Below are positions 1-64,000 of a stretch of 64,000 nt of DNA, in pieces (the stretch's first letter is position 1; every line of letters starts with the position of its first letter). Below the pieces are notes generated by a model. That model had not been told where the DNA came from, searched no databases, and saw nothing but the letters and a program-made list of their open reading frames with translations. Source of the DNA: Kutzneria chonburiensis (lineage in GTDB: Bacteria > Actinomycetota > Actinomycetes > Mycobacteriales > Pseudonocardiaceae); assembly GCF_028622115.1 (NCBI RefSeq), contig NZ_CP097263.1:4588001-4652000 (forward strand), read 5' to 3'. Made by a program: the position numbers and the translations under genes.

Positions 1-2236
1 CCGTAGCCGGATCAGCACGGCGCTGGTGACGGTCGGCGTGGCCTTGGGCGTGTCCCTGGTGCTGTGGCTGGCTTCCGCGCCGCACGCGTTGCAGGAGCGG
101 GCCGACCGGACTGCCTGGAGCAACGGCGACAACACGGTCAGCCAGACCGACAACCGGGCCCAGGTGGTGATGGCGACCAACCAGGACCAGTTCGACGGCA
201 AGCTGATCCACCGGTACGACATCACCCGCGCGCACGTCGGCGGTTACGTCTCACTGCCGCCGGGAATCCGGGAATTCCCCGAGCCGGGCCAGGTTCTGCT
301 GTCGCCGGCACTGGCCGCGCTGGTCAAGGCCAACCCGCCGGAGAAGCTCGGCGACCGGTTCCCCGGGCAGCTGGTCGACGAGATCGGCCCGCAGGCGCTG
401 GAGTACCCGGACGAGCTGGTCGCGATCATCGGCCACGACGTGGGCACGGTCGACGGCTGGGCGCTGACCGGCCTCGGCGGCAAGGTCGGCTACGCCGCCG
501 ACAACGCCGACATGCTGTACCTGCTGACCCGCATCGGCATGGTGGTGCTGATCGTGCCATGCCTGGTGCTGGTGGCCTCGGCCGCGCGGCTGACCGCGAC
601 CCGCCGGGAGCGGCGGCTGGCGGCCCTGCGGTTGGCCGGCGCGTCCCCGACGCAGGTGATCGCCATGGCGGCGATCGAGACGGTGGTCGGGGCGGTGCTG
701 GGCAGCGTGATCGCCGTACTGGCGGCCGAGCCGCTGAGCCATCTCACCGCGCAGATCCCGTGGGGCGGCGGGACTTGGCAGCCCGGCGACTTCACGTCCG
801 GGCCGCTGTTCACCGCCTTCATCGCCGTGCTGGCGCCGGTGCTCGTGGTCGCCGCGGCGGTGCTGGGGCTGCGCCGCGTCGTCGCCAAGCCGCTGGGCGC
901 GGCCACGGAGCAGACCCGGCGCAAGATCAGCCCGGCCCGGCTGCTCGGGCTGATCGTCGCCGGCGGCGTGTTCCTGCTGGGGACGACCATCGCGACCGGC
1001 CAGGTCGGTGGACGGGACCGGTTCACCGTGGTGCTGGTCGGGCTCGGGGCGGTCGGGATGGCGCTGGTGCTGGCCGGCCCGGTCGTGACGGCCTTGGTCG
1101 GACGGTATTTCGTGGCGCGGTGGCGTAAACCGTCCACGCTGCTGGCCGGGCGGCGGCTGCTGGGCGACCCGGTGGCGTCGTTCCGGGCCGCGGCCGGTGT
1201 CGTGGTGGCGGTGTTCGCCGGCTCGCTGGCCCTGACCATGCTGCCGGGGATCGAGGACCAGGTGCGGGTGTTCACCGGGCCGTGGAAGGACTCGGCCATC
1301 GTGGCCGACTCCGTCGGCCGGAACACCGACGTCATCGGGCAGCTGCGGGCCCGGCTGGCCGAGCACAAGCTGGACGCCGAGGTCGTCCCCCTGGTGGGTG
1401 GTTATCTGAAGTCCACTTCGGACGATTACCAGCCGAGCTACAAAGCCGTGATCGCGCCGTGCAAGGATGTCGCGAAAGTCCTGTCGGGACTGTCGGCAAG
1501 CGATTGCGTCGAAGGGCCGGCCGTGTACATGCCGCTGGGCTACCAGAGCTCCATGCACGACCTGGAGTTCGCGAAGGGCAATCGGAGTCCCAACGGTGAC
1601 GTGCCGGCGCCCGTGCGGCTGCCCGAGGACACTCCGCTGCACGCCATCGCCGGCGACGCCCAGATCATGGTCATCGACCCGGCCGTGTTCCCCGACCTGG
1701 CCGCGCAGCCGACCGGTGCCGCCACCACGACGACACCGTCCAATCGGGACGCCGTGTACACCGCGGTGGTGCGGCTGCTGCCGGATGTGCCGGTGGCGGA
1801 CAACATCCGGGACTCCAGCCACAGCGCCACGCTGATGGACGACCTGCGCCGGGCCACGGCCATCGGACTGGCACTGATGGCGTTGCTCAGCGGGGCCAGC
1901 GCGGCGGTGGCCGCGGCCGGCTCGGTGATCGACCGGCGACGGACGTTCGGCGCGTTGATCGCCGCCGGCACGCCCGTACGGGTGTTGGGGCGGGCGCTGC
2001 GGCGCGAGGTCGTGCTGCCGGTGCTGGTGGCCACACTGGGCGCCAGTCTGGCCGGAATGTTGGTCGGCCTCGGGTTGCTTTCTGTGACGCACAGCATCTC
2101 CGGGCGCGGTGAGGCTTTGCTCAACTTCTGGATTCTCGCGCCGGCCGCCGCCGGATTCGTCGTCGCGTTGGCCGCGGCGATGGCGTGTGGACCTGTGCTT
2201 CGCACATTCAGCGCCAGAGACTACTCGTACGAGTGA
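1..2236 (+). CDS. FtsX-like ABC transporter permease, 5' end cut by window
   Basis: Membrane subunit of a MacB/FtsX-type ABC transporter, which works with a separate ATPase to act on lipids, peptides or cell-envelope material; the substrate is unknown. The frame is open from base 2 with no start that must be used, so the true start lies upstream. Visible are a first membrane segment, a large extracytoplasmic domain, an FtsX core with the family-like stretch LAALRLAGAS (about base 620), further hydrophobic segments, a second long external domain (about bases 1230-1830) and a second FtsX core ending near base 2200. This double-FtsX layout of more than 740 residues is usual for actinobacterial permeases. 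The partner ATPase is expected just upstream, outside the window. Confidence 0.85.
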   Translation, partial: RSRISTALVTVGVALGVSLVLWLASAPHALQERADRTAWSNGDNTVSQTDNRAQVVMATNQDQFDGKLIHRYDITRAHVGGYVSLPPGIREFPEPGQVLLSPALAALVKANPPEKLGDRFPGQLVDEIGPQALEYPDELVAIIGHDVGTVDGWALTGLGGKVGYAADNADMLYLLTRIGMVVLIVPCLVLVASAARLTATRRERRLAALRLAGASPTQVIAMAAIETVVGAVLGSVIAVLAAEPLSHLTAQIPWGGGTWQPGDFTSGPLFTAFIAVLAPVLVVAAAVLGLRRVVAKPLGAATEQTRRKISPARLLGLIVAGGVFLLGTTIATGQVGGRDRFTVVLVGLGAVGMALVLAGPVVTALVGRYFVARWRKPSTLLAGRRLLGDPVASFRAAAGVVVAVFAGSLALTMLPGIEDQVRVFTGPWKDSAIVADSVGRNTDVIGQLRARLAEHKLDAEVVPLVGGYLKSTSDDYQPSYKAVIAPCKDVAKVLSGLSASDCVEGPAVYMPLGYQSSMHDLEFAKGNRSPNGDVPAPVRLPEDTPLHAIAGDAQIMVIDPAVFPDLAAQPTGAATTTTPSNRDAVYTAVVRLLPDVPVADNIRDSSHSATLMDDLRRATAIGLALMALLSGASAAVAAAGSVIDRRRTFGALIAAGTPVRVLGRALRREVVLPVLVATLGASLAGMLVGLGLLSVTHSISGRGEALLNFWILAPAAAGFVVALAAAMACGPVLRTFSARDYSYE

Positions 2237-2320
2237 CCGGCGTCACACCCAATCGTCGCAACATGACCCCGTGCTCGCGCATCAAGTGGACGTGGGGATC
2301 GCTCGGGGGAAGGAAACCGA

Positions 2321-3529
2321 ATGCTGCTCAGGATCGACCCGGTCCAACGCTGGCTGGCGGCCAACGCGCGCACGATCTTCGCCGTCGGCCTCGGGGCCGC
2401 CCTGCTGATGGGCGCGCTGTGGCCGGGTGGCGGCCTGATCGACATGCAGGTCTACCAGGCCGGCGCCCAGACCTGGCTGCACGGCGGCCCGCTGTACTCG
2501 CACCCGGTCCTCGGCCCGATGGAGTTCACGTATCCGCCCATCGCGGCCGTGCTGTTCCTGCCGCTGGCCGTGCTGCCGCTGCCGGTCCTCGGCGTGTTGT
2601 GGGTGGCCGGCAACCTCGGCCTGCTGTGGCTGATCATCCGGCGCTGCCAGGAGCGCGTCGGCCTGCCGCCGGAGCTGGCCCTGGTGTTCGCGGTGGCGGC
2701 CCTGTGGCTGGAGCCGGTGCGCACCACCCTGCTGCTCGGGCAGATCAACCTTGTGCTGCTTGCCCTTGTGGTGTTCGACCTGTGCCGCAACAAGCGTTCC
2801 AAGTGGGCCGGAGTCGGCGTCGGCCTGGCCGCCGCGGTGAAGCTCACGCCGCTGCTTTTCGTGGTGTACCTGGTGTTCGCGCGCCGCTTCCGTGAGGCGG
2901 CGGTGGCCATGGCGACGTTCGTGGCGACTGTCGTGATTGGACTGCTGATCGTGCCGGAAGCCGCGCATTACTGGCTGGGCGGCGTGTTCGGCGACTCCAC
3001 GCGGGTCGGCCCGGTGCTGAACTGGTCCAACCAGTCGCTGCACGGCATGCTGGCCCGGGTGCTCGGCGAGCCGCAGTCCAAGCTGCCCTGGCTGGCGGTC
3101 GCCGGCGTGGTCGCGCTGGCCGGCACGTTCCTGGCCGGACTGGCCGACCGGCGCGGCGACCGGGTGCTGGCCATCGGCCTGGCCGGCCTGACCGCGTGCG
3201 CGGTGTCGCCGTTCTCGTGGGAGCACCACTGGGTGTGGTTCCTCCCCGTGATCATCGGGTTGGCCGGCAAGCGGATCGGCTGGTGGGCGCCCGGCCTGGT
3301 GTTCCTGGCCGCCTTGGCCATGCCGACCGAGCTGGTGCCGGTCGACTTCATCCACGGCATGCCAACGGGCTTCATCTCCTGGGACCGGCTGTCCGGCCCG
3401 ATCGAGTTCTTCGTGCGCAACATGTATCCGACAGTGCTGGTGGCGCTGCTCATCGGCATCGGGATGCGCTATGGTCGACAGCGGCTCGCAGGGAGCCGCC
3501 GGTCCGCGGAAAGGGTTCAACCCGCCTGA
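2321..3529 (+). CDS. GT87 family mannosyltransferase (DUF2029)
   Basis: Polytopic glycosyltransferase of 402 residues resembling the GT87 (PimE-like) family, which uses polyprenyl-phosphate mannose to add alpha-1,2-mannose on the outer face of the membrane. The family signature near the N terminus is clear: a membrane segment, then DMQVYQAGA and, after a short loop, FTYPPIAAVLF, followed by about eight more hydrophobic segments. A purine-rich stretch (GGGGGAAGGAAA) lies just ahead of the ATG. It stands alone between the permease and the ankyrin gene. The acceptor (lipid, lipoglycan or protein) cannot be read from sequence. Confidence 0.85.
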   Translation: MLLRIDPVQRWLAANARTIFAVGLGAALLMGALWPGGGLIDMQVYQAGAQTWLHGGPLYSHPVLGPMEFTYPPIAAVLFLPLAVLPLPVLGVLWVAGNLGLLWLIIRRCQERVGLPPELALVFAVAALWLEPVRTTLLLGQINLVLLALVVFDLCRNKRSKWAGVGVGLAAAVKLTPLLFVVYLVFARRFREAAVAMATFVATVVIGLLIVPEAAHYWLGGVFGDSTRVGPVLNWSNQSLHGMLARVLGEPQSKLPWLAVAGVVALAGTFLAGLADRRGDRVLAIGLAGLTACAVSPFSWEHHWVWFLPVIIGLAGKRIGWWAPGLVFLAALAMPTELVPVDFIHGMPTGFISWDRLSGPIEFFVRNMYPTVLVALLIGIGMRYGRQRLAGSRRSAERVQPA

Positions 3530-3554
3530 GCGGTTCCCTGGTTGTGTGCCGGTA

Positions 3555-3600
3555 CCTCCTTTCAGCCTGGCTACGCGGACAGCAGGCGCGTGAAAGGAGG
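3555..3600 (+). promoter_or_regulatory. Hairpin sequestering the ribosome binding site of the ankyrin gene
   Basis: Bases 3555-3564 (CCTCCTTTCA) are an exact reverse complement of 3591-3600 (TGAAAGGAGG), which holds the Shine-Dalgarno sequence of the gene starting at 3606. A second 5-bp stem (3565-3569 with 3583-3587) stacks on it, with a 3-base bulge on one side. The 15 paired positions would hide the whole AAAGGAGG. This suggests translational control (thermosensor, ligand-bound leader or protein-opened switch). There is no U-tract, so a plain terminator is less likely. Confidence 0.6.
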
Positions 3601-3605
3601 TCGCC

Positions 3606-4985
3606 GTGCCTTCGCTGCCGGACGACCCCAGTTTCGACCACCTCCGCCGTCAGGCGCGGGCGCTGCACCGCGCCGTTGTCGCCGGGGACGCTGACGCCCT
3701 GGCCCGCGTGCGGCGGTCCTACGGGACTTTCTCGCGATTCCCGCTGGCCACGGCCCAGCTGGTGGTGGCCCGTGAGTACGGGTTCGCCAGCTGGGCCCGG
3801 CTCAAGGAGCACGTGGCGGTCATCGACCGCTACCGCTGGCCGCGACGTAACGGCATGCCCGTTACGTCATCACCGTCGGACGAGTTCTGCCGGCTGGCCT
3901 GCCTGAACTACACCAACGACGACCCGGCATCCCGGGCCCGGGCGGTCCTGCCGGACGAGCCGCACATCTGGGCCGCCGCAGCGGCCGGCAACACCGCGCG
4001 CGTCGCCTCACTGTTGGCCGCCGACCCTTCGCTGGCGCGGCGTGAGGGCGGGCCGCACCTGTGGGAACCGTTGGCCTACCTGGCCTACTCCCGGGTCAGC
4101 CCCGGCGTGCCGCTGCTGACCGCGCGGCTCTTGCTGGACTACGGGGCGGATCCCAACACCGGGTACCTGTGGGGCGGGCTGCCGTCTCCGTTCACGCTGC
4201 TGACCGGGGTCTTCGGCGAGGGCGAGCAGGGTGCCGACCGGCAGCCCCGGCACCCACAGTCGTTGGCGCTGGCCGAGATGCTGTTGCGGGCCGGGGCCGA
4301 TCCCAATGACAGCCAGACGTTGTACAACCGCCAGTTCAACGCCGACGACTCCCATTTGACGCTGTTGTTCCGCTACGGGCTCGGGCGGGGCGACGGCGGT
4401 CCCTGGCGGGCGCGGCTGTCGTTGCCGTCGCCGCCGGAACTGATGGCCACGCAGCTGCGGTGGGCCGTGACGCATGATCAGCGGGATCGGGTGCGGCTCA
4501 TGGTGTCCGAGGGCGTCGAGTTCCGTACCGGTTTCGTGGAACTGGCCCTGGTCAACGGAAACACCTCGGTGGCCGAGTTTCTGCGATCGGCCGGAGCTGT
4601 GGAACCGGTGCTGGATCCGGTGTCCTCGTTCGTGGCCGCCGTCCTCAGCGGCGGCTCGTTCGATCCCGCCGTCGTGTCTTCGGCACTGGCCGCCCGGCCC
4701 GGCCTGGTGGTGTGGGCCGCCGCCAACGACCGGCTCGAAGCCGTGCGATTGTTGGTGTCACTGGGTTTCGACGTCAACACCCTCGGCCGCGGCGATGTGC
4801 CGCTGGAGCAGCCGTGGCAGACCGCGCTGCACACGGCCGCCGGCCGCGGCAACCTGGCCATGGCCGAGCTGTTGCTATCCCTGGGCGCGGACCCGTCGAT
4901 CCGTGACGCGCGGTTCGACGCCACTCCCCTCGGCTGGGCCGAGCACGAGGGACATGCCGAGCTCATCGCACTGCTGACTCCGTAG
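3606..4985 (+). CDS. Ankyrin-repeat protein
   Basis: Cytoplasmic protein of 459 residues with no signal peptide. The N-terminal 75 residues (FDHLRRQARAL, then FASWARLKEHV) form the short helical module often found in front of ankyrin repeats in actinobacteria. Ankyrin-type repeats follow around residues 160-240 (LLLDYGADPN, LLRAGADPN) and 370-459 (LLVSLGFDVN, LLLSLGADPS). Such proteins mediate protein-protein contacts; no enzymatic motif is visible. GTG start chosen because a perfect AAAGGAGG lies 5 bases upstream. That site is masked by an upstream hairpin, so expression is probably conditional. The 3' end overlaps the convergent SRPBCC gene by 23 bases. A 19-bp palindrome shared with other loci lies inside the gene at 3847-3865. 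Confidence 0.8.
   Translation: MPSLPDDPSFDHLRRQARALHRAVVAGDADALARVRRSYGTFSRFPLATAQLVVAREYGFASWARLKEHVAVIDRYRWPRRNGMPVTSSPSDEFCRLACLNYTNDDPASRARAVLPDEPHIWAAAAAGNTARVASLLAADPSLARREGGPHLWEPLAYLAYSRVSPGVPLLTARLLLDYGADPNTGYLWGGLPSPFTLLTGVFGEGEQGADRQPRHPQSLALAEMLLRAGADPNDSQTLYNRQFNADDSHLTLLFRYGLGRGDGGPWRARLSLPSPPELMATQLRWAVTHDQRDRVRLMVSEGVEFRTGFVELALVNGNTSVAEFLRSAGAVEPVLDPVSSFVAAVLSGGSFDPAVVSSALAARPGLVVWAAANDRLEAVRLLVSLGFDVNTLGRGDVPLEQPWQTALHTAAGRGNLAMAELLLSLGADPSIRDARFDATPLGWAEHEGHAELIALLTP
3847..3865. other. Dispersed palindrome GTAACG-N7-CGTTAC, copy 1 (exact)
   Basis: Exact copy inside the ankyrin gene. The arms extend by three more paired bases on each side (GAC/GTC), the longest arms among the eight copies. 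Confidence 0.7.
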
Positions 4986-5406
4986 TCGCCCGGTCGGCGA
5001 GGCCCTGCACGAACTGTTCGGTGATTCGTTGCAGGGCCCGCCGGTACAGCCAGCCCATGCCCGGCACCTTGGCCCGGAACGTGGTGTGCCAGTGGATGTC
5101 CGTGCCGTCGCCGGCCGGCGTGAGGTCGATGTCGGCGCGGTAGTCGCGCAGGGCAAGGCCGGCCAGCAGGGCGTAGCTGAAGCGGCGCTCCGGCACGATC
5201 TCGACGATCTCCTCGCGCATCAGGTAGCGCCCGGTGCGGAAGTTCCGGATCGCGCCGACGCTCTCGCCGCCGTCCGGTCCAGGTCGTTCCAATGTGAAGC
5301 TTTCCACCGTGCCCCACTCGGGCCAGGTCGAGCCGTCCCGCAGCAGGGCATGCACGGTCGCCGGGCTCGCCGCGGCGTGCGCTCTCGCCTCGATCCGCTT
5401 GGTCAT
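4963..5406 (-). CDS. SRPBCC (START-like) family protein
   Basis: Protein of 147 residues with the helix-grip fold of the polyketide cyclase/dehydrase and lipid-transport superfamily; usually binds a small hydrophobic ligand or modifies an aromatic substrate. It starts MTKRIEARAHAAASPATVHAL, with the typical WPEWGTVESFTLERPG loop around residue 35 and the C-terminal helix at residues 120-140. Its ATG begins directly at the edge of a 30-bp intergenic operator region shared with the divergent TetR gene, so the TetR protein very likely represses it. No ribosome binding site fits between operator and ATG, pointing to a leaderless transcript. Confidence 0.8.
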   Translation of the reverse strand: MTKRIEARAHAAASPATVHALLRDGSTWPEWGTVESFTLERPGPDGGESVGAIRNFRTGRYLMREEIVEIVPERRFSYALLAGLALRDYRADIDLTPAGDGTDIHWHTTFRAKVPGMGWLYRRALQRITEQFVQGLADRATTESAVR

Positions 5407-5436
5407 GTACCAAACGGTACACGTACCATCTGGTAC
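5407..5436. promoter_or_regulatory. Tandem TetR operators GTACC-N4-GGTAC
   Basis: The whole intergenic region between the divergent SRPBCC and TetR genes is two copies of a 14-bp palindrome: GTACCAAACGGTAC (5407-5420) and GTACCATCTGGTAC (5423-5436), 16 bp apart. The start codons of both genes touch the outer edges, so promoters must lie within the operators or the neighbouring gene and both mRNAs are probably leaderless. Confidence 0.8.
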
Positions 5437-5991
5437 ATGAAAGACCCCAAGCGCGACCTGCTCCTACGGGCCGTCGACTACCTCTCCGCGCACGGCGTCA
5501 TCGCGCGCAGCCTGCGGCAGCTGGCCGCCGAGCTGGGCACCAGCCACCGGATGCTGATCTACCACTTCGGCTCCATGGAAGGCCTGCTGGTCGAGGTGGT
5601 GCGCGAGGTCGAGGCCCGGCAGCGGGCCGTGCTGGCCGATCTCGACCCCAGCGGCTCCCCCGCCGAGCTGGCCAAGGCCTTCTGGCGGCGGTTCACCGAC
5701 CCGGCGCTGTATCCCAACGAGCGGCTGTTCTTCGAGCTGTACGGGCAGGCCTTGCAGGGGCGTCCCGGCACCGAGGCGCTGCTGCCCGAGGTCGTCACCG
5801 CGTGGCTCGCGCCGCTCACCGAATTGGCGAAGAGTCACGGTCTTTCCGCGCAGGATGCGCTCGTGAGTGCGAGGCTGGGACTGGCCGTCACCCGCGGACT
5901 GCTGCTCGACCTGCTCGCCACCGGCGATCTGGCGGCCGTCAACGCCGCCATGGACCGTTTCGTGGACGCCTACGTGGCCGGGCTGCCGTGA
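5437..5991 (+). CDS. TetR/AcrR family transcriptional regulator
   Basis: Ligand-responsive repressor of 184 residues. Helix-turn-helix in residues 10-50 (SLRQLAAELGTSHRMLIYHFGS, split here by no break, ends with the usual YxHFxS motif); the rest is the helical ligand-binding and dimerisation part. A longer reading frame exists upstream, but the ATG at 5437 gives the correct family start and abuts the twin palindromes at 5407-5436, so it almost certainly represses itself and the divergent SRPBCC gene. The inducer is unknown; the SRPBCC partner suggests a small hydrophobic or aromatic compound. Confidence 0.85.
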   Translation: MKDPKRDLLLRAVDYLSAHGVIARSLRQLAAELGTSHRMLIYHFGSMEGLLVEVVREVEARQRAVLADLDPSGSPAELAKAFWRRFTDPALYPNERLFFELYGQALQGRPGTEALLPEVVTAWLAPLTELAKSHGLSAQDALVSARLGLAVTRGLLLDLLATGDLAAVNAAMDRFVDAYVAGLP

Positions 5992-6004
5992 CGATGTCTC
6001 GGTT

Positions 6005-6043
6005 TACCCACGCCGTATGGGTATGTTCACCCATTTTGTGAAC
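6005..6043. promoter_or_regulatory. Two adjacent inverted repeats upstream of the response regulator
   Basis: TACCCA-N7-TGGGTA (6005-6023) is followed after one base by GTTCAC-N7-GTGAAC (6025-6043). They lie 44-82 bases ahead of the ATG at 6087. Equal arm and spacer lengths suggest paired dimer-binding sites, possibly for the LuxR-type regulator itself. One could instead serve as a weak terminator of the TetR gene. Confidence 0.45.
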
Positions 6044-6086
6044 AACCTCTGGCGCGGTCCTCCGTGGTCACGCCAAGCTCCCGAGC

Positions 6087-6737
6087 ATGGGGAGCATTTC
6101 GGTCGTTCTCGCCGACGTCAACGACGTGGTGCGCAGCGGTCTTCGGGTGCTGCTCGCGCACGACCCCGAGATCCGGATCGTCGCCGAGGCCTGCGACGCC
6201 GGGCAGGCCGTGCGCGAGGTGCAGCGGCACCAGCCCGACCTCGTCGTCATGGACCTCCTCGCCGTTCGCGACGTCATCCAGGCCCGGGCCGGCGTCCGGG
6301 TGCTGGTCTTCACCCACGCCGACGACGATGAAAGCGTTTACCAGGCCATCCGCGCCGGGGCCCGCGGCTACCTGCTCAAGTCCGCCCAGCAGGCCGAGAT
6401 CACCCGCGCCGTCCGCGGCGTGGCCGCCGGCGAGGCCATCTTCGGCGACGGCGTCGCCCACCGCGTCGCCGACCTGCTCACCGCGCCGGCCCAGCGCACC
6501 GAGGACGTCTTCCCCGAGCTCACCCGGCGGGAGCGCCAGGTGCTCGACCTCATCGCCGACGGTCGTTCCAACTCCACCATCGCCCGCCAGCTCCACCTGG
6601 CCCCCAAGACCGTCAGCAACCACATCTCGGCGATCTTCACCAAGCTCCGCGCCGCCGACCGCGCCGAGGCCATCGCCCGGGCCCGCGACGCCGGCATCGG
6701 CGCCCGCCCCCGTCACCTCACCTCAGTCACCGCCTGA
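6087..6737 (+). CDS. Orphan NarL/LuxR-type response regulator with altered receiver
   Basis: Protein of 216 residues: receiver domain (about 1-115), linker, and LuxR-type helix-turn-helix (about 145-205; ELTRRERQVLDLIADGRSN followed by KTVSNHISAIFTKL). The presumed phosphoacceptor Asp in VVMDLL and the switch Thr and Lys (VLVFTHAD, YLLKS) are present. However, the usual acidic pair near the N terminus reads ADV instead of DD, and the loop after the Asp is several residues shorter than in NarL-type receivers, lacking the MPxxDG stretch. No histidine kinase is adjacent. It may be phosphorylated poorly or work without phosphorylation. The ribosome binding site is weak. Confidence 0.8.
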   Translation: MGSISVVLADVNDVVRSGLRVLLAHDPEIRIVAEACDAGQAVREVQRHQPDLVVMDLLAVRDVIQARAGVRVLVFTHADDDESVYQAIRAGARGYLLKSAQQAEITRAVRGVAAGEAIFGDGVAHRVADLLTAPAQRTEDVFPELTRRERQVLDLIADGRSNSTIARQLHLAPKTVSNHISAIFTKLRAADRAEAIARARDAGIGARPRHLTSVTA

Positions 6738-6793
6738 CCCCCGCGAGTCCCGCTCTCCGTCACACCGAAACACGTTCCCAGGCACACGCGTCG

Positions 6794-6848
6794 TGCCACG
6801 TGCGCTTCCTATGTGGCACCAGCGGTCAAGTGGGAAGCGCATGTGGCA
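6794..6848. repeat. Intergenic inverted repeat, family member 1
   Basis: Arms 6794-6809 and 6833-6848 pair at 15 of 16 positions around a 23-base loop. It lies downstream of the response regulator and beyond the end of the decayed leftward gene. Without gaps it matches a second element at 49214-49268 at about 38 of 55 positions, so it appears to be a dispersed intergenic repeat; it could also act as a bidirectional terminator. Confidence 0.55.
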
Positions 6849-6919
6849 GGGGCCAGCAGCTCGTCGGCGTCACGGGCGGTGGTGCGGAAGTGCCGGTGGC
6901 GTGGCGCGGTGGAAACCGC

Positions 6920-7266
6920 TTACCAGTCGGATCCGTAGGTCGTCATCAAGGCGACATGGCCGGCGGCCAACGAACCAAGCTCCACCACGCCGACGCCGGT
7001 GGTGACGCGGGCAGCGCCGAACCACACGGCGGAATCCCGCACCACAGCAGTGATCCGCGGCGTGCAGATGGGCGGATCGGGCTCGTGGCGAAGACCGTCC
7101 AGCGCAACGGAAGGCGGCTGACCGGCGGACAAGCGGTCGAAGACGGTGGCAACCTGCTCGCCGTTGCGGGGCTGCGGCCGGTGAGGGCGTAGCCGCCGAG
7201 CAGGGAACGGCCGATCCGGGCCAGGAGCACTACCCGACCCGGATACGGCGTCAAGGCGAAGCTCAC
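6920..7266 (-). pseudogene. Remnant of an IMP cyclohydrolase-like (PurO-type) gene
   Basis: Last gene of the leftward sugar operon. Its GTG (7266) overlaps the stop of the sugar isomerase gene as GTGA. The first frame reads PYPGRVVLL then GGYALTGRS, like the N terminus of PurO-type proteins. After about base 7175 homology continues in another frame: NGEQVATVF, ALDGLRHEPDPPICTPRI, then AAGHVALMTTYGSDW and stop at 6920. The centre, roughly 50 residues in intact relatives, is missing. An internal out-of-frame deletion best explains this. The family assignment is from memory of its motifs; a different YPGR/TGRS-type family is possible. Confidence 0.55.
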
Positions 7267-8264
7267 GAGCTGAAGGCGGAGTCGAAAGAGGCCTCGGGGG
7301 GCTCGATGCGGGTCATGGAACGGACGAAGGCCAAGGCGTCGGGGGCGCCGGTGAGGCGGTCCATGCCGGCGTCTTCCCATTCGACGGAAATGGGGCCGTC
7401 GTAGCCGATGCTGTTCAGCATCCGGAAACAGGCCTCCCACGGCACATCGCCGTGGCCGGTGGAGACGAAATCCCAACCGCGCCGGGGATCGCCCCACGGC
7501 AGGTGGGAGCCGAGCCGCCCGTTGCGGCCGTTGAAGCGCTTGACGGATTCCTTGCAGTCGACGTGATAGATGCGGTCACGGAAGTCGTAGAGGAAGCCGA
7601 CGGGATCGAGGTCCTGCCAGACGAAATGGCTGGGATCGAAGTTGAGGCCGAAAGCGGGGCGGTGGCCGATGGCCTCCAGGGTGCGCACGGTGGTCCAGTA
7701 GTCGTAGGCGATCTCGCCGGGATGCACCTCGTGCGCATAGCGCACGCCGACCTCGTCGAAGACGTCGAGGATGGGGTTCCACCGGTCGGCGAAGTCCTGG
7801 TAACCGCGCTCGATCATCGAATCGGGCACGGGCGGGAACATGGCCAAGGTGTGCCAGATGGACGAGCCGGTGAAACCGACGACGGTGCTGATGCCGAGCT
7901 TGGCGGCTGACCGGGCGGTGTCGGCGATCTCGGCGGCGGCCCGCTGCCGGACGCCCTCGGGATCGCCGTCGCCCCACACCCGAGGATGCAGGATGTTCTG
8001 GTGCCGCTCGTCGATGGGATGATCGCAGACGGCCTGACTGGTCAGGTGGCACGACAGCGTCCAGCACTGAAGGTTGTGCCGGGCAAGGGTTTCCTTGAAC
8101 TTCGGAATGTAAGCGTCGTCGGCCAAAGCCTCTTGCACGTCGAAGTGGTCGCCCCACGTGCAGACCTCGAGACCGTCGTAGCCCCAACCGGAAGCGAGCC
8201 GGCACACCTCCTCGAACGGCAGATCGGCCCACTGCCCGGTGAACAGCGTCACGGGACGAACCAT
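7263..8264 (-). CDS. Sugar phosphate isomerase/epimerase (xylose isomerase-like TIM barrel)
   Basis: TIM-barrel protein of 333 residues of the AP endonuclease 2 / xylose isomerase-like superfamily. It starts MVRPVTLFTGQWADLPFEE, with barrel strands such as YDGLEVCTWGDHFDV, NFDPSHFVWQDLDP and YHVDCKES carrying the His, Asp and Glu residues that usually bind a divalent metal. The start is set by a one-base TGATG overlap with the upstream Gfo/Idh gene; the longer frame upstream is spurious. Relatives isomerise or epimerise sugars, and some act as lyases on 3-keto-glycosides produced by Gfo/Idh enzymes, which fits this neighbourhood. Confidence 0.85.
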   Translation of the reverse strand: MVRPVTLFTGQWADLPFEEVCRLASGWGYDGLEVCTWGDHFDVQEALADDAYIPKFKETLARHNLQCWTLSCHLTSQAVCDHPIDERHQNILHPRVWGDGDPEGVRQRAAAEIADTARSAAKLGISTVVGFTGSSIWHTLAMFPPVPDSMIERGYQDFADRWNPILDVFDEVGVRYAHEVHPGEIAYDYWTTVRTLEAIGHRPAFGLNFDPSHFVWQDLDPVGFLYDFRDRIYHVDCKESVKRFNGRNGRLGSHLPWGDPRRGWDFVSTGHGDVPWEACFRMLNSIGYDGPISVEWEDAGMDRLTGAPDALAFVRSMTRIEPPEASFDSAFSS

Positions 8265-9367
8265 CACACGCTCCTCAGTGAGACGCCCTGTTGCACGGCG
8301 GCCAGCACCCGCTGCACCTGCAACCCCTCCTCGAACGACGGCGAAAGCTCGGTGCCGTCGACCACGCCGGTCACGAAATCCCGCACCTGGTGGATGAAAG
8401 TGTGCTCGTAGCCGATGATGTGCCCGGGCGGCCACCAGGCATCCATGTACGGATGCGTGGCCTCGGTGACCAGGATCCGCCGGAACCCGGCGGTGCGGGC
8501 ATCCTCGGTGCCGTCGTAGAACCGCAGCTCGTTCATGGATTCCTGGTCGTACGACAGGGTGCCGAGCGAGCCGCTGACCTCGATGCGCATGGCGTTCTTA
8601 CGCCCGGTGGCGAACCTGGTCGCCTCGAAAACGCCGATCGCGCCGCCGTCGAAACGGGCGGTGAACAGCGCGGCGTCGTCGACCGTGACGGGCCCGCGGC
8701 CGGAGCCGTCGAGCCGGGGCCGGGAGTCCACAAAGGTCTCCAGCACGCCGCCGACGGCGGAAATCCGTTGCCCGGTCAGGAACTGGGCGGCGTCGATGCT
8801 GTGCGCGCCGAGATCGCCGAGCGCCCCGGAGCCGGCGCTGGCGGCGTCGAGCCGCCAGGTCAGCGGGAAATCGGGGTCCACCAACCAGTCCTGGAGGTAC
8901 TGGGCCCGAACCTGGTGCACGGTGCCGATCCGGCCGTCGGCGATCAGCTGCCGGGCCAGGGCCAGCGCCGGCACGCGGCGGTAGTTGAACATCACCATCG
9001 ACCGGGCGCTGGACGACTTGGCCGCCTCGGCCATGCGAGCGGCCTCTTCGACGCTGTTGGCCAGCGGTTTCTCGCACAGCACGTGCTTGCCGGCCTCGAG
9101 TGCGGCGATGGCGATCTCGGCGTGGCTGTCGCCGGGCGTGCAGATGTCGATCACGTCGATGTCCGGCCGGTCGACCACCGCCCGCCAGTCGGTCGCCGAC
9201 TCGGCCCAACCGAACTTGGCCGCCGCGGCGGCGACCTTGTCGGCCGAACGGCCGCAGATCACCGCCATCTCGGGCGTCGCCGGCAGGTCGAAGAACCGCC
9301 CCGCGGTCCGCCACGCATGGGAGTGCGCCGCCCCCATGAAGGCGTAGCCGATCATGCCGATCTTCAT
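8264..9367 (-). CDS. Gfo/Idh/MocA family oxidoreductase (1)
   Basis: NAD(P)-dependent sugar or inositol dehydrogenase of 367 residues. Rossmann start MKIGMIGYAFMGAAHSHAW, the family catalytic signature CEKPLANS near residue 95, and the C-terminal alpha/beta sheet domain with GDLGAHSIDAAQFL near residue 185. ATG at 9367 chosen because it overlaps the preceding stop as ATGA. It is one of two such enzymes in tandem in the ABC sugar-importer operon, so oxidation of an imported sugar or glycoside is likely. Exact substrate and oxidised carbon are unknown. Confidence 0.9.
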   Translation of the reverse strand: MKIGMIGYAFMGAAHSHAWRTAGRFFDLPATPEMAVICGRSADKVAAAAAKFGWAESATDWRAVVDRPDIDVIDICTPGDSHAEIAIAALEAGKHVLCEKPLANSVEEAARMAEAAKSSSARSMVMFNYRRVPALALARQLIADGRIGTVHQVRAQYLQDWLVDPDFPLTWRLDAASAGSGALGDLGAHSIDAAQFLTGQRISAVGGVLETFVDSRPRLDGSGRGPVTVDDAALFTARFDGGAIGVFEATRFATGRKNAMRIEVSGSLGTLSYDQESMNELRFYDGTEDARTAGFRRILVTEATHPYMDAWWPPGHIIGYEHTFIHQVRDFVTGVVDGTELSPSFEEGLQVQRVLAAVQQGVSLRSV

Positions 9368-10419
9368 GCCGTCACCGCCGCCGGTCGCTCGCAGGTGCTG
9401 CCGATCACCACGGACGTGCCGGTCTCGGCCGCCCGCAGCAGGCATTCCATCACGTCGAGCACGTGATACGCCAGGGCCCCGTCGGTCCGGTGCGGCGTTC
9501 CGTCCACTATGGACCGTGCCATGTCCGACACGCCGAAGCCGCGCCCCGCATCCGGGTAGCCACCCAGTACCGGCAGGTCGACCCAGTCGTCGCGGAAGAT
9601 GCGCACGGTGCCGTCGAAGTTGTTCGGGTCCGGCACGGACAGGCTGCCCTCGGTGCCGTACACCTCGATCCGCGGCAGCTGCGCGCCCCAGATGTCGAAG
9701 CTCATCATCAACGTCGACAGCTCGCCACCGACGTGTTCCAGCACACCGGTCACGTGTGTCGCCACGCGTACCGGAAACGTCGTGCCCTCACGAGGTCCGC
9801 TGCCGATCACCCGCGTTGCCCTTGGCGCGGAGGACATACCGACCACACGCCGGACCGGCCCCAGCAACGTCACCAACGCCGTCAGGTAGTACGGCCCCAT
9901 GTCCAGCAACGGACCGCCGCCGGGCTCGTAGTAGAACTCCGGCGACGGATGCCAACGCTCATGCCCGGGCGTCGTCATGAACGCCGTCGCCGCAACCGGA
10001 ACGCCGATGTCCCCAGCGTCCAAACTGGACCGTGCCGTCTGCACACCGGTTCCCAGCACGGTATCCGGCGCACAGCCGACGGCAACCCCCGCTGCCGCAG
10101 CCGCATCCAGCACGGACTTCGCCGCAACCGTGTCGGCCGCCAGCGGCTTCTCGCCGTACACGTGCTTGCCGGCGGCAATCGCCGCCAGGGCGACTTCCGC
10201 GTGCGCCAACGGGATCGTCAGGTTGAGGACGATGTCCACATCGGACGCCGTATACACCTCATCGGGCGCGCACGCTGGCACACCCGCCTGCGAGGCCAAC
10301 GCGATAGCCTTCGAGGCGTCGAGATCAGCGATCCGGGTGATCACGACATTGTCCAGACGCGGCAACGTCTTCACGTACTGGCCACTGATGTTGCCGGCCC
10401 CGATGATCCCGATTCTCAA
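9364..10419 (-). CDS. Gfo/Idh/MocA family oxidoreductase (2)
   Basis: Second NAD(P)-dependent sugar dehydrogenase, about 351 residues, with the Rossmann motif RIGIIGAGNISG, the signature GEKPLAADT and a later LLDMGPYYLTALVTLLG segment. It is clearly diverged from its neighbour, so the pair likely performs different steps (for example oxidation and re-reduction). Start: a TTG at 10419 overlaps the ThuA stop as TTGA, matching the 4-base couplings throughout this operon; a GTG at 10431 is the alternative. Two exact copies of the short palindrome GTCCA-N3-TGGAC lie in the gene (9502-9514, 10018-10030). Confidence 0.88.
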   Translation of the reverse strand: MRIGIIGAGNISGQYVKTLPRLDNVVITRIADLDASKAIALASQAGVPACAPDEVYTASDVDIVLNLTIPLAHAEVALAAIAAGKHVYGEKPLAADTVAAKSVLDAAAAAGVAVGCAPDTVLGTGVQTARSSLDAGDIGVPVAATAFMTTPGHERWHPSPEFYYEPGGGPLLDMGPYYLTALVTLLGPVRRVVGMSSAPRATRVIGSGPREGTTFPVRVATHVTGVLEHVGGELSTLMMSFDIWGAQLPRIEVYGTEGSLSVPDPNNFDGTVRIFRDDWVDLPVLGGYPDAGRGFGVSDMARSIVDGTPHRTDGALAYHVLDVMECLLRAAETGTSVVIGSTCERPAAVTA

Positions 10420-11015
10420 CGTGTCGCCCACTGCAACCCCTCGATGATCATCCGATCCACCTCCGGCACGTCGAAGTCGTCCAGCTTGTGGCCGATCGTG
10501 GTGACGAAAACCCGGCCGGAACCCCACTTCCGGGTCCATGTCACGGGTAGCGTGGTGCCGTCCTCGACGAAGTCGGTCACCGCCAACACCTCGTTGGCCG
10601 GATCGGTGTGCACGTAGTACTGCTCGGTGTGCACGGTGAACTTCGAGCCGCCGGTGCGCACGGTGTACTCGACGAACTCGGCCGGATGGTAGACGAACTG
10701 CCCACCGGTCATCTGCTGGTACCGCGTCTCGTCCCGGAAGGAGTCGACGATGCCGCCGTGCCAGCCGGCGAAGCCGGTCCCGGCCCGTACGGCCGCGGTC
10801 AGGCCTTCCACCTGGGCCGCGGAAATGGACCCCATGGTCCAACACTGCACGACGAGGTCGGTGCGGGCCAACAACTCGGCGTCCAGATAGCTGTCCAGGC
10901 TGTCCGACACGGTGACCTCGTAACCGAGGGAACGGAGCTCCCCGGCGTAGCGGTCGCTGGCCTCCACGGGCAGGTGCCCATCCCAGCCACCGCGAACCAC
11001 GAGCGCGGTCTTCAT
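10416..11015 (-). CDS. ThuA-like domain protein
   Basis: Protein of 199 residues with a class I glutamine-amidotransferase-like fold, as in ThuA of the trehalose utilisation locus. It starts MKTALVVRGGWDGHLP and carries TGFAGWHGGIVDSF and GTTLPVTWTRKWGSGRVF, typical of the family. The biochemical role of ThuA is poorly defined; in many bacteria it sits beside Gfo/Idh enzymes and DUF1080 proteins that handle 3-keto sugars. The start is fixed by an ATGA overlap with the upstream epimerase gene. Confidence 0.82.
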   Translation of the reverse strand: MKTALVVRGGWDGHLPVEASDRYAGELRSLGYEVTVSDSLDSYLDAELLARTDLVVQCWTMGSISAAQVEGLTAAVRAGTGFAGWHGGIVDSFRDETRYQQMTGGQFVYHPAEFVEYTVRTGGSKFTVHTEQYYVHTDPANEVLAVTDFVEDGTTLPVTWTRKWGSGRVFVTTIGHKLDDFDVPEVDRMIIEGLQWATR

Positions 11016-11830
11016 GCGCTGCCCCCAATCGTCGGCCGCCACCGGTGCTCGGCGGTGAAGCCCAACAGCGTTCGGCTCAGCTCCAGGGAGAACGGTACGG
11101 CGTAGCGCCCCAGCGGGCCATCCATCCGTGTCGCGGGATGAAACATTCGCATCAGCTCGGCCGTCGGGATCAGCGAGGTGGTGTCCGGCGCGGCCACGTT
11201 GACCAGCGCGTACCCGTCGACCCGCGCGGTCAGCGCGGCGATCACCGCCCGAGCGGCGTCGTGCGTGTCGATCCAGCTCCACAGCGAGGCACGGTCGGCC
11301 CCAGGATCCCGCCGCACGTGGTCGAGGTGGTGCTGAAGCCGTTCCCCGCTGCCGATGAACGGGAATCGCAGGCTGATCACCTCGCAGCCCCACCGCCGGC
11401 TCACCGTCTCGGCGACGAGCTCGCCCACCAGCTTGGACAGCCCGTACACGTCGTCGCCGACGTACGGATGGGCCTCGGTCACCGGCGCGAACAGCGGCGA
11501 CACCGGCCGGGACGACCAGGCCAGGCCGAGCGCGGAAAGGCTTGACACGTACACGATCCGCTTCACGCCGGCCCGGCCGGCGGCGTCCAGCAGATGGAAC
11601 GCGGCGTCCACGTTGTTGCCGAACACCTCCGGCTCGGCCGCGCTCAGCGGCGACGGCAGCGCCGCAGAGTGGACCACAGAGTCCACTCCGGCCAGCAATG
11701 GCTCGACCTGCCGCCGGTCCCGCAGGTCCCCGACATTTCGGTCGTGGGCCAGCACATCATGATCAGCGTCGAGCGCGGCGACGATCTCCGCGCCGAGCAT
11801 GCCGCCGGCCCCGGTCACCAGTACCCGCAT
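11012..11830 (-). CDS. NAD-dependent epimerase/dehydratase
   Basis: Extended short-chain dehydrogenase of 272 residues. N-terminal NAD-binding motif VLVTGAGGMLGAEI (G-x-x-G-x-x-G) and active-site YGLSKLVGE (Tyr-x-x-x-Lys) near residue 145. Such enzymes epimerise, dehydrate or oxidise sugars, including uronic acids, often as nucleotide sugars. It is coupled on both sides (ATGA downstream, one-base TGATG upstream) inside the sugar-import operon, so its substrate is probably derived from the imported glycan rather than cell-wall synthesis; that is inference. Confidence 0.85.
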   Translation of the reverse strand: MRVLVTGAGGMLGAEIVAALDADHDVLAHDRNVGDLRDRRQVEPLLAGVDSVVHSAALPSPLSAAEPEVFGNNVDAAFHLLDAAGRAGVKRIVYVSSLSALGLAWSSRPVSPLFAPVTEAHPYVGDDVYGLSKLVGELVAETVSRRWGCEVISLRFPFIGSGERLQHHLDHVRRDPGADRASLWSWIDTHDAARAVIAALTARVDGYALVNVAAPDTTSLIPTAELMRMFHPATRMDGPLGRYAVPFSLELSRTLLGFTAEHRWRPTIGGSA

Positions 11831-12642
11831 CAGCCCTTCACCGCGCCCTGCAGGCCGTTCACGAAATACCGTTGCAGCAGCACGAAAAGGATGATCACCG
11901 GAATGACGATGATCAGCGAAGCGGCCATCAGCACGTTCTCCTGCGGTGCGGTGGACGAGTTGAGGTTCTGCAACGCCAGCGGCAGCGTGTACCGCGACGC
12001 GTCGCTCAGGGAGACCCGGGTCAGCACGTACTCGTTCCAGGTCGGCACCGCCGTGAGCAGCGCGATGGTGATCAGCGCCGGCCGCCCGATCGGCAGGTAG
12101 ATCGACCAGAAGGTGCGCAGCTCGCCGGCCCCGTCGCAGCGGGCCGACTCCTTCAGCTCGGCCGGCACCGTGCGGAAGCTGTTGGTGAGCAACATGATGG
12201 ACAGCGGGGCGGTGCCGTTGACGAACGGCAGGATGATGCCGGGAAAGGTGCCGATCAGCCCCAGCTTCTGCTGGAGGATCACCACCGGCAGCAGCATCGT
12301 GATGCCGGGCACGAACAGCAGCGCCAGAAACATGCCGTAGAGCAGCCGCCGGCCCGGGAACCGCAGTACGGCGAAGGCGTAGCCGGCCAACGAGTAGACG
12401 ATCAGCACGCCGACCGTGGTCAACCCGGTGACGAGCAGGCTGTTCCCGAAGTAGGTGAAGAAATGCAGCTCGTTCCACGTGTGGGCCAGCGTCGCCAGCG
12501 TCGGGTTGGACGGGATCAAATGACCGTCCAACCGCACCTCGGCCGCGTCCTTCAACGCCCCGGACACCATGAGCGCGAACGGATACAGGCTGATCACCGC
12601 ATACGCGATCAGCACCGCGTACACGAACACCCGGGCCTTCAC
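11830..12642 (-). CDS. Carbohydrate ABC transporter permease (MalG type)
   Basis: Inner-membrane permease of 270 residues with six predicted membrane segments and the EAA-type loop that contacts the ATPase (ELKESARCDGAGELRTFWSIYLPIGRPA split across residues 165-192). It is the second permease of a CUT1-type sugar importer. GTG start at 12642 overlaps the stop of the first permease as GTGA. No ATPase is encoded here; actinomycete CUT1 systems commonly share one MsiK-type ATPase from elsewhere in the genome. Confidence 0.9.
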   Translation of the reverse strand: MKARVFVYAVLIAYAVISLYPFALMVSGALKDAAEVRLDGHLIPSNPTLATLAHTWNELHFFTYFGNSLLVTGLTTVGVLIVYSLAGYAFAVLRFPGRRLLYGMFLALLFVPGITMLLPVVILQQKLGLIGTFPGIILPFVNGTAPLSIMLLTNSFRTVPAELKESARCDGAGELRTFWSIYLPIGRPALITIALLTAVPTWNEYVLTRVSLSDASRYTLPLALQNLNSSTAPQENVLMAASLIIVIPVIILFVLLQRYFVNGLQGAVKG

Positions 12643-13547
12643 GCGCGGCTCCGCAGCACTCGAAGGTTGATACCGGCCAACAGCAACGCCACCACGAACA
12701 GCGTCCAGCCGAGCGCGCTGGACAGGCCGAGCGTCGGCTTGAACCCGCTGACGAAGGCCAGGTTGTACGACTCCAGCCCCAGCACCAGCGTGTGCCCGCC
12801 GGGGCCGCCGTTGGTCATCAGCAGGAAGGTCTGGAAGTCCTGCAACGCATAGCGGAGGTTGAGCATGACCACGGCCCCGGTGATCGGCAGCAGCAGCGGC
12901 CAGATGATCGCGGTCATGGTTCGCAGCCCACTGGCGCCGTCGACCCTGGCCGCGTCCACAACGGACTGATCAATGGACTGCAACCCGGTCAGGTACAACA
13001 ACATCGCCACCGGCACCGAGCCGAGCACCATCACCACGATCAACGTCGGCAGTGCGGTCGACGGGTTGCCCAGCCAGCCCTGGGGCTGGGCGATCGAGCC
13101 CAGCCCCAGGTGCCGCAGGATGTAGTTGAGCGAGCCGTCGGGCTGAAGCGCATACGTCCAGGCATAGAACAGCGCGATGCCGGCCGTGACCTGGGGCAGG
13201 AAGAACACCGTGCGAAACGCCGCGCGCAGCCGCGTGATGTGGTTCAACGCCACCGCGAGCGGGAAGCCGACCAGCACGGTCAGCACCGGCACCGCGATCA
13301 TCACGACCAGCGTCCGCAGCGCCGCGCCCTGCACGACCGGCGCGATGGCCGGGTCGCGGTAGATCAGGTCGAGGTAGTTGCCGAACCCGACCCAGGTCCA
13401 TTGTGGAGTGAAGCCGTTCCACTGGGCGAAACTCAGGGCCAGGCCGTAGCCGACGGTGTAGAGGCCCATCACCGCGAACAGGCCCACCGCCGGCAGCACG
13501 AACACATAGCCGGTCCATGCCTCCCGGCTGCGAAAACGCGACGCCAC
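12639..13547 (-). CDS. Carbohydrate ABC transporter permease (MalF type)
   Basis: Inner-membrane permease of 302 residues, six membrane segments, N terminus REAWTGYVFVLPAVGLFAVM and an EAA-type loop (DAARVDGASGLRTMTAIIWP) near residue 205. First permease of the CUT1 sugar importer. It follows the solute-binding protein gene after three bases (stop at 13551, GTG at 13547), consistent with co-translation. Confidence 0.9.
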   Translation of the reverse strand: MASRFRSREAWTGYVFVLPAVGLFAVMGLYTVGYGLALSFAQWNGFTPQWTWVGFGNYLDLIYRDPAIAPVVQGAALRTLVVMIAVPVLTVLVGFPLAVALNHITRLRAAFRTVFFLPQVTAGIALFYAWTYALQPDGSLNYILRHLGLGSIAQPQGWLGNPSTALPTLIVVMVLGSVPVAMLLYLTGLQSIDQSVVDAARVDGASGLRTMTAIIWPLLLPITGAVVMLNLRYALQDFQTFLLMTNGGPGGHTLVLGLESYNLAFVSGFKPTLGLSSALGWTLFVVALLLAGINLRVLRSRA

Positions 13548-13550
13548 CGG

Positions 13551-14921
13551 CTACTGCCCGCTGTGCACGCTGGTGTTGTAGACCGCGAGCTGCTGGTTGG
13601 TCGCGGCCGGGTCGAGCTCCTTGAGCGGCGACATCTTCACCAGAATGTCGCCGGCCACCTGGATGTCCCAGTTCGAGCCCTTGAACGTGCTGTCGCCCGG
13701 ATTCCACGCGTGGTCGCCGGTGCCGAACGCCGCCTCCATCGAGCTCAGGTACGGCCCGACCAGCTTCTCCGCGTTGGCCCCGAGATCGGTGCCCGGAAGG
13801 TCAAGCGCCGCTTGGGCGAACGCGCCGGCCTGCTCCGGCTGGGTGAGGAAGTCCAACCACTGCAAGGCCGCGGCCCGGTTGGCCGTCTGCGACGACACGG
13901 CCAAGCCGGTCAGCGCGAACGGTGCGAGCTTGAAGTCCTTGGCCACGGCGGTTTCCGGCGCCGGGATCGGGAAGGCGAGGATCTTGGCCGGGTCCATGCC
14001 GTTCTGCTGGATGGCCGAGATGGTGAACGTGCCGCCGATGTCGAAGGCCGCCTTGCCCTGCGCGAACGCCCGGTCGGCGTCGTCGATGCCGAGGGTCTGC
14101 GTGCCCGGCGTCCAGTACGGTGTCAGCTGGTTGTACAGCTCCAACACCTGCTGCCCGTTGGCGCTGCCCCACGCCTTGGACTTGTCGGTGCCGTAAAGGT
14201 CATGGAAGGCCTGCGGGCCAAGCAAAGCGAAGGCCAGCGGCTCCATCGCCCAGTCCAGGCCGGTCGACGAGCTCTTCAGGCCGAGGGTGATGCCGCCGTT
14301 CTGCGCGTCCTTGCCGTGCGTGGCCGTGAGCCAGGAGATCAGCTCCTGCCAGCTGGCCGGGGCATTGCTCGCGTCGATGCCGGCCGCGGTGAGTTTGTCC
14401 TTGTTGGCGTAGACCACGCCGAAGGTGCCGGCGGTGAACGGGATGCTGAGCAGCTGGCCCGTCTTGACGCCGGGATCGGTCGCCTTGGGCTTCAACGAGT
14501 CCTGGTACACCTGGTCGGTGATCAGGCCGGTGTCGGCCGTGCCCTTGAGGAAACGGCTCTTGTACTGGGCATTGATGTCGCCGGCCAGGTCGGTGGTGAT
14601 GCCGGCGCCGCCGAGCACCCGGTCCTCGCCGGCCGCGTGCACCTCGAGCACGTCGGCCACGTTGTGGCTGGCCGCGGCGCTCTGGACCTTGCTGGTGAAG
14701 GTGTCGTCCGGCGTGTAGGCGCTGATCTCCACCGTGATGCCGGTCTTGCTCTTGAAGGTCGCCGCGGCCGCCTGTAACGCCTTGACGTGGGTCTGTTTGA
14801 AGGTCCACATCGTCAGCGTGGATCCGTCGCCGGCGCCGCTGCCGCCACCGCACGCGGTGGTGACCACGGCCAGTGCCGCCACGACTGCCAGAACTCTTCC
14901 GCCGCACCACTTTGTGCCCAT
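13551..14921 (-). CDS. Extracellular sugar-binding lipoprotein of ABC importer
   Basis: Periplasmic-binding-protein-like lipoprotein of 456 residues. Signal peptide with lipobox VTTAC near residues 22-26, then a Gly/Ser-rich tether and the CUT1 solute-binding fold (TLTMWTFKQTHVKALQAAA at the N terminus, DIGGTFTISAIQQNGMDP about residue 305). It delivers an oligosaccharide to the two permeases downstream. ATG at 14921 is preferred over the upstream TTG because GGAGG lies five bases before it. First gene of the leftward operon, divergent from the GntR regulator. Confidence 0.9.
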   Translation of the reverse strand: MGTKWCGGRVLAVVAALAVVTTACGGGSGAGDGSTLTMWTFKQTHVKALQAAAATFKSKTGITVEISAYTPDDTFTSKVQSAAASHNVADVLEVHAAGEDRVLGGAGITTDLAGDINAQYKSRFLKGTADTGLITDQVYQDSLKPKATDPGVKTGQLLSIPFTAGTFGVVYANKDKLTAAGIDASNAPASWQELISWLTATHGKDAQNGGITLGLKSSSTGLDWAMEPLAFALLGPQAFHDLYGTDKSKAWGSANGQQVLELYNQLTPYWTPGTQTLGIDDADRAFAQGKAAFDIGGTFTISAIQQNGMDPAKILAFPIPAPETAVAKDFKLAPFALTGLAVSSQTANRAAALQWLDFLTQPEQAGAFAQAALDLPGTDLGANAEKLVGPYLSSMEAAFGTGDHAWNPGDSTFKGSNWDIQVAGDILVKMSPLKELDPAATNQQLAVYNTSVHSGQ

Positions 14922-14962
14922 GCCGTCCTCCGCCAAGTCGGCTGCCGGGTCGAGTGAGCCAG

Positions 14963-14991
14963 ACCATAGGCGCGGTCGTTTAATAGGTCAA
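14963..14991 (-). promoter_or_regulatory. Predicted promoter of the leftward sugar operon
   Basis: On the minus strand TTGACC (14991-14986), a 17-base spacer and TATGGT (14968-14963) form a near-consensus housekeeping promoter 42 bases upstream of the solute-binding protein ATG. The A/T-rich patch 14980-15004 around the -35 contains the direct repeat AATAGG-TC-AATAGG (14982-14995) and is the likely operator for the divergent GntR-type regulator. Confidence 0.65.
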
Positions 14992-15097
14992 TAGGCCAAA
15001 CTATGTCGGTCCGGTCCCGGTCAGAGCTGGTCTTCGCCGGGGTTGAACATGCTAAAGTGGCCCGGTTCCAGCCACCTGTCTCGAAGGGCATACCGGG

Positions 15098-16225
15098 ATG
15101 GCAGCGGCGACCGGCGGCGACAAGCCCCCGCTCTACCAGCAGGTCAAGCACGAGCTGCTGGCCGCGATCGCCGCCGGCGAGTACGCGCCGGGCCGGCCGT
15201 TCGTCACCCAGCGGGAGATCTGCGAGCGGTTCAACGTCAGCCACGCGACGGCCGTGCGGGCGCTCAACGACCTGGCCACCGAGGGCTACGTGGTGCGCCG
15301 CCGCGGCCAGGGCACGTTCGTCGCCGACCGGCCGCCGGCCGCGTCGTCGCCGCCGGATAAGACCATCGCCTGTGTGCTGCAGAACCAGGGCCCGCACGTC
15401 GGCCAGATCCTCACCGGCATCGAGGAGGTCTGCGCCGACCTGGGCTACCGGCTGTTCCTCAACCACTGCGAGAACGACCCCGCGCGCGAGGAAAAGGTGC
15501 TGTGGGGCGCGCTGGAACACCAGGTCAGCGGCATCATCGTGTACCCGGCCGAGGGTTCCCTCACGGTCGCGCCGTACGCGGAGGCGCGGCGGCGGGGCGT
15601 GCCGCTGGTGATGGTCGACCGGTATCGGCCGGACCTGGCCACCGATGCCGTGGTGGCCGACAACATGGCCGTCGGCCGCGAGCTGACCGCCGAATTGATC
15701 GAGTCCGGGCACCGCACGATCGCCACCCTGTGGGACGAGATCGACGTGACCAGCATCCGGGACCGGCTCGCCGGTCACGTACAGGCGTTGCGAGAAAACG
15801 ACATTCCCGTCCGGCCGGATCTGACTGTGCTGCGCCGCTACCGCGAGCAGCCGACCGAGGCGCGGCGGGCCATGCTCAACGAACTGCTCCACGGCAGCCA
15901 CCCGCCGTCGGTGTTGTTGTGCTCCAACGGTTACGCGCTGGCCACGGTCGCGCAGGACCTGGTGGCGCTGGGCCTTGAGGTGCCCGGCGACATCGACCTG
16001 GCCTGCATGGACGACGCCGGCCCGTTCGACGTGCTGCCGCTGACCGCCGCCGCGATCTCGTTGCCGGCGCGGGACATGGGCCGGCGGGCGATGACGCTGC
16101 TGCACGACCGGGTCAGCGGCAAGCCGTCCGAGACGCAGCTGATCGTGCTGCCGGTGACCATCCAGACGAGACAGTCGTCGGCCGGCTACATGCGGATTTC
16201 CCGGCTGGAAAAGGGGGCGTCGTGA
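15098..16225 (+). CDS. GntR-type regulator with LacI-like sugar-sensing domain
   Basis: Transcriptional regulator of 375 residues: winged helix of the GntR family at residues 8-75 (PLYQQVKHELLAAIAAGEY, ATAVRALNDLATEGYVVRR) fused to a periplasmic-binding-protein-like domain of the LacI/GalR type (residues 90-365), as in AraR. The ligand is expected to be a sugar from the glycan this locus uses. It is divergent from the ABC importer operon and is the first gene of the rightward operon; its stop overlaps the GTG of the dehydratase gene. Probably a repressor of both operons. Confidence 0.88.
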   Translation: MAAATGGDKPPLYQQVKHELLAAIAAGEYAPGRPFVTQREICERFNVSHATAVRALNDLATEGYVVRRRGQGTFVADRPPAASSPPDKTIACVLQNQGPHVGQILTGIEEVCADLGYRLFLNHCENDPAREEKVLWGALEHQVSGIIVYPAEGSLTVAPYAEARRRGVPLVMVDRYRPDLATDAVVADNMAVGRELTAELIESGHRTIATLWDEIDVTSIRDRLAGHVQALRENDIPVRPDLTVLRRYREQPTEARRAMLNELLHGSHPPSVLLCSNGYALATVAQDLVALGLEVPGDIDLACMDDAGPFDVLPLTAAAISLPARDMGRRAMTLLHDRVSGKPSETQLIVLPVTIQTRQSSAGYMRISRLEKGAS

Positions 16226-17478
16226 CCGGGTTGCCGGAGGTTCTGCCGCCATGGGAACCGCGTGACTCCGTGCGGGTCACCGCTGTGCGGGCAATTGTCA
16301 CAGCGCCGGAAGGGATTCCGCTCGTCGTCGTCCGCGTGGACACGTCCGAGCCTGGTCTGTACGGCCTCGGCTGCGCCACCTTCACCCAGCGGTTCGCCGC
16401 CGTCGCGGCGGCGGTGGACGAGCACATGGGGCCGTTGGTGGTCGGCCGCAGCCCGGCCGACATCGAGGACATCACCCGGCTGATCCACTACTCGGCCTAC
16501 TGGCGCAACGGACCCGTGCTGAACAATGCGCTGTCCGGGATCGACCAGGCGCTGTGGGACATCATGGGCAAGCGGGCCGGGATGCCGGTCTACGAACTGC
16601 TCGGCGGGCGCGGCCGGTCGGCGATCGAGGTCTACTCCCACGCCGCCGGCGCGACGATCGACGAAACCCTTGACGGCGCGGAAGGCTTGCTGGAACAGGG
16701 ATATCGGCACGTCCGTCTCCAGGTCGGCGGTCCCGGTCTCGGCACGTACGGCGCACCGGGTACCCTAGGTGGGTATCCGCGGTCGCCGCATCCGGACGGC
16801 TGGGACGTGCGGCAGTATCTCCGTGATGTGCCGCGGTTGTTCGCCGCTGCAAGGGAACGGCTCGGCGACGTCAGCCTGATGCACGACGTGCACAGCCGAC
16901 TGACGCCGAAGCAGGCGATCGTGCTGGCCCGTGCGCTGGAGCCGTACGATCTGTCCTTTTTGGAGGACGTGATCCCGCCGGAGCACTACGACCAGCTGCC
17001 GGCCGTGCGGGCCGCTTCGCCGGTGCCGATCGCGGTCGGCGAGCAGGTCGGCTCGGTCATCGATGCCGCCCGGCTGATCAAGGACGGCGGCGTGGACCTG
17101 TTGCGCCTGCACACTTCCGCCATCGGCGGCCTGACACCGACGCGAAAGCTGGTGGCCCTGGCCGAGCTGCTGGGCGTACGCACCGCGTTCCACTCCCCCG
17201 GCGACATCTCACCGGTCGGGGTGGCGGCCAACCTGGCCGTGGACGTGTCCACGCCGGCCTTCGGCTATCAGGAATCCCACACCTACAACGATGCCACGCA
17301 TGAGGTTTTCCCTGGCACGCCAGTGGTTCACGACGGTCACCTGACACCGTCGCCGGAACCGGGCTGGGGCGTCGACCTCGACGAGGCCGCGGCGGCCAAG
17401 TACCCGCCGACGAAGTTCCTGCACGAACGCTGGTCGGCGCGGGTGCGCCGGCCGGACGGAGGTCTCGAAGCGCCCTGA
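16222..17478 (+). CDS. Enolase-superfamily sugar acid dehydratase (mannonate dehydratase-like)
   Basis: Member of the mandelate racemase / muconate lactonizing enzyme group, 418 residues, resembling ManD/RspA-type dehydratases that convert D-mannonate or D-gluconate to 2-keto-3-deoxygluconate. Metal-ligand positions are visible in barrel strands: MHDVHSRL (Asp and the His two residues on), FLEDVIPPE (Glu) and AVGEQVG (Glu); HSPGDISPVG carries the second catalytic His. GTG start overlaps the regulator stop as GTGA. With an alpha-mannosidase next, a route from mannose-containing glycan to mannonate-type acids is plausible, but low-activity or non-mannonate members of the family are common. Confidence 0.82.
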   Translation: MTGLPEVLPPWEPRDSVRVTAVRAIVTAPEGIPLVVVRVDTSEPGLYGLGCATFTQRFAAVAAAVDEHMGPLVVGRSPADIEDITRLIHYSAYWRNGPVLNNALSGIDQALWDIMGKRAGMPVYELLGGRGRSAIEVYSHAAGATIDETLDGAEGLLEQGYRHVRLQVGGPGLGTYGAPGTLGGYPRSPHPDGWDVRQYLRDVPRLFAAARERLGDVSLMHDVHSRLTPKQAIVLARALEPYDLSFLEDVIPPEHYDQLPAVRAASPVPIAVGEQVGSVIDAARLIKDGGVDLLRLHTSAIGGLTPTRKLVALAELLGVRTAFHSPGDISPVGVAANLAVDVSTPAFGYQESHTYNDATHEVFPGTPVVHDGHLTPSPEPGWGVDLDEAAAAKYPPTKFLHERWSARVRRPDGGLEAP

Positions 17479-17494
17479 CCCCTGAGGGGACCGC

Positions 17495-20440
17495 ATGCAC
17501 GACGACCGCAAGGCCGCCGAGGACCGCGTCGCGCGGTTTCTCGCCGAACGGGTCCGTCCGGCCGTGTACTCGGAGCGGATCGCGATGGACGTGTCGCCGC
17601 TCCACATCGGCGACAGCTGGGGAATTCCCTGGTCCACCACGAGGTTCTCCGCGGTTGGCCGGATTCCCGCCGGGTGGACCGGCCGTGTGGAGGCCGTCTT
17701 CGACCTGGGGTTCGACCTTACTCGAGGTCCTGGCGGCCAGGCCGAGGCGCTTGTCCTTGACGTCGACGGCAATCCGCTCCAGGGCCTGCATCCGTACCAT
17801 CGAAGCGTGCCGGTCACCGGTCCCGGGGTCCGGCTGGTCGTCGAGGCCGCCGCCAACCCGCCGATCGTCGCCAGCGCCGGCCGGGGCACCCACTACGGCT
17901 CGGTGGAGACTGCCGGCTCAGAACACCTTTACGTGCTCCGGCAAGCCGATCTTGCCCTGCGTGACGAGGATGCGTGGCACCTCATGCTCGACGTCGAGGT
18001 GCTGTCCTCGTTGATGCACACGTTGCCGTTGGAATCCGCTCGTAGACACCAGATTCTGCGGGGATTGGACGGCTGCATCGATCTTTCCTTCGCCGAAGCG
18101 CGCTCGGTGACGTCGAACTTGTTGTCCAGCAGGGCCCACGAGTCCGAGCACACGCTGGTCGCGGTCGGGCACGCGCACATCGACTCGGCTTGGCTGTGGC
18201 CGATCCGGGAGACGATCCGGAAGTGCACGCGGACCTTCAGCAACGTGCTGGCGCTGGCCGAGGAGTACCCCGAGCTGGTGTTCGCCTGCTCGTCGGCCCA
18301 GCAGTACGCGTGGATCAAGGAGCACCAGCCCGCTGTGTACGAACGGATCCGGCAGGCGGTCAAGGCCGGCAACTGGGTCCCGGTCGGTGGCATGTGGGTG
18401 GAGGCCGACGCCAACCTGCCCGGCGGCGAGTCGCTGGCCCGCCAGCTCGTGCACGGCGCCCGGTTCTTCCTCGACGAGTTCGGAGTTGGTCCTGATGGCG
18501 TCTGGTTACCGGACTCTTTCGGTTACACCGCAGCCTATCCGCAGCTGGCCCGGCTGGCCGGGGCCGAGTGGTTCCTGACCCAGAAGCTGTCCTGGAACGA
18601 GACGAACCGTCTGCCGCACCACACGTTCTGGTGGGAGGGCATCGACGGCACCCGGATCTTCACCCACTTCCCACCGGTCGACACCTACAACTGCGAGCTG
18701 ACCGGGGCCGAGCTGGCGCACGCGGCGACAACCTACGCGGAGAAGGGTCTCGGCACCACATCGCTGGTGCCGTTCGGTTTCGGTGACGGCGGTGGCGGGC
18801 CGACTCGCGAGATGCTGGAGAAAGCCCGGCGGCTGCGGGACCTGGAGGGATCACCGAAGGTGCGGCTCGGTTCGCCGGCCGAGTTCTTCCGGGCGGCCCG
18901 GGCCGAATACCCGGACGCCCCGGTGTGGCGCGGCGAGCTGTACCTGGAGACGCATCGCGGCACGTACACCAGCCAGGCCCGGACCAAGCGCGGCAATCGG
19001 CGCAGCGAAACGCTGCTCCGGCACGCCGAACTCTGGGCGGCGTCGGCCGCTGTCCGGCTCGGCACGCCCTATCCCTACGACGAGCTGGACGCACTGTGGA
19101 AACGCGTGCTACTGCACCAGTTCCACGACATCCTGCCCGGCTCGTCGATCGCTTGGGTGCATCGCGAGGCCGAGCAGGCGTACACGGGGATCCACAGTGG
19201 ACTGCACGAGCTGATCTCCATCAGCGCCGGCGACGGGGAGTCGCTGCTCAACGCCGCCCCGGTCGAGCGGCGCGAGGTGGTGATCGTCACCGAGCCGCCG
19301 CCGGTGGCCGGGCAACGCCTGTCCGACGGCCGTCACGCGGCGTTCGGGCGGGCGCCCGCTCTTGGCGTTGGCGGGTTCCTGCAGTTCAACGCCCATCCGG
19401 TGCGCGCCACCGGAACATTCGTGCTGGACAACGGCCTGATCTCGGTGCACATCGACCCAGCCGGGCTGGTCCGGTCGGTCCGTGATCACGCCACCGGCCG
19501 CGAGGCGATCGCCCCTGGTGCAGCCGGCAATCTGCTTCAACTGCACCCGGACGACCCGGTGAAGTGGAGCGCCTGGAACCTGGACGTGACCTATCGCCGC
19601 AACCGCCGCGATCTCGACGACGCCGTGTCGGTCGAGCTCGTCGACGACGGCCCGCTGCTCGCGGCCGTCCGCGTCGAGCGCCGGACCGAGCGATCCGTTA
19701 TCGTGCAACATCTTCGGCTGGCCGCGGGTTCGCGGTTGCTGGAGGTCGAGACCGACATCGACTGGCAGGAAAGGGACACGGTGCTCAAGGCGGCCTGGCC
19801 GCTGGACGTGCTCGCGCCGGAGATCACCGCCGAGATCCAGTACGGACACGTCAAACGGCCGACGCACGAGAACACGAGCTGGGACGCGGCCCGGTTCGAG
19901 GCGTGGGCCCACCGCTTCGTACACGTCGGCGAGCACGGCTGGGGCGTGGCCCTGGTCACCGACTCCACCTACGGCTACGACGTGAGCAGCGACGGCCGGT
20001 CCACCACCGTGCGGCTGTCGCTGCTGCGCGCCCCGCACAGCCCCGACCCGTTGGCCGACCAGGGCCGACACAGGTTCCGCTACGGCCTGCGGCCGGCCGC
20101 CGATCTCGGCGATGCCATCATGGCCGGCTACACGTTCTCGCTTCCGCTGCGGACGGCGTCGGATCGGTTGCGCGGCAAGCCTTTGGTGTCGGTGGACAAC
20201 CCGGCCGTGATCGTCGAGGCGGTCAAGCTGGCCGACGACCGGTCGGGCGCGGTGATCGTCCGGCTGTACGAGTCCCGCGGCGGCCGGGCCCGGGCGTTGG
20301 TGTCCGCCGACTTCGCCGTGACCACGGCTTTCGAAGCCGACCTGCTCGAACGGCCGTTGCGGCCCATGGCTTCGAGGGGCAGCGCGGTGCCGTTGTCGTT
20401 GCGCCCCTTCCAGATCGTCACGCTGCGTTTGGAGAGGTGA
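17495..20440 (+). CDS. GH38 alpha-mannosidase
   Basis: Glycoside hydrolase family 38 protein of 981 residues with no signal peptide, so it acts inside the cell on imported glycans. Zinc-binding motif GHAHIDSAW (about residues 225-233) and nucleophile Asp in LPDSFGYTA (about residue 338) are present; zinc His near WKRVLLHQFHDILPGSS (about residue 540) is also visible. An N-terminal beta domain and a long C-terminal beta domain complete the Ams1-like layout. It starts 16 bases after the dehydratase stop with GAGGGG upstream. Retaining hydrolysis of alpha-mannosides is expected. Confidence 0.93.
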   Translation: MHDDRKAAEDRVARFLAERVRPAVYSERIAMDVSPLHIGDSWGIPWSTTRFSAVGRIPAGWTGRVEAVFDLGFDLTRGPGGQAEALVLDVDGNPLQGLHPYHRSVPVTGPGVRLVVEAAANPPIVASAGRGTHYGSVETAGSEHLYVLRQADLALRDEDAWHLMLDVEVLSSLMHTLPLESARRHQILRGLDGCIDLSFAEARSVTSNLLSSRAHESEHTLVAVGHAHIDSAWLWPIRETIRKCTRTFSNVLALAEEYPELVFACSSAQQYAWIKEHQPAVYERIRQAVKAGNWVPVGGMWVEADANLPGGESLARQLVHGARFFLDEFGVGPDGVWLPDSFGYTAAYPQLARLAGAEWFLTQKLSWNETNRLPHHTFWWEGIDGTRIFTHFPPVDTYNCELTGAELAHAATTYAEKGLGTTSLVPFGFGDGGGGPTREMLEKARRLRDLEGSPKVRLGSPAEFFRAARAEYPDAPVWRGELYLETHRGTYTSQARTKRGNRRSETLLRHAELWAASAAVRLGTPYPYDELDALWKRVLLHQFHDILPGSSIAWVHREAEQAYTGIHSGLHELISISAGDGESLLNAAPVERREVVIVTEPPPVAGQRLSDGRHAAFGRAPALGVGGFLQFNAHPVRATGTFVLDNGLISVHIDPAGLVRSVRDHATGREAIAPGAAGNLLQLHPDDPVKWSAWNLDVTYRRNRRDLDDAVSVELVDDGPLLAAVRVERRTERSVIVQHLRLAAGSRLLEVETDIDWQERDTVLKAAWPLDVLAPEITAEIQYGHVKRPTHENTSWDAARFEAWAHRFVHVGEHGWGVALVTDSTYGYDVSSDGRSTTVRLSLLRAPHSPDPLADQGRHRFRYGLRPAADLGDAIMAGYTFSLPLRTASDRLRGKPLVSVDNPAVIVEAVKLADDRSGAVIVRLYESRGGRARALVSADFAVTTAFEADLLERPLRPMASRGSAVPLSLRPFQIVTLRLER

Positions 20441-22257
20441 TCGTGCATCCTGCCCCGTCCCGTGCCGAGTGGGAACGCCTGGCCGACTCGATGCTGTTGG
20501 CCGTGCGCCCCTGGGCCACCGACACGCACGCACTGATCCACCTGCCCGGGCCGGTCAGCGTGAGCGGTCGCTGGAGCGACGGGTTGGAAGGCTACGCGCG
20601 CACGTTCCTGCTGGCGGCGTTTCGGCTGGCCGGGGCGGCCGGTGACGATCCACACAGGATCGCCGAGTGGTACGCGCAGGGGCTGGCGGCCGGCGTCGAC
20701 CCGACCAATCCCGACCGCTGGCCCCGGTTCGGCGAGTGCGGGCAGGCCAAGGTCGAGGCGGCGTCGATCGCCCTCGGGCTGCACCTGACCCGGCCGTGGC
20801 TGTGGGACCGGCTCAGCACGCGTACCCAGCAGGGGCTGCTGGACTGGCTGGCGCCGATGGTCGGCGACGCCATGCCGCAGAACAACTGGCTGTGGTTCCA
20901 GGCGGTCACCGGTGCGTTCGCCCGCAGCGTCGGCGGGGCGTGGAGCCAGGCCGACTTCGATCACGCGATCGAGTCCACGGATCGTTGGCAGGCGGGCGAA
21001 GGCTGGTACTCCGACGGCCTGTCCGGCGGCGCGCACCGCAACTTCGACCACTACAGCGGCTGGGCCATGCACTTCTACCCACTGCTGTTCTGCGACATCA
21101 CCGGCGACGAGGAGCTGGCCCTCCGGTACCGCAATCGCTTGCGGCTCTACCTTTCCGACTACGCGCGGCTGATCGGCGGCAACGGCTCGCCGCTGATCCA
21201 GGGCCGGTCGCTGACCTACCGTTTCGCCGCGCTCGCTCCACTGTGGATCGGCGCCCGCTACGACGCCACGCCGCTGGAGCCGGGGCTGACCCGGCGTATC
21301 GGCGGACTGATGCTGGACCACTTCCTCAACGCGGGTGCGCTGGATCACGACGGACTGCTGACCTTGGGCTGGCACGGCCGGTTCCCGGCCATCCGGCAGG
21401 TGTATTCCGGCCCCGCGTCGCCGTACTGGGCCAGCAAGGGTTTCGCCGGCCTGCTGCTGCCGGCATCGCATGAAGTCTGGACCGCGCCTGAGGTTCCGCT
21501 ACCGGTCGAGGAGGAGGACTTCGAGTTCTCCCTGCCGGCACCGGGCTGGACCGTTTCCGGCACCCGCGCGGACGGCGTGGTGCGGGTACTCAATCACGGC
21601 AGCGACCATATCGACCTCACGGAACTCGCGACCGACGATCCGGCTTACGCACGGATCGCCTACAGCACCCATGCCGCGCCGGAAATGACGCCACCGCTGG
21701 ACTCCTCGGCGACGCTCGTCGATGCCGACGGTCGGGCCGCGCATCGCCGGCCGCTGACGGCATTGACGCCCGGAGTGTCGCGCAGCCGGGCGCATTGGCC
21801 CGCAGATGAGAGCTGGAATCCCTTCCACAGCCCCGAAACCACGTATAGGCTGGGCCCGTGGATCACCGTAGCGTCGGTGATCCACGGTGCCACCGAGGTC
21901 CGGCTGGTCCGGGTCGACGAGGCTGCCGAGTGCACCCATCCCGGGCCGTGGCGGCTGCGGATCGGCGGCTGGGCCACGGTTCCCGGTAGTGGGCTGCACT
22001 CGTGCCTGGTCGATCTCGCCGGGCTCACCGTCGCCGAAACGGTGGTGGGCAAGGACACCAATCCACTGGGGCCGGTGTCCGAGGTCCCCGTGCTGTTCTC
22101 CGCCGACGAGGTCGAGGTCGGCCGGATCTACGCCGCCGCCGTGCATCTCGGCGGCTCCCCGCTGGAAGCGTTGCCGGAACTGGACATCACCGCCGCCGCT
22201 GTGGAGGTGCGGTGGCCGGACGGCCGTGTCGACCGGGTGGCGATGCCGCCCGGGTAA
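20437..22257 (+). CDS. DUF2264 domain protein
   Basis: Protein of 606 residues; GTG at 20437 overlaps the mannosidase stop as GTGA, and the longer frame upstream is spurious. The N-terminal 370 residues match DUF2264, an alpha/alpha-barrel-like family often found in carbohydrate loci (PQNNWLWFQAVTGAF, DGLSGGAHRNFDHYSGWAM, LIQGRSLTYRFAALAPL); the remainder is a beta-sandwich-like region. No signal peptide. Trp-rich and His/Asp-containing motifs suggest a glycan-active enzyme such as an unsaturated glycoside hydrolase or lyase, but no activity can be assigned from sequence. Confidence 0.8.
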   Translation: MIVHPAPSRAEWERLADSMLLAVRPWATDTHALIHLPGPVSVSGRWSDGLEGYARTFLLAAFRLAGAAGDDPHRIAEWYAQGLAAGVDPTNPDRWPRFGECGQAKVEAASIALGLHLTRPWLWDRLSTRTQQGLLDWLAPMVGDAMPQNNWLWFQAVTGAFARSVGGAWSQADFDHAIESTDRWQAGEGWYSDGLSGGAHRNFDHYSGWAMHFYPLLFCDITGDEELALRYRNRLRLYLSDYARLIGGNGSPLIQGRSLTYRFAALAPLWIGARYDATPLEPGLTRRIGGLMLDHFLNAGALDHDGLLTLGWHGRFPAIRQVYSGPASPYWASKGFAGLLLPASHEVWTAPEVPLPVEEEDFEFSLPAPGWTVSGTRADGVVRVLNHGSDHIDLTELATDDPAYARIAYSTHAAPEMTPPLDSSATLVDADGRAAHRRPLTALTPGVSRSRAHWPADESWNPFHSPETTYRLGPWITVASVIHGATEVRLVRVDEAAECTHPGPWRLRIGGWATVPGSGLHSCLVDLAGLTVAETVVGKDTNPLGPVSEVPVLFSADEVEVGRIYAAAVHLGGSPLEALPELDITAAAVEVRWPDGRVDRVAMPPG

Positions 22258-22273
22258 CTTTACTGGGAGGTCA

Positions 22274-25200
22274 ATGATGACCCGCCGCTTATGGGTCCTG
22301 TTAGGACTGTTGGTCGCGCTGGTCGCCGCGCTGGCCGTGCCGGCCGGCGCGGCCCCCGTGCTGTATCCCAACGGTGTCGGCGCCGATCTCGGGCCGAACC
22401 CGCTGACCCTCGGCGTCACCGCGAGCGCCGGCGACAACGCCGCGGGCCTGCGCACCGGCAGCGTCGATGGCCACAGTTACTGGCAGACCGACGGTTCCGC
22501 CGGCACGTCGTACCTGAACTTCGCGCCGGATCCCGACTACACCGTCGCCGGGCCGGTCGTCGCCCTGGTGACGTACTACGACAGCGGCGTCGGCACGCTG
22601 ACCCTCAATGGCGGCGCGGTGGCCACACTGGCCGGCAGCAACACGTGGAAGCACGCCGCGACCACCTTGCCCGCGCTGACTTCCGTCCGACTGAGCGGTT
22701 CGGTGGACATCACCGTCGCGCAGCTGCGGCTCACCGCCGCCGGGCCTTCGGCCACGCTCGGCGCGACCCCGTCGAACACCGGCATCAGCCCCAATCCCGG
22801 TGACAACCCGTCCGGGCTGATCACCGGCACCGCGGCCGGACGCGGCTACTGGCAGACCAATGCGGCCTCGCCCGCGCCGTCGACCAACTACTTGTACATG
22901 AACGTCGCCGACTCGTACGCGTACAACACCAAGGACGTCGTGCTGGTCAGCATCGACTATCTGGACGCCGGCAACGGCACGCTGGACCTCCAGTACGACT
23001 CGCCCGGCCAGGACCTGCCGGACAAGTTCAAGCCGTCGGAGATCGTGCACTACGGCGACACGGGCAGCTGGCAGACGCACGACTTCGTGCTGGACGACTC
23101 GATCCTCACCAACCGCACCAACGGTTCCGACTTCCGCATCGCCCATGACGGGTCCACTGTGGAGATCAAGGTCGCCGCCGTGCGGGTGACGGTGATTCCG
23201 TCCACTCTGGACGTCAAGGCCGGGCTGCGCAACCTGGTGTCCCAGGCCGGTTTGACCGTGTATGCGGCGCGCGAGGGCACCCGGGACGGTCAGTATCCGG
23301 CCGGGGCCAAGGCCGCGTTCAGCACGCAGATCGCCAAGGCGCAGGCCGTGATCGACGACCAGAACGCCACTCCGGCCCAGGTCAAGGCCGCCCTGCAAGC
23401 GCTGTACGACAGCTATCAGGCGTTCAAGGCATCGGCTGTGAACCTCAATGTCGCTGCTGGTAAAGCGCTTTCCACCGGCCCCGGTTGGACTCAGGTCGAT
23501 CTCGGCCGGTCGCAGCCGGTCGACGACGTGTTCGTGCAGTGGGGCGCGGCCTTCTCATCGGACTACAAGGTGCAGACCTCGCTCGACGGCACGACCTTCA
23601 CCACGGTCGGCGAATCCGGGGCCACCGAAGCCAATCGTTCGTCTCGTACCGGCTTCCCCTTGACCAACGCGCGGTACGTGCGGCTGGCCTACGACGGCAC
23701 CGCGATCGTCGCCGATTTCCAGGTCCGCAACCAGCGGGTCGTCACACCCAAGCCGCAGCTGATCAGGACCAAGTACCCGACCGCCGACCCGGTGATCGCC
23801 GACTTCGTTGTGACCGGCGCGGATCCCAGCGGTGTCAGGGATTCCACCAAGGCGGTGCAGGCCGCGCTGTGGGACTGCTACGACGCCGGCGGCGGCACCG
23901 TGTGGCTGTCCGACGGCACCTACCGCGTCACCGACACCATTGAGGTGCCGGCATTCTGCTCGCTGCGCGGCGACCGGCGCGATGCCGATCACGGCGGCGG
24001 CAGCTACGGCACGGTGATCAGCGCCGACCTGCCGTCCGGTGACAACGGTCCGGTGCTGTTCCGGATCGGCGGCAGTGCCGGGGTGCTCGGGCTGACCACC
24101 TACTACCCGCACCAGAACGCCGCCGCGCCGGTGCCGTACAGCTATACGTTCGAGATCACCGGCAGCGCGTGGGCCAGCGACGAGAACTACATGATGGGCA
24201 CGGTTTCCGACGTCACCATGCTCAACTCGTACCGGGGCATCGGCATCAGCACCATGCCTGACGAGCGTGGACGGCCGCCGGCCGTCGGGCAGACCCACGA
24301 GTCCGCCACCGTGCGCAACGTGCGCGGCACGGCGCTGTTCGAGGGTGTCGAGGCGTACAACGGGGCCGATGTCGGCACGTGGGAGAACGTCGTCTTCTCC
24401 AACTCGTACTGGGCTTCCGCCCCGCACCAGTTCAACCCGCCTCGTCGGTCCACTGTGGATGCATGGACCCGAGTTCACGGCACCGGCTTCGTGCTCGGTG
24501 ACCTGGAGTGGGACCAGTTCAACGAGATCGCCGCGTCCGACTACCACGTCGGCATCCACGTCGTGGCCGGTCAGCGCGTCGACTTCGCCGGTGCTTTCCA
24601 GGGCGTGCAGATCAAGCACACCGACACCGCGCTGCTCGTCGACCAGTTCGACTCGCGCTGGGGTCTGATGATCGCCCGCGGCACGCTCGACGGGGCCGTC
24701 ACCAACAACTCCGCCGGCTTCGTCAAGCTCACCGACGTCAAAGTCACCGGCGTTCGCACCGGCATCGTCTACCAGATGTCCGGCCAGGCCCCGGCCTACG
24801 ACTCGTCCCAGCCGGCCGCACGCCCGTCACGTAACGCCCTATACGTTACTGACGCCCCGCACGGTGTCGGCTATATCCCCGCTCTTGACGCAACCGCCAG
24901 CATCCAGCGCACCCTCGACCGCGCCGGCCGTGACGGCGGCGGTGTCGTCTACCTGCCCGCCGGTTGGTACCGCGTCGAATCCCGGCTCGTCGTTCCCGCC
25001 GGTGTCGAGCTTCGCGGCGCTTCTGCCGTGCCCAACCGTGACGAGGACGGCCGCAGTGGCGGCACCGTGCTCATGTCGTACGCCGGGCGGGCCACCGCCA
25101 CCCCTGACACCGATGCCGCTTTCATCACGCTGAACGCCAGCAACTCCGGCGTTCGTGGCCTCAGGGTCTTCTACCCCGGCCAGAACCCCGCCGCCCCCGA

Positions 25201-25993
25201 CGGCCTCGTCGCCTATCCGTACGCCATCCGGGCTCACGGCTCCGGCACCTATGTCGTCAATGTCGGCATGTCCAATGCCTACAACGGCATCGACCTCGCC
25301 ACCTTCCGCAACGACCACTTCTTCGTCGGCAAGCTCGCCGGCACTTTCGTCCGGCACGGCATCACCGTCGGCAATTCCGAGGACGGCGTCATCAACGGCG
25401 TGCTCACCAACGGCAACACTTTCGTACGCCTCGGCTTCTACCTTCCTGACTGGGCTTCCGGCGCCAACCTCTTCCCCCAGGTGATCGACGGTTTCACCCG
25501 CAAGTCGTCCGACCTCATCACCGTCACCGGCGCCCGCAACCTCACCATCACCGACGCTTTCGGCTACGGTCTGCACAACGGTCTCATCGTCAATTCCGGT
25601 TCCGTGCACGTCTTCAACCTCGGCACCGACAACCTCGGCACCGACGGCTTCACCGTGCGGGCTTCCTCGCCCGGCACCACCGTGCTCAACCTCTTGCGCT
25701 ACAACGGCACCACCAGCTCCGGCCCTGTCCACCTGGTCAACGTCATGGCCATCAACCTGGTCCAGTTCGCCGTCACCACAACCGCCTCCCCCGGCGGTAC
25801 CGCCCGCCTCACCGGCACCGAAACCACCCCCGGCAAATACGAATCCGGCAGCTCCGTCACCGCCACCGCCAAGCCTTCCCCCGGCTACCACTTCGTCTCG
25901 TGGACCGTCGGCGGCACCGTGGTTTCCACTTCCCCCGCCTACACCTTCCCCGTTACCGCCGACACCGCGTTGACAGCCACCTTCGCCGGTTGA
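22274..25993 (+). CDS. Large secreted multidomain beta-helix protein (pectate lyase superfamily)
   Basis: About 1239 residues. Signal peptide MMTRRLWVLLGLLVALVAAL ending near AGA. Two related N-terminal beta-sandwich modules follow (about 30-150 and 160-300; both contain GDN-x-x-GL and YWQT), then a helical FIVAR-like module (about 315-380), a discoidin-like module (about 390-490), two right-handed beta-helix regions of the pectate lyase 3 type (about 510-860 and 870-1165, each opening with a repeated GGG-V-x-LPxGxYRV-like strand) and an InlB-like B-repeat at the C terminus. ATG at 22277 has better spacing to GGGAGG and is the alternative start. It probably binds or cleaves the polysaccharide outside the cell; lyase or hydrolase activity is unproven. 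Confidence 0.82.
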   Translation: MMTRRLWVLLGLLVALVAALAVPAGAAPVLYPNGVGADLGPNPLTLGVTASAGDNAAGLRTGSVDGHSYWQTDGSAGTSYLNFAPDPDYTVAGPVVALVTYYDSGVGTLTLNGGAVATLAGSNTWKHAATTLPALTSVRLSGSVDITVAQLRLTAAGPSATLGATPSNTGISPNPGDNPSGLITGTAAGRGYWQTNAASPAPSTNYLYMNVADSYAYNTKDVVLVSIDYLDAGNGTLDLQYDSPGQDLPDKFKPSEIVHYGDTGSWQTHDFVLDDSILTNRTNGSDFRIAHDGSTVEIKVAAVRVTVIPSTLDVKAGLRNLVSQAGLTVYAAREGTRDGQYPAGAKAAFSTQIAKAQAVIDDQNATPAQVKAALQALYDSYQAFKASAVNLNVAAGKALSTGPGWTQVDLGRSQPVDDVFVQWGAAFSSDYKVQTSLDGTTFTTVGESGATEANRSSRTGFPLTNARYVRLAYDGTAIVADFQVRNQRVVTPKPQLIRTKYPTADPVIADFVVTGADPSGVRDSTKAVQAALWDCYDAGGGTVWLSDGTYRVTDTIEVPAFCSLRGDRRDADHGGGSYGTVISADLPSGDNGPVLFRIGGSAGVLGLTTYYPHQNAAAPVPYSYTFEITGSAWASDENYMMGTVSDVTMLNSYRGIGISTMPDERGRPPAVGQTHESATVRNVRGTALFEGVEAYNGADVGTWENVVFSNSYWASAPHQFNPPRRSTVDAWTRVHGTGFVLGDLEWDQFNEIAASDYHVGIHVVAGQRVDFAGAFQGVQIKHTDTALLVDQFDSRWGLMIARGTLDGAVTNNSAGFVKLTDVKVTGVRTGIVYQMSGQAPAYDSSQPAARPSRNALYVTDAPHGVGYIPALDATASIQRTLDRAGRDGGGVVYLPAGWYRVESRLVVPAGVELRGASAVPNRDEDGRSGGTVLMSYAGRATATPDTDAAFITLNASNSGVRGLRVFYPGQNPAAPDGLVAYPYAIRAHGSGTYVVNVGMSNAYNGIDLATFRNDHFFVGKLAGTFVRHGITVGNSEDGVINGVLTNGNTFVRLGFYLPDWASGANLFPQVIDGFTRKSSDLITVTGARNLTITDAFGYGLHNGLIVNSGSVHVFNLGTDNLGTDGFTVRASSPGTTVLNLLRYNGTTSSGPVHLVNVMAINLVQFAVTTTASPGGTARLTGTETTPGKYESGSSVTATAKPSPGYHFVSWTVGGTVVSTSPAYTFPVTADTALTATFAG
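24831..24849. other. Dispersed palindrome GTAACG-N7-CGTTAC, copy 2 (exact)
   Basis: Exact copy inside the beta-helix gene; in frame it reads through a rare CTA leucine codon. Confidence 0.7.
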
Positions 25994-25999
25994 TCCGAT

Positions 26000-26037
26000 C
26001 GAATGGCGTTTCCCGCGTACGCGGGAAACGCCATTCG
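26000..26037 (+). terminator. Perfect palindromic terminator after the beta-helix gene
   Basis: A 38-bp perfect palindrome with 19-bp arms starts seven bases after the stop codon and closes the rightward glycan operon. There is no T-tract, as is common for actinomycete I-shaped terminators. Confidence 0.8.
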
Positions 26038-26106
26038 GCCGGTTGTAACGCGAGCGGGCAACAGGACGACGGACCTCCCGTGGTTGTGGGTCGGGAGGGG
26101 CACGCG

Positions 26107-27975
26107 ATGACGTACCGGTTCAATCCGCCGCCGAACTGGCCGGAGCCGCCCATGGGCTGGGTGGCGCCCCAGGGCTGGCAGCCGCCGGCCGACTGGCCGC
26201 AGCCCCCGCCCGGCTGGCAACTGTGGGTGCCGGTGCCCGATTTCGTGCCGCCCACCCCTGCCGCAGGACCGCCCGCGCCGCCCGCCCCGACATCCGCCTC
26301 AGCGCCGACCGCACCCCTCTTGCCACCACCCGCCTCAATGCCGCCCGCCATTCCGGCATCGGCCCCCGCCCCGCTCTCGCCAACACCCGCTCCAGCACCA
26401 CCCACCATCCCGGCGCCGACCCCCACCTCAGGACCAGCCGCTCCGCTCTTGCCAATCCCCGCTCCAGCACCACCCGCCATCCCGGCACCGACCCTCACCG
26501 CAGCACCGGCCACTCCCCTCTCGCCAACGCCCGCCCCAGCGGCACCCGCCATCCCCCTGACCACCACCCCACCACCACACGCCGCGGCGCCGGAGGCCGA
26601 CAGGCGCGTGGGGATGTTCGGTGCCCGCAAGCGACTGCAGGAGCTGGAAGCCGAGCTCCACCTGGCCCGTGATCAAGAGCAGCGGCTCAAGGCGCAGCTC
26701 GCCGAGGCGGCGGCCCGATACGACGAGCTGCGAGGCAAGGACGCAATCGCCGTGGAGAACGAGATCGCGGCAGCCCGCCGAAGACTCAAAGACTTGGTGG
26801 CCGAGGCCGAGGCGCAGGCGGCGGAGAACACGCAGTGGCGGGGCGAGGCCACGAAGGCGTGGACGGAGATGCAGCAGCGGATCGGATCGGCGCAGTCGGA
26901 GTTGCAGGGCATTCGCGCGCAGATCGTCGAGACGCAGGAAACCGCCCTGCTCCAAGAGGCCGGCATCTACGAGTACCGCCACCGCCTGGCGGACTCCGTG
27001 GCCTACAAGGCATCCCTCGAGCGGCTCAAGGACTCGATCAAGGTTGCCGCCAAGAACAACCACGCGATCACGGCGACGACGAACTGGACGGTCAACAACT
27101 CGGCCGTCGAAGGACAGCGGATGGTGCGGGACTTCTCGAAGCTGATGCTGCGCGCGTACAACACCGAGGCCGACAACTGCGTCCGGTCGATGCGCCCGTA
27201 CCGGCTCGAGTCCGCGAAGGACCGCCTGACGAAGGTCCGTGACATCATCTCGCGGCTCGGCAAGACCATGCACATCAACATCGCGGCCGGCTACCACCGA
27301 CTCCGCCTTGAGGAGCTCGAGCTCACCGCCGACTATCTGGCCAAGGTCGAGGAGGAGAAGGAGCGCGTGCGGGCGGAGCGCGAGCGTCAGCGGGACGAGG
27401 CGCAGGCGCAACGCGAGTTCGAGCGCGAGAAGGCCAGGCTGGCCAAGGAGCAGTCGCACTGGCGCACCGCCATGGAGAAGTGGACGAGTGCGGGCGACGC
27501 CGCCAAGGTGGCTGAGGCGGAGTCCAAGCTGGCCGAGCTCGGTGAGGCGATGCAGAGTGTGGCGGAGCGGGAGGCCAACATCCGCACCGGATGGGTCTAC
27601 GTGATCTCCAACGTCGGCTCGTTCGGACCGGACGTGGTGAAGATCGGGCTGACCCGGCGGTTGGATCCCACGGAGCGAGTGCGGGAACTCGGCGACGCGT
27701 CGGTGCCGTTCAAGTTCGACGTGCACGCCCTCATCTTCGACGCCGACGCCGTGAGCCTCGAAACCCGCCTGCACCAACATCTTGCCGCCCGGCGGGTGAA
27801 CCGCGTGAACCTGCGGCGGGAGTTCTTCCATGTCACACCGGCCGAGGTGTTGAGCATCCTTCACACCCTGGGTCTTCAGGACAACCTCGTCGATTACGTC
27901 GAGGAGCCCGAAGCCGAGGAATGGCGGTCGAGCCAACGCATGTCCGAACCCGAGTCCGGCGCCGCGGTCGCATGA
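26107..27975 (+). CDS. DUF4041 coiled-coil protein with C-terminal GIY-YIG (T5orf172) domain
   Basis: Protein of 622 residues. N terminus with repeated W-x-PP-x-GW motifs (residues 1-42), then a Pro/Ala-rich linker of imperfect repeats (about 50-160), a long charged coiled coil containing DUF4041 (about 175-480) and a T5orf172-type GIY-YIG domain (about 495-590; WVYVISNV, VVKIGLTRR, SLETRLHQHL, REFFHVT). The variant GIY-YIG core keeps Tyr, Lys-Ile-Gly, Arg and the Glu-containing helix. Such proteins occur in phages and bacteria; DNA cleavage or damage/phage responses have been suggested but no role is firm. ATG at 26107 follows GGAGGGG; the longer frame is spurious. Confidence 0.82.
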   Translation: MTYRFNPPPNWPEPPMGWVAPQGWQPPADWPQPPPGWQLWVPVPDFVPPTPAAGPPAPPAPTSASAPTAPLLPPPASMPPAIPASAPAPLSPTPAPAPPTIPAPTPTSGPAAPLLPIPAPAPPAIPAPTLTAAPATPLSPTPAPAAPAIPLTTTPPPHAAAPEADRRVGMFGARKRLQELEAELHLARDQEQRLKAQLAEAAARYDELRGKDAIAVENEIAAARRRLKDLVAEAEAQAAENTQWRGEATKAWTEMQQRIGSAQSELQGIRAQIVETQETALLQEAGIYEYRHRLADSVAYKASLERLKDSIKVAAKNNHAITATTNWTVNNSAVEGQRMVRDFSKLMLRAYNTEADNCVRSMRPYRLESAKDRLTKVRDIISRLGKTMHINIAAGYHRLRLEELELTADYLAKVEEEKERVRAERERQRDEAQAQREFEREKARLAKEQSHWRTAMEKWTSAGDAAKVAEAESKLAELGEAMQSVAEREANIRTGWVYVISNVGSFGPDVVKIGLTRRLDPTERVRELGDASVPFKFDVHALIFDADAVSLETRLHQHLAARRVNRVNLRREFFHVTPAEVLSILHTLGLQDNLVDYVEEPEAEEWRSSQRMSEPESGAAVA

Positions 27976-28005
27976 CGCACCATCGGGCAGGATGGCGCCG
28001 AGCCG

Positions 28006-28884
28006 GTGCCACCCTGCCCCGGAGCGTGGGAGAACACGACATTCAAGGTCACCGCTGGGGAGGAACGGTTTCTGCTGCGGGTGCATCGGCCGATGCGGCA
28101 CGGCCGGTTCGTCGACTCGGGGGCGGCGATCGCGTCGGAGCTGCGGTGGCTGACGGCGCTGAGGGAGCAGACCGATCTCGCGGTACCGGAACCGGTGCCC
28201 ACCAAGGATGGTGAGCTGACGACGGTCCGGTCGGAGCGAATCTGTTCGGTGCTGCGCTGGATGGACGGTCGGCGGCACGCGAAGTCGCCCCGGCCGGGGC
28301 ATCTGCGGCAGCTGGGCGATGCGATGGCCCGATTGCACGATCACGCCGAAAAGTGGTTGCCGCCCAAGGACTTCGTTCGTATCCGATGGGACTGGGAGAC
28401 GTTCTTCGGCGACACCATGGAGTACGGCGGCCTCACCGCGGCCAAGGTCTGGGACCTGCTGCCGGCAAGCCTGCGCAGGGACTTCGAGCACGTCGCCGGC
28501 ACGGCCCGGAACATGATGGCGGAGTTGGACGACTTCGGGCTCATCCACGCCGATCTGCACCTGGACAACGCCCTCTTCGCCGGCGGCGAGGTCAAGTTGA
28601 TCGACTTCGATGACAGCGGCGCAGGACACCGGATCTACGATATCGCCGTGGCGCTCTGGGAACTGCGCAACCGCGACGATTACGAACAGTTCCGCACGGC
28701 GCTGCTCGACGGCTACACGGCCCATCGACCACTGGCCGCCGACCATCTGGACACGTTCATCGCGATCCGCGAAGTGGAGTTCGGGCTGTGGTTTGCCGGT
28801 ACAGCCCAGGTGAACCCGGTCTTCAGTGACGCACTCGACCGTGAGCTTACAGCCGTTCAGCGTCGTCTGGCCGCCCTGCTCTAA
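28006..28884 (+). CDS. Kinase-fold phosphotransferase (APH/SrkA-like), possibly N-terminally truncated
   Basis: Protein of 292 residues of the aminoglycoside phosphotransferase / stress response kinase fold. Catalytic loop LIHADLHLDNALF (Asp and Asn) near residue 182 and metal motif LIDFDDSG near 202. The N-lobe begins abruptly at GAWENTTFKV; relatives usually carry about 30 more residues before this strand. Only a GTG at 28006 is available, and the preceding in-frame codons run straight back to the stop of the GIY-YIG gene in the same frame, 30 bases away. The substrate is unknown. It ends in a 4-base overlap with the convergent MFS gene. Confidence 0.75.
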   Translation: MPPCPGAWENTTFKVTAGEERFLLRVHRPMRHGRFVDSGAAIASELRWLTALREQTDLAVPEPVPTKDGELTTVRSERICSVLRWMDGRRHAKSPRPGHLRQLGDAMARLHDHAEKWLPPKDFVRIRWDWETFFGDTMEYGGLTAAKVWDLLPASLRRDFEHVAGTARNMMAELDDFGLIHADLHLDNALFAGGEVKLIDFDDSGAGHRIYDIAVALWELRNRDDYEQFRTALLDGYTAHRPLAADHLDTFIAIREVEFGLWFAGTAQVNPVFSDALDRELTAVQRRLAALL

Positions 28885-30155
28885 CGGATCATCGCGGCGT
28901 AGCCCGGCTGGCCTTCCTGGCCGATGTCGGGGACGCGCAGGATGCTGACGGCGCCGGCGGCGGCGAGCACGGCGAGACCGCCGAACAGGGTGGCGAATCC
29001 GCCGACCGACAGCAGTGCCGGGGCGGCGAACGGGACCACGGCGATAGGCAGGATGGCGGCGATGTTGAGCACCGCGAAGTCCTTGCCGGCCGATTCCGGG
29101 TCCGGCAGCATTCTTAGGCACAGCGCGAAATCCGTGGCCAGGAAGGCGCCATACCCGAGCGACATGACCGCGGCCCCGAGGAACACGGCCGGGATACCGG
29201 GCGCGAGAGCCACCACGACCAGTCCGACCGCCAGCACGAGGCCGCCGACGAACACGAACGGCTTCTGCCGCCGGATTCGGTCGGAGAGCCATCCGGTCAG
29301 CCACGCGGTGACAGCAACACAGGCGATGCCGATCAAGGTGATGAGAAAGATCATGCCCGGCACCGCCTCGGCCGCGACGGCAAAGCGTTGCGTGAACAGG
29401 AAGGCCAGGTAGCTGTTGCACGCCCAGGCGGCGGTGATCATGAAGCGCACCGCCCAGGCCCAGGCAAACGCCGGATGCCGGCGCGGGCTCACCCAGTACG
29501 ACCGCAGCATGATCGCCAGGCTCAGCCGCGGTTCGTCGATCGGCGGCCGGTGCTGGGGATCGCGGACGAGCAGCACCGTCATGATCACGCCAGCCGCGCC
29601 CAGCGCCGCAACCATCGCCCATTGCAGCAATGGTGCCGTCGGCACCGCACTGACCAGCGCGAACCCGACCACGGGACCGGCAAGGGCGACAAAGGCCACC
29701 ACGCCCGACGCCGTCCCGCGCCGCTCCGGGGCCACCTGGTCGGCGGCCAGCCCGGCGTTGGCGGCCTGCTGGGCACCGATCAGCACCATGATCACGGCCC
29801 AGCCCACGACCACCTGCCACACGGCGGTGGTCCAACCCATGGCCATCAGCAGCACGGCCGCCCCGAGGCCGGTACCGAGAATCCAGCTGCGGCGTCGACC
29901 GAATCGGACCGTGGTGCGGTCGCTGAGCCGCCCGCCGAGCGGATTCGCCAGCAGGCCGGCCACGCCGCCGATCCCGGCCACGAGACTGAACACGGACGTC
30001 GCCTCAACCCCGGCGATCGCCGTGAGGTGGGTGACCAGCAGCAGGTTCAACGGCACGGCCGCGCCGAGGTAGGCCGCCGCGTTCGTGCCGATCAGCCCGG
30101 CGATGAGCCGCCGCTGGCCGGTGACCGGGGCAACCGGTAACCGGTGAACCGTCAT
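28881..30155 (-). CDS. MFS transporter
   Basis: Major facilitator superfamily protein of 424 residues with twelve predicted membrane segments. The loop after segment 2 reads GGRLSDRTTVRFGRRRSW, the classic motif A region, and a second such loop (GWLSDRIRRQKP) follows segment 8. ATG at 30155 overlaps the stop of the hydrolase gene as ATGA; it is the last gene of a TetR-amidase-hydrolase-MFS operon and probably exports or imports the compound processed by these enzymes. The direction of transport is not evident. Confidence 0.88.
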   Translation of the reverse strand: MTVHRLPVAPVTGQRRLIAGLIGTNAAAYLGAAVPLNLLLVTHLTAIAGVEATSVFSLVAGIGGVAGLLANPLGGRLSDRTTVRFGRRRSWILGTGLGAAVLLMAMGWTTAVWQVVVGWAVIMVLIGAQQAANAGLAADQVAPERRGTASGVVAFVALAGPVVGFALVSAVPTAPLLQWAMVAALGAAGVIMTVLLVRDPQHRPPIDEPRLSLAIMLRSYWVSPRRHPAFAWAWAVRFMITAAWACNSYLAFLFTQRFAVAAEAVPGMIFLITLIGIACVAVTAWLTGWLSDRIRRQKPFVFVGGLVLAVGLVVVALAPGIPAVFLGAAVMSLGYGAFLATDFALCLRMLPDPESAGKDFAVLNIAAILPIAVVPFAAPALLSVGGFATLFGGLAVLAAAGAVSILRVPDIGQEGQPGYAAMIR

Positions 30156-31042
30156 GGCGTCACCGCCACGGCATCGATGATCTCGAGGACGGCATCGCGT
30201 ACGACTGCGGGATTCTCTTGCGGGATAAGGTGTCCGGCCTCCGGCACGACGACGAACCGCCCGTGTGGGACGGCGGCCATGAGGTCGGCGGCGACCTGGT
30301 TGAACAGGGGGCGGGCGGTTTTCATGCCACGGTCGATTCGACCGGCCTGCAAACAGATCGTGGGCACGCTCGGGGTGCCAGCGGCCTGGAGTCGTTGCAT
30401 GGTCGGCAAAGCGGCGACGATCTGGGTGGCTTCCCGGCGGCTGGTCCGCATGCCGCTGACGCAAGCGTAGTCGCGCAGGATAATGTCCATATCGGACGGT
30501 GCGATGTCGGGTGACACGTGCGGCACGGTGAGTTTCATGACCAGGCGGCGGCCGCCAAGGCGAGCGAGTAGCGCAAGTATGGCGAACGCGCGCGAAGCGG
30601 TACGGGCGGTACGGTCGCTCATGATCTCGGCGACGGTGGCGTCGACAAAGACCAAGCCGGCGACCCGCCGCGGGTGGCGTTCGGCGAACAAACGGATGAT
30701 GGGACCGCCCCAACTGTGCCCGACCAGCACGACCGGTCGCGTCTCGCCGATGGCGTCGAGCAGGCCGGTGAGGTCGTCGGCGATCCGTTCGAGCGTCCGA
30801 TCCCGCGGATCCGGGTCGCTGCCGCCGTAGCCGGCTCGGTCGTAGGACAACGTGCGGGTCCGCGCGCCGACCTGCCGCTGGGTGTGCACCCACGACGCGG
30901 CCGGCGCGCTCATACCGGCCTCGAACACGACGAGCGGCCCATCCCCCTCGCCGGCCGTCACGGCCCGCAGCCGTCGCCCGTCCGGCAACACGACGAACTT
31001 CTCGGTCAACCCCCGACCGGGGTCCAGGTGCACGCTGGTCAT
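30152..31042 (-). CDS. Alpha/beta hydrolase (serine type)
   Basis: Hydrolase of 296 residues with the nucleophile elbow GHSWGG (about residue 115), oxyanion region VVFEAGMSAPAASW and C-terminal catalytic His in EAGHLIPQENP. ATG at 31042 follows the amidase stop by 13 bases; its stop overlaps the MFS start. Ester or amide hydrolysis in a small catabolic or detoxification operon under TetR control is likely. Confidence 0.85.
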   Translation of the reverse strand: MTSVHLDPGRGLTEKFVVLPDGRRLRAVTAGEGDGPLVVFEAGMSAPAASWVHTQRQVGARTRTLSYDRAGYGGSDPDPRDRTLERIADDLTGLLDAIGETRPVVLVGHSWGGPIIRLFAERHPRRVAGLVFVDATVAEIMSDRTARTASRAFAILALLARLGGRRLVMKLTVPHVSPDIAPSDMDIILRDYACVSGMRTSRREATQIVAALPTMQRLQAAGTPSVPTICLQAGRIDRGMKTARPLFNQVAADLMAAVPHGRFVVVPEAGHLIPQENPAVVRDAVLEIIDAVAVTP

Positions 31043-31055
31043 TCGACGTGGCCTC

Positions 31056-32483
31056 TCACTGATACCAACAGGGCGGATGGACGTCCTTCCACAGATCTGC
31101 GTGTTCGAGCTGTGCGGCCAGGGCGAACAACGCGGCGTCGCCGCGACGGCGGCCGACGATCTGCACGCCGTGCGGCAGACCATCACGGTCCACATGGGAC
31201 GGTAGGGCGATCGCGGGCTGGCCGGTCAGGTTCGCCCATGGCGTATAGGCCGACCAGGCCAGCATCGCGTCGGCGATCGCCGCGAACCCTTCGGCCTGGA
31301 AATGCCCGAGCGGTACGGGCGGACCGGTCGTCACCGGGGTCAGCGCGACGTCGAAACCGTCGAGAGCCGCGAGGAAAGCGCTTGCGTACCCGGCCAGCAC
31401 CCCTTGCGCCGCGACCAGGTCCCGCCCGGAAAGCGCTTCACCTTCCTCCGTAAGGTAACGGGTGTAAGGTAACAGCTGTCCTTCACGATCGGCCGGCACC
31501 AGCGACGACGCCACCGCGTTGACGGAGGCGGCAAACAGCGTCCGCAAGGCCGAGCTCACCGGATCGTCACAGCGTGCAGGGATCGGCACCTCCCGCACGT
31601 CATGCCCCAACTCCTGGAGCAGCGCCGCTGTCCATTCGACGGCATGGACGGCCTCGGGATGCGGACTGCGTCCAGCCAGACCGACCTCGGTCCAGAACGC
31701 GATGCGCAGCGGCCGCGTCGACCACTGCTTGATCGCGTCGACGAACCGAACCTCCGGCCGCCAGCCGTCCAGGTCGCCAGGCTGGGGCTGCGCCATGACG
31801 TCCAACAGCAGCGCGGCATCCTCGACCATACGGGCGATGGGTCCTTCGACCGTGGTGCTGACGAACGACGTCGCCTGCGCACTGACCAGGCCGCGACTTG
31901 GCTTCACGCCAACGAGATGACAGGTCGCCGCCGGAGTTCGAGTCGACCCGGCCCCGTCACCGGCGTGCGCCAGCGGCAACAGCCCCGCCGCCACGGCAGC
32001 GGCGGCACCGCCACTGGAGCCGCTCGCATACCGCATACAGTCGTACGGCGTGACGGTCGGCCGCCCGGTCACGTCGTTCTCGGTGTAGCAAGTCGCACCG
32101 AACTCAGCGGTGTTGGTCTTGCCGATCAGCACGGCACCAGCCCGCCGAAGCAGTCCAACGGTCCAGGCGTCGGCCGTCGGGGTGAACTCCGCCAACGCGG
32201 CACAGCCGAACGTCGTCCGCGCCCCAGCGGTCGAGTAAAGGTCCTTGATACCCAAGGGAAGTCCGAGCAGCGGTGACCATTCGCCCTGAGCCAGGCGGCG
32301 GTCGGCGCGATCGGCCTCGTCAAGGGCGAGCTCCGATGTGACCGTGGCAAAAGCGCCGAGCTCGCCATCGAGCTTCTCGATACGTTCCAGGTAATGCACG
32401 GTCAGCTCGCGGGAACTCACCTCGCCCAAACGCAGGGCAGTCAGCTGAGTAGCAGCGGAGAGCTCGTGCAGGTCGCCACTCAT
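31056..32483 (-). CDS. Amidase (amidase signature family)
   Basis: Enzyme of 475 residues. The Ser-cisSer-Lys triad is visible: Lys in LPLGIKDLY (about residue 79), Ser in [12 protein letters not shown] (about 154) and nucleophile Ser in [12 protein letters not shown] (about 178; the usual GxDxGGSxRxP is slightly varied). It hydrolyses amides to acids and ammonia. Its ATG overlaps the TetR stop as ATGA. Near 31450 the gene contains the direct repeat GTAAGGTAAC, spaced 14 bases, and a rare TTA codon. Confidence 0.87.
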
Positions 32484-33055
32484 CGCGACACCGTGGCCCC
32501 AGTTAGCACACTGTAGACAACATTCACAATGGCGTTCAGGTACTCCGGTGTCAGCGGCTGACGGCCCAGCATCCGGCGGTGCATCATCGGACCCTCGATC
32601 AGGTCGCCCATGAGCGAGAGGTCGGGCGGCTCCCCGATCTCTCCCCGCTCCGTCGCCCGGACGATGGCCTGACGCAGCGGCTCACCACGACCCAAGGCCA
32701 TGGTCCGGAAGGCCAGCTCGGCGTCCGGGTCGTGATGCAGATCGGCGGTCAGCCCCATCAGCCCGTCGACCCAGGACGACGACCAGGACTCGGCCAGGCC
32801 GTGCACGACGGCGGCGAGGTCGCCGCGCAGCGTCCCGGTGTCCCGGTCCGAGATCGGCGGCAGATGCTCGGCCAGCACGTCGACCACCAGCTGCGCCTTG
32901 CTGGACCAGCGCCGGTAGACGTCGGTGCGATGGGCTTGAGCCTCCGCCGCGACCTTGGTCAGCGTCAGGGCGTCGTAGCCCCGGCTCCGCAGCAGCGACC
33001 AGGCCGCGGCCAGCAGCCGATGTTCGAGATCGGGATCTCGGGGACGCCCAGGCAC
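32480..33055 (-). CDS. TetR/AcrR family transcriptional regulator
   Basis: Repressor of 191 residues: helix-turn-helix at residues 10-55 (ALTLTKVAAEAQAHRTDVYRRWSSKAQLVV, broken here for description at VDVLAE) and a TetR C-terminal domain with LIEGPMMHRRML. GTG start with AAGGAGG four bases upstream. A palindrome, CGCTACA-N3-TGTAGCG, lies 13 bases before the start. It leads the amidase-hydrolase-MFS operon, with which it is translationally coupled, and likely represses it. Confidence 0.87.
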   Translation of the reverse strand: MPGRPRDPDLEHRLLAAAWSLLRSRGYDALTLTKVAAEAQAHRTDVYRRWSSKAQLVVDVLAEHLPPISDRDTGTLRGDLAAVVHGLAESWSSSWVDGLMGLTADLHHDPDAELAFRTMALGRGEPLRQAIVRATERGEIGEPPDLSLMGDLIEGPMMHRRMLGRQPLTPEYLNAIVNVVYSVLTGATVSR

Positions 33056-33067
33056 GTCGCCTCCTTA

Positions 33068-33084
33068 CGCTACAGGTTGTAGCG
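33068..33084 (-). promoter_or_regulatory. TetR operator CGCTACA-N3-TGTAGCG
   Basis: Perfect 7-bp arms around three bases, 13 bases upstream of the TetR gene start; typical size and position for autorepression of the operon. Confidence 0.7.
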
Positions 33085-33122
33085 CAAGAGGGTAGGTCGG
33101 CCCGCTGACCTGCGCAAGCCCC

Positions 33123-36100
33123 TCAGTAAACGTCGCGCAGGTACCGGCGGTCGGCGGCGAGCTGCTTGAGGTAGGCAGTGGCCTGGTCGGCGGTCATACC
33201 GCCGTGGTTGACGACGATCTCGCGCAGGGCGCGGTCGACGTCCTTGGCCATCCGGGTGGCGTCGCCGCAGACGTAGAGGTGGGCGCCGTCCTTGAGCCAG
33301 CGCCAGAGATGCGCGCCGTGCTCGCGCATCCGGTCCTGCACATAGACCTTGGCCCGCTGGTCGCGGGAGAAGGCCAGGTCGAGACGGGACAGCAGGCCGT
33401 CGGAGCGGAACTGCGAAAGCTCGTCACGGTAGTAGAAGTCGGTGGCCCGGCGTTGTTCGCCGAAGAAGAGCCAGTTGGGACCGCCGGCCCCGAGCGCGGC
33501 CCGTTCCTCAAGGAAGCCGAGGAAAGGTGCGACGCCGGTGCCGGGGCCGACCATGATCATCGGGGCCGACGGGTTGGCCGGCGGCCGAAAATGGGGCGAG
33601 CGCTGGACGAACGCCTTCACCGGCGCGCCGGCGGCGCGGTCGGCCAGGTACGTGGAACATACGCCGCCGTGGGATCCGTACCGCACAACGGAAACCGTGA
33701 GCCGGATCCGGGACGGGCTGACCAGCGGGCTGGACGAGATCGAGTACTGCCGCGGTTGCAGCCGCTTGAGCACCTCGGCCCACGCCTGCGCATCGGCGCG
33801 AACGGGATAGGACCGCAGCACATCGACGGCGTGGCGGCCCCAGGTCCACTTGGCCAGCTCGCCCTTGTTGTCCGGGCGGATCAGGTGCCGCAGCTCGCGG
33901 TCTCCGTTGTGCTCGGCCACGAAGTGCAGCAGCGAAGGCGTGATCCGCGCGATCTCCAGCTCGTCACGAAGGGCGTCGCCGAGGGAGAAGTCGTTGCCGT
34001 CAAGGGAAATCGAGGCGGAGCCGTCGAGTCCGGTGGCGTTGAGCCACTCGTCGACCAGCACGGGACTGTTGACCGGCAACACGCTCAGGGCGTCGCCGGT
34101 CTCGTAGGCGAGGTCGGCGGCGTCGAAGGTGAACTCCCGCACCTCCTTGCCGGCGCCGGGCAGGCTGAGCAGCCGGTTGCCGACGAGCTCGATCTCACGG
34201 TGCCGGGCCGGCGCGGTATTCAGCGCGACGATCACCTGGTCGAGCCAGCGCCGCGCGGTCGCCTGGTAGTCCGGTTCACAGTCGGTCCGCGGCACGAGGT
34301 GGGTGGCGCCCAGCTCCCGCATCCGCTGGTCGATCCGCTTGCCGTGGCCGCAGAAGTTGTCGTAGTTGGAGTCGCCGAGGGCCAGCACCGAGTACTGCAG
34401 CCCGTCCAGTGTGTCCTGTGTGGACAGATGGTCCCAGAAGCTGACGCCGTTGTCCGGGGCGTCACCGTCGCCGAACGTGCTGGTGATCATCAGCACCGGC
34501 GTGCCGGCCCGCAGCGTGTCCGCGGACGCCTCGGCCATGCTCACCAGCACCGGCTGCCAGCCGTTCTCGGCCAGTCGCCGCGCCGCCTCGGTCGCGAACT
34601 GCTCGGCGTTGCCGGTCTGCGACGCCCACAGCACCGCGACCTCCTTGCCGGGTAACGGTGCAGCCGTTACATCGCCGCGTGAGAACATGCCGGCCAGCAG
34701 GCCGTCAACCCACGCGGCCCGGGTCGGCTCGATCGGCGCGTGCGGCGGCAACACCGGCACACCGACGTTGCCGGCGCTCACCCCGGAGGCGAAGCCGGCG
34801 AGGTACTGCCGCTCGGCCGCGGTGAAGTCCGGCATCGGCACGTCTTCAACGCCGAGCATCGCCGCCAGGAACAATGCCGGCTCCGGCACAGCGACGGGCG
34901 CGACCGCCACCTTGGCCAGGGACACCGCGCACGCCTTGAACTCGGGCTGGAACGAGATCGGGTCGACGGCGTCGTTGGTCACGGCGTTCACGCTGAGGTA
35001 CTCGCCGAACAGGTCGTTCCAGTGGAACGGGGCGAAGCAGCAGCCGGGCCGGACGCGATCGGTCACCACGGCGGTGAGCACGGCCCGGCCGCGCCGCGAG
35101 GCGATCTCCACCTGATCCTCGTCCACAATGGACAACGCGGCGGCGTCCTCCGGGTGGATCTCCACGAACGGGCCGGGGTTGAGCTTGTTCAGCTTGGCGA
35201 CCTTGCCGGTCTTGGTGAGGGTGTGCCACTGGTGCTGCACGCGCCCGGTGTTCAGCACGAACGGGAACTCGTCGTCGGGCAGCTCGGCCGGCGGCAGGTG
35301 CGGCCGGGCGAAGAACGACGCTTTCCCCGACGCGGTGGGGAAAACCACCTTGTCGTCGGTCACGTAGCGAATGGGATTGCGGTCGGGGCCGTCCGGGGCG
35401 CTGGGCCACTGGACCGGTGACTCGCGCAGGCGCTCGTAGCTGATGCCCCGTAAGTCGTAGCCGGTGAAGGGATTGCTGGCCCGCTTGATCTCCTCGAAGA
35501 TCTGCTCGGCGCTGTCGTAGTGGAACGGAAAACCCATCTCGACGGCGACGCGGGCGATGAGCTGCCAGTCGGGCAGCGCCTGGCCGGCCGGCGCGACGGC
35601 CTGCGGCGCGAGCGTGACGTTGCGCTCGGAGTTGACCATCACACCTTCGGTCTCCGACCAGATCGCGCCGGGCAGCACGATATCGGCGTAGCCGTTGGTT
35701 TCCGTGTCGGCGAAGGCGTCCTGCGTGATCACCAGCTCGGCGGCCTCGAGCCCTTCGATCACCGTGCGCCGATTCGCCACGGAGGCAACAGGATTCGTGC
35801 AGATGATCCAGCACGCCTTGATGTCGCCGGCGGCCATCCGCTCGAACATCTCGACGGTGCCGCGGCCGACGTCGGTGCGGATGCTCCCGGCGGGAATGTC
35901 CCAGAGCTCTTCGACGAACGTGCGGTCCTCTGTGGACAGCACCGACCGTTGCCCCGGCAGGCCCGGTCCCATGTAACCCATTTCCCGGCCGCCCATGGCA
36001 TTCGGCTGCCCGGTCAGCGAGAACGGGCCGCTGCCCGGCCGGCAGATCGCGCCGGTCGCGAGGTGCAGGTTGCACAGGGCGTTGGTGTTCCACGTGCCAT

Positions 36101-37046
36101 GCGTGCTCTGGTTGAGCCCCATCGTCCAGCAGCTCATCCAGTTGCCCGCGGCGCCGATCCACTTGGCCGCGGTGCGCAGGTCGCCCTCGGAGATGCCGGT
36201 GATGTCGGCGACCACGTCCGGCGGGTAGTCGGCCAGGAACTCCGGCATTCCCTCCCAGCCCTCGGTGTGCGCGGCGACGAATTCCTCGTCGACAAGGCCG
36301 TCCGCGTGGATCAGGTGCAGCAAACCGTTGAGCAGCGCCAGATCCGTGCCGGGTTTCACCTGGAGGAACAGATCCGCCTTGGCCGCGGTCGCCGTGCGCC
36401 GCGGGTCGACGACGATCAGCTTGGCGCCCTGCTTGACCCGTTCCATCATGCGCAGGAACAGGATCGGGTGGCAGTCGGCCATGTTGGAACCGATCACCAG
36501 GAACACGTCCGCGTGCTCGAAATCCTGGTACGAGCCGGGCGGGCCGTCCGCGCCGAGGGACAGCTTGTAGCCGCTGCCCGCGCTGGCCATGCACAGCCGG
36601 GAGTTGGACTCGATCTGGTTGGTGCGGACGAACCCCTTGGCCAGCTTGGTGATCAGGTACTGGGCCTCCATGGTGAGCTGGCCGGAGACGTAGAACGACA
36701 GCGCGTCCGGTCCGTGCTCGTCGAGGATGTCCCGCAGCCTCGTCGCCGCGAGGGTGATCGCCCGGTCCACATCGGTCGGTTCCGCCGGCGCCTCGCGGAC
36801 AGCCCTGACCAGCCCTGTCGTCAGCCGTCCCGACGCCGCCAGCATCTCGTGGCTGGTCGCCCCCTTGGTGCACAACCGACCGAAGTTGGCCGGATGCTCC
36901 TTGTCACCGGCGACCGACACCACGCTGCCGTCCCGGACCGTGAGCACGATGCCGCAGCCCACGCCGCAGTACGAGCACACGGTCCTGACCGTCGAATCGG
37001 GCACGGGCGGGAACTCTAGGAACGGGCTGTTGCGCACCCGTTGCAC
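33123..37046 (-). CDS. Assimilatory nitrate reductase fused to flavoprotein reductase
   Basis: Single polypeptide of 1307 residues joining an assimilatory molybdopterin nitrate reductase to a CysJ-type NADPH reductase, so electrons flow NADPH to FAD to FMN to [4Fe-4S] to Mo. The cluster cysteines are C24, C27, C31 and C59. The Mo-bisMGD body spans to about residue 560, its C-terminal dinucleotide-binding domain about 590-720 (VLNTGRVQHQWHTLTKTG), flavodoxin about 795-935 (VLWASQTGNAEQF), FAD and NADPH domains to the end (LYVCGDATRMAKDVDRAL, RRYLRDVY). It reduces nitrate to nitrite in the cytoplasm. No nitrite reductase lies in the window. A GlnR-like box upstream suggests nitrogen control. 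GTG starts at 37046 and at the VPDSTV position are both possible. Confidence 0.92.
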   Translation of the reverse strand: MQRVRNSPFLEFPPVPDSTVRTVCSYCGVGCGIVLTVRDGSVVSVAGDKEHPANFGRLCTKGATSHEMLAASGRLTTGLVRAVREAPAEPTDVDRAITLAATRLRDILDEHGPDALSFYVSGQLTMEAQYLITKLAKGFVRTNQIESNSRLCMASAGSGYKLSLGADGPPGSYQDFEHADVFLVIGSNMADCHPILFLRMMERVKQGAKLIVVDPRRTATAAKADLFLQVKPGTDLALLNGLLHLIHADGLVDEEFVAAHTEGWEGMPEFLADYPPDVVADITGISEGDLRTAAKWIGAAGNWMSCWTMGLNQSTHGTWNTNALCNLHLATGAICRPGSGPFSLTGQPNAMGGREMGYMGPGLPGQRSVLSTEDRTFVEELWDIPAGSIRTDVGRGTVEMFERMAAGDIKACWIICTNPVASVANRRTVIEGLEAAELVITQDAFADTETNGYADIVLPGAIWSETEGVMVNSERNVTLAPQAVAPAGQALPDWQLIARVAVEMGFPFHYDSAEQIFEEIKRASNPFTGYDLRGISYERLRESPVQWPSAPDGPDRNPIRYVTDDKVVFPTASGKASFFARPHLPPAELPDDEFPFVLNTGRVQHQWHTLTKTGKVAKLNKLNPGPFVEIHPEDAAALSIVDEDQVEIASRRGRAVLTAVVTDRVRPGCCFAPFHWNDLFGEYLSVNAVTNDAVDPISFQPEFKACAVSLAKVAVAPVAVPEPALFLAAMLGVEDVPMPDFTAAERQYLAGFASGVSAGNVGVPVLPPHAPIEPTRAAWVDGLLAGMFSRGDVTAAPLPGKEVAVLWASQTGNAEQFATEAARRLAENGWQPVLVSMAEASADTLRAGTPVLMITSTFGDGDAPDNGVSFWDHLSTQDTLDGLQYSVLALGDSNYDNFCGHGKRIDQRMRELGATHLVPRTDCEPDYQATARRWLDQVIVALNTAPARHREIELVGNRLLSLPGAGKEVREFTFDAADLAYETGDALSVLPVNSPVLVDEWLNATGLDGSASISLDGNDFSLGDALRDELEIARITPSLLHFVAEHNGDRELRHLIRPDNKGELAKWTWGRHAVDVLRSYPVRADAQAWAEVLKRLQPRQYSISSSPLVSPSRIRLTVSVVRYGSHGGVCSTYLADRAAGAPVKAFVQRSPHFRPPANPSAPMIMVGPGTGVAPFLGFLEERAALGAGGPNWLFFGEQRRATDFYYRDELSQFRSDGLLSRLDLAFSRDQRAKVYVQDRMREHGAHLWRWLKDGAHLYVCGDATRMAKDVDRALREIVVNHGGMTADQATAYLKQLAADRRYLRDVY
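34652..34670. other. Dispersed palindrome GTAACG-N7-CGTTAC, copy 3 (exact)
   Basis: Exact copy in the linker region of the nitrate reductase gene; in frame it creates a TTA leucine codon, rare in such GC-rich DNA. Confidence 0.7.
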
Positions 37047-37060
37047 GGTCCGCTGCCGCC

Positions 37061-37098
37061 GTTACATCTACTGCACAATCACGTTTCGACTGCGGTGA
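37061..37098 (-). promoter_or_regulatory. Candidate GlnR box upstream of nitrate reductase
   Basis: On the minus strand four pentamers sit at exact 6-base spacing: TCACC-n6-GAAAC-n6-GTGCA-n6-GTAAC. This fits the actinomycete GlnR pattern of alternating gTnAC and GnAAC half-sites (two good, two imperfect), starting 15 bases before the GTG of the nitrate reductase gene. Nitrate assimilation genes are established GlnR targets. Confidence 0.55.
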
Positions 37099-37194
37099 GC
37101 CGCTGTGGCATGGGCATTGCCGGCGGCGGCGTGTCCGGGATCACGCACGCACAGGTCGGCCGGGATGCCTGGCGCGCCGCCGATGTGGCCGGGG

Positions 37195-37722
37195 TCAGGC
37201 CTTCTTGACCTTGGCCAGTTCCTCCTGGGCCCACACGGCCCACTCCCGCTGCATCTCGGTGAGCCGCAGCCCCCACTCCAGCGCGATGCGGCCGTAGACC
37301 GCCAGATCCATGGTCTCGGGGGCGATCTGCTCCTGGGTGGCGCGCAGGCTGGCGTGGTACTCGATGGCCTCGGCCTCCCGCCCCCGCAGGTACTCCTCGG
37401 CCTGGGCGAGGTCGATGACGTTGAGGAAGAAGACCCGCAGCAGCATGTCGCTGCGCCGGGGCATGCTGGGCTCGACGTCGACGAGCCAGTGCTTGAGCTC
37501 GGCTAGGCCGTCGGCGGTGAGTGTGTACTCCTTGCGCCGGCGGGCGCCCTCCTCGGTGACGGTCACCAGCCCGGCCTCGGCCAGCTTGCCCAGCTCGCCG
37601 TACAGCTGGCTCTGGGTCGCGGGCCAGACGTTGGCCAGCGAGCCATGGAACGTCTGGAGCAGGTCGTACCCGCTGGCCGGACCGAAGGTGAGCAGCCCGA
37701 GGGCCGCGTGGCGGAGGCTCAT
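37195..37722 (-). CDS. PadR family transcriptional regulator
   Basis: About 175 residues: PadR winged helix (MSLRHAALGLLTFGPASGYDL, SQLYGELGKLAEAGLV) followed by a C-terminal helical dimer domain (Vir-type). ATG at 37722 is preferred over 37749: it matches the usual family start, and a TATGAT -10 box ends six bases before it, implying a leaderless mRNA, whereas the upstream ATG sits inside an operator palindrome. Divergent from a small membrane protein gene, which it probably controls together with the aminotransferase behind it. Confidence 0.85.
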   Translation of the reverse strand: MSLRHAALGLLTFGPASGYDLLQTFHGSLANVWPATQSQLYGELGKLAEAGLVTVTEEGARRRKEYTLTADGLAELKHWLVDVEPSMPRRSDMLLRVFFLNVIDLAQAEEYLRGREAEAIEYHASLRATQEQIAPETMDLAVYGRIALEWGLRLTEMQREWAVWAQEELAKVKKA

Positions 37723-37744
37723 GCCGCCATCATACTCCACTCTT

Positions 37745-37781
37745 GACATGTCCGCGCCGCACCTTCTAGCTTCGACATGTC
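37745..37781. promoter_or_regulatory. Twin GACATGTC operators between PadR and membrane protein genes
   Basis: Two exact GACATGTC palindromes (37745-37752 and 37774-37781), 29 bases apart, with a third half-site-like TGACATG at 37787-37793. One flanks the PadR -10 box (37734-37729), the other lies 23 bases ahead of the membrane-protein ATG. Likely PadR binding sites. Confidence 0.65.
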
Positions 37782-37803
37782 ACAACTGACATGAGGAGTA
37801 ACG

Positions 37804-38352
37804 ATGAGCTACCTGCGCGGATTCGTCCCCTGGATCGCCTTCGCGGTGCTGTCCGGCCTGGGCTGGCAGTGGGGCGCGCTGGCCGGCCTGGTCCTGGCGG
37901 TGGCGCTGTTCGCCGACGGACGCCGCAAGGGCACGCCGCTGGACACGCAGGTGCTGGAGATCAGCACGATGGCCTACTTCGGCGTGCTAACGGTCTATGC
38001 GTTACTTGTCCCGACCTCGCCGGTGCAGCACTTCGTCGGCGCGATCTCGATGGCCTGGCTGGCCCTGACGGCCTGGGGCGGCCTCGCCGTAAAGCAGCCG
38101 TTCACGCTGGGTATCGCCAAGCAGCAGACGCCCAAGGAGTTCTGGGGCCACCCGCTGTTCCGGCGGATCAACGTGGTGATCACCACGGCCTGGGCCACCG
38201 CGTTCACCTTGACGGCCATCGTGCTCACCGGCCTCGACCTGGTGAACGCCGGCACCGTGGCGGCGATCCTGGTGCAGGTGGCCGGCTTCGCCATCCCGGC
38301 GATCTTCACGGTTCGCTACCCGGAGCACGCTCGCGCCCGGCAGGATTCGTGA
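37804..38352 (+). CDS. Small integral membrane protein, function unknown
   Basis: Protein of 182 residues with five to six hydrophobic segments and short polar loops (ADGRRKGTPLD, KQQTPKEFWGHPLFRRIN). No catalytic motif recognised. ATG preceded by GAGGAG. It is divergent from the PadR gene across twin operators and is followed after one base by the class V aminotransferase gene. A rare TTA codon (codon 67) falls within a copy of the dispersed GTAACG palindrome. Confidence 0.75.
   Translation: MSYLRGFVPWIAFAVLSGLGWQWGALAGLVLAVALFADGRRKGTPLDTQVLEISTMAYFGVLTVYALLVPTSPVQHFVGAISMAWLALTAWGGLAVKQPFTLGIAKQQTPKEFWGHPLFRRINVVITTAWATAFTLTAIVLTGLDLVNAGTVAAILVQVAGFAIPAIFTVRYPEHARARQDS
37987..38005. other. 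Dispersed palindrome, copy 4 (CTAACG-N7-CGTTAC)
   Basis: One mismatch in the outermost base of the left arm. Lies inside the membrane protein gene and forces a TTA codon. Confidence 0.6.
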
Positions 38353-38353
38353 C

Positions 38354-39487
38354 ATGACGGCACTGCCACACGACTCGGTACGGGCGGCATGGACGGCGCT
38401 GCGCACAGCCACCCCGATGCTGCACCTGGACACGGCCGCCTGCGGCCGCACCAGCATCGCCACCCGGGCCGCCATCACCGCGCACCTGGAGCTCGAGGCC
38501 GAGCTCGGCGGTTACGTCGCCGAGGCGCAGGCCGACGCCGAGACCACGACGGCCCGTCGACTGCTGGGAGAACTGCTCCACTTCGCCACCGACGAGGTGG
38601 CGCTGCTGGACAGCGGGTCGGCGGCCGGCGCGCAGCTACTGGCAGCGTGGCCGTGCGAGCCCGGCGACCGGGTGTGGATCGCGCCGAGCGAGTGGGGCAA
38701 CAACATCGCGGCGTTCGCCGATCGCGGCCTGGAAATCTCGGTCATGGACGTGGACGACCACGATCACGTCGACTTTGAAGCCCTGCAACGGCGACTGCGC
38801 ACCGAGCGGCCGAACATGGTCCACCTGAACGCCTTCAACTCGCACCGGGCCCTCGCCCAGCCGTCGCGGGAGATCATCGAGATCTGCGCCGCGGCCGACG
38901 TGCCCGTAGTGATCGACACCGCGCAGGCGTTGGGACACATCGAAGTTCCGGCCGGCGCGGCCGCGGTGTACGGCACCGGCCGCAAGTACATGTGCGGTCC
39001 GCGCGGCGTCGGCTACGTGGCAGTGCGCGAGCCGTGGCAGCAACAGCTCACGCCCCGCGCCCCGGCCGTCAATCTCGGCGGGCAGGCGGTGCGCAACCTG
39101 GAGAGCCGCGAGGCCTACGTCGCCGGCCGGGTCGGGCTGGCCACGGCGCTCCGGCAGCACGTCGAGATCGGCCCGGCGCAGATCCGCGAGCGCCTGGGCG
39201 CGATCGGGCGTGCGCTCCGAGAGGGCTTGGCCGACCTGCCCGGCTGGTCCCTGGTCGACCCGGTCGACGCCCCCGGCTCGATCGTGGCCCTCCTGCCGCA
39301 CGAGGACATCGACCTGTACCAACTGCGCGCCGACCTGGTGGCCCGCAAGGTGGTCACGACCGTGTCGGCGAAGGAGCGGGCGCCGCTGGACATCGTGCGG
39401 CCGATGCTGCGGCTGAGCCCGCACGTCGACTTCGAGCTGTCCTGGATCCCGCAGATCCGGGACCTGCTGACCGCTCGCCACCGTTGA
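38354..39487 (+). CDS. Class V aminotransferase-fold PLP enzyme (EgtE-like)
   Basis: PLP-dependent enzyme of 377 residues of the class V (NifS/IscS/EgtE) group. The probable PLP lysine is in YGTGRKYMCGPRGVGYVA (about residue 213); the cofactor-ring Asp is in VVIDTAQALGH (about 187). This resembles EgtE-type C-S lyases of ergothioneine synthesis, but no other egt gene is nearby, so a lyase, desulfurase or isopenicillin-epimerase-like role remains open. Starts one base after the membrane protein stop, so the two are likely co-expressed. Confidence 0.8.
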   Translation: MTALPHDSVRAAWTALRTATPMLHLDTAACGRTSIATRAAITAHLELEAELGGYVAEAQADAETTTARRLLGELLHFATDEVALLDSGSAAGAQLLAAWPCEPGDRVWIAPSEWGNNIAAFADRGLEISVMDVDDHDHVDFEALQRRLRTERPNMVHLNAFNSHRALAQPSREIIEICAAADVPVVIDTAQALGHIEVPAGAAAVYGTGRKYMCGPRGVGYVAVREPWQQQLTPRAPAVNLGGQAVRNLESREAYVAGRVGLATALRQHVEIGPAQIRERLGAIGRALREGLADLPGWSLVDPVDAPGSIVALLPHEDIDLYQLRADLVARKVVTTVSAKERAPLDIVRPMLRLSPHVDFELSWIPQIRDLLTARHR

Positions 39488-39600
39488 GCTGTGCCAACGG
39501 CCGCAATCATCGACGATCCACAGTCGACGGTCCCGATCCTGGGCGCGCCGCGACCCGTTGGCTGACAACCGAGACGCTCCCCGTTGTCCGCCACGCACTG

Positions 39601-39901
39601 CGCGGCCGAGCCGATGCGAACGTTCGCGGTGGCGCGGAGCTGCCGTTCGAATTCACCCTGACGAACGAAGGAAACGCCGCCGTACGGCTGGCCGCCGACC
39701 AGGTGGTGCACCACCGAAACGCGCACCACGAAGGCGGCCACCCGAACCCTGGCCGCGGGCGAATCCGTGACAATTAACCGTCGCCACTCGCGCCGCCCGA
39801 TCAGCTCGAGGGTCTACCACCCGGGCGAGCACGTCGTGGAACTTCAGGTCAACGGCCGCACTTTCGGGCGAACCTCCTTCACACCGCGTCCCCAGAGCTA
39901 G
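39601..39901 (+). pseudogene. C-terminal remnant of a DNA alkylation repair protein
   Basis: Between the aminotransferase and PaaX genes (617 bases without an intact gene). Frame 1 from about 39601 reads GAELPFEFTLTNEGNAAVRL and then DQVVHHRNAHH; after about 39731 homology continues in frame 2 with KAATRTLAAGESVTI, YHPGEHVVELQVNGR and FGRTSF before a stop at 39899-39901. This resembles the C-terminal extension of actinobacterial DNA alkylation repair (HEAT-like) proteins, from memory of that family. The N-terminal body is gone, and about ten residues plus the frame are lost at the junction. Bases 39488-39600 and 39902-40104 show nothing convincing apart from a possible TAGATAAT -10 box at 39932. 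Confidence 0.55.
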
Positions 39902-40104
39902 ACGCAGGGGTGGTGTGACGCCATCGTCGTGTAGATAATCGCCGGTACAGCCACCCGTGCCGTCACCCGGTGGGAGCAACGCGGCCGGGCGACCGGGCGT
40001 AGCACAGCGGCCCGACTACGACGGTCAGGTGACCCGAGGTTCGCGGTCACCGGCCGGTGCGTGGCAGAGTAGAGCATTCACGGCGGTCACTGAGGACGGT
40101 TCAG

Positions 40105-40974
40105 ATGGGTTCTGGTGCAACCGGGTCGGGCCGTGGCGCCCGCCCGACGGTCACCCGGCGCAGGGAGGTCAGCGACGCCAGCGCGCGCTCGCTGCTGACC
40201 ACGGTGCTCGGCGAGTACGTGCTGCCGCAGGGAGAACCGGTCTGGACACAGACGATCGTCGACGTGCTCGGGCGCTTCGAGATCGAGGAGAAGTCGGCCC
40301 GGCAGGCACTGGCCCGCGTGGCCGCCGAGGGCTGGCTGAGCTCCGAGCGGGTCGGCCGCCGTGTGCGCTGGGCGCTGACCCCGCCCGGCCGGCGGCTGCT
40401 GGTCGAGGGGGCCGAGCGCATCTACGGCTTCGGCAGCGGCAACCAGCAGTGGGACGGCCGCTGGCTGGTGGTCATGGTTTCCGTGCCGGAGACCAAGCGC
40501 GAGCTGCGGCACCGGCTGCGGACCCGGTTGAGCTGGGCCGGTTTCGGCTCGCCCGAGCCCGGTGTCTGGGTGTCGCCGCACGTCGGCGCCGAGGTCGAGG
40601 CCAAGTCCATTCTGGAGGACCTGGCGCTGACCAGCGAGGTCATGTCGTTCATCGCCACCTACGGCGCGCTCGGCGACGTGCAGCGCATGGTCGCCGCCGC
40701 CTGGGACCTGCAGGAGGTGGCCGAGAAGTACGAGAGCTTCATCGACCAGTTCAGCGGGCTGGACGCGCGCACGCCGGAGAACGCCCTGCTGGCGCAGACC
40801 CGCATGGTGCACGAGTGGCGGCGCTTCCCGTTCCTCGACCCGCAGCTGCCGGGCGAGCTGCTGCCGGCCAAGTGGAGCGGCTCGCGGGCCACCCAGCTGT
40901 TCAACGACAACCACGCGGCCTGGCGGGAGCCGGCGCAGCGCGGCTGGCGCGACCTGATCGCCCAGCAGGCCTGA
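40105..40974 (+). CDS. PaaX family transcriptional regulator
   Basis: Regulator of 289 residues: N-terminal winged helix (SLLTTVLGEYVLPQGEPVW, SARQALARVAAEGWLSSE), central PaaX domain (GRWLVVMVSVPETKRELRHRL) and C-terminal PaaX domain (MVHEWRRFPFLDPQLPGELL). PaaX proteins sense aryl-CoA thioesters such as phenylacetyl-CoA. Convergent with, and separated by an IS30 element from, a benzoyl-CoA pathway cluster, so benzoyl-CoA is a reasonable ligand. ATG at 40105 is chosen for its GAGGAC upstream; longer frames lack family similarity. Confidence 0.85.
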   Translation: MGSGATGSGRGARPTVTRRREVSDASARSLLTTVLGEYVLPQGEPVWTQTIVDVLGRFEIEEKSARQALARVAAEGWLSSERVGRRVRWALTPPGRRLLVEGAERIYGFGSGNQQWDGRWLVVMVSVPETKRELRHRLRTRLSWAGFGSPEPGVWVSPHVGAEVEAKSILEDLALTSEVMSFIATYGALGDVQRMVAAAWDLQEVAEKYESFIDQFSGLDARTPENALLAQTRMVHEWRRFPFLDPQLPGELLPAKWSGSRATQLFNDNHAAWREPAQRGWRDLIAQQA

Positions 40975-40995
40975 AGATCAAGGGACCAATCCTGA

Positions 40996-41034
40996 CGTTC
41001 AACGTCAGGAAGGGCCCCTTACTGACGTTGAACG
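40996..41034 (+). terminator. Terminator hairpin after paaX
   Basis: Arms 40996-41007 and 41023-41034 are exact 12-bp complements, with a further self-complementary AAGGGCCCCTT core between them. It starts 21 bases after the paaX stop. Part of it (41004-41028) recurs inverted beyond the IS element. Confidence 0.75.
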
Positions 41035-41037
41035 GGC

Positions 41038-42345
41038 GGATTCCAGGGGTCGTTGCAACACTGGTGATCAACTGGTGTTGGCCAGGAGCATAGTCAGACG
41101 CTCGGCTGGGGTGTCCCAGCCGAGCGTTTTGCGTGGTCGGCCGTTGAGTTGGGCGGCGACCGCGGCCAGGTCGGCGGGGGTGTGGACGGACAGGTCGGTG
41201 CCTTTGGGGAAGTACTGGCGTAGCAGGCCGTTGGTGTTCTCGTTGGAGCCGCGTTGCCAGGGAGAGTGCGGGTCGCAGAAGTAGACCTGGATGCCGGTGG
41301 CCGCGCTGAACTCGTGGTGGCGGGCCATCTCCACGCCCTGGTCCCAGGTCAGCGACCGTGTGAGGTGGGCGGGTAGGGCGGTGATGGTGGTGATCAGGCC
41401 GTCGCGGACGGTCTCGGCGTCGTGGCGGCCGGGTAGGTGGACCAGCATCACGTAGCGGGTGCTGCGTTCGACCAGGGTGCCGATCGCGGAGGCGTTGCCC
41501 AGGCCCATGATCAGGTCGCCTTCCCAGTTCCCGGGGTAGGCGCGGTCTTCCACCTCGGCCGGGCGGTCGCTGATCATGACCATCGGTTCGGTGAACCGGG
41601 GGCGGCGTTGGTCGGGCCGGCGTCGGGGTGTGCGGGCGGTGCGTCCGGTGCGCAGGGCGCCGGTCAGCTCGCGGCGCAGCGCGCCGCGTGTTTGGACGTA
41701 GAGGGCCTGGTAGATGGTCTCGTGGGTCACGTGCAGCTCCGGCCGGTCGGGGTGGTCACGGCGTAGCCGACAGGCGATCTGCTCGGGGCTGTGCCGATCG
41801 TCGAGCATGCCCTGCACCAGATCGCGCAGTTCGGGGCGGGCGGCGATCTTGCCGGTTTTCGGGCGTGGTCGGCGGGCCTCGGCCCGGGCCTGGGCGGCGT
41901 GGGGCCGGTAGTCGCCGCTGGCGGGGTGGCGGTTGCGGGCCAGTTCCCGGCTGATCGTGGACGGGGTGCGTCCCAGTGCGGTCGCGATGGCCCGTACGCC
42001 GGTCCCGGCCCGGTGCAGGTCGGCGATCGCGATCCGTTCCTCGACGGACAGGAACCGGGACGAGATCGCCGGCCGCGCGGCCGGCAGACACGCGGGCGGG
42101 GCGGACGACTGGCTGGTCGTCCGCCCCGGGCTGGGTGCTCGTCCGTGCCGCCACCGGTGGCCGGTGCGGCGGTTGATCCCCACGATCCGACATGCTTCGG
42201 TCGTGCCCACGCCCTGCTTCACAAGATCAAGATAGTGCTGGCGTTCAGCGTGGAGTTTCTTACGGCCCTGTGGTGAGCGGTCTTTGCGGATCTCGAACAC
42301 GGCAACCCCTGAACGGGTCAGGTGTTGCAACCACCACTAGAACCC
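41038..42345 (-). mobile_element. IS30 family insertion sequence
   Basis: About 1.3 kb. Terminal inverted repeats 41038-41061 and 42322-42345 match at 20 of 24 positions and share GTTGCAACAC at their inner ends. They enclose one intact transposase gene. No clear target duplication was found, so the exact ends are uncertain by a few bases. It lies between two terminator-like palindromes, which agrees with the known preference of IS30 elements for palindromic targets. Confidence 0.8.
41068..42300 (-). CDS. IS30 family transposase
   Basis: DDE transposase of about 410 residues. N-terminal helix-turn-helix regions (GTTEACRIVGINRRTGHRW; RFLSVEERIAIADL with GRTPSTISRELARN), then the catalytic core with Asp in NWEGDLIMG, Asp in LTWDQGVEM and Glu in SNENTNGLLRQYFPKG. 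All three are intact, so the element may be active. GTG at 42300 is preferred; the TTG at 42330 lies inside the inverted repeat. Confidence 0.9.
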   Translation of the reverse strand: MFEIRKDRSPQGRKKLHAERQHYLDLVKQGVGTTEACRIVGINRRTGHRWRHGRAPSPGRTTSQSSAPPACLPAARPAISSRFLSVEERIAIADLHRAGTGVRAIATALGRTPSTISRELARNRHPASGDYRPHAAQARAEARRPRPKTGKIAARPELRDLVQGMLDDRHSPEQIACRLRRDHPDRPELHVTHETIYQALYVQTRGALRRELTGALRTGRTARTPRRRPDQRRPRFTEPMVMISDRPAEVEDRAYPGNWEGDLIMGLGNASAIGTLVERSTRYVMLVHLPGRHDAETVRDGLITTITALPAHLTRSLTWDQGVEMARHHEFSAATGIQVYFCDPHSPWQRGSNENTNGLLRQYFPKGTDLSVHTPADLAAVAAQLNGRPRKTLGWDTPAERLTMLLANTS

Positions 42346-42348
42346 AAG

Positions 42349-42373
42349 ACGTCAGTAAGGGGCCCTTCCTGAC
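42349..42373 (-). terminator. Terminator-like palindrome after the amidohydrolase gene
   Basis: Twenty-five bases that are an exact reverse complement of 41004-41028 on the other side of the IS element. It begins one base after the amidohydrolase stop (on the minus strand) and forms a GTCAG...CTGAC stem around AAGGGGCCCTT. Likely terminator of the benzoate operon. Confidence 0.65.
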
Positions 42374-42374
42374 A

Positions 42375-43217
42375 TCACACGTTCAGTGCCGGAAAGATCT
42401 TGGCGGCGTTGCCGCTGAGTATGCCGGCCAGCAGCTCCTCCCCCAGGCCCAGCTCCCGCAGCGCAGCCACGTTGCGGGCAGCACCCGGCACGCCGGGCCA
42501 GTCGGTGCCGAAGATCCAGCGGGCGGCCAGTCGGCGCAGGTCGAAGCGGGCGTAGTACTCGGGCAGCTTGCGCGGCGGCAGACCGGCCAGGTCGAGCCAC
42601 ACGTTGGGCTTGGCCAGGGCCAGGAACGCGGCGGTGTCGTACCACCAGCCCCGCCCGCCGTGGGCGAACACGAACTGCACGGCCGGGAAGTCCTCGACCA
42701 CGTCGACCAGCAGCGCCGGATCACCGTAGCTGGAACGGGATCCGGGGAAGCTGGACACGCCGGAGTGGAAGATCACCGGCACGCCGCGCTCCTCGCACAC
42801 CCGGTACACGGCGTAGACCTCGCGGTCGCCGGGCGAGAAGCAGCCGTGCACGGGATGCAGCTTCACCGCCACCGCGCCGAGGTCGAGCTGACGCTCCACT
42901 TCGGACGCCAGCGGATGGTGCAGGTGCGGATTCACGTTGGCCACCAGGCGGAACCGCACCGGATTGTGCCGCACGATGGGCAGCAGGTCCTCGATCGGCT
43001 GAATTCCGGTTGCCCGCGGACTGTACTCGCAGAACAGCAGCGCCCGGTCGACCCCCTGGCCGGCCAGCAGATCGTCCACTTTGGACGGTATCGGATCGCC
43101 GTCGTCGGAGTACACCGACCGCCACGGGTGGTCGCCGCTGAACTGGTCGGCCCACTCCAGCCACGCCGGCTTCAGCGTGGACAGCCGCGGCACGTGCACG
43201 TGGGCGTCAACGATCAT
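42375..43217 (-). CDS. Amidohydrolase 2 family protein (ACMSD-like)
   Basis: Metal-dependent TIM-barrel hydrolase or decarboxylase of 280 residues. Metal ligands visible as HVHV in MIVDAHVHVPRL, His in KLHPVHGCF, His in VIFHSGVSS and Asp in IFGTDWPG. Its start overlaps the end of the benzoate-CoA ligase gene by 11 bases, so it is the last gene of the Box operon. It may hydrolyse or decarboxylate an aromatic precursor or ring-cleavage product; the exact reaction is not evident. Confidence 0.82.
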   Translation of the reverse strand: MIVDAHVHVPRLSTLKPAWLEWADQFSGDHPWRSVYSDDGDPIPSKVDDLLAGQGVDRALLFCEYSPRATGIQPIEDLLPIVRHNPVRFRLVANVNPHLHHPLASEVERQLDLGAVAVKLHPVHGCFSPGDREVYAVYRVCEERGVPVIFHSGVSSFPGSRSSYGDPALLVDVVEDFPAVQFVFAHGGRGWWYDTAAFLALAKPNVWLDLAGLPPRKLPEYYARFDLRRLAARWIFGTDWPGVPGAARNVAALRELGLGEELLAGILSGNAAKIFPALNV

Positions 43218-44766
43218 CGGCCGGGCCAGAGGGAATCAGCACGTCCTTGACCATGTCCCGCAACACATTCCGGCGGACCTTGCCGGTGGCGGTCTTCGGC
43301 ATCTCGGCCACCTCGACCACGGCCCGCGGCCGCTTGTACGAGGCGAGCCCGTCACGGCACCAGGAGATCAGGGCGTCCTCGTCGACCTTGTGCCCGTGCA
43401 CCGGCACCACGCAGGCCACCGGCTTCTGCAAGCCGGACTCGTCGGTCGCCGACACCACGGCGACCTCCTCGACGTCCGGATGGGCCAGCAGCCGGCTCTC
43501 CACCTCGAACGGCGACACCCACACGCCGCCGGCCTTGAGCATGTCGTTGCTGCGCCCCAGATACGTGTAGGTGCCGTCCTCGTTGCGACGGTAGGTGTCG
43601 CCGGTGCGCAGCCATCGGCCCTGGAACACCTCGCGCGTGATGTCGTTGCGGCACCAGTACCCGGTCGCGGTCGACGGGCCCTGCACGAACAGATCCCCGG
43701 TGTCGGAAGGGTTTCCGGCCTCGTCGCGGATCTCGACCTCGTAGCCCGGCACCGGCACGCCACTGGTGCCGCCGATGGCCTCGCCGGGCCGGTTGGACAG
43801 GAAGATGTGCAGCGCCTCGGTGGATCCGATGCCGTCCAACACTTCCACGCCGAAGCGTGAGCGAAACTTGTCGAACAACACCGCCGGCAGCGCCTCACCG
43901 GCCGAAACCCCTTGCCGCACGGTGGAAAACGCGTCGTCGGGCACGCCGCTGGCCAAGGTGGCCGCGAAGAATGTCGGCACCCCGAACAAGACCGTGGCCC
44001 GGTCGGCGGCGGCGCGCGTGGCGATCAGCTCCGGCGTGGACCGCGATCTTTCCAACAGCGCCACCGCCCCTGCCGCCAATGGCATGAAGCACGAATTGCC
44101 CAGCCCGTAGGCGAAAAACAATTTCGACACCGAGAGGCAACGGTCCTCAGGACCGAGACCCAGCACCCCGTTTCCGTAGTACGTGCCGACCGCGCGGATG
44201 CTCTCGTGCCGGTGCATCGCGGCCTTGGGCTGCCCGGTGGTGCCCGAGGTGTACAGCCACAGCGCCGGCGAGTCGACCCAGGTCGAGTACGGCGTCTCCA
44301 GCGTGCCGACGGCCATCAGGTCGTCCCACGAGTGCACCGTCACGCCCGCGCGCGGCGAGAAATCAACTGAACCGTCCAGTACAACTGTGTCGATCTCCGG
44401 CGCCAGCTCCACGGCGGCCTGAACGGCCGCCGCGAACTCGACCGAGGCCAGCAGCACCCGGCTGCGCGAGTCGACCAGCAGCGTGGCCAGCTCGACCGGC
44501 GTCAGCATGGTCGACACCGGCACGGGCACCGCGCCCAGGTACATCGCGCCCAGCACGGCGCCGAGCATCTCCACGTCGTCGGCCATGCTCAGCACGACCC
44601 GCTCCTCGGGCCGAACCCCCAGTTCCCGCAGGCCAGCCGCGGTCCGGTGCGCCTGCTCGGCCAACTCCGCGTACGACAGCGTGCGCCGGCTGGTCACCAC
44701 GGCGGTGTGCCCGCACTCGACGTGCCGGTCGACCAGGTACTCAGCGGCGTTGAACCGGTCCGGCAT
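43207..44766 (-). CDS. Benzoate-CoA ligase family protein
   Basis: ANL-superfamily acyl-CoA ligase of 519 residues. ATP-binding loop YTSGTTGQPKAAMH (about residue 175), adenylate motif GIGSTEALHIF (about 305), hinge TGDTYRRNEDG (about 405) and C-terminal catalytic Lys in KTATGKVRRN (about 500). The layout and HRHES/FFAYGLGN motifs match benzoate- and related aryl-CoA ligases, activating benzoate to benzoyl-CoA, the substrate of BoxB. It follows boxB after 9 bases. Confidence 0.88.
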   Translation of the reverse strand: MPDRFNAAEYLVDRHVECGHTAVVTSRRTLSYAELAEQAHRTAAGLRELGVRPEERVVLSMADDVEMLGAVLGAMYLGAVPVPVSTMLTPVELATLLVDSRSRVLLASVEFAAAVQAAVELAPEIDTVVLDGSVDFSPRAGVTVHSWDDLMAVGTLETPYSTWVDSPALWLYTSGTTGQPKAAMHRHESIRAVGTYYGNGVLGLGPEDRCLSVSKLFFAYGLGNSCFMPLAAGAVALLERSRSTPELIATRAAADRATVLFGVPTFFAATLASGVPDDAFSTVRQGVSAGEALPAVLFDKFRSRFGVEVLDGIGSTEALHIFLSNRPGEAIGGTSGVPVPGYEVEIRDEAGNPSDTGDLFVQGPSTATGYWCRNDITREVFQGRWLRTGDTYRRNEDGTYTYLGRSNDMLKAGGVWVSPFEVESRLLAHPDVEEVAVVSATDESGLQKPVACVVPVHGHKVDEDALISWCRDGLASYKRPRAVVEVAEMPKTATGKVRRNVLRDMVKDVLIPSGPADDR

Positions 44767-44775
44767 CGTCGCTCC

Positions 44776-46197
44776 TCAGGGCAGGTGGACGTACTCGTAC
44801 TCGAACGGCTTGCCGTTGATGCCGTTGGTCGGCGGCGCGACCCAGGAAGCGATCTTGCCTCGTTCGTGTACCGGGCGCATCAACGACTGCACGAACGCCA
44901 GGTCCTGGCCGGTCGGCAGCCATTTGTCGCGGGCCCTGGTCCACGTCGCCTCGTCCAGGATCTCCCCGTCGGGCGAGATGTGGAAGGCCGAGTTCACGCC
45001 GACGCCGCGGTTGAAGCCCGGGTGCGGCAGCTTCAGCCTGCGGTCGATCCCGGCCTCGGCCAGGATCCGGTTCCACCGCGTGACACCGTGCTCGCAGTCG
45101 GCGATGTATTCGTTGCGCAGGTCCACGTTCAGCATCAGGATCGTGGACAGCTCGTCGCCGCCCCAGGTCCCGTCGGCCCGCGGCGTCTCCAGCATCGAGC
45201 CGGTGTCGGTGAGCTTGTGGTCGTCCTTGCGCCGGCCCTCCTGCCAGCGGCCCTTGAGCCCGGCGGTGTAGTAGTTGGCCGCGTTGGTCGACGTTTCACT
45301 GCCGAACAGGTCCAGCGACACGGTGTAGTGGAAGTTGATGTACTTCTGGATGATCTCCAGCGGGATGCCGCCGTGCGGCGCGATGTCGAACGTGTCGTGC
45401 TCGCGGATCAGCTCGGCGGTTCGGGCCACCACCCGGTCGACACCGGTGGTGCCGACGAACATGTGGTGCGCCTCTTCCTTGAGCATGAACTCGCACGTCC
45501 GCGACAGCGGGTCGAAAGCGCTTTCCTTGAGCGTGCCGAGCTGGTACTTGCCGTCCCGGTCGGTGAAGTAGGTGAACATGTAGAAGGCCAGCCAGTCGGC
45601 GGTCTCCTCGTTGAACGCGCCGAGGATGCGGGGCGAGTCCGGGCTGCCGGAGTTGCGCAGCAACAGGTCCTCGGCCTGCTCGCGGCCCTCACGGCCGAAG
45701 TAGGCGTGCAGCAGGTAGACCATGGCCCACAGGTGCCGGCCCTCTTCGACGTTGACCTGGAACAGGTTGCGCAGGTCGTAGAGGCTGGGCGCAGTCAGCC
45801 CGAGAAGTCGTTGCTGCTCAACGGAAGCGGGTTCGGTGTCGCCCTGGATGACGATCAGCCGCTGGAGGTCGGCCCGGTACTCGCCGGGAACCTGCTGCCA
45901 CACCGGCTCGCCGCGGTGCTCACCGAAGCCGATGGTGCGGGCCTGCTCGCGCTCGGCCAGGAAGATGCCCCACCGGTACTCGTCCAGCTTGACGTGGTCG
46001 AAGTGGGCCCAGCCGGCGCGGCCGACGCTGACCGCGGTGCGCAGGTAGACGTCGTGCGTCTCCAGCGTCGGCCCCATTTCCGACCACCAGTTCATGAACT
46101 TGGGCTGCCAGCCCTCGAGGGCGCGCTGGAGCCGCCGGTCCGAGGACAGGTCGACGTTGTTGGGGATCTTCTCGTCATAGTTGATGGGACTGGCCAT
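44776..46197 (-). CDS. boxB: Benzoyl-CoA 2,3-epoxidase subunit BoxB
   Basis: Di-iron oxygenase component of 473 residues, the usual BoxB length. It starts NYDEKIPNNVDLSSDRRLQR like characterised BoxB proteins and has iron-ligand motifs such as LKEEAHHMFVG (about residue 240) and VEEGRHLWAM (about 150). It epoxidises benzoyl-CoA to 2,3-epoxybenzoyl-CoA with electrons from BoxA. The gene sits three bases after boxC. No boxA is visible in the window, so the reductase must come from elsewhere. Confidence 0.93.
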   Translation of the reverse strand: MASPINYDEKIPNNVDLSSDRRLQRALEGWQPKFMNWWSEMGPTLETHDVYLRTAVSVGRAGWAHFDHVKLDEYRWGIFLAEREQARTIGFGEHRGEPVWQQVPGEYRADLQRLIVIQGDTEPASVEQQRLLGLTAPSLYDLRNLFQVNVEEGRHLWAMVYLLHAYFGREGREQAEDLLLRNSGSPDSPRILGAFNEETADWLAFYMFTYFTDRDGKYQLGTLKESAFDPLSRTCEFMLKEEAHHMFVGTTGVDRVVARTAELIREHDTFDIAPHGGIPLEIIQKYINFHYTVSLDLFGSETSTNAANYYTAGLKGRWQEGRRKDDHKLTDTGSMLETPRADGTWGGDELSTILMLNVDLRNEYIADCEHGVTRWNRILAEAGIDRRLKLPHPGFNRGVGVNSAFHISPDGEILDEATWTRARDKWLPTGQDLAFVQSLMRPVHERGKIASWVAPPTNGINGKPFEYEYVHLP

Positions 46198-46200
46198 TGT

Positions 46201-47805
<1,605 letters not shown>

Positions 47806-47834
47806 GGTCCGCCTCCTCGATGGTGGGCGTCTAT

Positions 47835-47874
47835 TTTCTACAGCTTAGCCGCGCCCCGTCAACTTTTCTGTAGA
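47835..47874 (-). promoter_or_regulatory. Box operon promoter with TCTACAG/CTGTAGA operator arms
   Basis: On the minus strand TTGACG (47862-47857), 16 bases, then TAGAAA (47840-47835) form a promoter 30 bases ahead of boxC. The exact 7-bp inverted repeat TCTACAG...CTGTAGA (47837-47843 and 47868-47874) brackets it, one arm over the -10 and one just upstream of the -35 in the end of the aminotransferase gene. A PaaX-type repressor site is a reasonable guess. Confidence 0.55.
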
Positions 47875-49142
47875 TATTCACCCAGAACGCCGCCGATCTT
47901 GTCCACGATCTCGTCCAGGTGCTCGCGCTCGCACACCAGGGGTGGCGCGATCTGCACGACCGGCTTGCCCCGGCTGTCCGTGCGGGCAATCAGGCCGGCT
48001 TCCAGCAGGCCGGCGGTGATCGGCCCGAGGTCGTCCGTGGCCAGCTCAGCGGCGTAGAAGAAGCCGTCGCCGCGGACGTCGACGACCCCCGGCAGCTCCC
48101 GCAGCTCCTGCATGCGGCTGCGCAGGTGCGGGGTCAGCTCCCGGACGCCGTCGAGGATCTTGTCCCGTTCGAAGATCTCCAGGTTGCGCAGGGCGATCGC
48201 CGCGGCCAGCGGGTGGCCGCCGAAGGTCAGGCCGTGCGAGAGTGCTTGGCCCGGGCGGAAGAACGGCTCCGCCACCCGGTCGTGCACCAGCACCGCGCCC
48301 ATCGGCGCGTAAGCCGAGGTCAGACCCTTGGCGACGGTGATCATGTCCGGCACCACCTCCGGCACCGCCACGTACTCGCCGATCCGGCCGAAGCCGGTGA
48401 TCACTTCGTCGGCCACCAGCAGGATGCCGTAGCGGTCGGCCATCGCGCGCAGGCCGGTCCAGTAGCCGACCGGCGGCACGAAGCAGCCGCCCGCGTTCTG
48501 CACCGGCTCCGCGATGATCATGCCCACCGTCCCCGGATCGGCGGCGATGATCGCGTCTTCCGTTTCCCTGAGCAGGAATTCGAGGTCGCCCTCGCCCGTG
48601 TTGGGCACCCGGACCACGTCGATCGCCGGCCGGCCGAACGGCTCCTTCAGCGCGTCGACTCCCGTCAGCGCCAGCGCGCCGAGCGTCTGGCCGTGGTAGG
48701 CCGTGCGGCGGGCAACCGCTTTCACGCGCTCCGGCTGGCCGTTGGCCACGTGGTACTGGCGGGCCAGTTTCCACGCCGACTCAACCGATTCCGAGCCGCC
48801 CGAGGTGAAGAACGCCCGGTTGATCCCCTCCGGCGCCAGCTCCGCCAGCCGCTCCGCCAGCTCGATGGCCGGCGGGTGGGCCGTGTTCCAGTTCGTGTTG
48901 AACGGCAGCCGCTTGAGCTGGGCCGTCGCCGCCTCCGCGAACTCCTCGCCGTAGCCGTAGCCCAGCTGCGCACAGAACAGGCAGGACAGCGCGTCCAGAT
49001 ACCGCCGGCCGTCCGTGTCGATCACGTGCACGCCTTCGCCACGCTCGATGACCAGCGGAAACTGGCCGTCACGCAGCTTGGAGTGCTGGCCGAAGTGCAG
49101 CAGCAGATGGTCGCGCAGGCCCGCTTTCACGCTGTCCGTCAT
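47859..49142 (-). CDS. Class III aminotransferase
   Basis: PLP-dependent aminotransferase of 427 residues of the aspartate aminotransferase superfamily (omega-transaminase type). Motifs: TSGGSESVESAWKLARQYH (about residue 105), LLVADEVITGFGRIG (about 245) and the PLP lysine in ITVAKGLTSAYAPMGAV (about 275). ATG at 49142 gives the family N terminus; the longer frame is spurious. It lies upstream of boxC in the same direction, 53 bases away, but with a separate Box promoter inside the gap, so a role in benzoate use is uncertain. Substrate (beta-alanine, pyruvate/amine or GABA type) unknown. Confidence 0.87.
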   Translation of the reverse strand: MTDSVKAGLRDHLLLHFGQHSKLRDGQFPLVIERGEGVHVIDTDGRRYLDALSCLFCAQLGYGYGEEFAEAATAQLKRLPFNTNWNTAHPPAIELAERLAELAPEGINRAFFTSGGSESVESAWKLARQYHVANGQPERVKAVARRTAYHGQTLGALALTGVDALKEPFGRPAIDVVRVPNTGEGDLEFLLRETEDAIIAADPGTVGMIIAEPVQNAGGCFVPPVGYWTGLRAMADRYGILLVADEVITGFGRIGEYVAVPEVVPDMITVAKGLTSAYAPMGAVLVHDRVAEPFFRPGQALSHGLTFGGHPLAAAIALRNLEIFERDKILDGVRELTPHLRSRMQELRELPGVVDVRGDGFFYAAELATDDLGPITAGLLEAGLIARTDSRGKPVVQIAPPLVCEREHLDEIVDKIGGVLGEYLQKS

Positions 49143-49213
49143 GCCTCGATCCTGGCCCCACCACGCCACCCCCACCAGCCCCCTACCCCCTGCGCCCCAC
49201 CCACGCCTCCCCG

Positions 49214-49268
49214 TGGCACATGCGGTCCGGATGTGCCGCAGGGAGGCAAGTACGACGCGCATGTGACA
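49214..49268. repeat. Intergenic inverted repeat, family member 2
   Basis: Contains GGCACAT-N9-ATGTGCC (49215-49221 and 49231-49237) and aligns without gaps with the 6794-6848 element at about 38 of 55 positions. It lies between the aminotransferase start and the hydrolase stop. Confidence 0.5.
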
Positions 49269-49292
49269 TTCGAAAGTGTGTGAGGAGGCGGG

Positions 49293-50156
49293 TCAGGGCA
49301 GGTACTTGGGCGCGAAGTCCTTGATCAGGGCCGCGATGACCGGGGCCTGCGACACCAGGGCGAAGTGGCCGGCGTCGAGCAGGTGGATCTGGGCGTCGGG
49401 CACGTCCCGGGCGAAGGCGCGAGCGCCGTCGGGGCCGAAGATCTGGTCGTTGCGGCCCCACACGGCCAACACGCCGGGGTGGCGCTCACGCAAAAATGCC
49501 TGCCAAGCGGGGTAGAGCGGCGGATTGGTGCGGTAGTCGTGAAACAACCGGAGCTGCACTTCGCGGGCACCGGGGCGGGCCAAGAGTGCGTTGTCGAGGG
49601 CGATGGCGTCGGGACTGACGAGTTCGGGGTCGGGCTCGCCGTGCAGGTACTGCCAGACGGTGACCTCGGGGGCCAAAGCGGCGGCAACGGGAGCCTCGGT
49701 GGTGGGGTTCCAGTCAGCCCAGAACTCCCGCAGCGGGGCCCAGAACTCGGGGACCAGGCCCTCGTCGTAGGCATTGCCGTTCTGGGTGATGATCGCCCGT
49801 ACCTGGTCGGGGCGCTTGAGCGCGAGCCGGAAGCCGACTGGCGAGCCGTAGTCCTGCACGTAGATGCCGAAGGTGCCGAGTCCGAGCTGGTCGACGAACT
49901 TGTCGATCACCTCGGCCAGGTGGTCGAAGCTGTAGTCGAACTCCTCGACGGTGGGCATGTCGGACTGGCCGAAGCCGGGCAGGTCGGGGGCGATCAGGTG
50001 GAACTCGTCGGCCAGCGCCGGGATCAGGTCGCGGAACATCACCGACGAGGTCGGGAAGCCGTGCAGGAGCAGCAGCGTGGGCCGGTCCGGGTCGCCGGCC
50101 TCCCGGTAGAACACCGACAGCCCGTCGACGGTCGCCCTGCGGTACCGGATCGCCAT
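49293..50156 (-). CDS. Alpha/beta hydrolase with Asp nucleophile (epoxide hydrolase / dehalogenase type)
   Basis: Hydrolase of 287 residues. The nucleophile elbow reads YVQDYGSPVGFRLA (Asp, about residue 102), and HGFPTSS is the oxyanion motif; the catalytic His is in LDAGHFALVS (about 265). Asp in the elbow indicates epoxide hydrolase or haloalkane dehalogenase chemistry rather than an esterase. It is divergent from a CGNR zinc-finger regulator across two palindromic operators, so it is presumably that regulator's target. The substrate is unknown. Confidence 0.85.
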   Translation of the reverse strand: MAIRYRRATVDGLSVFYREAGDPDRPTLLLLHGFPTSSVMFRDLIPALADEFHLIAPDLPGFGQSDMPTVEEFDYSFDHLAEVIDKFVDQLGLGTFGIYVQDYGSPVGFRLALKRPDQVRAIITQNGNAYDEGLVPEFWAPLREFWADWNPTTEAPVAAALAPEVTVWQYLHGEPDPELVSPDAIALDNALLARPGAREVQLRLFHDYRTNPPLYPAWQAFLRERHPGVLAVWGRNDQIFGPDGARAFARDVPDAQIHLLDAGHFALVSQAPVIAALIKDFAPKYLP

Positions 50157-50175
50157 GACATCCTCCGAAGTCGAA

Positions 50176-50232
50176 ATAACGCCCTGTGCGTTACTTTGGC
50201 GACCGTAGCACAGGTAACGCCTTATGCGTTAC
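50176..50232. promoter_or_regulatory. Paired TAACG-N7-CGTTA operators between hydrolase and CGNR genes (copies 5 and 6)
   Basis: Copy 5, ATAACG-N7-CGTTAC (50176-50194, one mismatch), and copy 6, GTAACG-N7-CGTTAC (50214-50232, exact), lie 38 bases apart in the 86-base divergent region. Both spacers start C and end G, extending the arms to 7 bp. This is the only place where the dispersed palindrome is intergenic and duplicated, which suggests the CGNR protein is its binder. Confidence 0.7.
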
Positions 50233-50242
50233 TCTCTCCGAC

Positions 50243-50752
50243 GTGACGACGTTTCCACTGGTCGGCGAGCCGCTGGCGGTCGACCTGGCCAACACGGCGG
50301 TCCGGCTCCGCGGCCGCGAGGTCGACCTGATCGCCGACGATGAGGGGCTGGCGGCCTGGCTCGAGCTGCACCCGGGCATCGGCAAGGTCGACGGTGACGA
50401 GGTCCGGGCGCTGCGCGACGACATCCGCGAGGTCTTCCGCGCGGCCATCGAGACCCGGTCCGCCGCCCACGAGGCCGTCCAGAACATCAACCGGGCCGCC
50501 TTCCGCTGTCAGACCACCCTCACGTCCACTCCGGACGGCCCGGTGGTCGAGTGGGGCGGCGGCGGTCTCTCCGTGATCGCCCGCTCCGCGGTCGAGGTCG
50601 TGGCGGCGGCCCACGTGCGGGGCTGCGCCAACCACGACTGCGTGCTGGTCTTCGCCCAGGGCGACGAACGGCGCCGGTTCTGTGACACCAAGACCTGCGC
50701 CAACCGCGCCCGCCAGGCCCGCCATCGCGAACGGCAACACGTCCAGGCATGA
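50243..50752 (+). CDS. CGNR zinc-finger domain regulator
   Basis: About 169 residues. N-terminal ABATE-type domain (TTFPLVGEPLAVDLANTAV) and C-terminal CGNR zinc finger with four Cys: RGCANHDC and FCDTKTCANRARQARHR (here CANR instead of CGNR). Such proteins are putative ligand-binding transcription factors. GTG at 50243 gives the family start; the earlier ATG at 50186 lies inside an operator. Divergent from the epoxide hydrolase-type gene. A strong hairpin terminator follows immediately. Confidence 0.85.
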   Translation: MTTFPLVGEPLAVDLANTAVRLRGREVDLIADDEGLAAWLELHPGIGKVDGDEVRALRDDIREVFRAAIETRSAAHEAVQNINRAAFRCQTTLTSTPDGPVVEWGGGGLSVIARSAVEVVAAAHVRGCANHDCVLVFAQGDERRRFCDTKTCANRARQARHRERQHVQA

Positions 50753-50786
50753 CAAAACCCCCGGGCCGGCAAGCCTGGGGGTTTTG
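50753..50786. terminator. Bidirectional terminator between CGNR gene and secreted-protein array
   Basis: Fourteen-base-pair stem (CAAAACCCCCGGGC with GCCTGGGGGTTTTG, one wobble) and a 6-base loop, ending in TTTT on both strands. It closes the CGNR gene and, 17 bases beyond its last stop, the leftward nine-gene operon. Confidence 0.9.
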
Positions 50787-50802
50787 CCGCTGCTGTAGGG
50801 GG

Positions 50803-51219
50803 TCAGCAGCGCTTGCTGGTCTCCGCGCCGCCATAGTCCTTGCCGGCGCTGTAGATCAGGCCGTCCGCACGCGTGCACACGCTCAGCGTGTTCGTGCCGT
50901 ACGACCAGTTCTCACGGGCGCCCTTGGCGCTCACCGTGTAGCCCAACGGATCCGTGCCCGCGTCGATCGAGCTGGCCACGTAGTAGTCCGAGTGGTTGGC
51001 CCGGAACTGGTCCCACACGTAGGTGTACGCCCAGTTCTGGTTGCAGCCCTTGAACTGCTTCACCGACGCGATCGTCTGACCGCCGTACGTGATGTACGCC
51101 GTCGACCCGATCTGCACCGTGCTCGAGCATCCCGGCGGCGTCTCGGCCTGCGCCACACCAGAACCCAGACCGGCGACGGTCAACGCGGCCGCCACGGCCG
51201 CGACTCCGAGGAACTTCAC
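50803..51219 (-). CDS. Small secreted four-Cys protein, family A member 1
   Basis: 138 residues: signal peptide (VKFLGVAAVAAALTVAGLGS, cut after AQA) and a mature domain of about 113 residues with four Cys placed as in all family A members (PGC, KGC, SVC, and C as the very last residue), so two disulfides are likely. The conserved core reads STVQIGSTAYITY and SVKQFKGC, then YTYVW. GTG start follows AAGGAGAG. Last of nine tandem genes in one leftward operon. Mature part up to about residue 69 is identical to member 2. No function recognised. Confidence 0.8.
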   Translation of the reverse strand: MKFLGVAAVAAALTVAGLGSGVAQAETPPGCSSTVQIGSTAYITYGGQTIASVKQFKGCNQNWAYTYVWDQFRANHSDYYVASSIDAGTDPLGYTVSAKGARENWSYGTNTLSVCTRADGLIYSAGKDYGGAETSKRC

Positions 51220-51230
51220 AACTCTCCTTC

Positions 51231-51650
51231 TCAGCAACGCTTGCTGGTCTCAGCGCCGCCAAGCAGGTTGCCGCCGACGATCCAGATCGCCCCGGCCGCC
51301 TGCGTGCAGACGCTCAGCGTGTTCGTGCCCTGCGACCACAGCTCGTGCGCGCCCCGCCCGCTCACCTGGTATCCGAGCGGGTCGCTGCCCGCGTCGATGT
51401 AGGTGTCGATGGTGTAGTCCGTGCGCTTCGACCGGAACTGGTCCCACACATACGTGTAGGCCCAGTTCTGGTTGCAGCCCTTGAACTGCTTCACCGACGC
51501 GATCGTCTGACCGCCGTACGTGATGTACGCCGTCGACCCGATCTGCACCGTGCTCGAACAACCAGGCGCCGACTCCGCCTGCGCCACACCAGAACCCAGA
51601 CCGGCGACGGTCAACGCGGCCGCCACGGCCGCGACTCCGAGGAACTTCAC
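51231..51650 (-). CDS. Small secreted four-Cys protein, family A member 2
   Basis: 139 residues with the same signal peptide and start context as member 1, 11 bases upstream of it. Four conserved Cys, C-terminal ETSKRC. The 5' half of the gene and the gap before it are nearly identical in DNA to member 1, showing a recent tandem duplication or gene conversion; the last 70 residues differ (DYTIDTYIDAGSDPLGYQV). The longer frame upstream runs out of frame through member 3 and is spurious. Function unknown. Confidence 0.8.
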   Translation of the reverse strand: MKFLGVAAVAAALTVAGLGSGVAQAESAPGCSSTVQIGSTAYITYGGQTIASVKQFKGCNQNWAYTYVWDQFRSKRTDYTIDTYIDAGSDPLGYQVSGRGAHELWSQGTNTLSVCTQAAGAIWIVGGNLLGGAETSKRC

Positions 51651-51661
51651 AACTCTCCTTC

Positions 51662-52075
51662 TCAGCAACGCGTGTCCGTCATGGCCGAGTAGTGGTCGTA
51701 CCCGATGATCGAGATCAGGCCGTAACCGGCGGTGCACTCCGACAACGTGTCGGTGCCCGTCGACCACAACTCGGTCGCACTGTCGAGGTCGGTCGTGTCG
51801 CCCTGGAACGCGTTGCGCGGGCCGGGGTTGACGTTCACCGCCGCGAGGAGGTACCAGTGCAGACCGCGCTGACGGAAGCTGTCCCAGACGTAGATGTAGC
51901 CCCAGTTCTTGTTGCAGCCCTTGAACTGCTTCACCGAGGCGATGGTCTTCCCCTGGAACGTGACGTACGCCGTCGAGCCGATCTGCACCGTGCTCGAACA
52001 ACTCGGCGCCGACTCCGCCTGCGCCACACCCGCCCCGAGACCGCCGATCACCAGCGCGACCGCGGCGGCCGCCAC
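51662..52075 (-). CDS. Small secreted four-Cys protein, family A member 3
   Basis: 137 residues with family core TVQIGSTAYVTF and SVKQFKGCNKNWGYIYVW and C-terminal TDTRC. The predicted start (GTG 52075) gives a signal peptide of only about 20 residues, VAAAAVALVIGGLGAGVAQA, with no basic residue at its N terminus, unlike all siblings; no in-frame alternative start was found upstream. GAGG eight bases ahead may serve as ribosome binding site. Secretion may therefore be weaker. Function unknown. Confidence 0.75.
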   Translation of the reverse strand: MAAAAVALVIGGLGAGVAQAESAPSCSSTVQIGSTAYVTFQGKTIASVKQFKGCNKNWGYIYVWDSFRQRGLHWYLLAAVNVNPGPRNAFQGDTTDLDSATELWSTGTDTLSECTAGYGLISIIGYDHYSAMTDTRC

Positions 52076-52085
52076 AGTGAGGGCC

Positions 52086-52514
52086 TCAGCATCGCTTGTC
52101 CGTCTGGGCCACGTAGTTGTCGAACTGGTAAAGGGAGATCACGCCGTAGCCGGCGGTGCAGTCCGACAGCGTGTCGGTGCCACCGGACCACAGCTCGACC
52201 GGGTCGTCCCCCTTGTCCGTGCCACCCTTGTACGTGGCGTTCGGACCGGGATTCACCGCGACGGCGGCGGTGAGCCGGTAGTGCAGGCCCCGCTGACGGA
52301 AGCTCTCCCACACGTAGATGTAGCCCCAGTTCTTGCCGCAGCCCTTGAACTGCTTCACCGAGGCGATGCTCTTGCCCTGGAACGTGGCGTACGCGGTCGA
52401 TCCGATTTGGACGGTGCTCGAGCACCCGGGCGCGGACTCCGCCTGTGCCACGCCCGCCCCGAGACCACCCGCCACCAGCGCCAACGACGCCGCGGCGGCC
52501 AACAGGAACTTCAC
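52086..52514 (-). CDS. Small secreted four-Cys protein, family A member 4
   Basis: 142 residues: signal peptide starting VKFLLAAAASLALVAGGLGA, cleavage after AQA, then the family core with four Cys and C-terminal TDKRC. Closest to member 3 (both have RQRGLH and a VNPGP turn). GTG start with GAGGGG nine bases upstream. Fourth from the operon's 3' end. Function unknown. Confidence 0.8.
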   Translation of the reverse strand: MKFLLAAAASLALVAGGLGAGVAQAESAPGCSSTVQIGSTAYATFQGKSIASVKQFKGCGKNWGYIYVWESFRQRGLHYRLTAAVAVNPGPNATYKGGTDKGDDPVELWSGGTDTLSDCTAGYGVISLYQFDNYVAQTDKRC

Positions 52515-52525
52515 GCTTTCCCCTC

Positions 52526-52951
52526 TCAGCAACGCCATCCGGTCTTCGCGTCGACGGAACCGCTGGTGCCGAACTGGATGTAGCCCGCCGCCGCCGTGCA
52601 CGCGTCCAGCGTGTTCGTGCCCTCCGACCACACCTCGACCGGGCTGCCGGTCTTGTCCACGTCGCCCCACGACATACCGCCGTCGAACTGCACGTAGACC
52701 GAGGCGTGGGCCCGATAGGCGATGTGCCGGTCGCGGAAGCTCTCCCACACGTAGGTGTAGGCCCAGTTCTTGCCGCAGCCCTTGAACTGCTTCACCGAGA
52801 TGACGTTCTGACCCTGGTACTGGCCATAGGCGGTCGATCCGATTTGGACAGTGCTCGAACAGCCGGGTGCCTGCTCGGCCTGCGCCACACCGGAACCGAG
52901 TCCGGTCACCACCAAGGCCGCCGCCGTGACGGCGGCCAACGCGAGCTTCAT
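52526..52951 (-). CDS. Small secreted four-Cys protein, family A member 5
   Basis: 141 residues: signal peptide MKLALAAVTAAALVVTGLGS, family core with TAYGQYQGQNVISVKQFKGC, four Cys and C-terminal KTGWRC. Closest to member 6 (shared GQYQGQNVISV and DKHIAY/DRHIAY). ATG start with GAGGGG upstream. A much longer frame running upstream through other members is spurious. Function unknown. Confidence 0.8.
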   Translation of the reverse strand: MKLALAAVTAAALVVTGLGSGVAQAEQAPGCSSTVQIGSTAYGQYQGQNVISVKQFKGCGKNWAYTYVWESFRDRHIAYRAHASVYVQFDGGMSWGDVDKTGSPVEVWSEGTNTLDACTAAAGYIQFGTSGSVDAKTGWRC

Positions 52952-52962
52952 TGCTTCCCCTC

Positions 52963-53385
52963 TCAGCAACGCCAGCCCGTCGAGGCCTGGACGACGTTCT
53001 CGTTGCCGAACGCCAGCATTCCCTCGGCCTGGGTGCACACGGTCAGCGTGTCCGTGCCCTTCGACCACAGCTCCACCGGGCTCCCGGACTTGTCGACCTC
53101 GCCCTGGACCAACTCGGCGTCGTCGTACTGCGCGTTGACGAAAGCGCTCGCCGAGTAAGCGATGTGCTTGTCCCGGAAGCTCTGCCACACGTAGATGTAC
53201 GACCAGTTCTTGCCGCAGCCCTTGAACTGCTTCACCGAGATGACGTTCTGGCCCTGGTACTGACCATAGGCGGTCGCTCCGATTTGGACAGTGCTGGCAC
53301 AGCCCGGGGCGGTCTCGGCCTGCGCCGTGCCCGCACCGACCGTCGCCAACGCCAGGACTCCCATGGCGCACAACAGTTTCCGCAT
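52963..53385 (-). CDS. Small secreted four-Cys protein, family A member 6
   Basis: 140 residues: signal peptide MRKLLCAMGVLALATVGAGT (cut after AQA), family core and four mature Cys, C-terminal STGWRC. The signal peptide carries one extra Cys. Five bases separate its start from the stop of member 7. Function unknown. Confidence 0.8.
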   Translation of the reverse strand: MRKLLCAMGVLALATVGAGTAQAETAPGCASTVQIGATAYGQYQGQNVISVKQFKGCGKNWSYIYVWQSFRDKHIAYSASAFVNAQYDDAELVQGEVDKSGSPVELWSKGTDTLTVCTQAEGMLAFGNENVVQASTGWRC

Positions 53386-53390
53386 CACGG

Positions 53391-53834
53391 TCAGCACCTG
53401 ATCGATGTGTGGTTGTCGGGGGTGTGATCGGCGCCGTCGATGACGACAGCGCCGAACGCGGCCGTGCAGGTGTCGAGCGTGTCCGTGCCGGTCGACCACA
53501 GCTCGCGCTGGTTGTGGTGGCCGATCGTGAGCCCCAGGTAGCGGTCGGCCTCCTGCTGGCTGGCGCTGCCGAACGCGCCGATCGCCGTGCGCAGGGTGAA
53601 GCCCTTGCCGCTGTCCACGAAACCCTGCCAGGCGTACACGTACGCCCAGTTCTTGCCACAGCCCTTGAACTGCTTGACCGAGGCGATGTGCTGGCCGCCG
53701 TAGTCGACGTACGCCGTCGAGCCGATCTCCACCGTGCCCGAGCAGCCGGGCGCGGACTCGGCCTGTGCGGTGCCCGTGGTGGCCAGCAGCGCCGCGAACG
53801 CCGCCAGCACGACCGCGATCATTCCAGTCTTCAT
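53391..53834 (-). CDS. Small secreted four-Cys protein, family A member 7
   Basis: 147 residues: signal peptide MKTGMIAVVLAAFAALLATT (cut after AQA), family core slightly diverged (SGTVEIGSTAYVDYGGQHI), four Cys, C-terminal TSIRC. The most divergent and first-transcribed family A member. ATG at 53834 is preferred over the in-frame GTG at 53843 because AAGGGTG precedes it. Function unknown. Confidence 0.8.
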   Translation of the reverse strand: MKTGMIAVVLAAFAALLATTGTAQAESAPGCSGTVEIGSTAYVDYGGQHIASVKQFKGCGKNWAYVYAWQGFVDSGKGFTLRTAIGAFGSASQQEADRYLGLTIGHHNQRELWSTGTDTLDTCTAAFGAVVIDGADHTPDNHTSIRC

Positions 53835-53857
53835 GCGGATCACCCTTCGACGCGCGC

Positions 53858-54259
53858 TCAGCCGCAGTGTTCCCAGCCGCTCAACCAGATGTCGTCACGG
53901 GACATGCCGCCCCACTTCACGCAGTGCCCCCTGGCCGGGCCGGCGCCGGAGGCGTAGTACTCGTACTTGCCCGGGTCGTCGTAGGAGCCGGGCGGGTTGG
54001 TCTGGGTCTCGAGCATGGCCGAGATGTCGGTCCTGGTGCCGACGTCAGACGTCTTGATCGTGACGACGCAGTTCCAGGAACCGTTGTACATCAGGTAAAC
54101 CGTCGCGCCGGAGAGGGCGTGCTGGTCGATGACGTGGTAGCTCGACCCGCAGACGCCGGTCGGCGTGTACGGGTTGGTCGCGGCGCTCGCCGGCGCGGCG
54201 AAGGCGACCGTGGAGGCCAGCGCCGCGGCGATGCCCGCGGTGGCGATCAGCTTGTTCAT
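53858..54259 (-). CDS. SapA-like (spore-associated protein type) secreted protein, family B member 1
   Basis: 133 residues: signal peptide MNKLIATAGIAAALASTVAF (cut after ASA) and a mature domain resembling spore-associated protein A of Streptomyces: NPYTPTGVCGSSYHVID, TVYLMYNGSWNCVVTIK, GHCVKWGG and a C-terminal WEHCG. Four Cys suggest two disulfides. ATG preceded by GAGGGGAAAGAA. Second gene of the leftward operon. The biochemical role of SapA-type proteins is not established. Confidence 0.82.
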   Translation of the reverse strand: MNKLIATAGIAAALASTVAFAAPASAATNPYTPTGVCGSSYHVIDQHALSGATVYLMYNGSWNCVVTIKTSDVGTRTDISAMLETQTNPPGSYDDPGKYEYYASGAGPARGHCVKWGGMSRDDIWLSGWEHCG

Positions 54260-54280
54260 TTTCTTTCCCCTCAAACAATC

Positions 54281-54685
54281 TCAGCCGCAGTGGCCCCAGG
54301 CCGACGTCTCCCAGATGGAGTTGCCCTCCATGCCGCCCCACTTGATGCAGACGCCGGGCGCACGCACCCTGGACGCCGCGTAGTAGGCGTAGTAGCCCTC
54401 GTCATCGGCGACCTGCACCGGATTCGAGGCCACCTCGAGGATCGACTCGGTGTCGGTCTTGGTGCCGATGGCGGCGGTCTTGATGGTCACGACGCAGTCC
54501 GTGGCGCCGTCGTACATCAGGTAGACCGTGGCGCCGGTCAGCGCGTGGTGGTCCAGCTCGTGGTAGCCCGAACCGCAGACGCTGCCCGGCGTGTACGGAT
54601 TCGTGGCCGCGCTCGCCGGTGCGGCGAAGGCGATTCCCGCCGCCAGCGTCGCGGCGATGGCCATCGCTCCGGTCAGCTTGTTCAT
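54281..54685 (-). CDS. SapA-like secreted protein, family B member 2
   Basis: 134 residues, clear paralogue of the previous gene: signal peptide MNKLTGAMAIAATLAAGIAF, then NPYTPGSVCGSGYHELD, TVYLMYDGATDCVVTIK, CIKWGGM and C-terminal WGHCG, with four Cys. It is the first gene of the nine-gene operon and faces the SARP regulator across 254 bases that hold GTGAC repeats. ATG follows GAGGGGATG. Confidence 0.82.
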   Translation of the reverse strand: MNKLTGAMAIAATLAAGIAFAAPASAATNPYTPGSVCGSGYHELDHHALTGATVYLMYDGATDCVVTIKTAAIGTKTDTESILEVASNPVQVADDEGYYAYYAASRVRAPGVCIKWGGMEGNSIWETSAWGHCG

Positions 54686-54770
54686 GTCCCCATCCCCTCT
54701 ACCGGGAAGAAAGACTGGTCGCCGGCGCTGACTCCGCCCTGACCGGTCGGCGGCGGGGACGTCAGCGACC

Positions 54771-54815
54771 GTGACTCAGGTCACCGTGACCCGGTCACGG
54801 TCACGGGGGCGTGAC
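54771..54815. promoter_or_regulatory. GTGAC/GTCAC cluster between secreted array and SARP gene
   Basis: Five GTGAC or GTCAC words in 45 bases. Bases 54780-54804 form a 25-bp imperfect palindrome (mismatches only at the third base from each end and the centre) around GTGACCCGGTCAC. Likely binding site for the SARP regulator or another dimeric regulator of the divergent genes. The remainder of 54686-54939 shows a possible TACAGT -10 box for the SARP gene near 54891 and nothing else convincing. Confidence 0.55.
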
Positions 54816-54939
54816 TTCACCGCACCCGAGCGTGATTCGGCTGCTGGCGGTGCCCGGCACGGAACGCTGACTTTTCGCTGACGCCCCGGGGTACAGTCGC
54901 GTTTGTTCGAACCCGTTCGAGTTGTGCGCAGTGGGGGCC

Positions 54940-57921
54940 ATGTCCGGAATCGGCTGGGAGTTCGGCGTGCTCGGGCCGCTGATGGCGCGACGCGACGGCC
55001 GAACGGTGCAGTTGCGTTCGGCCAAACAGCAGCTGCTGCTGGCGGTGTTGTTGTTGCGCGCCAACGAACCCGTCTCCGTTGACGACCTGGTCGACCGGCT
55101 GTGGGGCGAGGATCCGCCGGACGGCGCCCGCGCCACGGTGCAGACGCACGTGATGCGCCTGCGCAACAGCCTCGGCGACAGTTCGCTGGTGCGCACGGTT
55201 CCCGGCGGCTATTCGATCCGGATCGAGCCGGACGCGCTGGACCTGACCCGGTTCGAACGGCTGCGATCGCAGGCCCGGCAGGCGGAACGCGGCGGGGACA
55301 CCGCCGAGGAGTCACGGCTGCTGAGCGAGGCGCTGGCGCTGTGGCGCGGGCCGGCGTTCACCGGACATCCGACCGAGTCGCTACGCCTGGACGAGCGCCG
55401 CTGGGACGCGGTGGAGCGGCGCAACGAGGTCGAGCTACGGCTCGGCCGGCACGACGCGCTCGTCGACGAGCTGCGCTCACTAGTAACGCAACAACCGTTA
55501 CGTGAGCGGTTCTGGGCCCAGCTCATCCTCGCGCTGCACCGCGGCGGCCAGCAGGCCCAGGCCCTGGACGCGTACCGGCGCTGCTGCGAAGTGCTGGCCG
55601 ACGAGCTCGGTATCGACCCGAACGCCGAGCTCAGGGCGTTGCACCAGGCTGTGTTGGGCGACTCGGCCGCGCCGGCCGACATCCCACAGCGGCCGGAGCC
55701 GGCCTGGGCGCCGCGCTGCGAGCTGCCGCCGGCCGTGGCCACGCTGGCAGGCCGCACCGAGGACATCGTCCGGATGACCCACAGCCTGCGGGCCGAGCGG
55801 GATGCCCACCGGGTGTGGGTGATCACCGGCCCCGGCGGCGTCGGCAAGACCAGCCTCGCCGTGCACGTCGCGCACCTGGTGCGCAGCTGCTACCCGGACG
55901 GCCAGCTGTACCTCGACCTGCGCGCGCAGGATTGTCCGGTGGAGCCGGCGGAGGCGTTGGACCGGCTGCTGCGCGGCCTCGGCACGCCCGGCGCCGCGAT
56001 CCCGGCAACGCTGGACCAGCGGGTCGCGCTGTACCGGGACCGGCTGGCCGACCGGCGGATCCTGGTCGTGCTGGACAACGCCGCGACCGAGGCCCAGGTC
56101 CGCCCCCTGCTGCCGGGCACGACCACGTCCGCGGCCCTCGTGACGAGCCGCGCCGCGCTGGCCAGCCTGGAGGCCCAGGTCCTGCCGTTGGAGGTGCTGA
56201 CGCCCGGCGACGCCGTGCGCATGCTGACCGAGGCGCTGGGCGAGGCCCGGGTGAACGCGGAGCCGGAAGCCGCCGAGCAGCTTGCCGACTACTGTGGGCG
56301 ACTGCCGCTGGCGCTGCGCGTGGCGGCGGCACGGCTGGTCGCACGGCCGCACTGGCGGCTGACGCAGCTGGTCACACGCCTGTCGGACGAGCGCCGTCGG
56401 CTGGACGAGCTGCGGTTCGGCGACCTGGATGTACGGGCCAGTCTCACGCTGAGTTACCGGGAGCTGGCCGAGCCGCAGCAGCGGGCGTTCCGGCTGCTGG
56501 CCCGGCTGGACACGCCGGACTTCCCGGCCTGGGTGGCCGGGCCGCTGCTCGGTGTCGACCCGGACACGGCCGAGGACCACGTGGAGGCGCTGGTCGACGC
56601 CCGGTTGGTGGAGACCGTCGGCTGGGACGCGCTCGGGCAGACCCGGTACCGCCTGCACGACCTGCTCCGGGTGTTCGGCCGCGACCTCGGCGACGTCGAC
56701 GACGCGCCGCTGGTCGCACTGATGGACCAGTGGGTGGCGCTGGTCGAGTGCGCCGACCACAAGATCGCGCAGCGCGGCCCGCGCCTGCCCGGCGGCGACG
56801 CCGGCGTGCTGGGTGAGCGGCTGCTTTCCGACCCGACCGGCTGGTTCGACGCCGAGTGGACGACGCTCGGCGGCGTGATCACGCAGTGTGTCGCGCTGGG
56901 GCTGGCCGAGCAGACGACCCGGCTGGCCGTCGCCGGCGCCGCCGTCTGCGACCTGCGGGCCCGGTTCGACGACTGGGAGCACGACAACGGGCTCGGCCTG
57001 GACGCCGCGGTCGGGGCGACGCCGGCCGAGGCGATTCTCGTGCAGCAGCGCGGACTGCTGCACAGCCGGCGGCACCGGTTCGCCGAGGCCCAGCGCGACT
57101 TCACCCGGTCGAAGGACGTCTTCGAGTACCTGGAGGACGCCGACGGCGCCGGCTACGCCTGGCACGGCATCGGCTGGATGCACGAGTGGCTTGGGCGGCA
57201 GGCCGAGGCCAAGACGTGCCACGAGATGGCGATGCGGCGCTTCGAGACCGCCGGCAACCGGCACGGGCAGGTCGACGTGCTGTGCTCACTGGGCGCGATC
57301 GAGCGGCGGGCGGGTCGGTCGTCCGAGGCTGAGGCGTATCTGAGGCAGGCTCGTGAAACCGCCGCCGAGCTGGGTGACCGGATGGGCATGCTGTCCGCGG
57401 CGCTGGAGCTGGGCCGGGTGTTGCAGGCGCGCGGCGAGCTGTCCGGGGCCGTTGAGCACATCCACGCCAGCCTGACCGACGCGCACCGGCTCGGTGACCC
57501 CGATCTGGTGGCCAATCTGCGGCTGACGTTGGCCGAGACGTACCTGCGGATGGGCGCGAAGGACACCGCGCGCACCGAGGTGCAGCAGGCGCTGGTGTTC
57601 TTCGACGAGCACGACGACGTGGCCGGCAAGGCGTGGGCGTGGCGGCTGCTGAGCTGGGTCGGGCTGCTGACCAACTCGCCGGAATCGGCGCTGGCGCTGG
57701 CCGAGCGGGCCGTCGCGACGGCCGAAGGCCTTGGCCTGCCGCAGGAACACGCCCGGGCGCTGCGGCAGCTCGGGATGGTGCTGCACGAGGCGGGCAAGCT
57801 GGAGGACGCCGCTTTGTGTTGGCGGCAGGCCGAAATCTTGCTCGACAACGCCGGTTTCCACGCCGAGGCCGCCGAGATCCGTGCTCACTCCGGCACGGCC
57901 GCCGAGGGTTCCAACGTGTAG
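54940..57921 (+). CDS. SARP/AfsR-type regulator (OmpR-like DBD, BTAD, NB-ARC, TPR)
   Basis: About 993 residues. Winged-helix DNA-binding domain (about 1-85; VQLRSAKQQLLLAVLLLRAN), bacterial transcriptional activator domain (about 92-240), NTPase of the STAND/NB-ARC type with Walker A GPGGVGKTS (about 297-305) and Walker B ILVVLDNA (about 370), and C-terminal TPRs (about 690-985). Such proteins activate secondary metabolism or secreted protein genes. Its divergent position marks the nine-gene array as the probable target. Codon 187 is TTA (55498-55500), so translation may depend on the bldA tRNA. ATG at 54940 is preferred; GTGs at 54922 and 54931 are possible. The 3' end overlaps the phosphoesterase gene by 37 bases. 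Confidence 0.88.
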   Translation: MSGIGWEFGVLGPLMARRDGRTVQLRSAKQQLLLAVLLLRANEPVSVDDLVDRLWGEDPPDGARATVQTHVMRLRNSLGDSSLVRTVPGGYSIRIEPDALDLTRFERLRSQARQAERGGDTAEESRLLSEALALWRGPAFTGHPTESLRLDERRWDAVERRNEVELRLGRHDALVDELRSLVTQQPLRERFWAQLILALHRGGQQAQALDAYRRCCEVLADELGIDPNAELRALHQAVLGDSAAPADIPQRPEPAWAPRCELPPAVATLAGRTEDIVRMTHSLRAERDAHRVWVITGPGGVGKTSLAVHVAHLVRSCYPDGQLYLDLRAQDCPVEPAEALDRLLRGLGTPGAAIPATLDQRVALYRDRLADRRILVVLDNAATEAQVRPLLPGTTTSAALVTSRAALASLEAQVLPLEVLTPGDAVRMLTEALGEARVNAEPEAAEQLADYCGRLPLALRVAAARLVARPHWRLTQLVTRLSDERRRLDELRFGDLDVRASLTLSYRELAEPQQRAFRLLARLDTPDFPAWVAGPLLGVDPDTAEDHVEALVDARLVETVGWDALGQTRYRLHDLLRVFGRDLGDVDDAPLVALMDQWVALVECADHKIAQRGPRLPGGDAGVLGERLLSDPTGWFDAEWTTLGGVITQCVALGLAEQTTRLAVAGAAVCDLRARFDDWEHDNGLGLDAAVGATPAEAILVQQRGLLHSRRHRFAEAQRDFTRSKDVFEYLEDADGAGYAWHGIGWMHEWLGRQAEAKTCHEMAMRRFETAGNRHGQVDVLCSLGAIERRAGRSSEAEAYLRQARETAAELGDRMGMLSAALELGRVLQARGELSGAVEHIHASLTDAHRLGDPDLVANLRLTLAETYLRMGAKDTARTEVQQALVFFDEHDDVAGKAWAWRLLSWVGLLTNSPESALALAERAVATAEGLGLPQEHARALRQLGMVLHEAGKLEDAALCWRQAEILLDNAGFHAEAAEIRAHSGTAAEGSNV
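55483..55501. other. Dispersed palindrome GTAACG-N7-CGTTAC, copy 7 (exact)
   Basis: Exact copy in the BTAD-coding part of the SARP gene. In frame it spans an unusual run of A/T-containing codons and includes the gene's TTA codon. Confidence 0.7.
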
Positions 57922-58616
57922 ATGCGGTACGCGGCCTGGATCACCGGCTGGGCAACGTTGCGGACGCGCACGCCGCCGGCGGTGGTGCCGGCCTCGCTGC
58001 CGTAGTGCGCGTGCCCGTGCACGGCCAGATCGGTTGCGCTGTCGTCGATCGCCTCGGCCAGCAGGTACGAGCCGAGGAACGGGAAGATCTCCGGCGGCTC
58101 GCCGCGCAGCGTGTCGGCCGACGGCGAGTAGTGCGTCAGCGCGATCCGCACGTCGGCGGTCAGGCCCAGCAGCGCGGTGCGCAGCTGTTCGGCGATGTCC
58201 TCGCTGTGGTGGATGAACGCCTTCATCTCACGCTCGCCGAAGGCATGCCCGCACTTGCCGGCAAAACCGCCGCCGAAGCCCTTGGCGCCGGCGATCCCGA
58301 CCCGGACATCGTTGACCTGCACCACGGTTCCGCTGCCTTCGAGCACGGTGATGCCGCGGTCGGCCAGCAGCGCGGCGATCTTGTCCTCGGCGTCGGACTG
58401 GTGATCGTGGTTGCCCAGCACCGCGACGACCGGCACGTCCAGGCCGGCGAACTCGTCGGCCACCACCTCGCCTTCGGCGACCGTGCCGAGGCGGGTCAGA
58501 TCACCGGCCAGCAGCAGCAGATCCGCTTGCTCGGCAATGTTTTCGTAGGCCGGGCGCAGGGTTCCCCTGGTGTCGACGCCGAGATGCACGTCGCCGACCG
58601 CGGCGACCCGGATCAT
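57885..58616 (-). CDS. Metallophosphoesterase
   Basis: Calcineurin-like phosphoesterase of 243 residues with the full set of metal motifs: VGDVHLG, LLAGDLTRLG, VLGNHDHQ, ALTHYSP and VHGHAHYG. It hydrolyses phosphomonoesters or phosphodiesters; the target is unknown. ATG overlaps the BON gene stop as ATGA, so it ends a leftward operon with a BON protein, a nucleotidyltransferase, a DNA ligase and a second phosphoesterase. Confidence 0.88.
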   Translation of the reverse strand: MIRVAAVGDVHLGVDTRGTLRPAYENIAEQADLLLLAGDLTRLGTVAEGEVVADEFAGLDVPVVAVLGNHDHQSDAEDKIAALLADRGITVLEGSGTVVQVNDVRVGIAGAKGFGGGFAGKCGHAFGEREMKAFIHHSEDIAEQLRTALLGLTADVRIALTHYSPSADTLRGEPPEIFPFLGSYLLAEAIDDSATDLAVHGHAHYGSEAGTTAGGVRVRNVAQPVIQAAYRIYTLEPSAAVPE

Positions 58617-58861
58617 CGCAGGTCCTCCTGTTCGGTCGGCGGTTGTGCCCCGACGATGTGCACCTCGTTGTGCAGCACCAAACCGTCCGCGTGCTCGGCG
58701 GCCACCTCGGCCACCGCCGCGCGACGCTGCTCACACGCCACGTCGCCGGACAGGAACAGCTGATCGCCGCGGATCCGCACGTGGACGCCCAGTTCGGCGG
58801 TCCGCGGGTCCTCGGCGAGCGCGCGGCACAACGCCGCCACGTCGTACTGCGGCACGTTCAC
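58613..58861 (-). CDS. Small BON-domain protein
   Basis: 82 residues, GTG start overlapping the nucleotidyltransferase stop as GTGA. The sequence HVRIRGDQLFLSGDVACEQRRAAV with VLHNEVHIVG is a BON-like alpha/beta fold (phospholipid or small-ligand binding). No signal peptide, so probably cytoplasmic. The longer frame upstream is spurious. Confidence 0.75.
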   Translation of the reverse strand: MNVPQYDVAALCRALAEDPRTAELGVHVRIRGDQLFLSGDVACEQRRAAVAEVAAEHADGLVLHNEVHIVGAQPPTEQEDLR

Positions 58862-59409
58862 GGCACGACCTCCTCGATGTCCAATCGCTTGAGCAGCAAC
58901 AGAAACGCTTCCGCATAGGGTGATTCGACGGTGCGGTCCCACACCTGCTTCCAGTCCACCTGCTCGCGCAGCGCCCGCGCGATCGGCAGCAGCTCGGTGA
59001 AATCGCAGCGGTGTGGCCCGAACACCTTGAGCTTGTCCACCATCAGGTCCGTGGCGGTGGCGACCGGCATCTCCGCCGGCCCCACCCGCATGTGCTCGGC
59101 CCGCTTCAGCACGTCGTCCGTAACGGGTTCACCGTTAGGATGGTGCAGCAGGTCGACCAGCCGGTCGCCGTCGTACACCTTGGCCAGCCAGTCCAGCGGC
59201 GTTTCGGCGGCGCGCAGGCCGGACGCCACCAGGGCGCTCACCGCCCGCGACACGTCCCGTTCGCGGACCAGCACGTCCACGTCGTGTGTGGTCGGCGGGC
59301 CGCCCCTGGCGTACACGGCGCAGCCGCCGGTCAGTGCGAACGGCACCTCCGTGGCCGTCAGCGTGTTCGCGACCTTGGCCAGCGACCGCAGCAGCTCCTT
59401 CTGCTCCAC
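58858..59409 (-). CDS. Nucleotidyltransferase-fold protein
   Basis: Protein of 183 residues with the nucleotidyltransferase start: FALTGGCAVYARGG followed by THDVDVLV (GG, then the metal-binding DxD). It lacks a strong second half typical of polymerases. Similar proteins act as MNT-type antitoxins or unknown nucleotidyltransferases. Positioned between a DNA ligase and a BON protein. A copy of the dispersed palindrome with one mismatch lies at 59120-59138. Confidence 0.78.
   Translation of the reverse strand: MEQKELLRSLAKVANTLTATEVPFALTGGCAVYARGGPPTTHDVDVLVRERDVSRAVSALVASGLRAAETPLDWLAKVYDGDRLVDLLHHPNGEPVTDDVLKRAEHMRVGPAEMPVATATDLMVDKLKVFGPHRCDFTELLPIARALREQVDWKQVWDRTVESPYAEAFLLLLKRLDIEEVVP
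59120..59138. other. Dispersed palindrome, copy 8 (GTAACG-N7-CGTTAG)
   Basis: One mismatch in the outermost base of the right arm; inside the nucleotidyltransferase gene. Confidence 0.6.
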
Positions 59410-59438
59410 TTTCGGTGGCTACCCGGCTGCCCGCGCGG

Positions 59439-60379
59439 CTAATCCGGGCAGCGCACCTCTTCCGGCCGGCGATCCGGTCGCAGGCCGCGCCACGAGGAAT
59501 GCCGCAGTACACCGTCCACAGTGAACTTTCGGTACTCCACTTCGCCGACCTTCTCCGGCCGCAGCCAGTGCACCCGGCGGGCGCGATCCTCGGCACCGCG
59601 TTGACGAACGGCGGATCCTTGCACGCCAACGGTTCCAGCTCTTGGTGCAGGTCTCGCAGCGCCTGATCGGTGAAGCCCGTGCCCACATCCCCGATGTACT
59701 TCAGGCCGCTGTCGTCGTACGCGCCGAGCAGCAGCGCCCCGATCGTGCCGTCCCGGCGGCCCTGGCCCGGCCGCCAGCCGCCCAGCACCACCTCCTGGGT
59801 GTGGATGAACGGGTGCTTCAGCCATTCCTGGCTGCGTCGGCCCGGGTGGTAGCGGGAGTTCGTGACCTTGGCGATCAGGCCTTCCAGCCGCGACGCCTCC
59901 GCGATCCGCAGCAGCTCGGTCGGGTCGACGTCCGCGTGGTCGTAGTACGGCGTCACCGAGAACCTGGGACTGCTCGCGGTCAGCTCCGCCAGCAGCTCAC
60001 GGCGTCGGCGGTACGGCTCGTCCGTGAGGTCCCGGTCGCCGAGCCGCAGCAGGTCGAAGGCGAAGTACTGCACCTTGACCGCCTTGTTCTGCAGCAGGTT
60101 GAAGTCCGGGACCCCGTCCCGGTCCAACGCCACTACCTCCCCATCCACTACCGCCGCCGTCCCCAGCCCCGGCTCGGTCAGCTCGACGTACCTGTCGGTT
60201 AAATCGTTGAGGTTCCGGCTGTTCAGCCGCGTCGTGCCGTCCTCGGCGACGCGCATCACCGCCCGGTAGCCGTCCCACTTGAACTCGTAGGACCACTCCC
60301 CCGTGTCCGGCAGCGTTCCCCCGTCGGAGCCGGCCAGCATCGGCTCCACCGGGTCCGGCACCGCCGACCGTCGCGCCAC
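59439..60379 (-). pseudogene. ATP-dependent DNA ligase (LigC/LigD ligase-domain type), frameshifted near 3' end
   Basis: The frame from GTG 60379 encodes an ATP-dependent ligase core: nucleophile Lys in EFKWDGYRAV (about residue 34), VVDGEVVAL, YFAFDLL, LEGLIAKV and EWLKHP, then the OB-fold start GGWRPGQGRRDGTIGALLLG. Near 59585-59592 similarity jumps frame: the expected ending VHWLRPEKVGEVEYRKFT and LRHSSWRGLRPDR lies in another frame that stops at 59439. Restoring one G there rejoins the frames. The original frame runs on into the nucleotidyltransferase gene as nonsense. Either a real inactivating deletion or a one-base sequence error; it would be about 313 residues intact, normal for this family. 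Confidence 0.8.
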
Positions 60380-60406
60380 CGGCTCACCGTAACCCGGACG
60401 GAGTAG

Positions 60407-60898
60407 TCAGGCCACCGGGACGATCTCGGCCTTGAGCAGCTGCCCTTCGGCCACCGTGAGCAGGCCGAGCGTGCCGTGCGGCTGCCGGCGGCGGTCGGTC
60501 GGCGAGCCCGGGTTGAAGATCCGCACGCCGGCCTCGGTGAGGTCCATCGGGATGTGCGAGTGGCCGAACACGACCAGGTCGGCGCCAGGAAAGCGACGTT
60601 GCATGCGCGCCGCCCGGCCGGCCTTGGGGCCGCTGTCGTGGATCATCGCGATCTGGAGACCGTCGATGTCCAGCTCCAACGTCTCCGGTGCACCCCAGGC
60701 TGCGATGTCAGGGCCGTCGTTGTTGCCGAGGACCACCTGTACTGGCGCGTACACCGCCAGCTCGTCCAGCACGGACGGCACGCACACGTCCCCGGCGTGC
60801 AGGATCAGGTCCGCGCCCCGCAGGTGCGCGGCCACCCGCGGCGGGCACGCCTTCCAGAAACGCGGCGCATGTGTGTCGGACAGAACCACCACTCGCAC
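60407..60898 (-). CDS. YfcE/MJ0936-type metallophosphoesterase
   Basis: Phosphodiesterase of 163 residues with compact calcineurin-like motifs VLSDTHAPRF, LILHAGDVC, VLGNNDG, IHDSG and VFGHSHIP. GTG at 60898 gives the family start. It leads the leftward operon and lies 27 bases ahead of the DNA ligase gene. Acts on phosphodiesters in vitro in relatives; physiological substrate unknown. Confidence 0.87.
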   Translation of the reverse strand: MRVVVLSDTHAPRFWKACPPRVAAHLRGADLILHAGDVCVPSVLDELAVYAPVQVVLGNNDGPDIAAWGAPETLELDIDGLQIAMIHDSGPKAGRAARMQRRFPGADLVVFGHSHIPMDLTEAGVRIFNPGSPTDRRRQPHGTLGLLTVAEGQLLKAEIVPVA

Positions 60899-60910
60899 CG
60901 CACCAGCATG

Positions 60911-60947
60911 CCTGCTCGGCGGAACGGGCGCCGTTCCGCCGAGCAGG
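60911..60947 (-). terminator. Terminator after the GH64-like gene
   Basis: Perfect 17-bp arms (60911-60927 and 60931-60947) around a 3-base loop, 12 bases beyond the stop of the glucanase gene; no T-tract. Confidence 0.8.
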
Positions 60948-60959
60948 GCCGGGCTGGGC

Positions 60960-62306
60960 TCACCAGCCGACGGCGACCTCCAGCCACTGGGGGTTGCCGT
61001 GCGAGATGAACGAGGACTGGCCGGCGACGTCGTCGTACGGGAAGCCATAAGCCAGGTGGTTGATGGCGTGGTCGTGCCAGAACTTGGCGTAGTAGTTGCC
61101 GGGCGCGGACAGGTAGAACTGCGACGGGTCCTGCTGCTGGGACGACGGCAGCTGGGCGGTGTGGCGGTTCAGCGCGGCGCACATGTTCGGGTTGGACGCC
61201 ATGGAGTTGGCGCAGCCGAAGATGTACTGCGTGGTTTCGTTCACGCCGACGGACTGGGCGTAGGCGGTGAAGTAGTTGGCGTACTGGCCACCGGGCTGGA
61301 AGGCGGCGGCGCTGCCGGGCGCCGGGATCCGGTACGGCGACTGGATCTGGGCCAGCTGCTTGAACTCGGTCGGCACCTCGTTGGTGAACTTCTGGAAGGT
61401 GGTCGCCCGATCCTCCTGGAAGGTCTGGTAGTCCTCGCCGACCTGGACGTCATAGCCGTCGTGTGCGTGCAGGCGCATGGCCAGCTTGAGCCCGAACGCG
61501 TCGACGCGGGTGGTGTTGCCGTTGAAGACCGAGGCCCCGACCGTGAACTCGATGAAGTCGTAGTACTGGCTGTTGGGCGCGCCGAGGTAGAAGTACATGC
61601 GTCCGGCGGAGTTCGCGGGCATGTCGAGGTAGGGCTGCTCGGCGATGGAGTGGGTCTGCCCGTTGAAGCTCCAGTACACCTGACTGTCCGGGTACTTGCC
61701 GTTGGTGCGGTTGAGGATCTTCACCTCGACCACGTTGTGCGCGGCCGGAATCGTGCTGGTGTCGCCCCAGAACGAGTCGGGCGGCGCGCCGGTCCCGCCG
61801 CCGGGGTTGGACCCGCCGCCGGTGCCGTAGACCTGGAACTCCCACAGCGAGTAGCCGTACGGGGTGGCGCGTTGCGTGCCGAGCATGCGCACGTAGCGGC
61901 CGGAACCCGCCATGTTGAGCGTCTGCACGCCACCGGTGCCGGTGGTGGTGCTGTAGATGGTGGTCCAGTTGGCGTTGTCGCTGGACGTCTGGATCTGGAA
62001 CGCCTTGGCGTAGGCGGCTTCCCAGTTCAGCACGACCTGGCTGACGGTGGCCGCGCCACCGAGGTCGACCTCCAGCCACTGCGGGTCGCTGAAGGCGGAC
62101 GACCAGCGGGTGCCAGTGTTGCCGTCAACCGCGTTCGCAGCGCCGAAACCGGCGTTCTCCGTGGACGACGAGGTGGCGGGCTTGCCTTGCGAGATCAGGG
62201 TTCCCGCAGCGTGTGCGGGTGCGATGCCGAGAAACGTGGCCGTGACGGCGACGGTGGCCAGCAGGGCGGCGCGAAGCCGCCGCCGCGGCGGTGCGGTGGT
62301 GGACAT
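60960..62306 (-). CDS. Secreted discoidin-domain beta-1,3-glucanase (GH64-like)
   Basis: 448 residues. Signal peptide of about 36 residues ending AHA; discoidin (F5/8 type C) domain about 37-160 (GKPATSSSTENAGFGAANAV, TRWSSAFSDPQ); Gly-rich linker; then a domain resembling GH64 thaumatin-like beta-1,3-glucanases about 180-448 (VEVKILNRTNGKYPDSQVYW, GRMYFYLG, TRVDAFGLKLAMRLH, HINHLAYGFPYDDVAGQSS near the end). The discoidin domain probably binds the glucan. ATG follows GGAGAGGGACC. Divergent from a GH16 glucanase with which it shares an operator. Confidence 0.78.
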   Translation of the reverse strand: MSTTAPPRRRLRAALLATVAVTATFLGIAPAHAAGTLISQGKPATSSSTENAGFGAANAVDGNTGTRWSSAFSDPQWLEVDLGGAATVSQVVLNWEAAYAKAFQIQTSSDNANWTTIYSTTTGTGGVQTLNMAGSGRYVRMLGTQRATPYGYSLWEFQVYGTGGGSNPGGGTGAPPDSFWGDTSTIPAAHNVVEVKILNRTNGKYPDSQVYWSFNGQTHSIAEQPYLDMPANSAGRMYFYLGAPNSQYYDFIEFTVGASVFNGNTTRVDAFGLKLAMRLHAHDGYDVQVGEDYQTFQEDRATTFQKFTNEVPTEFKQLAQIQSPYRIPAPGSAAAFQPGGQYANYFTAYAQSVGVNETTQYIFGCANSMASNPNMCAALNRHTAQLPSSQQQDPSQFYLSAPGNYYAKFWHDHAINHLAYGFPYDDVAGQSSFISHGNPQWLEVAVGW

Positions 62307-62337
62307 GGTCCCTCTCCAGAGCCGGCAGGGGCAGGGG

Positions 62338-62461
62338 GAGAGCGCTCTCAAGGGGCAGGCTCATATGATTTCCGGCAGATGTCAAGGATGTTGACGCATC
62401 TGGCGGCACACCCCTTGACGTCAACGGAATCGAGGGAGATGCTTCCGGTGAGAGCGCTCTC
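62338..62461. promoter_or_regulatory. Two GAGAGCGCTCTC operators between divergent glucanase genes
   Basis: Exact 12-bp palindromes at 62338-62349 and 62450-62461, one near each gene. They resemble LacI-family (CebR-like) sites with a central GAGCGCTC. A TTGACGTCAA word (62415-62424) offers a -35 on both strands, and TTGACA lies on the minus strand at 62385-62380. No regulator gene is adjacent. Confidence 0.75.
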
Positions 62462-62536
62462 GCAATCTCCCTGTTACCTGCCTAGGTGACGCCTCCCGCC
62501 AGATGCGGTCGCCCTGCCCGCCCGCAAGGAGTGCCC

Positions 62537-64000
62537 ATGTCGATCAGGGACAAGTGCGCGCGCCTGGTCCGCTCGCCCGGACGGCTCGCCACCGGCCTGC
62601 TCGCGTTGACCCTGACAGCAGCCGGCGCGATCGGAATGACCGCGCCCACCACCGTGGCGGCCGCCGTCGCGCAGCCCGCCGCGGTGCCCGCGCCACCCGC
62701 GGGATTCACCACCACCTGGAGCGACGACTTCACCGGCGCCGCGAACACCGGCCTGGACACCGGAACCTGGCGCTACGACGCCGGTCCCGGCTCCAGCTTC
62801 GGCACCGGCGAGATCGAGACGACCACCACCAGCACCGACAACGTCTACCACGACGGCGCCGGCCACCTCGTGCTCAAGGCGCTGCACTCGGGCAGCGATC
62901 CCAACGCCGGCTGGACATCCGGCCGGGTCGAGACCCAGGCCGACGGCTTCGGCGCGCAGCCCGGCGGCGTCGTGCGGATCCAGGCGTCCATCCAGCAGCC
63001 CAACCTGTCCACCGCCAACGGCGCCGGTTACTGGCCGGCATTCTGGATGTTGGGCGCGCCGCTGCGGATCGGCCAGGTGTGGCCCGGTTCCGGCGAGGTC
63101 GACATCCTCGAGGACATCAACGGCCGCAGCTCGCTGTTCGGCACGCTGCACTGCGGCGTGAGCCCGGGCGGCCCGTGCAACGAGGGCACCGGCATCGGCA
63201 GCGGCGAACGCGCCTGCGGCGGCTGCCAGACCGGGTACCACACCTACGCCGTCGAGCTCGACCGCTCCACCTCGCCCGAGCAGATCCGGTGGTACCTCGA
63301 CGGAACGCAGTACTTCTCGTTGAACTCGACCCAGGTCGACGCCACCACCTGGGCCAATGCCGTCGACCACAGCTTCTTCATCATCTTCGACCTGGCCATC
63401 GGCGGCGCCTTCCCGGCCGCGTTCGGCGGCGGCCCCAACGCCGCCACCGCCTCCGGCGGGTCGCTGAACGTCGACTACGTGGCCGTGTACAACAAGAATC
63501 CCGACTACGGCACGAACATCGCCCAGGGCAAGCCCACCACCGCGTCGTCGACCGAGAGCGCGCAGTTCCCGGCCTCCAACGCCACCGACGGCGACATCAC
63601 CACCCGGTGGTCGTCCGCGTTCAGCGACCCCCAGTCGATCCAGGTCGACCTCGGGCAGAACTACAACCTCACCCACGCCACCCTGACCTGGGAGGCCGCC
63701 GCCGCGTCGGCGTACCAGCTACAGACGTCGACCGACGGCAACAACTGGTCGACCGTATACACCAACAACAACTCCCCACAGGACATCCAGTCGACAGCGC
63801 TGTCGGCCACCGCCCGCTACGTCAAGGTCGTCGCCACCAGCCGGGCTTCCCAGTGGGGCGATTCCCTTTACGAGCTGGCACTGTACGGCTCGCCGACCTC
63901 CGGCGGCGGCACCGCGACCCTGCTGTCGCAGGAAAACCCGCCACCGCGTCGTCCACCGAGAACGCCAGTTTCGGCGCCGGCAACGCCGTTGACGGCAATC
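62537..64000 (+). CDS. Secreted GH16 beta-glucanase with discoidin domains, 3' end cut by window
   Basis: Open from ATG 62537 to the window end. N-terminal signal region of about 48 residues; GH16 catalytic domain about 55-315 with the active-site motif GEVDILEDING (nucleophile Glu about 187, acid/base Glu about 192) and the TWSDDFTG and GYWPAFWMLG motifs; then a discoidin domain about 328-455 (GKPTTASSTESAQFPASNAT). A second discoidin domain starts at about 63925 but is out of frame: a missing G at 63931-63932 would restore QGKPATASSTENASF. GH16 members cleave beta-1,3 or beta-1,3/1,4 glucans. RBS AAGGAG lies nine bases before the ATG. Confidence 0.85.
   Translation, partial: MSIRDKCARLVRSPGRLATGLLALTLTAAGAIGMTAPTTVAAAVAQPAAVPAPPAGFTTTWSDDFTGAANTGLDTGTWRYDAGPGSSFGTGEIETTTTSTDNVYHDGAGHLVLKALHSGSDPNAGWTSGRVETQADGFGAQPGGVVRIQASIQQPNLSTANGAGYWPAFWMLGAPLRIGQVWPGSGEVDILEDINGRSSLFGTLHCGVSPGGPCNEGTGIGSGERACGGCQTGYHTYAVELDRSTSPEQIRWYLDGTQYFSLNSTQVDATTWANAVDHSFFIIFDLAIGGAFPAAFGGGPNAATASGGSLNVDYVAVYNKNPDYGTNIAQGKPTTASSTESAQFPASNATDGDITTRWSSAFSDPQSIQVDLGQNYNLTHATLTWEAAAASAYQLQTSTDGNNWSTVYTNNNSPQDIQSTALSATARYVKVVATSRASQWGDSLYELALYGSPTSGGGTATLLSQENPPPRRPPRTPVSAPATPLTAI

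What the first reader, a model, noticed from the sequence alone, without database searches (positions are those of the whole stretch)
3847..59138. Dispersed 19-bp palindrome GTAACG-N7-CGTTAC, mostly inside genes
Seen: eight copies at 3847, 24831, 34652, 37987, 50176, 50214, 55483 and 59120 (left ends). Five are exact and three differ at one base. The spacer is always 7. With independent bases at about 70% GC the rough expectation in 64 kb is near 0.001 exact copies. Six lie inside unrelated genes, on both strands, and three force TTA leucine codons, which are rare here, so selection acts on the DNA word and not on the protein. Inference: a genome-wide binding site for a dimeric protein, for example a nucleoid or chromosome-organising factor or a global regulator. 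I know of no named actinomycete site with this form.
Basis: partly seen in the sequence, partly recalled or inferred. Interest (0 to 1): 0.88.

Follow-up and report, generated by a model that had tools for sequence, protein, structure and literature searches.

The report
Zinc-finger regulator's sites scattered chromosome-wide
A 19-letter palindrome that looks like the control switch of a little-studied zinc-finger regulator has multiplied inside dozens of unrelated genes of a soil bacterium, mostly away from the region around the replication origin, which hints that a local gene switch may be turning into a chromosome-wide marking system.

Summary
The window lies in Kutzneria chonburiensis (10.41 Mb, circular). 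GTAACG-N7-CGTTAC occurs 48 times there; all other spacers from 0 to 30 together occur 3 times. Synonymous resampling of the window's ORFs gives 0.003 exact sites against 5 observed.

The binder is very probably an ABATE/CGNR zinc-finger regulator encoded at 50243-50752; the pair 50176/50214 sits directly before its start. In 15 of 15 genomes examined with a close pair, covering two regulator clades about 30% identical, the pair lies beside a CGNR gene. My searches found no described binding site for this family.

In most genomes the operator is the only convincing site. In K. chonburiensis, and less so in Kutzneria sp. CA-103260 and sp. 744, single sites have appeared inside unrelated genes; in the window, by point substitution. 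In all three the largest site-free gap contains dnaA, though half-site density and coding capacity, in a small sample, are not lower there.

Most likely this is an operon regulator whose operator has spread as origin-avoiding chromosomal sites, SlmA/MatP-like in layout. The operator assignment is strong; the chromosomal role is inference.

The parts
50176..50194 (.). distal operator copy (ATAACG-N7-CGTTAC, one mismatch)
   Evidence: at this place an exact copy in 4 of 4 aligned relatives
50214..50232 (.). proximal operator copy, exact, 38 bp from the first and 10 bp before the CGNR start codon
   Evidence: motif 0/12 changes in 4 of 4 relatives while flanks differ at 21-43 of 200
50243..50752 (+). 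ABATE + CGNR zinc-finger regulator, 169 aa, predicted binder of the palindrome
   Evidence: Pfam ABATE 3e-17 and zf-CGNR 1.5e-10 on the longer frame 50186-50752; start at 50243 aligns with relatives
49293..50156 (-). divergent alpha/beta hydrolase, predicted regulated partner
   Evidence: Abhydrolase_1 1.4e-35
3847..3865 (.). intragenic site, exact, in an ankyrin-repeat ORF (3606-4985)
   Evidence: absent in 4 of 4 aligned relatives, 5-6 of 12 motif positions differ
24831..24849 (.). intragenic site, exact, in a large pectate-lyase-like/F5-F8 ORF (21887-25993)
   Evidence: 0/12 motif changes in G002 and G003, 3 and 5 in G006 and G001
34652..34670 (.). intragenic site, exact, TTA-forcing, in a molybdopterin/flavodoxin oxidoreductase ORF (33123-37046, minus)
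   Evidence: absent in 4 of 4 aligned relatives
37987..38005 (.). intragenic site, one outer mismatch, TTA-forcing, in ORF 37804-38352 (no Pfam hit)
   Evidence: absent in 2 of 2 aligned relatives
55483..55501 (.). intragenic site, exact, TTA-forcing, in a BTAD/NB-ARC/TPR regulator ORF (54922-57921)
   Evidence: exact in G002, absent in G001, the two aligned
59120..59138 (.). intragenic site, one outer mismatch, in a nucleotidyltransferase-like ORF (58858-59409, minus)
   Evidence: absent in 3 of 3 aligned relatives, with one or two amino-acid changes over the site

Best explanation
The palindrome is the binding site of a dimer of the ABATE/CGNR zinc-finger protein encoded at 50243-50752, each finger reading a GTAAC(G) half-site about 13 bp apart. 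Ancestral role: copies in a divergent promoter (two in most genomes examined, one in genus g16) let the protein control its own gene and a neighbouring enzyme gene, probably as a ligand-released repressor (operator assignment about 0.9, by comparison; binding not shown). In K. chonburiensis, and to a lesser degree in Kutzneria sp. CA-103260 and sp. 744, single copies have appeared inside unrelated genes (by point substitution where the window lets me see it) and are kept, but hardly any around the replication origin. The same protein very probably occupies them (about 0.75, inferred). What they do there is inferred: I think the likeliest use is as fixed protein-bound marks on the origin-distal chromosome, as SlmA and MatP sites mark parts of the E. 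coli chromosome (about 0.35-0.4), ahead of transcriptional roadblocks in gene bodies (about 0.3).
For: Spacer lock: 48 of 51 copies with spacers 0-30 are N7. Regulator link: in 10 of the 14 genomes there is a close pair, and in all 10 a zf-CGNR gene lies beside it; outside Kutzneria 18 of 36 fetched site loci have a CGNR frame directly beside the site, including 10 of 10 paired loci. The regulators fall in two clades about 30% identical, with the zinc cysteines and several finger arginines invariant in 14 of 14. A CGNR paralogue has GTAACC-N8-GGTTAC at its start in 3 of 3 genomes. The spacer of the scattered sites is not random: A/T in the centre in 74% and C/T at position 8 in 82% of 45 non-duplicate exact sites. 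70 of 75 non-operator sites examined lie in called ORFs; Pfam hits of host ORFs show no theme. Origin avoidance in the three genomes with 12 or more non-operator sites, without lower half-site density. Solved family member described as a dimer (passages of PMC2954205).
Against: No binding or expression data exist. The scattered sites are single while most operators are paired, and their centre differs: A/T in 32 of 44 scattered exact sites but 16 of 38 operator sites; so a different protein with a similar half-site is possible, and G000 has 14 CGNR genes. Close relatives have few sites (core sites G003 3, G002 14, G001 2), so a conserved essential role is unlikely. The sites lean to the 5' 60% of ORFs (49 of 61 complete ORFs, KS p 0.003), which fits roadblocks better than marks. 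Non-operator sites crowd near the regulator gene (9 within 100 kb against 1.4 expected; leaving out the window, 7 within 250 kb against 2.8), which neither role predicts. In K. chonburiensis the sites are not confined to the terminus side. The G002 gap alone is not significant (0.08) and its assembly is a draft. The structure model is poor in the finger (pLDDT about 38-48).
Confidence: 0.6

Rival explanations
1. Gene-body sites are transcriptional roadblocks: the CGNR dimer represses dozens of genes from inside, released by its ligand, i.e. an expanded regulon rather than chromosome marking.
For: Sites lean to the first 60% of ORFs (49 of 61 complete ORFs, KS p 0.003). Host ORFs include NRPS, PKS, transporters and regulators.
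Against: No functional theme seen; only 5 of 75 non-operator sites lie outside called ORFs, so promoters are not favoured; scattered sites are single, whereas most operators are paired.
Confidence: 0.3
2. Origin avoidance has no function: sites are gained and tolerated only in weakly constrained, accessory genes, which lie away from the origin; the protein binds them without consequence.
For: One 16-kb arm stretch (L034) found only diverged matches in 5 relatives (83% over about 130 bp, longer ones 64-77%), so some arm genes are accessory. Intragenic binding without known effect is discussed for other factors (passages of PMC6397444).
Against: Chance gives about 0.02 exact N7 sites per genome (my arithmetic from half-site density), so tolerance alone cannot give 48. 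Window sites lie in ORFs that align with relatives. Half-sites and synonymous capacity are not lower near the origin (small samples). Gene constraint itself was not measured.
Confidence: 0.25
3. The gene-body sites belong to another protein with a similar half-site, for example a second CGNR paralogue, and only the promoter pair belongs to the gene at 50243.
For: 14 CGNR genes in G000; a paralogue has a related operator with N8; scattered sites prefer a central A/T, 32 of 44 against 16 of 38 operator sites.
Against: Exact arms and the exact N7 spacer are shared; sites crowd around this regulator's gene; more than five exact sites occur only in two genomes, and both hold this operator.
Confidence: 0.2
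4. Inserted mobile repeats (REP-like or transposon ends).
For: Dispersed copies over one genome.
Against: Spacers and flanks differ from copy to copy; at the window sites 25 of 27 alignments to relatives are gap-free over the 19 bp and differ by substitutions.
Confidence: 0.02

Closest known systems
SlmA and its binding sites (E. coli nucleoid occlusion)
   Same: A protein structurally related to transcription regulators, with 50 copies of a palindrome (GTGAGTACTCAC), mainly in coding regions, missing from one part of the chromosome (passages of PMC3116907).
   Different: SlmA is TetR-like and its sites avoid the terminus; here the protein is ABATE/CGNR and the sites avoid the origin. No division role is shown here.
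MatP/matS (E. coli Ter macrodomain)
   Same: A dispersed short palindrome defining one chromosomal territory; matS is 13 bp, 23 copies (passages of PMC3116907).
   Different: Different protein; 70 of 72 sites in K. chonburiensis lie in the outer four fifths of the dnaA-to-antipode distance, not only around the terminus.
ABATE/CGNR zinc-finger proteins (Jann_2411, PDB 3h0n)
   Same: Same two Pfam domains; 3h0n is the best Foldseek hit of the model (prob 0.99, E 0.016, TM 0.47).
   Different: No DNA target for that family turned up; here a specific operator is proposed.
Gbn (SCO1839), sequence-specific actinobacterial nucleoid protein
   Same: Genome-wide recognition word of a nucleoid protein in actinobacteria (start of abstract in a search listing: PMC9239103).
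   Different: Its word is GATC followed by (A/T)T, far shorter.

Membership tests
ABATE/CGNR regulator family | ABATE domain (PF07336) and CGNR zinc finger (PF11706) over Pfam cut-offs | tested here: met
   63.9 bits (cut-off 24.4) and 41.1 bits (cut-off 24)
ABATE/CGNR regulator family | four zinc-binding cysteines | tested here: met
   C128, C133, C147, C152 invariant in 14 of 14
ABATE/CGNR regulator family | fold of 3h0n | tested here: inconclusive
   best hit, but model pLDDT 68 and TM 0.47; phmmer did not list 3h0n
ABATE/CGNR regulator family | dimer that binds DNA | not testable with these tools
   dimer and putative DNA-binding site stated for Jann_2411 (passages of PMC2954205)
Autoregulated divergent-promoter operator | site at the regulator's own promoter, conserved with the regulator | tested here: met
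   15 of 15 examined genomes with a close pair: 5 Kutzneria and 10 others (five of them also); G436, with two sites, was not examined
SlmA-type site set | tens of exact sites, mainly in coding regions | tested here: met
   48 exact; 70 of 75 non-operator sites examined in called ORFs
SlmA-type site set | absent from the terminus region | tested here: not met
   16 of 72 sites in the fifth nearest the dnaA antipode; the origin side is the empty one
MatP/matS | sites confined to the terminus macrodomain | tested here: not met
   18 of 72 sites in the origin-proximal half in K. chonburiensis; CA-103260 comes closer with 1 of 24
MatP/matS | MatP homologue as binder | not tested
   no search for MatP was made
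SlmA or MatP function | effect on nucleoid organisation or division | not testable with these tools
   needs bench work

The most novel reading that the evidence does not exclude
A lineage of Kutzneria is turning a local zinc-finger operon regulator into an origin-avoiding chromosome-marking system: its operator word has been written into dozens of unrelated genes, giving a MatP/SlmA-like layout from an unrelated protein family, caught at different stages in related species (14, 26 and 84 core sites, operators included).
Probability: 0.35. Interest if true: 0.92.

Novelty: new variant of a known kind. Interest (0 to 1): 0.77.

Why it matters
It proposes a DNA target for the ABATE/CGNR family, for which I found none in print (listings, plus passages of one paper), and makes it testable with one gel shift. 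It also offers related genomes in which a promoter operator seems to spread into gene bodies in an origin-avoiding pattern, so the question of how chromosome-territory proteins such as SlmA arise from transcription regulators could be studied directly.

Tried and rejected
Chance and codon usage: rejected. Mobile repeat: rejected. A protein motif as the cause: rejected, because non-operator sites use two reading phases (38 and 32 of 70) and unrelated proteins. Base composition as cause of the origin gap: not supported. MtrA-type direct repeats were considered from recall and set aside because the geometry is an inverted repeat; PMC11000389 held none of my terms. CATTGC-N7-GCAATG in genus g16, seen as a control count, has a nearly fixed middle and is a different thing. 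A second site beside scattered sites was looked for and found once (1528787/1528818) among 72. A 16-kb arm stretch gave no clear orthologues in relatives, so substitution history was read only in the window; one further intragenic site (G000 2704253) has the same flanks in G006 (4289835). Rfam and tRNA scans of the window: nothing. phmmer against solved structures: no meaningful hit.

Rows dropped: 3 duplicate sites (two of three 135-bp tandem copies and one of two NRPS copies) and the 2 operator sites before the distance tests (72 of 77); of 84 core sites in G000 (48 exact plus 36), 7 with both outer bases changed were left out of all site tables, so 77 were examined. For G002 and G006 such sites were not left out. 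L137 (a stretch without a site) was left out of the 36 loci. Of 29 genus g16 genomes with one site, 8 were fetched. Of 18 CGNR loci outside Kutzneria, 10 divergent ORFs were given to Pfam. One search counted the operator copy 50214 as inside an ORF; one search recounts without it.
Full report
Observation. The window is part of a 10,411,187-base single contig, the size given for the circular chromosome of Kutzneria chonburiensis SMC256 (passages of PMC10232511). The genome holds 48 exact copies, and 48 of the 51 copies with spacers 0 to 30 are N7. The reversed control gives 1 for N7 and 5 for spacers 0-30. Allowing one mismatch gives 88 against 11. Resampling synonymous codons in the window's ORFs 300 times gives a mean of 0.003 exact copies, against 5. 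From half-site densities in 380 kb sampled, about 0.02 N7 copies per genome would be expected by chance (my arithmetic).

The binder. The pair 50176/50214 stands between a divergent alpha/beta hydrolase gene and a gene whose protein carries ABATE and CGNR zinc-finger domains. Relatives support a start at 50243, 10 bp after the second copy. In one search, 14 genomes were searched for zf-CGNR; in all 10 that hold a close pair of sites, one CGNR gene lies beside the pair. Of 36 site loci fetched from outside Kutzneria, 18 have a CGNR open frame directly beside the site: all 10 loci with two sites 26-39 bp apart and 8 of 26 with one site; these 8 are the ones fetched from 29 single-site genomes of genus g16. 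The other 18 single-site loci have none and look like chance (for spacings). The regulators fall in two groups, the second 28-31% identical to the window protein, yet share the operator; the invariant residues include the zinc cysteines and several arginines of the finger. The divergent partner outside Kutzneria, in 10 loci given to Pfam, is carboxymuconolactone-decarboxylase-like in 8 and phosphotriesterase-like in 2. A separate CGNR paralogue has GTAACC-N8-GGTTAC immediately before its start in 3 of 3 Kutzneria genomes looked at; the other paralogues scanned showed no common palindrome. I take GTAAC as a half-site shared by at least these CGNR groups. The solved member of the family is described as a dimer with a putative DNA-binding site (passages of PMC2954205); a model of the window protein has 3h0n as its best fold match but is poor in the finger region. 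The partners suggest a lactone-like or aromatic ligand; that is inference.

The scattered copies. Of 84 copies of the core TAACG-N7-CGTTA in the genome (48 exact plus 36, my count), 77 were examined. Without the operator pair, 70 of 75 lie in called ORFs, in the two phases that avoid a stop (38 and 32), 32 of them forcing TTA. The ORFs are my own GC3-based calls, not an annotation. Of 39 ORFs outside the window given to Pfam (38 holding an exact site and one overlapping one), 37 have hits, with no theme: NRPS, PKS, ABC and MFS transporters, a histidine kinase, glycosidases, proteases, oxidoreductases; the six site-bearing window ORFs are likewise unrelated. Among 61 complete ORFs, 49 carry the site in the first 60% (KS p 0.003; 47 of 59 without duplicates, p 0.005). 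The spacer is not random: the central base is A or T in 74% and position 8 is C or T in 82% of 45 non-duplicate exact sites, one operator copy included. But operators differ here: centre A/T in 16 of 38, against 32 of 44 scattered exact sites. Scattered sites are single; one pair was found among 72.

Origin of the copies. The window aligns with four relatives. At the four window sites not present in any aligned relative, relatives differ at 37% of motif positions against 14% in flanks (13 alignments; some excess is expected because the sites were picked in K. chonburiensis); at the operator pair they differ at 4% (8 alignments). Of 27 site alignments, 25 are gap-free over the 19 bp; the two others, at 3847, have a one-base gap. 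The site at 24831 is unchanged in two of four relatives despite 19-23% change in its flanks, and 55483 is unchanged in one of two. So in the window sites arise in place, by point mutation, and some are kept. Core-site counts in the genus are G001 2, G002 14, G003 3, G004 0, G005 0, G006 26, with reversed controls 1, 1, 0, 1, 0, 3. In 390 genomes of the family, 66 have any exact match and only K. chonburiensis (48) and CA-103260 (11) have more than five.

Place on the chromosome. dnaA lies at 7.40 Mb in K. chonburiensis, 8.78 Mb in CA-103260 and 5.85 Mb in sp. 744 (best match of five there). Without operator and duplicates, 72, 24 and 12 sites were tested against distance from dnaA: KS p 1e-4, 3e-6 and 0.03; the largest site-free gap contains dnaA in all three (1.73, 5.67 and 4.27 Mb), with chance of such a gap 0.0002, 0 in 20,000 trials, and 0.08. 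Exact sites alone leave 2.39 Mb empty in K. chonburiensis. G001 and G003 have too few scattered sites to test. dnaA stands for the origin and the terminus was taken as its antipode; the sp. 744 assembly is a draft. Half-site density is not lower near the origin (10.5 against 7.8 per 100 kb), nor are places where the word could be written without changing the protein (7 in 200 kb against 1 in 180 kb). I could not test whether origin-near genes are simply under stronger constraint.

Verdict. The operator of an ABATE/CGNR regulator is well supported by comparison. That the same protein sits on the scattered copies is likely. That they mark the origin-distal chromosome, in the manner of SlmA (50 sites, mainly coding, absent from the terminus) or MatP (23 sites in the terminus; passages of PMC3116907), is my preferred but unproven reading; gene-body roadblocks are the main alternative. 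Against my reading stand the 5' lean of sites in ORFs, the different centre of operator sites, the crowding around the regulator gene (9 within 100 kb against 1.4 expected; outside the window 7 within 250 kb against 2.8), and the small numbers in relatives.

Noticed in passing
G089, G021, G059, G110 (genus g16), places: CATTGC-N7-GCAATG, the reversed control word, occurs 48, 27, 12 and 3 times, mostly with one of a few middles (AAATTT-like or GCTAGAC-like): a separate dispersed near-palindrome.
   Followed up: partly
L144, L157, L159 (G000, G006, G002): A second CGNR gene carries GTAACC-N8-GGTTAC right before its ATG in all three: a sister operator with a spacer one base longer.
   Followed up: partly
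window 50803-54685: Run of small ORFs (about 130-220 aa), parts of which align with one another in relatives; a CAGTTC-N14 inverted word occurs seven times in the window (place not checked).
   Followed up: no
L028:3589-4488: FG-GAP repeat ORF that carries the palindrome three times, 135 bp apart.
   Followed up: no
G000:C1:1497275 and 1500232: Two sites 3 kb apart with the same spacer and similar flanks, the first in an NRPS ORF: probably a module duplication.
   Followed up: no
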